NCBI GenBank assembly: GCA_946186895.1
Contig: CAMHOW010000026.1
Location: forward strand, 1 to 33,081
Source of the DNA: an uncultured Fibrobacter sp.
GTDB lineage: Bacteria; Fibrobacterota; Fibrobacteria; Fibrobacterales; Fibrobacteraceae
DNA: 33,081 nt
Direction of reading: 5' to 3'
Below are positions 1 to 33,081 of the stretch, one piece after another. Below the pieces are notes generated by a model. The model saw only the letters and a list, made by a program, of their open reading frames with translations, had not been told where the DNA came from and made no database searches. Each line of letters begins with the position of its first letter. Within the stretch, counting starts at the first letter, position 1. The position numbers and the translations under genes were made by a program.

Positions 1-43
1 CTGCGTCAAACGCCTGCTTCACATTGTTAATAGCTTCACTCAT
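1..43 (-). CDS. N-terminus of an unidentified protein, cut by the window edge
   Basis: The complement of bases 41-43 is an ATG that opens a frame reading MSEAINNVKQAFDA before the window ends. Only 14 residues are visible, so the product cannot be named; short helical N-termini of this kind occur for example in PheS, but that is only a guess. A TAAATT box (complement of 54-59) lies 10 nt before the ATG and resembles the -10 element seen elsewhere in the window. No Shine-Dalgarno sequence is apparent. Confidence 0.5.
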   Translation of the reverse strand, partial: MSEAINNVKQAFDA

Positions 44-121
44 AGTGGCCACAAATTTAGCAACTTTTGCGTAAGGCGAGTGAAACGGGACTGTTTACAG
101 GCCCACTTCCGAGCCTAGCAA

Positions 122-142
122 AAGACACTCAAAGAGTGTCAA
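122..142 (-). terminator. Intrinsic terminator after the NimA-like gene
   Basis: GACACTC at 124-130 and GAGTGTC at 134-140 form a perfect 7-bp stem with a 3-nt loop. Read on the minus strand it is followed by TTTTG, and it lies 16 nt after the TAA of the leftward gene ending at 156. Confidence 0.65.
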
Positions 143-155
143 AGGTGAGAGCCCG

Positions 156-665
156 TTAGGTCTCCGGCTTTGCTTTCCCGGTGAAATTCGTGCTCGTTAT
201 CTTGAATACGGTCACGGCAGCGGCCTGCTCGGGCGTGAATTCGAATTTGTGCGGGGTAGCGGGTTGCGAGGCGCCTGCGGCCTGCCGTTCCATCAGGAGC
301 GAGAGCCCGCGGCATTTCTCGGTAACGTCCTCGACGATCTCAGCTTTGCCCTGCCCAACGACGCTTGCATAGAAGCGCCCGCTCTTGCAATAAACGTCTT
401 CGTGAATTTCGATGCGATTTTCGACGCACATACTAAACGCCACATTCGGATTTTTTCGAATACAGTCCAGCTTTTTGCCAACATGGGCGCAATGGAAATA
501 CAGTTCCAGAATGCCGCCCTTCAGGCTGTACCCGAACGACAGTGGAATCACGTAAGGCATGCCCACATCCGCATCGTCCACCATCGCGACATGACAGGTG
601 GTGCACTGCTCGATAATCTTTGCGATATTCTCGTCGCCCAGAACTTCTCGGTCTTTACGCCGCAC
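156..665 (-). CDS. Pyridoxamine 5'-phosphate oxidase family protein, NimA-like
   Basis: This is a small (169 aa) flavin-binding split-barrel protein of the PNPOx-like/NimA group. Members bind FMN or related flavins, and some reduce 5-nitroimidazole drugs; the natural substrate is usually unknown. The N-terminus MRRKDRE is the family signature, followed by a barrel strand region with IPLSFGY (about residues 40-47) and a YFHCAHVGKKLD segment (about 56-68) that matches the conserved YFHGAxxGRKL block. Two adjacent GTG codons are possible starts. The second (663-665) is preferred because the AGAGG at 672-676 lies 6 nt before it and it yields the family-typical start. The RBS overlaps the stop codon of the upstream outer-membrane gene, so the two are probably translationally coupled. 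Drug resistance should not be inferred from family membership alone. Confidence 0.85.
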   Translation of the reverse strand: MRRKDREVLGDENIAKIIEQCTTCHVAMVDDADVGMPYVIPLSFGYSLKGGILELYFHCAHVGKKLDCIRKNPNVAFSMCVENRIEIHEDVYCKSGRFYASVVGQGKAEIVEDVTEKCRGLSLLMERQAAGASQPATPHKFEFTPEQAAAVTVFKITSTNFTGKAKPET

Positions 666-671
666 CACAAG

Positions 672-676
672 CCTCT
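672..676 (-). promoter_or_regulatory. Ribosome binding site that selects the second GTG
   Basis: AGAGG on the minus strand overlaps the TAG stop of the upstream gene at 675-677. It is 3 nt from the first GTG and 6 nt from the second, which supports initiation at 665. Confidence 0.5.
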
Positions 677-1370
677 AGAACACCCAGTAGTTCACACCGA
701 ACTTAAACGCAATATCCTTGGCGCCACTTAGGTCGATAAAATTACCCTTGGAATCGGGGTAAAGTTCACTCAGGCCAAAACCTACGCGAAGATCTAGTGC
801 CAGCTTGTCTATGACAAAATAGCCCGCACCCACAGCCACGCTGAAGCCAAAGGAGGCCTGTTCCACCTTTTCGGGGACAGAATGATTAATCGTTCCGCCA
901 CCAGCCTTGTTTGCCACTTTGGCATTGAGGGAAACGTCATTGCTCACGTTAAGCCCAAGCTGCGGGCCTATATAGGCGTAGAATTTCGGAGTGGCGACGG
1001 CACGCACCAGCAGGGGAATTTCAATATTCATCTGCTTGAACTTACGCTCACCCAAGTCATCATCCTGGGAGTATTTGGCGTAACGGAACAGCAGTTCCGG
1101 AGTAAACTGGAACACCGGCGTAAGCACAATGCGTCCCATAACACCACCTTCCAAATCAAGACCGCCCGGATTCTCATCGTTTTCGCCACCGGACCAGTCG
1201 TCTTCTAGGCCCCAAATCATGCCATAACCCACGGCAAGGCGGGCACCGATCCCGAACATGGCAAGTTCTGCCGATTGCTTCTTTTGATTCGTTGATTCAC
1301 CTTCCTGGGCTTGGACAAAAGTTGCCCCACACAGGATGGCGATAGCGAATGCTAGAACTTTTTTCATCAT
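675..1370 (-). CDS. Outer-membrane beta-barrel protein (PorT-like)
   Basis: This 231-aa protein begins with a clear Sec signal peptide (MMKKVLAFAIAILCGATFVQAQ, cleavage expected after AQA near residue 21). The rest shows alternating hydrophobic/polar strands typical of a small eight-stranded barrel and ends in aromatic NYWVF, as BAM substrates do. The architecture resembles the PorT / outer membrane beta-barrel domain (OMP_b-brl) families; no specific transport role can be read. Two ATGs stand in tandem (1368-1370 and 1365-1367). The strong GAGGAG at 1374-1379 is 3 nt from the first and 6 nt from the second, so the second could be the true start. It lies upstream of the NimA-like gene in the same direction with only a few bases between them. 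Confidence 0.8.
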   Translation of the reverse strand: MMKKVLAFAIAILCGATFVQAQEGESTNQKKQSAELAMFGIGARLAVGYGMIWGLEDDWSGGENDENPGGLDLEGGVMGRIVLTPVFQFTPELLFRYAKYSQDDDLGERKFKQMNIEIPLLVRAVATPKFYAYIGPQLGLNVSNDVSLNAKVANKAGGGTINHSVPEKVEQASFGFSVAVGAGYFVIDKLALDLRVGFGLSELYPDSKGNFIDLSGAKDIAFKFGVNYWVF

Positions 1371-1399
1371 TTTCTCCTCGTTAATCTCAAACTACAAAA

Positions 1400-4351
<2,952 letters not shown>

Positions 4352-4355
4352 CAAC

Positions 4356-4378
4356 TAGGGAGGGGCAGCCCCTCCCTA
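4356..4378. repeat. Perfect GC-rich hairpin after the isocitrate dehydrogenase gene
   Basis: TAGGGAGGGG and CCCCTCCCTA form a 10-bp perfect stem with a CAG loop, starting 5 nt after the stop codon. There is no T-run after it on either strand, so it could be a 3' mRNA-stabilising hairpin or a factor-assisted pause site rather than a classical terminator. Confidence 0.6.
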
Positions 4379-4415
4379 AGACTCTCCCCCACACTCAATA
4401 ACCCGCTACATTCAG

Positions 4416-4445
4416 GCCGAAACCTTCGGGTCGGCGGTTTATTTT
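4416..4445 (+). terminator. Probable terminator for isocitrate dehydrogenase
   Basis: GCCGA (4416-4420) pairs with TCGGC (4431-4435), with an inner CC/GG pair around a TTC loop, followed by GGTTTATTTT. The stem is imperfect, so confidence is moderate. Confidence 0.4.
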
Positions 4446-4466
4446 CGTGGGCACCTAGCGGTGCGA
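4446..4466 (+). repeat. Short palindromic direct repeat, copy 1
   Basis: CGTGGGCACC, a 3-nt spacer (TAG), then CGGTGCGA. The GCACC/GGTGC arms form a 5-bp hairpin. A second copy with a shorter spacer is at 6750-6769, so the two bracket the OLD nuclease and nrdR in the same orientation. Confidence 0.6.
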
Positions 4467-4468
4467 TA

Positions 4469-6253
4469 TTAATTATCCGTTTCCTGACTACCTTCGATAA
4501 TCCACTTGCACAAATCTAGGATTCCATCATAGTCAGGCAGGCTCTTGATAAAGTCCGGTGACTTGCACCGTTCCACAAAGCCATTCCAGGCCCCTTCGTT
4601 TTTCGCCTTGATTCCCAGGTGCTCTTCGATAGCCCCGTGGGTCCAAACCCAGATGCCTTGACTTCTTAGCTTAGCATGAATGCTCCTAATGGGGCGCTCC
4701 GCCTCGGGCATAGAAGCCATCATGGAATAGGCCATAGAGGCACTGATGTTACTGTGCTTGCTTACAGGCAGGCCGTTGTTCAACCGAAGATGATGATGGA
4801 ACGCCAATTCCCTGAACAGATTCCGGCAGAACTTCACGTCGGGATCGTTGGCCTCCAAGAATCCATCGCGAGTAGCGGTGGTAAAGGCATAGTCCAAATC
4901 TACGATAGCCCGCACCGGCATGTCCATGGCATTTAGCACCTGCATGCTCTTACGGGTATTGCTCACGCCGCCCTGTCGCACCAGTGCACACTTGATGAGG
5001 GCAAAGGACTTTCCAGTAATCCGTTCAAACAGAGCCGGCAGCACTCGCCATTCTGTCTTACCTTCAGTGAGCAGCACATAATCAGCAAAAAGCAGTTCGT
5101 TGCTGTTGCTCAAGCTAAACAGCATCTGCAACTGGCTGGGAGCATCCTGCACAACCTGGTGTACGGCGTCCTCGATTCGCTTGCGCATGAAAGTGCCACG
5201 CTCCTTGTTCTTACGGATCAGGAGTGACGTACTTACATCTTCGCTGGTCACCATCTGGGCACTGTGGGTGGCGAACACAATCTGGTAACCTTCGTTGGAC
5301 AAGTTCTTCAAAGCCACACGAACCAGCTCCACCGCCTGAGGGTGCAAGAATAATTCCGGAGAATCAATCAAGAGCATGGTCCGGCTCAGATAGTGGTTAT
5401 TGTGATGCTTCTTGATTTCGGAAAGGTAACGGACTAGGGCCATCTGGATGGCACGCTGGGATCCTGCTCCCATGCGGTTGATATCTCGCTCAAAGCCGTC
5501 ATCCTCGTCAATAACCTTCAGACTTGCGGTTTTAAGGAAGGTTTCCAGCGTAGGAATGGGAATATCCAATTCCACACGGACACTTGGAAATAACGGTTGC
5601 AATTTTTCGTTGACTTCCCGGTCAAAAGACTTTATCTCGGCAGCCTGGTTTTCGCCACCCGGAGAAAGCAGATCGTTGAACTTTCCGATAATATCGTTGA
5701 ACTCTCCACCGAACCGACGTTCCAGAGGCTTGAAAATTTCATGCAGAAGCTTGGTGAAGGCCTTGTTGCCTTCGAAATCCCAAATAGCGATAGGTTCCGG
5801 GAACATGCGCTTAAAGGCATGCTTAAAATCGTCACCCACCCGCATCCAGCCCTTGCGGCTTCCGTTCTGCCGCTGTGGTGGCACCAGAGCCCACAGTTCC
5901 ACGTTCTCCGGAGGAACACCCGGTACCCGTTGGACCTTCTTTACTCGTAGGCTTTCGCCATTCAAGAACGGCACAATTTCCTTGGCCTTTTCTTCTCCCA
6001 AACGGGAGAGCACAGTCTCAGAGATGCCCTGAAAAAGCCCTTCCACCTCCACCGGTTCGTTGCTATCGTCAAAATACGAGACGTCTAACGAAAACGGAGA
6101 CAGCAACCACCGGATTCCCATGAGGATATTAGTCTTTCCCGCATTGTTGTAGCCTATCAAGGCGGTCATGTTGTTCAAGGGAAACGTCTGCCTGTGGATA
6201 GACCGCAGGTTGCAAATCGTAATCTCGGATAATCTTAACGGCTGGGGCTGCAT
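4469..6253 (-). CDS. OLD-family ATP-dependent nuclease (ABC-type ATPase with TOPRIM)
   Basis: This 594-aa protein joins an N-terminal ABC-type ATPase to a C-terminal TOPRIM nuclease, the layout of OLD-family (overcoming lysogenization defect) endonucleases. Seen: Walker A GYNNAGKT (residues 34-41); a signature-like MGAGSQRA region near 260; Walker B LLIDSPELFLHP near 300; H-loop FATHSAQM; then TOPRIM LLTEGKTEWRVLP (acidic Glu near 400) and the DLD pair in AIVDLDYAF near 450. The residue after the Walker B aspartate is Ser, where most relatives have Glu. ATGs at 6268 and 6253 and a TTG at 6280 are possible starts. 6253 is chosen because TATATT (complement of 6260-6265) lies exactly 6 nt before it, as for other leaderless genes here. 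No UvrD-like helicase is adjacent, so it is not a Gabija-type pair. Function in phage defence or DNA repair is inference. Confidence 0.85.
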   Translation of the reverse strand: MQPQPLRLSEITICNLRSIHRQTFPLNNMTALIGYNNAGKTNILMGIRWLLSPFSLDVSYFDDSNEPVEVEGLFQGISETVLSRLGEEKAKEIVPFLNGESLRVKKVQRVPGVPPENVELWALVPPQRQNGSRKGWMRVGDDFKHAFKRMFPEPIAIWDFEGNKAFTKLLHEIFKPLERRFGGEFNDIIGKFNDLLSPGGENQAAEIKSFDREVNEKLQPLFPSVRVELDIPIPTLETFLKTASLKVIDEDDGFERDINRMGAGSQRAIQMALVRYLSEIKKHHNNHYLSRTMLLIDSPELFLHPQAVELVRVALKNLSNEGYQIVFATHSAQMVTSEDVSTSLLIRKNKERGTFMRKRIEDAVHQVVQDAPSQLQMLFSLSNSNELLFADYVLLTEGKTEWRVLPALFERITGKSFALIKCALVRQGGVSNTRKSMQVLNAMDMPVRAIVDLDYAFTTATRDGFLEANDPDVKFCRNLFRELAFHHHLRLNNGLPVSKHSNISASMAYSMMASMPEAERPIRSIHAKLRSQGIWVWTHGAIEEHLGIKAKNEGAWNGFVERCKSPDFIKSLPDYDGILDLCKWIIEGSQETDN

Positions 6254-6299
6254 ACCTTGAATATACATTATTAGGGGCAAAAAATGCTACATTCTAAAC
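6254..6299. promoter_or_regulatory. Divergent leaderless promoters for the OLD nuclease and nrdR
   Basis: The 46-bp gap holds TATATT on the minus strand (complement of 6260-6265), 6 nt before the OLD ATG, and TACATT on the plus strand (6288-6293), 6 nt before the nrdR ATG. Transcription starting 6-7 nt after a -10 box would begin at the start codon in both directions. No convincing -35 hexamer or Shine-Dalgarno sequence is seen. Confidence 0.5.
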
Positions 6300-6743
6300 A
6301 TGATTTGTCCTTTCTGCAAGAACGACAACGACAAGGTAGTAGACAGCCGCGTCAGTGGCGACTCCATCAGGCGTCGCCGGGAATGTACGGCTTGCGGTCG
6401 CCGTTTTACCACACGGGAGTACATCGAAATCCAACCACTCATCGTGGTCAAGCGTAACGGCGCCCGTGAACCCTTCCAGCGAGAAAAGCTCCTGGCCGGC
6501 ATCGCCAACTCCTGCAAAAAACGCCCGGTGACTCAGGCCGCCATCGAAGAGATCGCCTCCAACATCGAGAACAACCTGATTTCCAACGACAACCTGGAAG
6601 TGACCTACGACCAGATTGGCAATTTGGTCATGCAAGAGCTGAAAAAGCTGGATCCGGTGGCCTATGTCCGGTTCGCCTCCGTCTACCGTGAATTCAAGGA
6701 AGTGGGCGAATTCGTGGACCAAATCAAGACTTTAGATAAATAG
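6300..6743 (+). CDS. nrdR: Transcriptional repressor NrdR
   Basis: NrdR represses ribonucleotide reductase genes by binding NrdR boxes and senses (d)ATP. The 147-aa length is typical. The zinc ribbon has MICPFC (Cys3, Cys6) and ECTACGRRFTT (Cys31, Cys34 by position), followed by an ATP-cone domain starting near residue 49 with VVKRNGAREPFQREKLLAGI. SVYREFKEVGEF near the end is the family C-terminal motif. It is divergent from the OLD nuclease with a 46-bp gap and appears to have a leaderless mRNA (TACATT, then 6 nt, then ATG). I see no ribonucleotide reductase gene in this window. Confidence 0.97.
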   Translation: MICPFCKNDNDKVVDSRVSGDSIRRRRECTACGRRFTTREYIEIQPLIVVKRNGAREPFQREKLLAGIANSCKKRPVTQAAIEEIASNIENNLISNDNLEVTYDQIGNLVMQELKKLDPVAYVRFASVYREFKEVGEFVDQIKTLDK

Positions 6744-6749
6744 AGGAAG

Positions 6750-6769
6750 CGTGGGCACCTTCGGTGCGA
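6750..6769 (+). repeat. Short palindromic direct repeat, copy 2
   Basis: CGTGGGCACC, a 2-nt spacer (TT), then CGGTGCGA, 6 nt after the nrdR stop. Same sequence and orientation as 4446-4466 except for the loop. The stem GCACC/GGTGC with downstream AAAAAA is not a terminator on its own. Confidence 0.6.
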
Positions 6770-6785
6770 AAAAACAAGCAATAAA

Positions 6786-6809
6786 AAAGCCTCGCTTAAG
6801 CGGGGCTTT
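6786..6809. terminator. Bidirectional terminator between nrdR and tRNA-Val
   Basis: AAAGCCTCGC and GCGGGGCTTT pair over 10 bp (one T-G wobble) around a TTAA loop. The minus strand carries the longer T-run (TTTTTTATT), so it mainly ends the leftward tRNA-Val transcript; on the plus strand it may also end nrdR. Confidence 0.75.
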
Positions 6810-6813
6810 ATCG

Positions 6814-6887
<74 letters not shown>

Positions 6888-6901
6888 AATAAGGTAGCCC
6901 A

Positions 6902-6930
6902 ATAGTAGAAACTTGGCCCCCTTTTGTCAA
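6902..6930 (-). promoter_or_regulatory. Promoter of tRNA-Val
   Basis: On the minus strand TTGACA (6925-6930) is followed after exactly 17 bp by TACTAT (6902-6907), 14 nt before the tRNA 5' end. This is a near-perfect sigma-70-type promoter and anchors the TAnnnT -10 pattern used for other calls. Confidence 0.85.
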
Positions 6931-6934
6931 GGGG

Positions 6935-7435
6935 TCAACGGGCATCTGGGTCAATCCAGTACCGCAAACGGCCCGTAATATGCACATTTGGCAAGGTGTC
7001 AATACACTTTCCGGAGCGGCAGTCCGGGGTATACAGATCCAAGTTGGCAGTCCAGGTGGAGTCGTCCTTCTGATCGAACCGGACAATACTGCTATCGGCA
7101 AGAATAGGAGCCTGGGTCAAAGAACCGTAGTTGAACCAGGAGTACTGCTGCACCACGGGATTATCCCCCAAAACCGGCCTGTTCACCATGATAGAGAACT
7201 GGTCCCCCCGCTTGCTCTCACTGGCTCTAGTCCTTACAATAAAATACCGGTGGCTATTCTTGATAAACGGAACTTCCACGTCGCTTTCGGCAAGTTCAAT
7301 GGTCCGTTCATCTCCACCATTGATTTTATACTTCAGGTAACCGCCACCATCGACTTCCCACCCCTCATTGATGTCGCTACAAGCCACAAGCAGAAAAGCT
7401 ACGGCAAGGCAGAGTTTTAAGCGGAAATCCGGCAT
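6935..7435 (-). CDS. Small lipoprotein of unknown function
   Basis: This 166-aa protein has a lipoprotein signal peptide: positively charged start, hydrophobic LCLAVAFLLVAC and a lipobox LVAC with the acylated cysteine near residue 19, followed by SDINEG. The mature part looks beta-rich and hydrophilic (YKINGGDERTIELAESDVEVPF; YFIVRTRAS; DLYTPDCRSGKC) with one CRSGKC cysteine pair. No family is recognised. It is divergent from the phosphopantetheinyl transferase gene with a 31-bp gap. TAGTTT (complement of 7443-7448) is 7 nt before the ATG, and the AGGGGTT between them could also act weakly as a ribosome binding site. It ends 4 nt before the -35 box of tRNA-Val. Confidence 0.75.
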   Translation of the reverse strand: MPDFRLKLCLAVAFLLVACSDINEGWEVDGGGYLKYKINGGDERTIELAESDVEVPFIKNSHRYFIVRTRASESKRGDQFSIMVNRPVLGDNPVVQQYSWFNYGSLTQAPILADSSIVRFDQKDDSTWTANLDLYTPDCRSGKCIDTLPNVHITGRLRYWIDPDAR

Positions 7436-7442
7436 AACCCCT

Positions 7443-7460
7443 AAACTAGAAAATTATCTT
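7443..7460. promoter_or_regulatory. Divergent -10 boxes in a 31-bp gap
   Basis: TAGTTT (complement of 7443-7448) is 7 nt before the lipoprotein ATG and TATCTT (7455-7460) is 6 nt before the phosphopantetheinyl transferase ATG. The boxes are only 6 bp apart, so polymerase could not occupy both at once. Confidence 0.4.
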
Positions 7461-7466
7461 TGGACT

Positions 7467-8030
7467 ATGGAAAACGAATGGCTCCCTGTTTCTACTTTAC
7501 ATGGCAAGGTCTACCTGACAGTTGTCCCCAAAGTAAGTCACAGGGAACAAATCTTCAAAAAATTATCCGAAGCCCTTAACCTGAAGGTTACCGGACAAGA
7601 TCTGAAAACCAAGGAGGGCTCTACTAGGCCCGAATTTCCGGAGCTTTCTATCGACGCCAACTGGACCCACTCCAAGGACACCTGCGTGCTGGCCTATTCC
7701 AGGGAATGTCGTGTAGGCATAGACCTAGAGTTTCACTCCAGGGACCGCCTAAAGCTTGCAGAGCGTTTTTTCTCCAAGGTTGAGGTAGAACGGTTGCATC
7801 AAGTTCTACAGGACGAAGGCGAAGAAGCAACCCGTAAGTTATTCTACACCCTATGGTGCCGCAAAGAAGCCTTTTTCAAATGTCGCGGTGGCGATTTTTT
7901 CGAAGGGACACTCCGAAAATCCATGCTTGAAACGAACGTGGATAATGTTCAACTAACAGACCTAGATCCGACAGAACTAGGCATCCAGGGAGACTGCTCC
8001 CTGTGCCTTGCCACCATGCCCTTAGACTAG
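7467..8030 (+). CDS. 4'-phosphopantetheinyl transferase superfamily protein (Sfp-like)
   Basis: Such enzymes move the phosphopantetheine arm of coenzyme A onto a serine of carrier proteins (ACP, PCP). The 187-aa protein shows the three superfamily landmarks: WTHSKDTCVLAYS (about residues 67-79; the usual form is hSHs..hhh.a), VGIDLE (about 85-90; metal-binding Asp and Glu), and the W-x2-KEAxxK motif seen as WCRKEAFFK (about 128-136). The frame opens upstream, but the ATG at 7467 is the start chosen: TATCTT lies 6 nt before it and MENEW is a plausible N-terminus. It ends in a CTAG shared with the convergent DUF6941-like gene. No polyketide or peptide synthetase genes are nearby, so it may be the housekeeping AcpS substitute. 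Confidence 0.88.
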   Translation: MENEWLPVSTLHGKVYLTVVPKVSHREQIFKKLSEALNLKVTGQDLKTKEGSTRPEFPELSIDANWTHSKDTCVLAYSRECRVGIDLEFHSRDRLKLAERFFSKVEVERLHQVLQDEGEEATRKLFYTLWCRKEAFFKCRGGDFFEGTLRKSMLETNVDNVQLTDLDPTELGIQGDCSLCLATMPLD

Positions 8031-8464
8031 TTTTTCAGTTCGCTGCTGGCAGCTCCCGCGCCGGCCTGGGGAACATCCAAAGCATACAGGGGCAGAGCCA
8101 CGTATTCCTCTTCATCGATAATCAGGCGGACAATATACTTGTCAGGCCTCTCTATCTTCAGGCGCTGCATGTTCAGAATCAGATTCATAGCAGCCGTATC
8201 AAAACCCTTGGCCACAGGTTCAAACGTGATGCTAGACTCCATGCCGGGAACAATGGGGTGGCCGCACACATCCTCGATAGAAAGTACCAGTTTGTGAACA
8301 CCCGCCTCGGAACGCTGATAGCGTACACGGAAGGCCGCCGCACACTGGGGAATCACCAGCGGGAACTGCGTAAAGATACGGTCAAATGCACCAAGGATAT
8401 TCAAACGGCCGCCAACACCGTTGGCCGTGGCCGCATCACAAATAGAAGCTATTTCAACAATCAT
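8027..8464 (-). CDS. DUF6941-like conserved protein
   Basis: This 145-aa protein has the pattern of the DUF6941 family: an N-terminal IVEIASICDAATA...GGRLNILGAFDRIF strand-helix-strand segment (about residues 2-32), then VIPQCAAAFRVRYQRSEAG, a central beta-rich part and LNMQRLKIERPDKYIVRLIIDEEE near the C-terminus. The function of the family is not established; it is probably a cytosolic beta-sandwich. Its ATG follows the stop codon of the giant lipoprotein after 3 nt, so the two are likely co-translated. The recognition is from memory of the motif, not a search. Confidence 0.7.
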   Translation of the reverse strand: MIVEIASICDAATANGVGGRLNILGAFDRIFTQFPLVIPQCAAAFRVRYQRSEAGVHKLVLSIEDVCGHPIVPGMESSITFEPVAKGFDTAAMNLILNMQRLKIERPDKYIVRLIIDEEEYVALPLYALDVPQAGAGAASSELKN

Positions 8465-8467
8465 AAA

Positions 8468-11400
8468 CTAGGGTTTGGTATTGAATGTCCATTTTTCAGA
8501 AATGTTCTTCATGAATATGGGACCGTTATTCGTGCTTGCCGCACCGGAACTTGTCCAGGAAATCATGGAAATATACACCATGCCGTCGGCAGCAACAACA
8601 ATCTCCGGGGCAAAGCCATAAAGGTTATAGCCATGACTTGCGTAGAACGGCCCCTTGAAATACGGGAGTTGGTTTTCGCCATAAGGTTTCCAGCGGATAC
8701 CGTCATAGAAATAGGCATGGCAGTGCGAGAATCCACGGCCATTGTCGTCAATAATGGCATAAACCTTGTTGTTGAAGCTTGTCACCCGAATGTTCGTAGG
8801 CAACATACCCTCTTGCAGGTTGACTGCTGTTCCCAAAGACAAGCTTGATTTGGTTACAGAGCCCTTGCGCACATAGGGGCCCGCCACACCAACCTCAGAA
8901 GAGCGGTTGATATACCCAAGATAGACCGTGCCTCCGTTCGAGGCTATGCTGATACTGCTCATTTCCTTGGCAATTTTCGCAGGAGAAAACGTTTCTGTAT
9001 ACGAAGAGTTGTATATAGCGTAATAGGAGTTATATTGGTAAGTGTTATCTGTAAAGGTTATTAGGAACACTTTCGTACTGGTAAACACTCCGTTCACATC
9101 CCTTGCAGGCGTACCTGATATCGGCTTTTCTTCCCATTTTGAACCGGTCCAAAAACTGAAGTACGGGAGGTCGTTCCTGACATATGTCACCACGGGGTTG
9201 TTGTTCTCCGGGTTATAGGTCAAATTCACTGTGGTCGCCCCATCAATAGCCGGGCCAACCGCCGACCATGAACTATTCAAGTTGGCAAGCTTGTAGACCC
9301 GAATCTTATTGTCCTTTGTAAGGATCGCCAAGAACACTGCAGTATTGGTCTGGTCGTTGATACTGGTCATCCGCAGCGCCTTAACGGAATCACTTGCGGT
9401 AATGCTCGGTATATCCGTCCAATTAGTCCTATCGTAATACTTGGAGACGACAGTCGCTTCAGACGGCTGGTAAGCCACCACCAAGTGAGAATCAAAAGGA
9501 GCCAGGGCAGGGGGCGTACGTAGCGAAGACTCTTCCATCACGGTATCGCCTGCGCCGGCAAGATTTTTCCAGGCACGCTGCACATACACCGTCCGGCAGA
9601 ATGTTTCAGCCTGGTGACGGTTCATGAACGTGACGTCGGGATTTGCAGAGGTACTGTCTCTAAAGTCCAGACAAACCCTTATGGTGCCCTCAGACGTGGG
9701 GCGTCTAAAGGCATCGTTGAACTGGGCTACGTTTGTATCCAAAGTACCGTCAGCCTTGCCCTTGTAGAACGTTCCGCTAACATTGCTAAACTGCCAATAA
9801 TATTCCCGAAGGTTGTTGTTACCGAGGGTACCGTTCACCGACTGCGCGCCACTCCACTCCGAAGAGTAATAGTAGAGGGCTTCGCCACTCTGCGCCTCGT
9901 CTCCGCTCCAGGGGTAAATCGTGTCTACTGCCGTAATCTTTCCAACAGGAAGGTTCGCCGACGTCATCACATAAACATGAGTAGTGTCGCGGAACACGGC
10001 CTTCGTGCTGCTCTCCTGTGCCGATACAACGCAGTAAAGGTTCACTCCCAGGTTACTCAAGGTTTCCCTATAAGAGTAGAATCGGCCCGTATACTTCAGC
10101 TGAACTTCATCTTCAACCTTCTGCTTTGTACTTGCGTTGAAGCATTGCCAGCTATACCAGTCAATTCCCTGCCAAACGCTGTTGGTGTCAGCGTCCAGAA
10201 TAATCACGTCACCCTTTGCAACATACTTCACGGATTCATCTACAGAAATTGTCGGAATATCCGTGGAATATTTGAGTTTCATGGTAGATGTAGCGATATT
10301 TCCATCGTCATCGGTTACACGAGCCACGCAAGAGAAGTTTGCCGAAGCCGCCGGAGCAGTCCACGTCGTATCAAAAGACGAAACCGTTCTCCAGTTGCTT
10401 GCAATCGCAGCCGCATCACGTCCGCAGCTCCATTCCCGCTTGACAATATAACCCTTCTTGTCTTGGGCTGTGGCATTGAGCACGATCGAAAAGCCTTCAC
10501 GTATAACCGCCGAATCGCGGGCCACCTTCACCGTAGGCGGATCAAGTTCCACCACAATCTTAGTCGTATCCCTTGCCGTAAGGTCGTCATCGTCCTTGAC
10601 CTGCACAATGCAAAGGTAGAGGTTATACGGAGTCGACGGAAGAATTGCCTGATAGGTTGCCTTACCACTCGTCAACTTGTCCAGAATATTATTGTCAGTG
10701 CTCGGACCACAGCCCCATTCGTAAGAGACAATCCTTCCCGGCAAGCTCACTTCTGCAGAGTCCATGGCGTTCGCATACAACACCACCGTATCCTTGATCG
10801 TTGCGTTAATGGACTCATTCACAGTAACCGTAGGCGGAGCACGGAAGACCTTGTAAGTAACCGTGTCTAGCGAGTAAAGCGAAGCCTGATCTGCATCAGC
10901 GGCACGCATCACACAATAGTAATTGCCAGCCGTTTCGGGCATGGGAACTACAGGGGGCTGAGAATTGCTCTGGCCCTGCCAAAGGCTAACCCAGCTAGCA
11001 GGTTTCAGATTGTTCAAAGTGCGATCACAGGCCAAATCCACATTAATTGGACCACCCAGAGCATTTCCTGCAGTGAACTTCACCTGTTCAAGGTCCTTGA
11101 TGGTCACATTCTTGTTACGGATATTCAAACGAATCGTCGGTATATCCTTGATGACATTGAAAGTCATGGCGACAGAGTCTTTCTGGTTGTCGTCATCAAC
11201 CGCAAAGATGAAGCACTTGTAGTTAGAAACCTCATTATTCGGCAACTGAATTTCCATAGAATCCGTTACCTGCTTTGCGGCCGGTGAAATCGCGGTGGCC
11301 GTGTAGGCGCCCGTTCCGCAACGGTAGCCCACCTCCTTGATTTTTCCGTACTTATCCTTGGCCGTATACTCGAACTTGTACTTGGAATTGACCTTCTTGG

Positions 11401-13810
11401 TAAGAACACTCTCGTTGTCGTCTACGGTAATTGTCGGAGGGTCCTTGATGACATTGACCTGCAAGGTGTCGTAAGCATGCTTGCTATCCTGGTTTTCTAC
11501 ATGAATCGCAATCCGCATTACGCCAGCTTCATTCCAGGATATAGTCTGATTCTCAGACATTCCCGACAAGCACGTAGCAACGGCCGCGCCATTCTTGAGG
11601 CATTTCCATTCAAACGTTTTGAAGGTCTTATCTGTTGAGTTGGTATTGTTCGCCGCATAATTTGTTGTAACGGTAATAACATCGCCGATGGTAATCGTGG
11701 TATCGTAAGCCGGTTTCTCGATAGTCACCATGGGTCCATCGCTATAGAATCCAAATCGAACCGTATTGGATCCGCTACCATTATCGGACTCCGCATACAT
11801 GGTATACCTTGTTCCAGCAACGGCATTCGGGAAATCTACATCCTTGGAAAGTGTTACGGAAGTCTTTCCTTCGTCGTTCACGTCGGAGGTCTTAACTGCG
11901 GCCCCAGGAACGTTGGAGATCCATTTCACCTTCTTTACCGGCGGATTCGCCTGCTCGATCGTTGCTTCAAATACCAAAGAGGCACCAGAGCCCACCATAA
12001 CAGAATTACCTCCTGTGGCCGCCCCAAATTCCTTTACGGTAATGACCATATTCGTAGCCGAAATTACGAAAGCAAATGTCGTGTCGCTATGGTAACCGGC
12101 ACTATCCGTCGCCGTAATCTTGAAGGTGTAGTTTCCGTCCGACAGGCCGGACATGTCTACGCTCCAGGCATAACTAGTCAGGTTAGAGAATTTGCACGGG
12201 CTATTCTTTGCACCACAGGTATCCTTACCAAGCATGGCCACGGCCGTCTTGACCTGAGAGCCGTAGTCACTAAACCGTCCCGACACCGTAAAGGCACGAA
12301 CAGCAAGTGTATCCTCAAAGCCCTTGATATTGTAGATACGTGGCGGAGAGGGGTCCTTCAGCAAAATGGGAGGCAGTTCCTTTTCGTCACCGGCATTGAT
12401 ATTCGGGGTTCTAGTCGTAACCTTTACAAAGCCTCGGCCCGTCTCATCCGAAGCGGTCAGCTTAAACACTCCAGCCGGCAAATCAGAAAGTCTAAATTCG
12501 CCCTTTGAATTCGTATTGGCCGTATAAATGTTGTTCGTGTCGGTCGTATTCACCAAGGTAATCTTGATGCCTTCGTGATTGGACAAGCCTTCGAACGTAG
12601 CTGTACCAATGAAGTCGCAAGTGGACTTGCTCGGGCCCAAGTAGAAGAACCTGGGACGTTTGCCCTTGCTGGTCTTGATTTTCTCGGCCACCACGGTATC
12701 GTAACCGTCGGTCACCCACACATCCCAAGAGAAATACCTACCCGTAAAGCCCAATTTTTTCAATTCATTTTCGCCATTCTCAATAACGGCGAAACTTGTA
12801 GAAGTACTGTTCTTCAACACTAGGTCGTAGACGTTAGACAAGTTCAAGTCATTTTCCTGATTGTCCGGCGTAGCTGCCACACGGACATAGTACCTCAACT
12901 GCTCTTCGTTATCCTTATCATGACCTTCATAGAATAGGCGGAAGGTTTCCACCGTATCACTTATCCTCTGCTGGTCGTCGGGGCCCAGGATTTTGATGGT
13001 GGGTAGCTGGTTGAAATGCAGATTGACACTATCCTTCGTCGTATTCTTGTCGTCATCGGTAACGATGATGTAGATCTTCTGGTTTCCGAGGCTATCCGTA
13101 AGGGTAGAATCGTAGGGAATCGTCACCAAAAGGCTATCCGAGGTTTCGCTCTTGGTGTATTTCCATTCCTTAGCCTCTTTCTTGCCCTTAGCATCCACAT
13201 CAATCTTGAAAGAAGTAATCGTTCCGAAGGAATCCAGAGCCAAAACGGGGAACGTGATCGGACTCTTGGCCCTCGTCCACAGCGTGTCCTTGGGAACACC
13301 TAAATAGGGGGGCGTATTGATCACCCTGATAAACTGGTCCTTACCCGCGGTATCGGTAGCACTGTTTCCATCGATTGCCACAAACAGAGGAGAATACACA
13401 CCTTCCTTGTGATAGACCCAAGACTGGGGTGTGGCATTGTGGCCTGTCACCAAGGCCTTCTTCATTACATCCTTACCCTTGCCCGTGGTATCCTTTACAA
13501 GGCTATCCAAGATCCACTGGTACAGGTAAATCTTGTCGGCATTGTACCGCAAAAAGCCCATCATGTGGATGGTATCACCAATAGTAACGGTAACCGTATC
13601 GCTTACAATAACAGAATCGGGATTGGAAAGGTTGATAATAGAATCTGCAAAGGCGTCAGGATTTTCGAAAGGGGTACTATAGACAAACACTACGGAATGG
13701 TTATTCCGCAAATTCACATTTTCCTTGATGGAGGATTCCCTGGAGCAGTTCACCAGGGATATCACGCTCAAGACAAGCACAAGCCACAAAAATAAAGTTT
13801 TTAACCGCAT
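8468..13810 (-). CDS. Very large surface lipoprotein with Ig/PKD-like repeats and a C-terminal propeller-like region
   Basis: The 1780-aa protein starts with a lipoprotein signal (LVLSVISLVNC, Cys near 22). Beta-sandwich modules follow: roughly 50-270, 270-400, a carboxypeptidase-regulatory-like fold near 410-490 (GTATFEGLSNHEGIKITL, then SKGEFRLSDLPAG), and Ig-like units near 500-690. From about 695 to 1290 there are six tandem units of about 97 residues. Each opens with PPT(I/V)xV or similar and has a W/Y-x-C near its middle (Cys near 733, 830, 927, 1032, 1128, 1222). Five have a second Cys in a YxC before a DDD-type loop (near 866, 966, 1067, 1162, 1261). The last 330 residues repeat short blades ending in W (NWTDI, SWSAV, KWEEK, RWKPY). 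The start is ATG at 13810 with AAAGGA 7 nt upstream; a TTG further up is rejected. Role in adhesion or sensing outside the cell is inference. Confidence 0.88.
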   Translation of the reverse strand: MRLKTLFLWLVLVLSVISLVNCSRESSIKENVNLRNNHSVVFVYSTPFENPDAFADSIINLSNPDSVIVSDTVTVTIGDTIHMMGFLRYNADKIYLYQWILDSLVKDTTGKGKDVMKKALVTGHNATPQSWVYHKEGVYSPLFVAIDGNSATDTAGKDQFIRVINTPPYLGVPKDTLWTRAKSPITFPVLALDSFGTITSFKIDVDAKGKKEAKEWKYTKSETSDSLLVTIPYDSTLTDSLGNQKIYIIVTDDDKNTTKDSVNLHFNQLPTIKILGPDDQQRISDTVETFRLFYEGHDKDNEEQLRYYVRVAATPDNQENDLNLSNVYDLVLKNSTSTSFAVIENGENELKKLGFTGRYFSWDVWVTDGYDTVVAEKIKTSKGKRPRFFYLGPSKSTCDFIGTATFEGLSNHEGIKITLVNTTDTNNIYTANTNSKGEFRLSDLPAGVFKLTASDETGRGFVKVTTRTPNINAGDEKELPPILLKDPSPPRIYNIKGFEDTLAVRAFTVSGRFSDYGSQVKTAVAMLGKDTCGAKNSPCKFSNLTSYAWSVDMSGLSDGNYTFKITATDSAGYHSDTTFAFVISATNMVITVKEFGAATGGNSVMVGSGASLVFEATIEQANPPVKKVKWISNVPGAAVKTSDVNDEGKTSVTLSKDVDFPNAVAGTRYTMYAESDNGSGSNTVRFGFYSDGPMVTIEKPAYDTTITIGDVITVTTNYAANNTNSTDKTFKTFEWKCLKNGAAVATCLSGMSENQTISWNEAGVMRIAIHVENQDSKHAYDTLQVNVIKDPPTITVDDNESVLTKKVNSKYKFEYTAKDKYGKIKEVGYRCGTGAYTATAISPAAKQVTDSMEIQLPNNEVSNYKCFIFAVDDDNQKDSVAMTFNVIKDIPTIRLNIRNKNVTIKDLEQVKFTAGNALGGPINVDLACDRTLNNLKPASWVSLWQGQSNSQPPVVPMPETAGNYYCVMRAADADQASLYSLDTVTYKVFRAPPTVTVNESINATIKDTVVLYANAMDSAEVSLPGRIVSYEWGCGPSTDNNILDKLTSGKATYQAILPSTPYNLYLCIVQVKDDDDLTARDTTKIVVELDPPTVKVARDSAVIREGFSIVLNATAQDKKGYIVKREWSCGRDAAAIASNWRTVSSFDTTWTAPAASANFSCVARVTDDDGNIATSTMKLKYSTDIPTISVDESVKYVAKGDVIILDADTNSVWQGIDWYSWQCFNASTKQKVEDEVQLKYTGRFYSYRETLSNLGVNLYCVVSAQESSTKAVFRDTTHVYVMTSANLPVGKITAVDTIYPWSGDEAQSGEALYYYSSEWSGAQSVNGTLGNNNLREYYWQFSNVSGTFYKGKADGTLDTNVAQFNDAFRRPTSEGTIRVCLDFRDSTSANPDVTFMNRHQAETFCRTVYVQRAWKNLAGAGDTVMEESSLRTPPALAPFDSHLVVAYQPSEATVVSKYYDRTNWTDIPSITASDSVKALRMTSINDQTNTAVFLAILTKDNKIRVYKLANLNSSWSAVGPAIDGATTVNLTYNPENNNPVVTYVRNDLPYFSFWTGSKWEEKPISGTPARDVNGVFTSTKVFLITFTDNTYQYNSYYAIYNSSYTETFSPAKIAKEMSSISIASNGGTVYLGYINRSSEVGVAGPYVRKGSVTKSSLSLGTAVNLQEGMLPTNIRVTSFNNKVYAIIDDNGRGFSHCHAYFYDGIRWKPYGENQLPYFKGPFYASHGYNLYGFAPEIVVAADGMVYISMISWTSSGAASTNNGPIFMKNISEKWTFNTKP

Positions 13811-13892
13811 TACCAAGTCCTTTATAATACGCTCTCCACAATATAAATTTATCTTTTTTACACGAAAAGGGGTAATCGCCCCGGGGCTTTTT

Positions 13893-14723
13893 ATGGAAAA
13901 TATTCCTCTTTGGTACGGTCTAATCCTCTTTTTTGCACTAGGCGCCTGTGTAGGCAGTTTTTACAATGTGATTGTATACCGGATGCCCCGCGGGATTTCC
14001 CTGATTAACCCACCTTCCCACTGTCCCCTGTGCAAGAAAAGAATCCCTATCTACTACAATCTGCCCATTGTTGGCTGGCTCTGGCTTCGTGGAAAAAGCG
14101 CCTGCTGCAAGCAACCCATCAGCATCATCTACCCCATCGGGGAATCCCTTTGTGGCCTGCTGGGTTCTCTCGCCCTTTTTTCGGCGAATTACAATATTCC
14201 GTTCACAGCCCCCGTTGCCAACTGGACCGACACTCTGGCCATGTTCTGGCTGCTCCTGGGACTGTATCCCGTTTGCGCCGTAGACATCAAGTACAAACTA
14301 ATTCCCGACTCCATTTCGGTAGGGGGCATTGTCGTAGGCCTTGTACTTTCCATGATTCCCGGCGGAATCACCCCATTTGAAAGCCTGCTGGGAGCCATCG
14401 GGGCCGGCGGTGGCCTTTGGCTGTTGGGCTTTATCGCCACAAAAGTCCTGAAAAAGGACGCCATGGGCTTCGGCGACGTCAAGCTGTTGGCGGGCTACGG
14501 GGCCCTTATGGGCCTAAACGGCGCCGTAGAGACCCTAATTCTTGCCGCCCTGCTTGGAATCGTCGTCATGATTCCCTGGGCAAAGATAGCCGAAAAGAAG
14601 GGTCTTTCCGACGGTTCCGGTCAGATTCCCTTCGGCCCATTCCTCGCCGTTTCCTCCCCGATCATGTACCTGTGGGGCAGCCACCTGCTGGATCTATACG
14701 TCCAGTTCGTCATTGGCGAATAA
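13893..14723 (+). CDS. pilD: Prepilin peptidase / type IV leader peptidase
   Basis: This inner-membrane aspartic protease cleaves the leader of type IV prepilins and pseudopilins and often N-methylates the new N-terminus. The 276-aa protein has the N-terminal methyltransferase-like domain (GACVGSFYNVIVYRMP; CPLC; LPIVGWLWLRGK) and then about seven membrane segments. Both catalytic aspartates are present, in AVDIKYKLIPD (Asp near 130) and GFGDVK (Asp near 194). The usual second CxxC of the zinc site is replaced by SACC. The frame is open further upstream, but MENIPLWYG fits the family start. An RBS is not obvious; a GC palindrome (GCCCCGGGGC, 13879-13888) lies just upstream. It is divergent from the giant lipoprotein gene. 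Confidence 0.92.
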   Translation: MENIPLWYGLILFFALGACVGSFYNVIVYRMPRGISLINPPSHCPLCKKRIPIYYNLPIVGWLWLRGKSACCKQPISIIYPIGESLCGLLGSLALFSANYNIPFTAPVANWTDTLAMFWLLLGLYPVCAVDIKYKLIPDSISVGGIVVGLVLSMIPGGITPFESLLGAIGAGGGLWLLGFIATKVLKKDAMGFGDVKLLAGYGALMGLNGAVETLILAALLGIVVMIPWAKIAEKKGLSDGSGQIPFGPFLAVSSPIMYLWGSHLLDLYVQFVIGE

Positions 14724-14730
14724 GCATAAA

Positions 14731-14756
14731 AAAAGCCCGCCGTAAAGCGGGTTTTT
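14731..14756. terminator. Bidirectional terminator between prepilin peptidase and tRNA-Gln
   Basis: AAAAGCCCGC and GCGGGTTTTT form a stem (one G-T wobble) around CGTAAA, flanked by T-runs on both strands. Confidence 0.8.
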
Positions 14757-14758
14757 CG

Positions 14759-14829
14759 TTGAGCTACCAGGATTCGAACCTAGACAAACAGAGTCAGAAT
14801 CTGTTGTGCTACCATTACACCATAGCTCA
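14759..14829 (-). tRNA. tRNA-Gln (anticodon CTG)
   Basis: The 71-nt minus-strand cloverleaf has acceptor TGAGCTA/TAGCTCA, D-loop AATGGTA, anticodon stem ACAGA/TCTGT around TTCTGAC (CTG at 34-36) and T-arm CTAGG-TTCGAAT-CCTGG. The U1-A72 pair and U35/G36 fit glutamine tRNAs. The discriminator is A, and CCA is not encoded. Confidence 0.92.
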
Positions 14830-14841
14830 ATGGTGTTGCCA

Positions 14842-14869
14842 AAGTTAGTAAAAAATGTTCCTTCGGCAA
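14842..14869 (-). promoter_or_regulatory. Probable promoter of tRNA-Gln
   Basis: TTGCCG (complement of 14864-14869), 16 bp, TAACTT (complement of 14842-14847), then 12 nt to the tRNA 5' end. It sits in the 53-bp gap after the lipoprotein gene, so tRNA-Gln need not depend on read-through. Confidence 0.55.
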
Positions 14870-14882
14870 GGGGTAATCTTCA

Positions 14883-16298
14883 CTATTTTAGGCTCGGAGG
14901 GGTATAAGTGAGCCAAAGCTTGCCTATTCCGCTATTTGCAGTCAGGTTCTGATCCACCGTACTCACATAGCTGTACTGGGGTGCGCCAGCCTCCTGAAGA
15001 GCAGAGACAACCATGGCATCCCCAGAATAGAGCAGCAGCTTCTGCATTCCGCTGGGCAAATAGGTCAAAACGAACATACTGCAGGTCATTGTGCGGACAA
15101 AGTGGGATGTTCCCTCTATGCCCAGCACCACGCTGTTCATGAAGCAGTTTTCAGTCTGTTGACCGTCCTGCTGGTCCACCACGAGCCGGACCCCCACCTC
15201 GATCCATGAATACTTGTCCAAAGTCGCCGTGCCAATGGACAGGGTGTCCTTCCGGTCAGCCAGTTCGGACTTTTTCACGTAGCGGGAAAGTCCCACATTA
15301 GTCACGGTTTCCCCCGACATCTGGCGGTACTCTACACGGAAGGAGTCGTAGGGAACCTCTTCGGGAGCAGGCAGCCACCACCGACCTTGAGTGTCGGTCT
15401 GGGCTTGGGCTTCGTATTCTTGATTGAGTCCACTGGCAAACTCAAAACCGAACAAGTCCGTAATGACCATCACCTCGATGCCTTCGCAAGATTCCAGATT
15501 CGAGCAGTTCACCTGTCCCGAAATCCAGGCCTTAGGCGTAACCGGCGTTTCAGTGGTGTCCTTCTTGCCATCCGATGACTTCGGTTCGGCAGAATCAGAG
15601 GAAGCAGGCTTCTTGCTGACACCCCACATTAGGGTATCCAGGGACAGGGACTGTCCAGCCTTCAAGGTTCCCGACATTTTCCAACTGCGGAATATCACAG
15701 AGTCCGGAACACCGGCCTGTTGCAGCTTTTCAACCACAAGCGGATCTCCGGGGCAGAACCCAATCGTCCAGGAACCATCCGGAACCAATAGCTCAAAGCC
15801 ACCCGGCGCAAACACCGTCTCGTAGAAGGGCAAGCCCGCAACATAGACATTAAAGTGAGAACCTACGGCGACAGATGTCAACGCCGAGTCACCATAAGTC
15901 AAGAAGCCCTTCACCTTGGCAGAGCGTTCCAGCACCAGGGAATCGTCTTCGGCAGAAGCCTCTGGCAGGTACAAAATTTCTTCGGAAGCAGCATCAACCA
16001 CAGCCAGCTGGAACGTATCTGCAGGCACGTTCTCAAACAAGAACCACCCCTGGGCGTCCGTCTCGGTCTCGCGGAATTCGGGCATACCCTCTTCCGTCAT
16101 TCTCTTTGACAGAACCATGCGCACCACGGCGCCCTTCGCCTTGGTGCCGTCCACATGGTAGACTACGCCCTTCAAGGTGTCCAGGCTGGCAACGGTATTT
16201 TCCGTCTGAGTGGCAGTACCGGCCACGGAATCATTGTTGCTGCACGCCCAAAAGCCAAGGGCGAAAAGCAAGGTCGCTATGTAGAGCGCATTCCTCAT
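14883..16298 (-). CDS. Lipoprotein with carboxypeptidase-regulatory-like domains, partner of the TIGR02147 gene
   Basis: This 471-aa protein has a lipoprotein signal peptide (LLFALGFWAC, Cys near 19). Residues about 38-115 form a carboxypeptidase-regulatory-like (CarboxypepD_reg / Ig-fold) module: LKGVVYHVDGTKAKGAVVRMV followed by ETDAQGWFLFENVPADTFQLAVV, the classic GxV..G..GA.V / TD..G.F.. pattern. A second similar module lies near 255-330 (ISGQVNCSNLESCEGIEVMV, then TDTQGRWWLPAPEE). Between them is a Ser/Lys/Asp-rich linker (about 232-250). AAGGAGG sits 4 nt before the ATG. The start codon overlaps the TGA of the TIGR02147 gene (ATGA), so the two form one operon and are probably translationally coupled. 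It is likely displayed in the periplasm or on the surface; the ligand is unknown. Confidence 0.85.
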   Translation of the reverse strand: MRNALYIATLLFALGFWACSNNDSVAGTATQTENTVASLDTLKGVVYHVDGTKAKGAVVRMVLSKRMTEEGMPEFRETETDAQGWFLFENVPADTFQLAVVDAASEEILYLPEASAEDDSLVLERSAKVKGFLTYGDSALTSVAVGSHFNVYVAGLPFYETVFAPGGFELLVPDGSWTIGFCPGDPLVVEKLQQAGVPDSVIFRSWKMSGTLKAGQSLSLDTLMWGVSKKPASSDSAEPKSSDGKKDTTETPVTPKAWISGQVNCSNLESCEGIEVMVITDLFGFEFASGLNQEYEAQAQTDTQGRWWLPAPEEVPYDSFRVEYRQMSGETVTNVGLSRYVKKSELADRKDTLSIGTATLDKYSWIEVGVRLVVDQQDGQQTENCFMNSVVLGIEGTSHFVRTMTCSMFVLTYLPSGMQKLLLYSGDAMVVSALQEAGAPQYSYVSTVDQNLTANSGIGKLWLTYTPPSLK

Positions 16299-17134
16299 TT
16301 TTCCTCCTTTGGCAAGTCAGTCCTCTCCTTGCTGATGGGGAAGAACTGCACGTTCAGTTCGCACAACATGGTTTCACCGCTATCCGATGTGACAATGTCC
16401 AAAATTTCTTTCTGAAACATATCAATTTTTCGGATAATCCGTTCAAGCCCTGCGGCAGAAACACTCATGGTGGTGGTAGAAACGTTACGGCGAGCCGTAG
16501 TATAGCGGTCCAGGGCCTCCTTGCCCAGGTCAATCATCTGCTTCTGGAACTGATGCACAAATAGAGGCGAGATTTCCTTACCGCTAGTGACCGTACGGTT
16601 TACGGACCGATAGAATTCCCCTTCCTTTTCAATAAGGCCTAAATCAAGCAACAACTGCAGGGACTGCTTTGCTTGGGGTACAGAAATCTTTGGATTCAGG
16701 AACCAGGCCAGTTCCTGGATGTTGGACTCGTTGATATTCAGAACAGAAAGGGCCTCGCGAACTGCCACATGGTACCACTTGGCATAGTATTCCTGCTGGT
16801 TCCTGGTCAAGGACTTTACCGCCTTGGGCAGGAGTGCAGACATCTGGTCAAAAATCTGCTGCTTGGATTCTACCGACTGGGCGTGGGTAAAGTCCACCAT
16901 CAACTTGAAGTAGCGGCCTTCCTTTTCGTTCAGGCCAAGGGCTGCGATGAACTTCGGCACCATCTGGGGAGTCAGGGACTTACGCCCATGGACCAGGTCT
17001 AGATAGTAACCCGACGACGAATAACCCGCCTTCTGGGCGAAGGACCTGTAGGAGAAGTACCGCTGCAAAGACTTGCGATATTCGTAGTAATCCTGCAAAT
17101 ACTTGCGGTAATTGTAGTACGCAAAGATATTCAT
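16295..17134 (-). CDS. TIGR02147 family regulator-like protein
   Basis: This 279-aa protein matches the TIGR02147 family, a paralogous group known mainly from Fibrobacter: the opening NIFAYYNYRKYLQDYYEYRK, then YRSFAQKAGYSSSGYYLDLVHGRKSLTPQMVPKFIAALGL (about residues 29-68), which reads as an XRE-type helix-turn-helix, and the distal SVSAAGLERIIRKIDMFQKEIL near 222-243. A winged-helix-like middle (ISVPQAKQSLQLLLDLGLIEKEG) is also visible. It is followed by a lipoprotein gene with a 4-nt overlap. The upstream region holds four GAACAC sites. TAAATT (complement of 17142-17147) lies 7 nt before the ATG without an RBS, so the mRNA is probably leaderless. DNA binding and autoregulation are inference from the HTH and the repeats. 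Confidence 0.9.
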   Translation of the reverse strand: MNIFAYYNYRKYLQDYYEYRKSLQRYFSYRSFAQKAGYSSSGYYLDLVHGRKSLTPQMVPKFIAALGLNEKEGRYFKLMVDFTHAQSVESKQQIFDQMSALLPKAVKSLTRNQQEYYAKWYHVAVREALSVLNINESNIQELAWFLNPKISVPQAKQSLQLLLDLGLIEKEGEFYRSVNRTVTSGKEISPLFVHQFQKQMIDLGKEALDRYTTARRNVSTTTMSVSAAGLERIIRKIDMFQKEILDIVTSDSGETMLCELNVQFFPISKERTDLPKEEK

Positions 17135-17141
17135 CGGTTTA

Positions 17142-17147
17142 AATTTA
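17142..17147 (-). promoter_or_regulatory. -10 box of the TIGR02147 gene (leaderless)
   Basis: TAAATT on the minus strand is followed by 7 nt and then the ATG. No Shine-Dalgarno sequence lies between. A GGGAACAC site at 17163-17170 is near where the -35 region would be. Confidence 0.5.
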
Positions 17148-17162
17148 ATTTTTTATTTTCTT

Positions 17163-17292
17163 GGGAACACTTATTTTAAGAAAAAATTATCATTTTTGCC
17201 GATTTTTATTAAAAAAGAACACTTTGAGAACACTTTTAGTTCAAAAGGTATACCACTCTACCGATTTTTTTGTTTATATTTAGGGAACACCC
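17163..17292. repeat. Four RGAACAC repeats, candidate operators
   Basis: GGGAACACTT (17163-17172), AGAACACTTT (17216-17225), AGAACACTTT (17227-17236) and GGGAACACCC (17283-17292) are all in the same orientation. The middle two are spaced by 11 bp, about one helical turn. CCGATTTTT also repeats at 17199 and 17261, ahead of the second and fourth sites. The region lies between the divergent TIGR02147 gene and the gene at 17372. Confidence 0.5.
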
Positions 17293-17342
17293 AATCCCAT
17301 CCCTAGACCCCCGGTGAACCAATCACCGAGGGTTCTTTTTTT
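17275..17342 (+). ncRNA. Candidate short terminated transcript in the divergent gap
   Basis: A TATATT -10-like box at 17275-17280 would start transcription near 17286. A strong intrinsic terminator (17307-17342) follows about 50 nt later, and no reading frame of useful length lies between. The predicted RNA is roughly 55 nt. No clear -35 is seen. It could be a small RNA or an attenuated leader; only the terminator is firm. Confidence 0.35.
17307..17342 (+). terminator. Intrinsic terminator upstream of the gene at 17372
   Basis: ACCC-C-CGGTGA (17307-17317) pairs with TCACCG-A-GGGT (17323-17333) around ACCAA, with one C/A mismatch, followed by TCTTTTTTT. There is no T-run on the minus strand, so it acts on rightward transcription, although no rightward gene precedes it. 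Confidence 0.8.
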
Positions 17343-17358
17343 ACCCTCTGGATTTTTC

Positions 17359-17364
17359 TAAAAT
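17359..17364 (+). promoter_or_regulatory. -10 box of the gene at 17372 (leaderless)
   Basis: TAAAAT followed by TGGAATC (7 nt) and ATG. The string CTAAAATTGG is identical to the -10 region of the well-formed rpmB promoter at 31445-31454, which supports the call. The -35 position falls in the T-tract of the preceding terminator. Confidence 0.55.
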
Positions 17365-17371
17365 TGGAATC

Positions 17372-18151
17372 ATGAAGCTTATCAAGAACCTCGCCGCCAA
17401 GCTATTGCGATTTGTAGGGATCCTTGCTGTCATCTACGTGAGCATGGTATTCTACCTGGCCCTGACAGAACGGCGGAACGCCTACCCCAGGGCAATCCCA
17501 CACAAGGAAGCCCGCGCCGCCATTGACGGGAAAGCCCAGGGCATCAGCTGCACCTTGGAAGACGGGACCATTCTCGAAGGCTGGAAACTGGGCGAAACGG
17601 GAACGCCCACCCTGCTCTACTACCCCGATGCCGACGAAGACGCCGCCCAGTTCTTAGCGGAACTGGACCGCATCGATGGAATCACGCTCACCACCTTTAA
17701 TTATCGCGGTTCCGGCAACAACAAGGGAACGCCGTCAGGAGACAACTGGAGTCCAGACTCTCGGGAAATCCTGGAATGCGCCTCCCAGGTGGGCGGGAAG
17801 CGCCCTGAATATATCGTAGGCCGTGGCACGGGGGCTATTCCGGCATTCAACAACAGCGACAGTCAATCAAAGCTCATCTTGATAGACCCTGTTGAAAGCA
17901 TCGCCGAAGCCCTTGTATACAAGTACAGATTCCTCTACCCAGAGTTCCTCGTTCGGGCGAAAGACTCCATAAACACTGGGGAAAACAGCACTTCCATATA
18001 CCAAGTTGGAATAATGCTGGACCGTGCTCAATTTGCCGACAGAAGCCAAAAAAGTATCCAAAAATTAAGGGGGACAACCGTCTGGAAACGAGACGGGGCC
18101 TCATTTAGAGACATCCTGGAAAAAATTTTGCGTAGCTATACTCCAGACTAA
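17372..18151 (+). CDS. Membrane-anchored alpha/beta-hydrolase-like protein lacking the nucleophile serine
   Basis: The 259-aa protein begins with a membrane segment (LLRFVGILAVIYVSMVFYLAL, about residues 12-32) and then reads as an alpha/beta-hydrolase fold: EDGTILEGWKL, TPTLLYYPDADEDAAQFL and TTFNYRGSGNNKGTPS (about 109-124), which matches the family block NYRGxGxSxG. The nucleophile elbow, expected as GxSxG, reads GRGTG with Thr at 153 (ACG codon at 17828-17830). KLILIDPVESI follows where the next core strand is expected. It may therefore be inactive or a Thr-variant. It is followed after 149 bp by two more unknown proteins. No Shine-Dalgarno sequence precedes the ATG. Membership is judged by motif order only. 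Confidence 0.7.
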   Translation: MKLIKNLAAKLLRFVGILAVIYVSMVFYLALTERRNAYPRAIPHKEARAAIDGKAQGISCTLEDGTILEGWKLGETGTPTLLYYPDADEDAAQFLAELDRIDGITLTTFNYRGSGNNKGTPSGDNWSPDSREILECASQVGGKRPEYIVGRGTGAIPAFNNSDSQSKLILIDPVESIAEALVYKYRFLYPEFLVRAKDSINTGENSTSIYQVGIMLDRAQFADRSQKSIQKLRGTTVWKRDGASFRDILEKILRSYTPD

Positions 18152-18223
18152 TTCGCACTGATTTTTGTATACAAGCTTCAAGATAATCTTCTCCACACCT
18201 GCGCCAAAACCGGCTTTTTGTGC

Positions 18224-18229
18224 TATATT
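18224..18229 (+). promoter_or_regulatory. -10 box for the gene at 18301
   Basis: TATATT lies inside an imperfect inverted repeat, ACCGG (18209-18213) ... CCGGT (18232-18236). This gene has a longer leader of about 65 nt and a usable RBS (AGAGG, 12 nt before ATG). The rest of the 149-bp gap shows nothing else. Confidence 0.35.
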
Positions 18230-18300
18230 TACCGGTGTAACCTTCCAGTATTCTTAAACGGATATGCGGCGGGAAACAAAAAAAAGAGGTGTAAATAAAA

Positions 18301-18978
18301 ATGGATAACTTTATAATCAAGATGGACATTCGCGGTTTTGTCCGTTTTAGCGGTGAAATCGTCAAGGAATTGAAACTGGACAAGACTCCCTATGCAGATT
18401 TGGAGGTGGACAAGGCCGGCAAGCGTATTGCCGTCACTCCCTCCAAGACCCTCAAGCCTACGTCCTATCGTTTTATGCCTAACGGAAGCGGATACCTGCT
18501 GTATTTCAAGGGCGCCCTGAATGCCGTCGGATTCCCGATTGTGACCGGGGCCTACAACGTGACCAAGGAAGGTTCCCGCATCGTGTTTACCGGAAAGGCT
18601 CCCGCCAAGAAGAAAGGAGCCTGGGAACCTATCGCCTGCCGTAACTCAGCTGGCCTCCCCATGCTTTCCATTGATTCCCGTGGAACCATCATTTTTGACA
18701 AGCGCACCTGCACCGCCATGGAAACAACCAAGAACGACACCATGATTGCGGAATACGACGCCAACAAGAAAGTCTTTAAGCTATCTTTCAGCAAGAAAGG
18801 CTTCATCAACGTCCGCACCATTGCAAGCCACGCCAACGCTTCTTTCATGGGCACACTTTCCTCTCACGGGATTGCGCTTCCATCCAAGAGCTTCCGCACG
18901 GACTGCAAGGTGAACGGCAAAACACTCACCTTCAGTGTTGCCCCGCTTATTGCGGCGCAAAAGGCTAAGAAAGGCTAA
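18301..18978 (+). CDS. Unknown protein with an internal two-fold repeat
   Basis: The 225-aa protein is not recognised. It has no signal peptide or membrane segment and is lysine-rich. It looks like two copies of one domain of about 95-105 residues: the first from IKMDIRGFVRF (about 6-16) through ADLEVDKAGKRIAVTPSK to SRIVFTGKAP, the second from PMLSIDSRGTIIF (about 120-132) through IAEYDANKKVFKLSFSKK to KTLTFSVAP. Each copy begins with a strand around DxRGxxxF and has a hydrophilic beta-hairpin with a D-x2-xK turn. An AGAGG lies 12 nt before the ATG. It ends 3 nt before the next gene, so the two form an operon. Confidence 0.75.
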   Translation: MDNFIIKMDIRGFVRFSGEIVKELKLDKTPYADLEVDKAGKRIAVTPSKTLKPTSYRFMPNGSGYLLYFKGALNAVGFPIVTGAYNVTKEGSRIVFTGKAPAKKKGAWEPIACRNSAGLPMLSIDSRGTIIFDKRTCTAMETTKNDTMIAEYDANKKVFKLSFSKKGFINVRTIASHANASFMGTLSSHGIALPSKSFRTDCKVNGKTLTFSVAPLIAAQKAKKG

Positions 18979-18981
18979 AAA

Positions 18982-19422
18982 ATGATCGACGTACTCAAGG
19001 CGTTCTACACAATCCACTACAACTTCGCTGCAGTGAGCGTTTTGCTCCTTGCGTTGAACATCTTTCTTCTGACCAAGAAGAACTATAAGTGGACAATCGT
19101 CTTCGTTGCCGTGTTGATTGCATTTAACGTGTTCATTTACAAGCGGACCGAAGGCAAGGCGTGGACCATCTATATTGATCCTCCCGAAGGCGCCGGCAAC
19201 GAATTCTACAAGCCTCAGCCCAAAGAATTGACCTTCTCCGTCCACAAGGACTGGGTCATCGTGGATGAAAAGGGCGAGAAGCACCATTGGTGCTGGGTTG
19301 ACGACTACTGGGATAAGTTCGCCAATACGGACCTTGTTGCCGCCATCTGGGGCGAGAACTCCAGCAAGAAGCTGATGAAGTCCACGGAATCACGTGCGAA
19401 CGAAGCGAGCAACCAGAACTAG
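18982..19422 (+). CDS. Two-span membrane protein of unknown function
   Basis: The 146-aa protein has two hydrophobic helices near residues 17-30 (AVSVLLLALNIFLL) and 38-52 (TIVFVAVLIAFNVFIY), joined by a short KKNYKW turn. A soluble C-terminal part of about 90 residues follows, with EFYKPQPKELTF, HKDWVIVDEKGEKHHWCWVDDYWDKF and a charged tail. No family is recognised. It starts 3 nt after the preceding gene, whose last codons (AAAGGCTAAA) may serve as the RBS. Its stop codon shares CTAG with the convergent lpxH gene. Confidence 0.75.
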   Translation: MIDVLKAFYTIHYNFAAVSVLLLALNIFLLTKKNYKWTIVFVAVLIAFNVFIYKRTEGKAWTIYIDPPEGAGNEFYKPQPKELTFSVHKDWVIVDEKGEKHHWCWVDDYWDKFANTDLVAAIWGENSSKKLMKSTESRANEASNQN

Positions 19423-20150
19423 CCTGATTTACTGAAATCTTCTACGGAAAGCTCACCTGCCTCTAGCTTGAGGTAGGTGAGTTTTTTTATCCACTCGCCA
19501 GGAGAAGCCACTAGGCCCGACTTAACCGGCCAGACGCCAGGAATATGATGGTGACCGTGAATACAAACCTGGCAATTGTTTTTTTCTATAACTCGTTCGG
19601 CCCAGGCCAGGTATTCTTCCAACTTGATAACCTTGTCTTCGCCAGCCTTGCGGCTGCTACGCCCCACAAAACGGGCGAGAGCCATGCCCCAGTCCGGGTG
19701 GATCTGCCGGAACAACCAGCGGTTCAGGGGAAGGTTCAGTATCTTGCGGTACAGGCGGTAGCTCCAGTCAGAACGGGCCACCCCATCGCCATGAGTAAAG
19801 AAAAAGGTCTTGCCCTGAAGTTCAAGCGTTAGACTAGAACAGACCTGAATACCCAGATTATCCGGGAAAAAGTCGCCATACGCAAAGTCGTGGTTGCCCC
19901 GCAACAGATGAACTTGAACTCCCGAACGAACCAACTCGGACAAGGCGAAGAACAAAGGGAAATGCTCCTTGTTCACATAATAGCGGTATTCGTACCAGAA
20001 CTCAAACAGGTCTCCCAAGATGACCACATGGCTAGCCTCACCTTTCCAGGACTCCAGAAGGTCAATCAATAGTTTTTCCCTATGGGGTACAGCTCCGGGA
20101 GGATTAACTCCCAAATGCGTATCTCCAAGAAAGTATGCGGGCTTTTCCAT
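19419..20150 (-). CDS. lpxH: UDP-2,3-diacylglucosamine diphosphatase (LpxH-type)
   Basis: LpxH hydrolyses UDP-2,3-diacylglucosamine to lipid X in lipid A synthesis at the cytosolic face of the inner membrane. The 243-aa protein shows the full calcineurin-like metallophosphoesterase series: GDTHLG (about 9-14), GDLFEFW (about 46-52), RGNHD (about 84-88), HGDG (about 123-126) and the late GHHH (about 204-207), with FGD/FWYEYR features typical of LpxH. The ATG at 20150 is chosen because TAAATT (complement of 20158-20163) lies 7 nt upstream and the motif then begins where the family begins; an ATG at 20171 would lie in the promoter. It is divergent from a lipoprotein gene and convergent with the unknown membrane protein. 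Confidence 0.9.
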   Translation of the reverse strand: MEKPAYFLGDTHLGVNPPGAVPHREKLLIDLLESWKGEASHVVILGDLFEFWYEYRYYVNKEHFPLFFALSELVRSGVQVHLLRGNHDFAYGDFFPDNLGIQVCSSLTLELQGKTFFFTHGDGVARSDWSYRLYRKILNLPLNRWLFRQIHPDWGMALARFVGRSSRKAGEDKVIKLEEYLAWAERVIEKNNCQVCIHGHHHIPGVWPVKSGLVASPGEWIKKLTYLKLEAGELSVEDFSKSG

Positions 20151-20194
20151 AGAATGAAATTTAGAATTCAAATTTCAGATTCTAAATTAAGGCT
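20151..20194. promoter_or_regulatory. Mirror-image bidirectional leaderless promoter (lpxH / lipoprotein)
   Basis: Rightward: TTTAGA (20160-20165), 17 bp, TAAATT (20183-20188), 6 nt, ATG. Leftward: TTTAGA (complement of 20181-20186), 17 bp, TAAATT (complement of 20158-20163), 7 nt, ATG. Each -35 hexamer overlaps the -10 of the other gene. No RBS is present in either direction. Confidence 0.6.
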
Positions 20195-20770
20195 ATGCAG
20201 TTTTGGTCACACATTCGGGTACTCCTACTTTGGAATTTGGCAATTCTTGCCAGTGCCTGCTCCGTGAATTTGGTCCAAGGCGATAACGCCATTAAAGAGA
20301 AGTCTTCGTCAGAACAAAAGTCTCTGTTCAACAAGATTTCCCTGACCCTCGGAAACGACACCCTCTGGCTTGCGCAGGAACTGCTAGATGCATACAATCA
20401 AGCTGTTCCCCAAGAAGTATACCCTAGTGACAGGTGCACGGGATTCGCCAATATCCAAGCCCAGGTAACACAGAATGCCGCAACAAGTCCTTGGAGTATT
20501 CCCTTGTTCGTAATCCCCTTCTGGCCCGTGATGCCCATAGACGAAACCTGGACCTACACGCTGCAGGCACAGATCCTCTGCGACGGCGTTGTCGCCAAGC
20601 AGGCGGAATACAAGGAAGAAGAAACCATCAAGGCCGAGTTTTACGGAAAACTCCGCAGCGACCTTTTGAACAACGCTTCTAGAGACATGCACCGAAAACT
20701 GGTCCAGAGGTTCGCCTTCGAGCTAAATTACAACTACAATGCCGATATGGGAGTCCGGAGCGATTACTAA
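20195..20770 (+). CDS. Lipoprotein of unknown function
   Basis: The 191-aa protein has a lipoprotein signal peptide (VLLLWNLAILASAC, lipobox ASAC with Cys near 22). The mature part contains LFNKISLTLGNDTLWLAQELLDAYNQ, a hydrophobic aromatic stretch SPWSIPLFVIPFWPVMPIDETWTYTLQAQILCDG (about residues 98-131), and a charged amphipathic tail. A cysteine pair (CTGF, ILCDG) may form a disulfide. The family is not recognised. The stop TAA (20768-20770) forms the first three bases of the -10 box of rsmI. It may act in the envelope, given its neighbours lpxH and lnt, but that is inference. Confidence 0.75.
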   Translation: MQFWSHIRVLLLWNLAILASACSVNLVQGDNAIKEKSSSEQKSLFNKISLTLGNDTLWLAQELLDAYNQAVPQEVYPSDRCTGFANIQAQVTQNAATSPWSIPLFVIPFWPVMPIDETWTYTLQAQILCDGVVAKQAEYKEEETIKAEFYGKLRSDLLNNASRDMHRKLVQRFAFELNYNYNADMGVRSDY

Positions 20771-20773
20771 ATT
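20768..20773 (+). promoter_or_regulatory. -10 box of rsmI (leaderless), overlapping a stop codon
   Basis: TAAATT followed by TAGTCC (6 nt) and ATG. Its TAA is the stop of the preceding lipoprotein gene. No good -35 is seen at the expected place (20745-20750). Confidence 0.45.
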
Positions 20774-20779
20774 TAGTCC

Positions 20780-21466
20780 ATGGCACATACCCTGTACATC
20801 GTGGCGACCCCCATCGGGAACATGGAAGACATCACCTACCGTGCGGTCCGTATACTGAAAGAAGTTCCCCTGGTGCTTGCCGAAGACACTCGCCACACCC
20901 GGATCCTCTTTGACAACTTCGGGATTTCTACCCCCATGGAAGCCTACCACGACTTCAACAAAGAGGCCGTCACCCCGAAATACGTGAGCTACCTGAAAGA
21001 ACAGGGGGATATAGCCCTGGTCAGCGACGCTGGCACCCCAGGCATTGCAGACCCGGCCTTCAACCTGGTGCGGGAATGCGTGCGAGAGGGTATCGACGTA
21101 CGCTCCGTTCCGGGCCCCTGTGCCATGGTCACCGCCCTGGTGAGCAGTGGCATGCCCACGGACCACTTTGCCTTCCAGTACTTTTCACCCAAGAAAAGCG
21201 CCCAGCGCCTGCACCTTCTAGAAAAGCTTAAAGACGAAGAGGCCACCCAGATTTTTTACGCCAGCCCCCATAACGTGGACAAGTTCGTAGACGAAATCCG
21301 CACCGTGTTCGGGGATATCAAGATTGCGCTGATGCGTGAACTGACCAAGAAGTTCGAGGAACACCTGATCGGTACCCCTACCGAAATCCTGGAGCGTTTC
21401 AAGAGCCGCCCGCCTAAAGGGGAGTTCGTACTGATCTTCAATCCAAAGGACAAGAGCGGGCTGTGA
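20780..21466 (+). CDS. rsmI: 16S rRNA (cytidine-1402-2'-O)-methyltransferase
   Basis: RsmI methylates the ribose of C1402 in the ribosomal P site using S-adenosylmethionine. The 228-aa protein has the SAM-dependent tetrapyrrole-methylase-like fold: LYIVATPIGNMEDITYRA (residues 4-21), AEDTRHTRILF (about 34-44), VSDAGTPGIADP (about 79-90), the VPGPCAMVTAL segment (about 111-121) and RELTKKFEE (about 181-189). It lacks the extra C-terminal region of about 55 residues of E. coli RsmI, which is common in shorter homologues. Its stop overlaps the GTG start of lnt (GTGA), so the two are translationally coupled. Confidence 0.95.
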   Translation: MAHTLYIVATPIGNMEDITYRAVRILKEVPLVLAEDTRHTRILFDNFGISTPMEAYHDFNKEAVTPKYVSYLKEQGDIALVSDAGTPGIADPAFNLVRECVREGIDVRSVPGPCAMVTALVSSGMPTDHFAFQYFSPKKSAQRLHLLEKLKDEEATQIFYASPHNVDKFVDEIRTVFGDIKIALMRELTKKFEEHLIGTPTEILERFKSRPPKGEFVLIFNPKDKSGL

Positions 21467-23382
21467 GAGAAGTGATCAAAGCTCTGCCGAGGGCGTACTG
21501 GATTTTCCTTGGGCTGCTGTTCGTAGCAGAGCTCTGCATCTACCTTGTTATTCCCGACAAGCCCGGGCTTTACACCTGGAAGCCACAGTTCATGCCCTTC
21601 ATTGTAGCCCTGCCCTTCCTCTTTGTGAAGGAGGCCCGTAAACCCTTCAACCGATTCGTCTATAGCTATGCCTCTTTGGCTTTTCTTTTTTTGGCACTGG
21701 ACTACCTGGTGTCGGGCCATGCAGGCCTGATCCAGATTTCTGTAACGTTTATCCCCCTGGGACTCTACCTGCTGTTCCGTTTTGGCCTGTGGAATTTCAA
21801 GAGACTCCGTGAAAAAGATTCCAGAACGGCGCTGTTGCTTGCGACTATCGCCTGGGGCGCCATGGCCCTGGCGTTTCCGCCGATGCCTCTTGGGCCTGCC
21901 GCATTGCTTTTACTTGTGCCATGGTTCCTGGTCATGAACCGCTACAGCCGAAGTACGGCCATCTTTGCCACCTTCTGGTCGGGCATGGTCTACAACGGCA
22001 TCAACTACTACTGGATTTTCAACGTCATGAACGTGGAGACCGCCCCGTCGGCCATCATCTTCTTGGGCGTGGTTCTCTTGGTAGCCTTTTTCAGTGCCTA
22101 CAGTGTCGTAGCGGCATTCGTCTATACCCTCATCAAGGATATCAGAATCAAGGGCATCCGGATTTTCTGGATACTCTACCCCGTTTTTTACGCCAGCCTC
22201 GAAATGACCCGCACCCGCGGGGACTTTGCCTTCCCCTGGAGTCATCTGGGGTATGTTTTCGGCAACTACCTGGAACTATTGCAAGCTCTTTCCATTATCG
22301 GCATCTTTGGGTACACGACCCTGATTATCGCAAGCAACATGCTGGTTGCAAACGCCTTGGACAAGTCCGGACTAAAAAACAAATGGCCTTTCGCCCTTCC
22401 CGTTCTAATCCTTATGGCCCTGCTCGTTCATGGAAAAATCACCTTGTCCGCCCCCGAAGCCGCACCCTTCTACGGAAGCGATGGAGAGCATACGCCGCAA
22501 ATTGCCATGGTACAGCCCTGCATTCGACAGGGGGAAAAATGGAGCAAGGAACGCTACGAGCGCATTATCGACAAGACTCTCGGCATGGTCAAGGACAGTG
22601 TCAAGGACGGAACCGACCTGATTATTCTGGCTGAGACCGCCATACCGGACCACATCCGCAGGCAGCCAGCTACCATAACACAACTGCACAGGGTCGCAAG
22701 CCGTATGAACGCAAGCATTCTGGTAGGTGCCCTTGATTTCAAGCGGAACAGGGAGAGCGACGCCGTACGCCGTTACGAGATCTACAACGCCTCGTTCCTG
22801 TTTAAACCAAATGACGGGCATTTCCCAGAGCGCTACATCAAGAAACACCTGGTACCATTCAGCGAAAGGATTCCCTTTGACGACATTTTCCCCATCTTGA
22901 ACTACGTGGACCTGGGCGAGGGAGACTTTGTTCCCGGAAAGGAGACCCCCGTGTACGGACCCTTCCTGTGGACGCCCTTCATCTGCTACGATGCCATCTT
23001 TGGAGACCTGGTGCGGGAAGCCATTCGTGCAGGGTCGAGGTTCATGGTGAACATCACCAATGACGGATGGTTCGGGCGAAGCACCGCTCCCTACCAGCAT
23101 CTGAACCTGGTCCGCTATCGTGCTATCGAAAATGGATTTCCGGCAGCAAGGCTTGCCAACAGCGGCGTTTCCGTATTCATCGACCAGTATGGTCACATGG
23201 ACCTGAACACGCCTATCTTTGAAGACGCCGTCATCCAGCGCAAGATGCAGCTGAAAACCAGGGACACCCTGTACCAGCATATCGGCGATAAACTTGAAAC
23301 CATGCTGCTCTATTTCTTCGGAATCTATCTAGTCGCGGCAATCGTGTGTCGCATACAACGTCGCAAGTGGCTAAAGCAGTAG
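21463..23382 (+). CDS. lnt: Apolipoprotein N-acyltransferase
   Basis: Lnt adds the third acyl chain to the N-terminal cysteine of lipoproteins in the inner membrane. The 639-aa protein has about eight membrane helices in its N-terminal 330 residues and then a nitrilase-like domain with the catalytic triad: Glu391 in LAETAIP, Lys460 or 461 in YIKKHLVPFSE and Cys508 in FICYDAIF. The spacing is close to that of E. coli Lnt (267/335/387). It is longer at the N-terminus than E. coli Lnt (512 aa). The GTG start at 21463 overlaps the rsmI stop. The several lipoproteins in this window are its expected substrates. The 3' end overlaps the convergent hydrolase-like gene by 12 bp. Confidence 0.95.
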   Translation: MREVIKALPRAYWIFLGLLFVAELCIYLVIPDKPGLYTWKPQFMPFIVALPFLFVKEARKPFNRFVYSYASLAFLFLALDYLVSGHAGLIQISVTFIPLGLYLLFRFGLWNFKRLREKDSRTALLLATIAWGAMALAFPPMPLGPAALLLLVPWFLVMNRYSRSTAIFATFWSGMVYNGINYYWIFNVMNVETAPSAIIFLGVVLLVAFFSAYSVVAAFVYTLIKDIRIKGIRIFWILYPVFYASLEMTRTRGDFAFPWSHLGYVFGNYLELLQALSIIGIFGYTTLIIASNMLVANALDKSGLKNKWPFALPVLILMALLVHGKITLSAPEAAPFYGSDGEHTPQIAMVQPCIRQGEKWSKERYERIIDKTLGMVKDSVKDGTDLIILAETAIPDHIRRQPATITQLHRVASRMNASILVGALDFKRNRESDAVRRYEIYNASFLFKPNDGHFPERYIKKHLVPFSERIPFDDIFPILNYVDLGEGDFVPGKETPVYGPFLWTPFICYDAIFGDLVREAIRAGSRFMVNITNDGWFGRSTAPYQHLNLVRYRAIENGFPAARLANSGVSVFIDQYGHMDLNTPIFEDAVIQRKMQLKTRDTLYQHIGDKLETMLLYFFGIYLVAAIVCRIQRRKWLKQ

Positions 23383-24018
23383 TTGCGGCGGCCAGTGTCC
23401 GGCCTTGGGCCTTTCCTTGAAGACCGCCCCCGGCATTAGATCCTTGAGTTTTAAGGTCTGGGTTGGTGGAACAGCCCGGTCCATGCGCCCGTATATTACC
23501 TCGATACCATTACAATCCCCAAGGGGTTCGGTAAGCTTGTGGTCCGCCAGGTAGGTAATACCCTTGGCCAGGTTCTCGGCACTAATCTTCTTTGCACAGT
23601 CCATCCAGTCGTCTTGCCATTCGCCGAACTCGTCCTCAAACTGCTCCGCGAAGGAATTCAGGCCCGGTTCCGTAGTCGTCTGCATCTGCCGAGCCATAAA
23701 GTGGAGGTTGGTTGCCGTCCAGTCGCTGTCTTCGTCACAAAAATCAGCATAGGGAGAAAGCAGAATCCATCTCTGCCCTGTCGGCTTTTTCTTGTAGTTC
23801 ATCAGCAGAAGAAAGGCCCCCATTCCCCAGCCGACAACCACATCGGCCTTGGAAAGGCCAGAAACCTTGTACAGGTCATCCAGGTTTTCCGCCATAGTCC
23901 CGTAGGGAACAAACGTATGGCTGGCAGAAGACTCCACTTCTGTCAGGTCGTCTTGCCACAGGGACAAGTCCGAAGCCCAGTCAGGCAGCCATAGCCACTT
24001 TTCATTTGACTTTGCCAT
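23371..24018 (-). CDS. BioG/BioH-like alpha/beta-hydrolase lacking the nucleophile serine
   Basis: The 215-aa protein has the short alpha/beta-hydrolase layout of pimeloyl-ACP methyl esterases (BioG/BioH type): KWLWLPDWASDLSLWQDDL at the N-terminus (compare the LLPGWASDxxxW block), the elbow VVVGWGMGAFLLL, ILLSPYADF after it, then VIYGRMDRAVPP (Asp near 186) and KAGHWPPQ (His near 208). The elbow should read GWSMG; here residue 65 is Gly (GGA at 23826-23824). Asp and His are kept. The ATG at 24018 has GAGG about 7 nt upstream; an earlier in-frame ATG at 24066 has no support. I see no biotin genes next to it. Loss of the nucleophile suggests a non-hydrolytic role. Confidence 0.75.
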   Translation of the reverse strand: MAKSNEKWLWLPDWASDLSLWQDDLTEVESSASHTFVPYGTMAENLDDLYKVSGLSKADVVVGWGMGAFLLLMNYKKKPTGQRWILLSPYADFCDEDSDWTATNLHFMARQMQTTTEPGLNSFAEQFEDEFGEWQDDWMDCAKKISAENLAKGITYLADHKLTEPLGDCNGIEVIYGRMDRAVPPTQTLKLKDLMPGAVFKERPKAGHWPPQLLL

Positions 24019-24102
24019 ACGATTCCTCTTACAGAAAGATATATAGTGAAATCGAGAAAAGAACACTTTTTGAAGATTTTTTTTACTTTATGATATTGTT
24101 AT

Positions 24103-24717
24103 ATGCTTTTTCGCAGCTTTTCTTGCCATTTTTTGATATTTATCACTTTTTTCCTATGGGGAAACGCCCTTTCTGCCCCACTGACGTTCCATGACGAAAA
24201 CAGAGTCCTAAGCGCGACTCAAGGCCATTATCTGGAAATTTTAGCCCAGGAACTGCAACAAAAGACCGGATTTACCCTTACCATCGTTTTATTGAACGAC
24301 GGCCATAACAAGCGGGAATTCTTACCCGGTGACAACGATCTGCTTCTGTATACCGCCTTCAAGCAACAGCAGCACTTTGTAAAACTGGGCAAAAACCTGG
24401 AATCCGAACTTTCCAGAACCGAAATCGAGAAGCTCCAGCAGAAATTTTTGTTTCCAGAATACAAGTCCGCGCGCTACGACAAAGGCACCCTGCAACTGGC
24501 CTACCAGCTTACAAAAACCCTTATCGAAAAGAAGGGGGGAAGCCTGAGCACCCTCCCGCCCGAATCCTCTCCGGAGGGTTCACTCAATGTAGCCGGCTGG
24601 GTCTTTGTCGCCACCATCTTCTCCCTGCTGTTTTACGCCCTCTACAGAAGGGGGCGGCACACCCGCATGGGCAAAAACAGCAGACGTTTCCAGAACGGTC
24701 GGTTCGGCTGGAGGTAA
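24103..24717 (+). CDS. Membrane-anchored TPM-domain-like protein
   Basis: The 204-aa protein has a cleavable signal peptide (FLIFITFFLWGNALSA, cleavage near residue 25), a periplasmic domain and one C-terminal membrane helix (VAGWVFVATIFSLLFYALY, about 165-183) followed by a basic tail ending GRFGWR. The periplasmic part (VLSATQGHYLEILAQELQQKTGFTLTIVLLND) follows the start of a TPM (YgcG) domain: the LS...L..L..E....G.Q..VV pattern. Later family motifs are weak, so it may be a divergent or truncated member. TATGAT lies 8 nt before the ATG. It ends 5 nt before the next gene, and a GGAGG overlapping its last codons and the start of its stop serves that gene. Confidence 0.6.
   Translation: MLFRSFSCHFLIFITFFLWGNALSAPLTFHDENRVLSATQGHYLEILAQELQQKTGFTLTIVLLNDGHNKREFLPGDNDLLLYTAFKQQQHFVKLGKNLESELSRTEIEKLQQKFLFPEYKSARYDKGTLQLAYQLTKTLIEKKGGSLSTLPPESSPEGSLNVAGWVFVATIFSLLFYALYRRGRHTRMGKNSRRFQNGRFGWR
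24710..24714 (+). promoter_or_regulatory. Strong RBS of the gene at 24723
   Basis: GGAGG ends just before the TAA stop (24715-24717) and is 8 nt from the ATG. It shows that true Shine-Dalgarno sites are used in operon-internal positions in this genome, in contrast to the first genes of transcripts. Confidence 0.6.
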
Positions 24718-24722
24718 TCATC

Positions 24723-25349
24723 ATGAAGAAATTACTGAACATCCAAGAAATCAAGCAGTCCCCCTGGCCCGGCCGGTTCACCGAAACCTTCGGCGACAAC
24801 CTGGTCTCCGCCTTTTTGTACGGGGACTGCCTAGAAGAAGGCTTCAGCGCCCTAGAAGCCCCCTGGACGGTAGCGTTCATATTGAAAGATGCTTCGGCTA
24901 CAGAAGCCAACAAGCTAAAATCCTGGAGCGAAAAAGCCAAACAAGAAGGTCTGGAGTTCGCCTACGTTTTCTCCAGCGCCGAAATTCTTACGAACCTGGA
25001 AACCTTTCCACTGGAATTTCTGGAAATGTCCCGTCGAAACCAAGTCCTGTGCGGCATCTCCCCTCTGGAAGGATTCTCCCCCAACCGGGAGGCCCTCACC
25101 GCCCAGTGCCTACGGGAATGGAAAGCCTTCCTGTTCCACAGGCGCACCGATGCCAAGCCCAAAGCCGAAGAATACCTGCAGGAACTTTCGCCCCTGCTAA
25201 GCGGCCTCTACTACCTGAAAAACGGAACCTACCCTGAAAGCAGGCTACAGGTGCAAGAAGCCTTCCCGGAACTTAAGTCTGCAGAAAACTTGCTGGAAAC
25301 CTTGGATAACTTGATCACGCAAGAAAGCAGTCAAAATACAACAGCCTGA
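24723..25349 (+). CDS. Unknown cytosolic protein, possibly nucleotidyltransferase-like
   Basis: The 208-aa soluble protein is not firmly recognised. Its opening half (FTETFGDNLVSAFLYGDCLEEGF, then WTVAFILKD, then AYVFSSAEILTNLETFPLEFLEM) has the helix-strand order of a MNT/minimal nucleotidyltransferase fold. However, the usual G-S and D-x-D metal motif is missing (YGDCLEEGF instead of YGS...SDIDL), so catalytic activity is doubtful. The C-terminal half is helical (AQCLREWKAFLFHRRTDAKPKAEEYLQELSPLLSGLYYLK). It is translationally linked to the upstream TPM-like gene by a GGAGG site at 24710-24714. Confidence 0.6.
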   Translation: MKKLLNIQEIKQSPWPGRFTETFGDNLVSAFLYGDCLEEGFSALEAPWTVAFILKDASATEANKLKSWSEKAKQEGLEFAYVFSSAEILTNLETFPLEFLEMSRRNQVLCGISPLEGFSPNREALTAQCLREWKAFLFHRRTDAKPKAEEYLQELSPLLSGLYYLKNGTYPESRLQVQEAFPELKSAENLLETLDNLITQESSQNTTA

Positions 25350-25386
25350 GATTGCTTCCCCTGAAACAAGTTCAGGGTCGCAATGA
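25350..25386. repeat. REP-like hairpin repeat
   Basis: ATTGC ... GCAAT outer arms enclose CCCTGAA-acaag-TTCAGGG. It starts right after the stop codon of the preceding gene. The arms resemble the widespread GATTGC...GCAATGAC intergenic repeats. The next 20 nt lead to the M16 peptidase start. Confidence 0.6.
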
Positions 25387-25407
25387 CATTCTATCTACTA
25401 CATACTC

Positions 25408-26679
25408 ATGAAACAGATTCTTAAAAAGACCGAACTAAAAAACGGAATTACCATTCTCACCGACTACATGCCCCACGCCTATTCTGTGGCCGTGGGCGCC
25501 TGGATTCCGCGAGGCTCTAGACACGAAGCGCCCGATGAATACGGGCTCAGCCATTTTTACGAACACCTGGTCTTTAAGGGTACGCAAAAACGCACCGCCC
25601 TTGAAATCGCCCGAGCCATCGAAGACCGAGGCGGCAACCTGGAAGCCTACACCACTAGGCAAGAGACCGGCTTCTACGCCCAAGTGGAAAGTGGCGACCT
25701 GCCATTAGCCGTAGACGTCATCGCCGACATGCTCATGCACCCCCGCCTCGAAAAGAAAGAGATGGAAAAAGAGCGGCGAGTCATCATCGAAGAAATCCAC
25801 AGCTACGACGATATTCCCGAAGAACTGGTGGGCGACGTTTTCAACGCCATCCATTTCAAGGGTTCGGGCATCGCCCACTCCATCACCGGGAACATCCAGC
25901 AGGTCAAGGCTCTCACCCACCGCCAGATGCTCAAGTACAAGCAGCAGGTCATAAGCCAGATTCCCATCTTCGTCTGCGCCTCGGGCAAGGTCGATCACGA
26001 TGCCCTAGTAAAGCTTTGCAACGAAAAGTTCGCCGAAAAGACTATCGACGGAAGCTACCCCACAGATATCTACAAAGCCACCCAAAGCGTAAAGGTGGTA
26101 CAAAAACAAGACATTACCCAGTCCAACCTTTTCTGGGGCCTCAGCTTTGACCGAAACCTCATGGACGACCGGGACCGAGCCGCCCTTTCCATGTTCAACG
26201 TGGCCATGGGCGCCGGGATGGCATCACGCCTGTTCCAGAAGATCCGCGAAGAAAAAGGCCTTGCCTACTCCGTCTACTCCACCGCCGACATCTACCGGGA
26301 CTGCGTAGACTGGGGAATCGCCCTAGCAACGGAACCGCACCAGCTGAAAACGGCCCTAGAAATTTCCGTCGACGAGACGAAGAAATTCCTGAAGCACGGA
26401 TTCAAGGCCGGAGAATTCGAGCGGACCCGGGCAAACATTCTGGGCGGCATGCATCTAGGTGCCGACAGCCCCGAAAAGCGGCTTGTGCGTATGGCAGAAC
26501 AGATGCTGCATCTCGGGGAATTCCGCGCCATGGAAAAGAGCGAGAAGATTCTCAAGTCCCTAACCGAAGACGAAGTCGTCGCCACGACGAACAGGCTATT
26601 CAACGCCTCTAAATTTTCAGCTGCCGTGGTGGAACCCAAGGGCAAGAAAAAGACTGTCCTCGACGTGAACTTCTTTTAG
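25408..26679 (+). CDS. M16 family zinc peptidase (mitochondrial-processing-peptidase-like)
   Basis: The 423-aa protein is a single-chain M16B-type peptidase. The inverted zinc motif HxxEH is HFYEH (residues 49-53), and the third ligand lies in RRVIIEEIHSYDD (about 127-139). NLEAYTTRQETGFYA follows the usual NAxTxxexTxYxa block, and the C-terminal half-domain has LFQKIREEKGLAYSVYS (about 271-287), which forms the substrate cavity. The length fits one catalytic plus one structural M16 domain. Such enzymes degrade peptides in cytosol or periplasm; there is no signal peptide, so cytosol is more likely. No RBS and no clear TAnnnT at 6-7 nt precedes the ATG. Confidence 0.93.
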   Translation: MKQILKKTELKNGITILTDYMPHAYSVAVGAWIPRGSRHEAPDEYGLSHFYEHLVFKGTQKRTALEIARAIEDRGGNLEAYTTRQETGFYAQVESGDLPLAVDVIADMLMHPRLEKKEMEKERRVIIEEIHSYDDIPEELVGDVFNAIHFKGSGIAHSITGNIQQVKALTHRQMLKYKQQVISQIPIFVCASGKVDHDALVKLCNEKFAEKTIDGSYPTDIYKATQSVKVVQKQDITQSNLFWGLSFDRNLMDDRDRAALSMFNVAMGAGMASRLFQKIREEKGLAYSVYSTADIYRDCVDWGIALATEPHQLKTALEISVDETKKFLKHGFKAGEFERTRANILGGMHLGADSPEKRLVRMAEQMLHLGEFRAMEKSEKILKSLTEDEVVATTNRLFNASKFSAAVVEPKGKKKTVLDVNFF

Positions 26680-26697
26680 CTAGGTATTATTTGCAGC

Positions 26698-26845
26698 ATT
26701 ACTCTGCTCCTACGTCATTCCCTTTCAGGGCATGACTAGCTCGCTTCGGATATAGAAATATGCAAGCATGTTTCTATATCACTCTGCTTCTACGTCATTC
26801 CGGCCATGAGCCGGAATCTAGATGGCGGATCAAGTCCGCCATGAC
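26698..26845. repeat. Composite intergenic repeat with 24-bp direct repeats and nested hairpins
   Basis: Two 24-bp direct repeats beginning ATyACTCTGCTyCTACG (26698-26721 and 26778-26801, 2 differences) are 80 bp apart. Three hairpins follow: GTCAT..CCCT/AGGG..ATGAC (26714-26736); TATAGAAA-t-ATGC-aa-GCAT-g-TTTCTATA (26751-26778); and CGTCAT...ATGACG (26793-26845) enclosing TTCCGGC/GCCGGAA and GGCGGA/TCCGCC, a cruciform. This is a REP-like dispersed element of the kind found in intergenic regions; no gene is present in the 26680-27012 gap. Confidence 0.65.
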
Positions 26846-26891
26846 GCAGTATCTGGATCAGCTGTAATCAAGTATATAATCGCCACAAAAA

Positions 26892-26921
26892 AATAAGACC
26901 AACCTTCCGGTTGGTCTTATT
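26892..26921 (-). terminator. Terminator for leftward transcription (tRNA-Glu side)
   Basis: AATAAGACCAACC and GGTTGGTCTTATT form a perfect 13-bp stem with a TTCC loop. The minus strand continues into a T-run (TTATTTTTTTG). Confidence 0.75.
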
Positions 26922-26980
26922 ATACCCCCTTTAAGGTTGGGACAATCCACTTCGTGTCTTGTCCAACCTTTTGGGGTATA
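26922..26980. repeat. Long imperfect hairpin
   Basis: ATACCCC and AAGGTTG-g-GACAA (with one bulged G) pair with TTGTC-CAACCTT and GGGGTAT around a loop of about 13 nt. The GGGGTATA arm (26973-26980) can instead pair with the downstream hairpin at 27012. Confidence 0.5.
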
Positions 26981-27018
26981 AAAAAGGACCCGCTTTCGCG
27001 AGTCCTTTTTTATACCCC
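26973..27018. terminator. Terminator hairpin overlapping the tRNA-Glu 3' end
   Basis: GGGGTATAAAAAAGGAC pairs perfectly with GTCCTTTTTTATACCCC (17 bp), closed inside by CGC/GCG (one C/A mismatch) around TTTC. The right arm covers the last bases of tRNA-Glu (27013-27018). The T-runs on both strands fit bidirectional termination. Confidence 0.65.
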
Positions 27019-27085
27019 CAAGCGGTTTCGAACCGCTGTTGCGGGAATGAAAATCCCGAGTCCTGGGCCACTAGACGATAGGGGC
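27013..27085 (-). tRNA. tRNA-Glu (anticodon TTC)
   Basis: The 73-nt minus-strand cloverleaf has D-arm GTCTAGTGGCCCAGGAC as in other bacterial tRNA-Glu, anticodon stem CGGGA/TCCCG around TTTTCAT (TTC at 34-36), T-arm AGCGG-TTCGAAA-CCGCT and acceptor GCCCCTA/TGGGGGT with two wobble pairs (T6-G67 and G1-T72). The discriminator is A; CCA is not encoded. Confidence 0.93.
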
Positions 27086-27099
27086 GTTAAGTAAGGCCA

Positions 27100-27127
27100 A
27101 ATATAGGAAACTTTATTTCTTTGTAAA
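27100..27127 (-). promoter_or_regulatory. Promoter of tRNA-Glu
   Basis: TTTACA (complement of 27122-27127), 16 bp, TATATT (complement of 27100-27105), then 14 nt to the tRNA 5' end. Confidence 0.75.
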
Positions 27128-27163
27128 GGGTGGCTCCCTAAAATTTTTACATTTTCATAAAAG

Positions 27164-28738
27164 ATGTTGAAAAAGTGGCTGAAAAAATCCTTTTTGAAAG
27201 GCATTTTGCGGTTTCTGCCGCTGGCAATAGCCTCCAGCGCAGCCGATGGCGCCCTACTTTGGGGAATCCGTTCCTTCATGGACCTGCTCTCCCAGGAGTC
27301 TCCCTTCACCCTCACGGAATGGGTGGCCCTGATGGTCCTTTTGACAGCACTTAGACTTATTTTCCTCTTCGCCAAAGTCAGGCAGAACGAAACCTGGATT
27401 TTTCAGATCAGTTCTTCCCTGCGAAGCTGGTTTATCCGCAAGCTTAGGAATCTCTCGCCACGATTTTTCCATAGCAAAGACAGTGGCGCCCAAACCGAAA
27501 TGGCCTTCGACGCCATCCATACCATCCAAAGTAACGGAAGCGTCTTTTTCCAGGCGACCCAGGCGGCCCTGCAGCTGCTGATTTTTATTCCGGTGCTGCT
27601 CTACATTTCCTGGCCCCTGACCCTGTTCCTTTTCCTGATTATCACGCCCCTGGTAGCCTGGCTCCAACGTAAAATCCACCGCATGGGCCCCGAAGAAGAA
27701 TCCCTGCTGTTCGAACGGTCGAAATTTCGGAACAACTTCGACACAACCCGAAGACTTTTCCGCACCTGGAGTGCCCCCCAGGAACGGGCCATTCTTTCTT
27801 CGAACCTCCAGAAGAATTCTAGGGAGCTGACCCAAAATACCAAGCGTTTCTCTATCCGCAAGAACGGTCTTTCCCTGGTGATGGAATCCGTCTCTGTGCT
27901 GTCCATGATTTTCGTGCTCACCTTCTGCGCTATCCTTATCGCCCGAGGCTGGATGGACAGCAAGGGGCTTATCCTGTTCTGCTCTGCCGTACTCCTGAGT
28001 TACAAGCCCGTCAAGGAATGCTCCCGCGCCCTGCCGGAATTCCGGGCCCTGGTAAGCGCCTGCCATTTCCTTTTCAAGTTCGAAACCGTTCCCGAAAAAT
28101 CTCCTGCCCCGAGCGCCAGCGGCGAAAACCTTTCCATCCGTCAGGGAGCCTTCTCCTACGGTGGTCCCGACTGCAATGCCGACACCCCCGAAACCCAAGT
28201 TTACCGTAACCTGAACCTGAACTGGAGCGTAAAGCAACCCGTGCTTTTGAAGGGGAAAAACGGTGCCGGCAAAACCACCCTGTTTAGGCTTATCGCCAAT
28301 CTGGAAGAATGGAACCATGGTGATATTTGTGTCCCCTATCTTAGCGCAGCCGATGGATTTTTCCTCATGTCCCAAGACTTGGAGCTCCCACCGAAAAGCA
28401 TTCTGAAGGACCTGTTGGCGCGCTCCCAGTCCACCCTGTTGCAAGACTTTATAGAGACATCCCGAATCCAGAAGTTGCTCTCCAAAGAAGCCCTCTCCGG
28501 AGGGGAGCGCGCCAAGGTGGCCTTGCTGTGGGCGCTGGCGTCCCCGTCCAAAGTCTTGCTGCTGGACGAGCCCCTGGCCGGCATTGCCCTCGCCGACCGG
28601 GCCCCCATTTTGGAAAAGCTTTTGGAGACCTGCGAAAAACTTGGCAAGTGGCTTTTGATTTCCAGTCACGACCGCTTGCCCGAAACCCTAGAAAGCAAGT
28701 TCCTGCTGGTAGATTTGGACCATGAAAAGAATCTATAA
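27164..28738 (+). CDS. ABC transporter, fused permease and ATP-binding domain
   Basis: The 524-aa half-transporter has five to six membrane helices in residues 1-290 and an ATPase domain from about 320: Walker A LKGKNGAGKTT (about 360-371), Q-loop FLMSQDLELP (about 403-412), signature LSGGE (about 443-447), Walker B VLLLDEP (about 461-467) and H-loop SSHD (about 498-501). The fold is the exporter type (CydCD/MsbA-like). Its neighbours, an ICMT-like membrane protein and waaA, suggest a role in lipid or glycolipid export, but the substrate is not shown. Its final 17 bases overlap the next gene. TACATT lies 10 nt before the ATG. Confidence 0.9.
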   Translation: MLKKWLKKSFLKGILRFLPLAIASSAADGALLWGIRSFMDLLSQESPFTLTEWVALMVLLTALRLIFLFAKVRQNETWIFQISSSLRSWFIRKLRNLSPRFFHSKDSGAQTEMAFDAIHTIQSNGSVFFQATQAALQLLIFIPVLLYISWPLTLFLFLIITPLVAWLQRKIHRMGPEEESLLFERSKFRNNFDTTRRLFRTWSAPQERAILSSNLQKNSRELTQNTKRFSIRKNGLSLVMESVSVLSMIFVLTFCAILIARGWMDSKGLILFCSAVLLSYKPVKECSRALPEFRALVSACHFLFKFETVPEKSPAPSASGENLSIRQGAFSYGGPDCNADTPETQVYRNLNLNWSVKQPVLLKGKNGAGKTTLFRLIANLEEWNHGDICVPYLSAADGFFLMSQDLELPPKSILKDLLARSQSTLLQDFIETSRIQKLLSKEALSGGERAKVALLWALASPSKVLLLDEPLAGIALADRAPILEKLLETCEKLGKWLLISSHDRLPETLESKFLLVDLDHEKNL

Positions 28739-29288
28739 GTGGCGGGGTTTTATTCTAGGCTTATTGGCCTTGGGTCTGTTCATCAGTCCTGCGGCTGCGT
28801 TACAATATGGGCCAATAATAACGGCGGCAGTTCTCCTAATCCTCGGAATTCTGCTCCGGATTTTTGCAAGGCGCACCATCGGCGAGCATACGCGGGGAGT
28901 CGTTCATGCGGCACCTGCCTTGGTCACCACCGGCACCTACTCCCTGATGCGGCACCCGCTCTACGTTTCCAATACGCTTATTGCCAGTGGGGCAATCCTT
29001 TTTCACCTAGGTTTTGAACTCTGGGCACTACCCTTCCTTGCCGTTTTGTTCTCCTTGGAATTCGCCCTTTCCAAGGCGGAGGACCGTTTCCTAGAAAGTA
29101 CTTTTCAAGATGAATGGAGAAATTGGAAGGCTAGAACTTGGGCCTTTTTCCCAAATCCGCGGAATTTCAAGCCTACCCTACAACCCAGAAGTTTTTTCCA
29201 ATCCCTATGGGCCGACCGTTCCACCTGGCTTTGGGTCTTTTTGTTAATTTTCGTACTGTACGGTAAAAAAGTTTTTCTTGGAGCGTAG
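28722..29288 (+). CDS. Isoprenylcysteine carboxyl methyltransferase-like integral membrane protein
   Basis: The 188-aa protein has about four membrane segments and the PEMT/ICMT signature region LVTTGTYSLMRHPLYVSN (about residues 67-84), then EDRFLES and EWRNWKAR near 122-138. Bacterial members are SAM-dependent methyltransferases of lipids or isoprenoids, with few known substrates. It overlaps the ABC transporter gene by 17 bp and its stop abuts the waaA start, so all are one operon. A role in modifying an envelope lipid is suggested by context only. Confidence 0.8.
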   Translation: MKRIYKWRGFILGLLALGLFISPAAALQYGPIITAAVLLILGILLRIFARRTIGEHTRGVVHAAPALVTTGTYSLMRHPLYVSNTLIASGAILFHLGFELWALPFLAVLFSLEFALSKAEDRFLESTFQDEWRNWKARTWAFFPNPRNFKPTLQPRSFFQSLWADRSTWLWVFLLIFVLYGKKVFLGA

Positions 29289-30476
29289 ATGTTCAACGCA
29301 TTCAGTATAGTTCGCGAAGTCGCAGGTGTAGTGGCCGGCGCCACTACAAAAATCCCTGCCATCGAAAAGAAGTTCCGCATTTCAGAAAGGCTAGACGGCA
29401 ACTGGCCCGAAGGCCCGTTCCTTTGGTTGCACGGGGCAAGCCTCGGCGAATGCCGAATGCTCCTTTCCCTCGCCGGGTTCTTGCAGCAAGACCTGCCCAG
29501 CTGCCCGAGAATCCTCATCACGGCGCAAAAACCTGAAGTCGTAGATTTCTTGAAGAATTCGGGTAAGGATATCGAGGCCGCCATGGCCCCCGCCGACACG
29601 CCCACATCCCTTGCAAAGTTCATCTCCAAGGTAAAGCCGGTGGGCCTTATCCTGGGAGAAAACGAACTCTGGCCGGGCTACCTCTCTGCCATGCGCAAGC
29701 TTTCGTTGAAACCCTCCGTGGCTATCGTGTCCGGCAGGTTCCGCAGGGCGCTCCCCTTTATGGACTATAGCCCCGTCGGGTTCGCCGCCATGCAGACCGG
29801 CGCCGATTCCAGCCGTATCCAGGCCGCCTTCGGCGACACCTGCTCTACAAAGGCTGTCATCGGCGGCGACTGGAAGCTGCTTTCTTGGGCCAAGGCCGGC
29901 AAGCAAGTTTCCGCTCCCGAAAATCCAAACGTGGATACCGTATTCTTGTCCATGCACTTTGCAGAATGGGCAAGCCTCAGCCGCATGATTCTTTCTTCCA
30001 TCAAGCGCCAGGAATCTGTGGTGCTGGTTCCCCGCAGGCTCGAAGAGGTGGAGACCTTCCGCAAGGCCCTCTTGGAGCAAGAACTCATCGTCACAGAATG
30101 GCCTCTGGTCCAGAAGGGCGCTGTCGCCTTGGTCACGGAATTCGGACTCGTTCCGGAAATCCTAAAAAACTCAAGGTCAGCTGTGGTGGGAGGCTCCTTC
30201 AGCCTGACCCTCGGGGTCCACGACTTCTGGGAGCCCCTCCAGAACGGAGTGGCCACCTGCGTCGGCCCCTATTCCAGAGGCCAGAGAGAAACCGTCTGCA
30301 CCCTGGTTCGCGAAGGCGTATTGACCCAGCTCCAGACCACCGCAGGCTTTGCCGACCGGAATAAGCCAGACATCCGGATGGTCCAGTCCTTCCTGGAAAG
30401 GGAACGGCTGAAAATATCCGAATCCTACCAACAGCTCCTGGACTTTTTGAAAGGTTTGCTCCAAGCACAAGGCTAA
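29289..30476 (+). CDS. waaA: 3-deoxy-D-manno-octulosonic acid transferase
   Basis: WaaA (KdtA) transfers Kdo from CMP-Kdo to lipid IVA on the inner face of the inner membrane. The 395-aa protein shows the GT30 blocks: LWLHGASLGECRML (about 37-50, including the catalytic Glu), LILGENELWPGYL (about 120-132), VIGGDWKL (about 190-197) and VVGGSFSLTLGVHDFWEPLQNGV (about 298-320), which is the sugar-nucleotide binding loop normally read as GGSFxxxGGHNxLEP. It lacks the usual N-terminal membrane helix; the N-terminus is only weakly hydrophobic. Start ATG is immediately after the preceding stop, with GGAG upstream. Confidence 0.93.
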   Translation: MFNAFSIVREVAGVVAGATTKIPAIEKKFRISERLDGNWPEGPFLWLHGASLGECRMLLSLAGFLQQDLPSCPRILITAQKPEVVDFLKNSGKDIEAAMAPADTPTSLAKFISKVKPVGLILGENELWPGYLSAMRKLSLKPSVAIVSGRFRRALPFMDYSPVGFAAMQTGADSSRIQAAFGDTCSTKAVIGGDWKLLSWAKAGKQVSAPENPNVDTVFLSMHFAEWASLSRMILSSIKRQESVVLVPRRLEEVETFRKALLEQELIVTEWPLVQKGAVALVTEFGLVPEILKNSRSAVVGGSFSLTLGVHDFWEPLQNGVATCVGPYSRGQRETVCTLVREGVLTQLQTTAGFADRNKPDIRMVQSFLERERLKISESYQQLLDFLKGLLQAQG

Positions 30477-30481
30477 AGATT

Positions 30482-31426
30482 ATGAAGAAACTGATTCTCG
30501 CAACCCCCCGTGGATTCTGCGCCGGAGTAGACCGCGCCATCCACGTGGTGGAAAAGGCCCTGGAAAAATTCGGTTCCCCCATCTACGTTCGCCATGAGAT
30601 AGTCCATAACCGTTATGTGGTGGAAACCCTGAAATCTAAGGGCGTCATCTTCGTAGACGAGCTGGACGAAGTCCCCGAAGGTTCGGTGGTCATCTTCTCG
30701 GCCCACGGGGTGGCAGACCACATCTACCAAGACGCCGAAGCAAAACACCTGCAGGTGGTGGACGCTACCTGCCCGCTGGTGCGCAAAGTCCATTTCAGCG
30801 CCAAGAGGCACTACTCAGCAGGCCGCCACATCATCCTTATCGGCCATGCCGGACATGCCGAGGTGGAAGGCACCCTGGGGCAACTTCCCGAAGGGGCCAT
30901 CACCCTCATCAGGAACGAAGCCGACATTGAAAAGCTTGCCTTCCAGGACGACAAGGAAATCGCCTATATCACACAGACCACCCTTTCCGTGGCAGAAACC
31001 CGAAAGATTATCGCCACCCTGAAGGCAAAATTTCCAAATATCATCGGACCTGAGGCCGGAGACCTGTGTTACGCCACGGGGAACCGCCAGGCCGCCGTCC
31101 TAGACCTCTGTTCCAAGGTCGACCTGCTCCTGGTGGTGGGCGCCAAGAATTCCTCCAATTCCTCGCGCCTTATGGAACTGGGACAGGAACAGGGTATCAA
31201 GAGCCACCTCATTGAGTCCGTGAACGACCTAAATCCGGACTGGTTCCAGGGGGTGGAGACCGTGGGGCTCTCCAGCGGGGCCAGCGCTCCGGAAATCCTG
31301 GTCCAGGAGGTGGTGGACTGGATCAAGGCGAAATTTACCCCCGTAGAGGTGGAAAATTTCGTAAAATTGGTGGAATCTACCAAATTTAACCTGCCAAAGG
31401 AGTTACAAGACGCCCCTCAGTCTTGA
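30482..31426 (+). CDS. ispH: 4-hydroxy-3-methylbut-2-enyl diphosphate reductase
   Basis: IspH (LytB) is the [4Fe-4S] enzyme that makes IPP and DMAPP in the last MEP step. The 314-aa protein has the three cluster cysteines: Cys13 in PRGFCAGVDRA, Cys97 in VDATCPLV, and Cys196 in GDLCYATGNRQ. HEIVHN (about 39-44), FSAHG, GHAGHAEVEG and NSSNSSRL complete the family series. It begins 5 nt after waaA and is probably cotranscribed with it. Its stop codon lies inside the -35 box of rpmB. Confidence 0.97.
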   Translation: MKKLILATPRGFCAGVDRAIHVVEKALEKFGSPIYVRHEIVHNRYVVETLKSKGVIFVDELDEVPEGSVVIFSAHGVADHIYQDAEAKHLQVVDATCPLVRKVHFSAKRHYSAGRHIILIGHAGHAEVEGTLGQLPEGAITLIRNEADIEKLAFQDDKEIAYITQTTLSVAETRKIIATLKAKFPNIIGPEAGDLCYATGNRQAAVLDLCSKVDLLLVVGAKNSSNSSRLMELGQEQGIKSHLIESVNDLNPDWFQGVETVGLSSGASAPEILVQEVVDWIKAKFTPVEVENFVKLVESTKFNLPKELQDAPQS

Positions 31427-31451
31427 CAATTCCCCCACTTTTAACTAAAAT
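31423..31451 (+). promoter_or_regulatory. Promoter of rpmB
   Basis: TTGACA (31423-31428), exactly 17 bp, TAAAAT (31446-31451). The -35 overlaps the ispH stop codon. A leader of about 25 nt follows with GGAG 7 nt before the ATG, so this gene is not leaderless. Together with the tRNA promoters it fixes the -10 pattern used in other calls. Confidence 0.85.
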
Positions 31452-31482
31452 TGGTGTCCGTAAAAAACAACGGAGTTTAATT

Positions 31483-31704
31483 ATGAGCCGTATTTGTGAA
31501 GTCACCGGAAAAGCCGGCCTCGTGGGCAACATGGTTTCCCACTCTAACCGTAAGAAGTTGATGAAGCAGCTTCCGAACCTCCAGAAGAAGCGTTTCTATA
31601 TCCCCGAAGAAGATCGCTGGGTGACCCTCCGCGTGAGCGCCGCTGGTCTCCGCACTATCAGCAAGTGCGGTATCCAGGCTGTTGCCCAGGAACTCGGCAT
31701 CTAA
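31483..31704 (+). CDS. rpmB: Large ribosomal subunit protein bL28
   Basis: The 73-aa protein reads MSRICEVTGKAGLVGNMVSH with the family's C-x2-T-GK start, RKKLMKQLPNLQKKRFYIP and LRVSAAGLRTISKCGI near the C-terminus. It is a basic ribosomal protein of usual length. The start ATG at 31483 is preceded by CGGAG; a longer frame from 31423 is only the leader. It has its own promoter and a strong terminator, so it is an independent unit. Confidence 0.97.
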   Translation: MSRICEVTGKAGLVGNMVSHSNRKKLMKQLPNLQKKRFYIPEEDRWVTLRVSAAGLRTISKCGIQAVAQELGI

Positions 31705-31724
31705 TTCTCGCCAAGCGAAAATAA

Positions 31725-31755
31725 AAAACCGCCAAAGCATCACTTTGGCGGTATT
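31725..31755. terminator. Bidirectional terminator between rpmB and the exonuclease gene
   Basis: CCGCCAAAG (31729-31737) and CTTTGGCGG (31743-31751) form a perfect 9-bp stem with loop CATCA; T-rich tracts follow on both strands. Confidence 0.9.
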
Positions 31756-31773
31756 TTGTGTATTCTAAACAGC

Positions 31774-32421
31774 CTACTTATTTATAAACTGCGGAGTGCC
31801 CTTGTACTTGGCAAGGTTAGCCATGATGCTCCCCAGTTCCCAGTCCTTTTCCTTGAACCGGCGGCGGAGGATGGCCACAAACACTTCCATAAGCATCTCG
31901 CAGTCATAGACGGCACGGTGCATCTTTTCGGAATCAATGCTCATGGCAATCTCGTTACGACGCTTGAACAGGTTCGCCATATAACCCAGCTTGTGATTTT
32001 CCAATTCCGGCAAAATCGTCCTAGAAACAACGAGGCTATCAATCACGGGGTTCCCGGGAACCAGCTGAGGGTTCTTGGCGTAGGCCGCCCGCAAGAAGCT
32101 GGCATCGAAGTTCGCGTTATGGGCAATCAAGATAGAACCCTGACCGCAAAAAGCCGTAAAGCCCTTGAGACATTCCCCTACAGCAGGAGCGTTCTCCACA
32201 TCCTTGTCGTAGATATGGTTCACGTTAGAGGCCTCGGCGGGAATCAGCATGTTGGGCTTCACGAAGGTTTCAAATTCGGACAGCAGTTTGGGCACTACCT
32301 TGCCGTTCTTAGTTTCTACCGTAAACTTAACGGCACCGATTTCAATGATTTCATCTTTCTTGTTATCAAGACCTGTCGTTTCCAGGTCAAAAGCCACGAA
32401 TTTCGGAGCTAAAGCAATCAT
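31774..32421 (-). CDS. DEDDh 3'-5' exonuclease (DnaQ/PolC epsilon-like)
   Basis: The 215-aa protein has all three exonuclease motifs: Exo I FDLETTG (about 11-17), Exo II HNANFDASFL (about 101-110) and Exo III HRAVYDCEML (about 168-177; DEDDh type). It most resembles the epsilon subunit or PolC-type exonuclease; at 215 aa it could be the proofreading subunit or a stand-alone nuclease. The start at 32421 (MIALAPKF) is preceded by AGGAAGAG. It follows the acyltransferase-like gene after 16 nt in the same direction. No polymerase is adjacent. Confidence 0.9.
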   Translation of the reverse strand: MIALAPKFVAFDLETTGLDNKKDEIIEIGAVKFTVETKNGKVVPKLLSEFETFVKPNMLIPAEASNVNHIYDKDVENAPAVGECLKGFTAFCGQGSILIAHNANFDASFLRAAYAKNPQLVPGNPVIDSLVVSRTILPELENHKLGYMANLFKRRNEIAMSIDSEKMHRAVYDCEMLMEVFVAILRRRFKEKDWELGSIMANLAKYKGTPQFINK

Positions 32422-32437
32422 GGATCTCTTCCTTTTT

Positions 32438-32953
32438 TTAACTAGCACAAAAATACTTAATTTTCACGACAATTGTTGACATGGGAAAAGGAATTACAAA
32501 TCGGTCCCAAGTGTTCAAGGTATAATGCAATCCGTACTGAACCTGAATTTCCCACAAAGGACATCCCGATTTCCTTGACAGCCAAAAAGATCCGGGTTTT
32601 GCAACACCGGCAGGGCCACGAGGGCCGTCCAGGGCCATAGCCGCAAACTGGCCGGCATTCAAGGATTCCAGCAAATGACGCACGTTGAGCGCACCATGGC
32701 TGTCAGACCCCCGGGTAACCTTATACCCTAGGCGCCTGGCTGTCTCGGTGAAAAGCTCCCCGTCCCTGGACTCCGAAATCAAAGCATGGACGCCGCCACC
32801 CTTAAAAGCGGCACAACAAGCCAGCAAGTCCCGATGCCATATTCCAAGAATGCCAGGACCATAACCCTCGGGGGCCTCCAGGCGCACTCTGAGGGTCCGC
32901 AACCATAGGGACACCACCAAAGAGGCCAATTTCGCCTTGAAAACGCCAAACAT
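32438..32953 (-). CDS. Lysophospholipid acyltransferase-like protein (DUF374)
   Basis: The 171-aa protein shows the DUF374/LPLAT blocks: ILGIWHRDLL (about 34-43; the HxxxD-like H-R-D site), ISESRDGELFTETARRLGY (about 59-77), TRGSDSHGAL (about 80-89) and ALDGPRGPAGVAKPGSFWLSRKSG (about 107-130). It ends soon after, around IPFPMSTIVVKIKYF, a little shorter than usual. Such proteins are predicted to acylate lipid A or phospholipid precursors at the inner membrane. TAATTT (complement of 32961-32966) is 7 nt before the ATG and no RBS is seen, so the mRNA may be leaderless. Confidence 0.8.
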   Translation of the reverse strand: MFGVFKAKLASLVVSLWLRTLRVRLEAPEGYGPGILGIWHRDLLACCAAFKGGGVHALISESRDGELFTETARRLGYKVTRGSDSHGALNVRHLLESLNAGQFAAMALDGPRGPAGVAKPGSFWLSRKSGCPLWEIQVQYGLHYTLNTWDRFVIPFPMSTIVVKIKYFCAS

Positions 32954-32979
32954 GGCCTAAAAATTAGTTTTTTTAGGCC
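32954..32979. repeat. Perfect inverted repeat abutting the start codon
   Basis: GGCCTAAAAA (32954-32963) and TTTTTAGGCC (32970-32979) with a 6-bp centre. The left arm ends exactly at the acyltransferase ATG, and the centre includes the leftward -10 box, so it could be an operator for that gene. Confidence 0.5.
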
Positions 32980-32986
32980 ATTGCCC

Positions 32987-33015
32987 TTGGAAATCGGGGT
33001 TTCATTACCTATATT
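32987..33015 (+). promoter_or_regulatory. Promoter of tRNA-Cys
   Basis: TTGGAA (32987-32992), 17 bp, TATATT (33010-33015), then 13 nt to the tRNA 5' end. Confidence 0.75.
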
Positions 33016-33028
33016 AGGCCTCACAATT

Positions 33029-33081
33029 GGCGACGTACCCAAGTTGGTAAGGGGCGGCTCTGCAAAAGCCTTATTCATCAG
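33029..33081 (+). tRNA. tRNA-Cys (anticodon GCA), 5' part
   Basis: GGCGACGTACCCAAGTTGG starts a typical bacterial tRNA-Cys. The anticodon stem GGCT/AGCC encloses CTGCAAA with GCA at 34-36. The window ends before the T-arm and 3' acceptor strand. Confidence 0.9.

What the first reader, a model, noticed from the sequence alone, without database searches (positions are those of the whole stretch)
6253..32966. Many transcripts appear leaderless: a TAnnnT box exactly 6-7 nt before ATG
Known-type promoters here (tRNA-Val, tRNA-Glu, tRNA-Cys, rpmB) fix a -10 consensus TAnnnT. The same box lies 6 nt (OLD nuclease, nrdR, phosphopantetheinyl transferase, lipoprotein 20195, rsmI) or 7 nt (lipoprotein 7435, TIGR02147, 17372, lpxH, acyltransferase 32953) before the start codon, with no Shine-Dalgarno. 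TAnnnT is expected about once in 64 positions at equal base composition, so ten cases at two fixed positions is far above chance, allowing for AT-rich gaps. Operon-internal genes have normal RBSs. It predicts +1 at or next to the A of ATG for the first genes of transcripts.
Basis: partly seen in the sequence, partly recalled or inferred. Interest (0 to 1): 0.7.

Follow-up and report, generated by a model that had tools for sequence, protein, structure and literature searches.

The report
Leaderless gene starts in rumen Fibrobacter
In this rumen Fibrobacter many genes that head a transcript carry a likely promoter box six to ten letters before the start codon and no ribosome-binding site, so their messages are predicted to begin at or within a few letters of the start codon, a way of starting genes described so far mainly in other bacterial groups.

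Summary
In an independent 400-kb sample of the same genome, with starts called blind to upstream signals, 42 of 180 transcript-first genes have TAnnnT at spacing 6-8 (14.1 in shuffles); operon-internal genes 3 of 108, E. coli 3 of 112, Thermus as positive control 13 of 89. The box is better written TTTnC-TAtaTT (5th base T in 95 of 112) and also stands at Fibrobacter tRNA promoters. A pyrimidine precedes ATG in 70 of 78 spacing-6/7 genes against 171 of 300 others; SD is nearly absent, 2 of 112. lpxH keeps the box in 27 of 28 distinct orthologue upstreams, none with an SD. Best reading: -10 elements, mostly without a -35, that likely start transcription at or next to ATG (leaderless mRNAs) for roughly 17-31% of transcript-first genes. 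No 5' ends were available. Leaderless genes are a known kind; nine paper searches listed no report of them in Fibrobacter. A Bacteroidetes-like -10 box and the lack of an RpoD-length sigma in these genomes make it a variant.

The parts
6260..6265 (-). box TATATT, gap 6 to ATG at 6253 (OLD-like ATPase/TOPRIM gene)
   Evidence: the signal-blind caller preferred an in-frame ATG at 6268
6288..6293 (+). box TACATT, gap 6 to ATG at 6300 (nrdR)
   Evidence: NrdR zinc ribbon model starts at residue 1; box at gap 6-8 in 17 of 30 orthologue loci, gap 5-10 in 21 of 30
7443..7448 (-). box TAGTTT, gap 7 to ATG at 7435 (putative lipoprotein)
   Evidence: no Pfam match
7455..7460 (+). box TATCTT, gap 6 to ATG at 7467 (phosphopantetheinyl transferase)
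17142..17147 (-). box TAAATT, gap 7 to ATG at 17134 (TIGR02147 family)
   Evidence: model starts at residue 1
17359..17364 (+). box TAAAAT, gap 7 to ATG at 17372 (unknown protein)
20158..20163 (-). box TAAATT, gap 7 to ATG at 20150 (lpxH)
   Evidence: kept at gap 6-8 in 47 of 48 named loci, 27 of 28 distinct upstreams
20183..20188 (+). box TAAATT, gap 6 to ATG at 20195 (putative lipoprotein)
   Evidence: the signal-blind caller chose TTG 20237
20768..20773 (+). box TAAATT, gap 6 to ATG at 20780 (rsmI); its TAA is the stop codon of the gene 20195-20770
   Evidence: kept at gap 6-8 in 37 of 69 loci, 22 of 48 distinct upstreams
2129..2134 (-). further candidate: box TAACTT, gap 9 to ATG at 2119 (ispD)
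2144..2149 (+). further candidate: box TATCTT, gap 9 to ATG at 2159 (monomeric NADP isocitrate dehydrogenase)
24089..24094 (+). further candidate: box TATGAT, gap 8 to ATG at 24103 (unknown protein)
   Evidence: no NCBIfam match
27148..27153 (+). further candidate: box TACATT, gap 10 to ATG at 27164 (ABC transporter-like)
6902..6907 (-). tRNA-Val -10 box TACTAT with TTGACA 17 nt upstream: yardstick for the box
27100..27105 (-). tRNA-Glu -10 box TATATT, preceded by TTTCC, with TTTACA 16 nt upstream: yardstick
33010..33015 (+). box TATATT before a tRNA-Cys that is cut by the window end: yardstick
   Evidence: the same promoter stands before an intact tRNA-Cys in relative G016

Best explanation
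The boxes are likely the -10 elements of this Fibrobacter's ordinary promoters, set so close to the start codon that transcription is predicted to begin at, or within a few letters of, the A of ATG, which would give leaderless mRNAs for roughly a sixth to a third of the genes that head a transcript. Shown by the calls: position, refined consensus (TTTnC-TAtaTT), enrichment in transcript-first genes only, near-absence of SD, pyrimidine before ATG, identity with the tRNA-promoter box, conservation in relatives. Inferred: that RNA polymerase starts there; that a short sigma factor reads the box, mostly without a -35; that ribosomes engage the 5'-terminal AUG without an SD. Boxes at spacing 8-10 would give 5' leaders of 0 to about 4 nt. 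Other first genes and many operon-internal genes use SD leaders.
For: Position: 42 of 180 first genes vs 14.1 shuffled, internal 3 of 108 vs 4.6, E. coli 3 of 112 vs 6.4, Thermus 13 of 89 vs 1.5; with TAnnTT 37 of 180 vs 6.1; peak survives when boxes that could be in-frame stop codons are excluded. De novo EM without seed or position finds t..ttTTtCTAtaT at the same place in 129 SD-less first genes. Start point: pyrimidine before ATG in 70 of 78 vs 171 of 300 (p=1.4e-8); SD in 2 of 112 box genes vs 180 of 426 other first genes. Same box at 26 of 29 Fibrobacteraceae tRNA upstreams. Orthologues: lpxH 47 of 48, rsmI 37 of 69; nrdR 21 of 30 at gap 5-10. Spacing measured for the like element in Flavobacterium fits (PMC6847099, passages).
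Against: No 5' ends. In G056+G008 (AT-rich, same family) there is no excess in first genes (9 of 62 vs 7.7) and an unexplained one in internal genes (6 of 33 vs 2.5). G054 is weak: no excess in the start-choice-free count (9 vs 10.0), some in the larger sample (21 of 137 vs 11.2). 26 of 48 distinct rsmI upstreams and 13 of 30 nrdR loci lack a box at gap 6-8. Spacing-8 genes lack the pyrimidine signature (11 of 19). Background at gaps 14-43 is not low (5.5 per position of 180). Starts are called by a home-made caller.
Confidence: 0.87

Rival explanations
1. The box is a translation element: an AU-rich, structure-poor stretch inside a longer leader that helps ribosomes without SD, as proposed for Bacteroidetes.
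For: Upstream regions are AT-rich; in Flavobacterium 87% of leaders exceed 10 nt and initiation relies on A-rich context (PMC6847099, passages); first genes without a box show A at -3 in 119 of 300.
Against: The same extended box stands at tRNA promoters, which are not translated; no peak at internal genes of G000, which are translated too; fixed spacing and pyrimidine before ATG fit a start point; lpxH keeps box and spacing while flanks diverge.
Confidence: 0.07
2. Short-leader rather than leaderless: the boxes are promoters but most transcripts begin 2-8 nt before the ATG, or upstream promoters make the main, leadered transcript.
For: The peak reaches to spacing 10; upstream TAnnnT sites are common (5.5 per position of 180); rsmI could be read through from the gene 9 nt upstream.
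Against: Mode at 6-7; pyrimidine before ATG in 70 of 78; SD in 2 of 112, and in 0 of 48 lpxH upstreams.
Confidence: 0.15
3. Chance and AT-rich composition, helped by choosing start codons that fit.
For: First-gene upstreams are AT-rich (63% in divergent genes); 3 of the 10 starts were not chosen by the blind caller.
Against: Dinucleotide shuffles, internal genes, E. coli and neighbouring spacings; orthologue conservation.
Confidence: 0.02

Closest known systems
TA-led (leaderless) genes of bacteria, Zheng et al. 2011 (PMC3160421; passages)
   Same: TANNNT about 12 bp (first T) before the start codon, no SD, read as -10 boxes of leaderless genes; detected in 207 of 953 bacterial genomes
   Different: Fibrobacter is not mentioned in the main text; here the box reads TAnnTT with a TTTnC prefix
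-10 motif next to ORFs in Deinococcus-Thermus (PMC12340547; passages and section 11)
   Same: -10 box at fixed short distance to the ORF drives leaderless mRNAs, -35 not needed
   Different: Tested by experiment there, not here; in Thermus pTT27 the 5th base is T in 2 of 13 boxes against 95 of 112 here
Bacteroidetes sigma-ABfr promoters (-7 element TAnnTTTG; PMC6847099, PMC7366714; passages)
   Same: Fibrobacteraceae tRNA promoters read TAtaTTTG, leaderless genes TAtaTTT; sigma factors are short
   Different: Bacteroidetes mRNAs are leadered (87% of F. johnsoniae leaders over 10 nt; about 3.7% of B. thetaiotaomicron 5' UTRs under 10 nt); Fibrobacter tRNA promoters have a TTGACA-like -35 (14 of 26 with 5-6 matches) instead of TTTG
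Leaderless transcriptome of Mycobacterium tuberculosis (PMC3898074; passages)
   Same: TANNNT without a conserved -35, many leaderless mRNAs, divergent pairs included
   Different: Mapped by sequencing there; other phylum and other box prefix

Membership tests
Bacterial leaderless (TA-led) genes | TANNNT box at fixed distance, about 12 bp from its first T to the start codon, above chance | tested here: met
   gap 6-8 (first T at -12 to -14): 42 of 180 vs 14.1 shuffled
Bacterial leaderless (TA-led) genes | no Shine-Dalgarno sequence at the same genes | tested here: met
   SD 4-mer in 2 of 112 box genes vs 180 of 426 other first genes
Bacterial leaderless (TA-led) genes | confined to genes that begin a transcript | tested here: met
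   internal genes 3 of 108 vs 4.6 in G000; exception: 6 of 33 vs 2.5 in G056+G008; first/internal is judged by gene distance, not by transcripts
Bacterial leaderless (TA-led) genes | transcription start at the start codon (5' UTR of 0-5 nt) | not testable with these tools
   no RNA data; indirect: pyrimidine before ATG in 70 of 78
Deinococcus-Thermus type -10 motif | plain TANNNT consensus | tested here: not met
   5th base T in 95 of 112 and TTTnC prefix; works like it, but is not the same motif
Bacteroidetes sigma-ABfr promoters | -7 element TAnnTTTG | tested here: met
   tRNA promoters: box positions 5-8 read T .69, T 1.0 (by selection), T .77, G .77 in 26 boxes
Bacteroidetes sigma-ABfr promoters | TTTG at about -33 and no TTGACA | tested here: not met
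   14 of 26 tRNA boxes have 5-6 matches to TTGACA at spacer 15-19
Bacteroidetes sigma-ABfr promoters | primary sigma factor short, without region 1.1 | tested here: inconclusive
   no RpoD-length match in 26 of 26 Fibrobacteraceae genomes, sigma proteins read are about 270-285 aa; the region 1.1 model matches 0 of 60 phylum genomes, also those with a long RpoD, and only 6 of 14 controls; which sigma is primary is unknown

The most novel reading that the evidence does not exclude
Fibrobacteraceae have given up the long RpoD; a short sigma factor reads a Bacteroidetes-type box (TTTnC-TAtaTTt) with little need of a -35, and this promoter reform went together with moving promoters onto start codons, so that a large class of mRNAs became leaderless: a Bacteroidetes-like transcription start joined to a Deinococcus-like translation start. 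Sampled genomes without a long RpoD show TAnnTT at the start codon in 116 of 777 first genes (25.1 expected), those with one in 6 of 247 (4.8 expected).
Probability: 0.3. Interest if true: 0.72.

Novelty: new variant of a known kind. Interest (0 to 1): 0.5.

Why it matters
Fibrobacter is a main cellulose degrader of herbivore guts (recalled). If a sixth to a third of its transcript-first genes are leaderless, gene-start annotation and expression designs for this group should change: a promoter cassette would have to end at the ATG. It also offers close relatives in which orthologous genes gained or lost the arrangement (nrdR, rsmI) while lpxH kept it, so leaderless and SD starts of one gene can be compared. 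The apparent tie to the loss of an RpoD-length sigma makes the old question why some bacteria became rich in leaderless genes testable.

Tried and rejected
Chance and composition: rejected by shuffles, internal genes, neighbouring spacings and E. coli. Artefact of choosing the first ATG after an in-frame TAA/TAG: boxes beginning TA[TC] alone keep the peak; a 6-and-9 pattern in G032 prompted the check. A start-choice-free count gave 64 vs 30.7 for G000 and 19 vs 8.9 for G032 but no excess in G054 (9 vs 10.0), G056 (9 vs 8.9) or G008 (5 vs 5.9). The first 100-kb samples of the outer families and of G054 showed no clear peak; the larger G054 sample did (21 of 137 vs 11.2). A -35 at leaderless genes: 10 of 112 match TTGACA at 5-6 letters vs 3.5 expected, so at most a minority has one. 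tRNA promoters of outer families were too few to compare (6 upstreams printed). The region 1.1 model was not informative. Rfam found only the three tRNAs in the window.

Rows left out: genes with under 60 nt or 80 nt of upstream sequence; genes at stretch edges and same-strand genes 20-60 nt apart (classes 'edge' and 'mid'), which are in neither the first nor the internal counts. Duplicate tRNA upstreams were dropped; 3 of 29 Fibrobacteraceae tRNA upstreams had no box. Of the 80 loci the 11 non-Fibrobacteria loci were not used; of the 69 used, 21 had no lpxH hit. One search used 30 loci each for nrdR, rsmI and lpxH, of 58, 40 and 43 places listed; one lpxH locus had no start.
Full report
What was claimed. 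All ten boxes are there, and none of the ten starts has an SD 4-mer. The base before ATG is a pyrimidine in 9 of the 10 and the 5th base of the box is T in 9 of the 10 (read). Some starts are fixed independently by domain borders: the NrdR zinc-ribbon model begins at residue 1, TIGR02147 at residue 1 and monomeric isocitrate dehydrogenase at residue 2. The window has four more candidates at spacing 8-10 (2119-, 2159+, 24103+, 27164+). By my own reading of the listing the window has 20 starts not within 50 nt of a same-strand gene; 13 of the 20 have a box at 6-10 and 9 have one at 6-7.

Where the window comes from. It is contig 26 of a 2.8-Mb, 134-contig genome. Its RsmI is 99% identical to that of a Fibrobacter MAG from sheep abomasum, and the record titles of the next 50 loci name Fibrobacter, with one Fibrobacterales.

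Test in the rest of the genome. I wrote a gene caller that uses coding statistics only and never looks upstream. In 20 stretches of 20 kb, window excluded, TAnnnT counts at spacing 0-12 in 180 transcript-first genes are 5,1,0,2,1,5,11,20,12,9,9,2,3, with a mean of 5.5 at spacings 14-43; 108 internal genes are flat. At spacing 6-8 the count is 42 of 180 against 14.1 +- 3.6 in dinucleotide shuffles, 0 of 200 of which reach it; internal 3 of 108 vs 4.6. With TAnnTT it is 37 of 180 vs 6.1. Controls through the same pipeline: E. coli K-12 3 of 112 vs 6.4; Thermus thermophilus plasmid pTT27, of a phylum known for leaderless genes, 13 of 89 vs 1.5 in first and 5 of 73 vs 0.8 in internal genes.

Refined box. 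De novo EM on the last 34 nt of the 129 SD-less first genes, without seed or position, gives t..ttTTtCTAtaT with weight 0.43, mostly at the same spacing. The 112 box genes (spacing 6-8) of four Fibrobacteraceae genomes read TTTnC-TA(T)(a/t)TT-T, 5th base T in 95 of 112. The family's tRNA upstreams (26 of 29 with a box) read TTTTC-TAtaTT-TG; 14 of the 26 match TTGACA at 5-6 letters at spacer 15-19 (0.8 expected), the leaderless genes in 10 of 112 (3.5 expected). So the box at the start codon is the element that serves tRNA genes, usually without the -35.

Start point. Among ATG first genes with spacing 6 or 7, 70 of 78 have a pyrimidine before the A, against 171 of 300 genes without a box (p=1.4e-8); spacing 8 shows 11 of 19, spacing 9 18 of 23, spacing 10 12 of 15. 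Pyrimidine then purine is the usual start-point signature of bacterial RNA polymerase (recalled). In Flavobacterium the TAnnTTTG element was taken as a promoter when 4-5 nt before the start point (PMC6847099, passages), which equals TAnnTT plus 6-7 nt and would put +1 on the A of ATG.

Conservation. lpxH: 47 of 48 loci, or 27 of 28 after collapsing similar upstreams, keep TAnnnT at spacing 6-8 (shuffles 3.7, maximum 9), with no SD in the 48. rsmI: 37 of 69, or 22 of 48 distinct (shuffles 4.4, maximum 11), including termite-gut Fibrimonadaceae; 11 of 69 have an SD. nrdR: 17 of 30 at spacing 6-8 and 21 of 30 at 5-10; five loci of the same genus and the four from other families (L047-L050) lack it, and two of these four have an SD instead. 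Genes thus switch between the two start modes within one genus.

How common. The excess over shuffles with TAnnTT is 31 of 180 first genes (17%); the EM weight, which counts the motif anywhere in 34 nt, gives 0.43 x 129 of 180 (31%). The caller found 7 of the 10 window starts, so 17% is likely low.

Distribution and sigma factors. The excess is clear in G000, G016 and G032, weaker in G054 (all family f1), and present in G028 of family f2 (14 of 135 vs 5.5). It is not detected in G056+G008 (AT-rich, family f1; 9 of 62 vs 7.7, with 6 of 33 vs 2.5 in internal genes), G058 (2 of 40 vs 1.0), f6 (4 of 87 vs 5.9) or f3/f4 (5 of 82 vs 5.9), and is marginal in f5+f9 (7 of 80 vs 3.1). Searching TIGR02393 in 60 genomes of the phylum, an RpoD-length frame (490-566 aa, about 280-317 bits) turns up in 27 of 31 genomes outside f1 and genus g7, but the best match is only about 186-194 bits in the 26 Fibrobacteraceae genomes, among them single-contig G032, and in the three g7 genomes; no genome reaches the curated cut-off of 354 bits, which 9 of 14 controls do. 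Complete G032 has three short sigma factors. Pooled by sigma type, TAnnTT at the start codon is 116 of 777 vs 25.1 without a long RpoD and 6 of 247 vs 4.8 with one. The genomes are related, so this may be one evolutionary event; G002 (no long RpoD) shows no TAnnnT excess (3 of 42 vs 3.5), and G007 and G057 (long RpoD) lean positive. The link is a lead, not a result.

Compared with the literature. Leaderless genes with a TANNNT box are known in many bacteria (PMC3160421, passages), with experiments in Deinococcus-Thermus (PMC12340547, passages and one section) and mapped starts in Mycobacterium (PMC3898074, passages). A 2011 logo survey calls the SD of Fibrobacteres 'less obvious but still detectable' (PMC3155529, passages), as expected of a mixed system. 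Nine searches of the held library were made, five naming Fibrobacter (with leaderless; transcription start site; promoter and primer extension; dRNA-seq; sigma factor). No title or abstract start listed there reports leaderless genes or mapped start sites in Fibrobacter. Most subscription journals and all supplementary tables were out of reach, and the wide surveys (Zheng 2011; PMC12340547 Fig. S7) may hold a Fibrobacter entry that I could not see.

Verdict. Observation confirmed and sharpened; interpretation well supported by sequence and comparison, unproven without 5' ends. A new variant of a known kind: leaderless starts with a Bacteroidetes-like -10 box.

Noticed in passing
window 20768-20773: The rsmI box shares its TAA with the stop codon of the upstream lipoprotein gene; the same overlap is seen in several relatives (L160, L172-L175, L178, L179, L183).
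   Followed up: partly
window 6254-6299, 7436-7466, 20151-20194; L140 near 4898: Divergent gene pairs with a box on each side share spacers of only 31-46 bp (26 bp in L140), so the two promoters can hardly be used at once. Divergent pairs at most 60 bp apart: 8 of 42 in G000, 2 of 30 in E. coli.
   Followed up: partly
L222, L226, L230 (own genome); L221, L224, L229 (G032): Fibrobacteraceae genomes lack an RpoD-length sigma factor and have short ones; one of them (L226, L229) has an altered stretch WWIKAYITRAI where a long RpoD of the phylum (L219) has WWIRQAISRAI.
   Followed up: partly
window 28710-28715: An operon-internal gene (28722+) also has TAGATT at gap 6, inside the coding sequence of the gene before it; chance or an internal promoter.
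   Followed up: no
pooled first genes without a box (four genomes): A at position -3 in 119 of 300 genes, like the Kozak-type context reported for Flavobacterium (PMC6847099, passages).
   Followed up: no
window 4469-6253: OLD-type ATPase with TOPRIM domain, divergent from nrdR.
   Followed up: no
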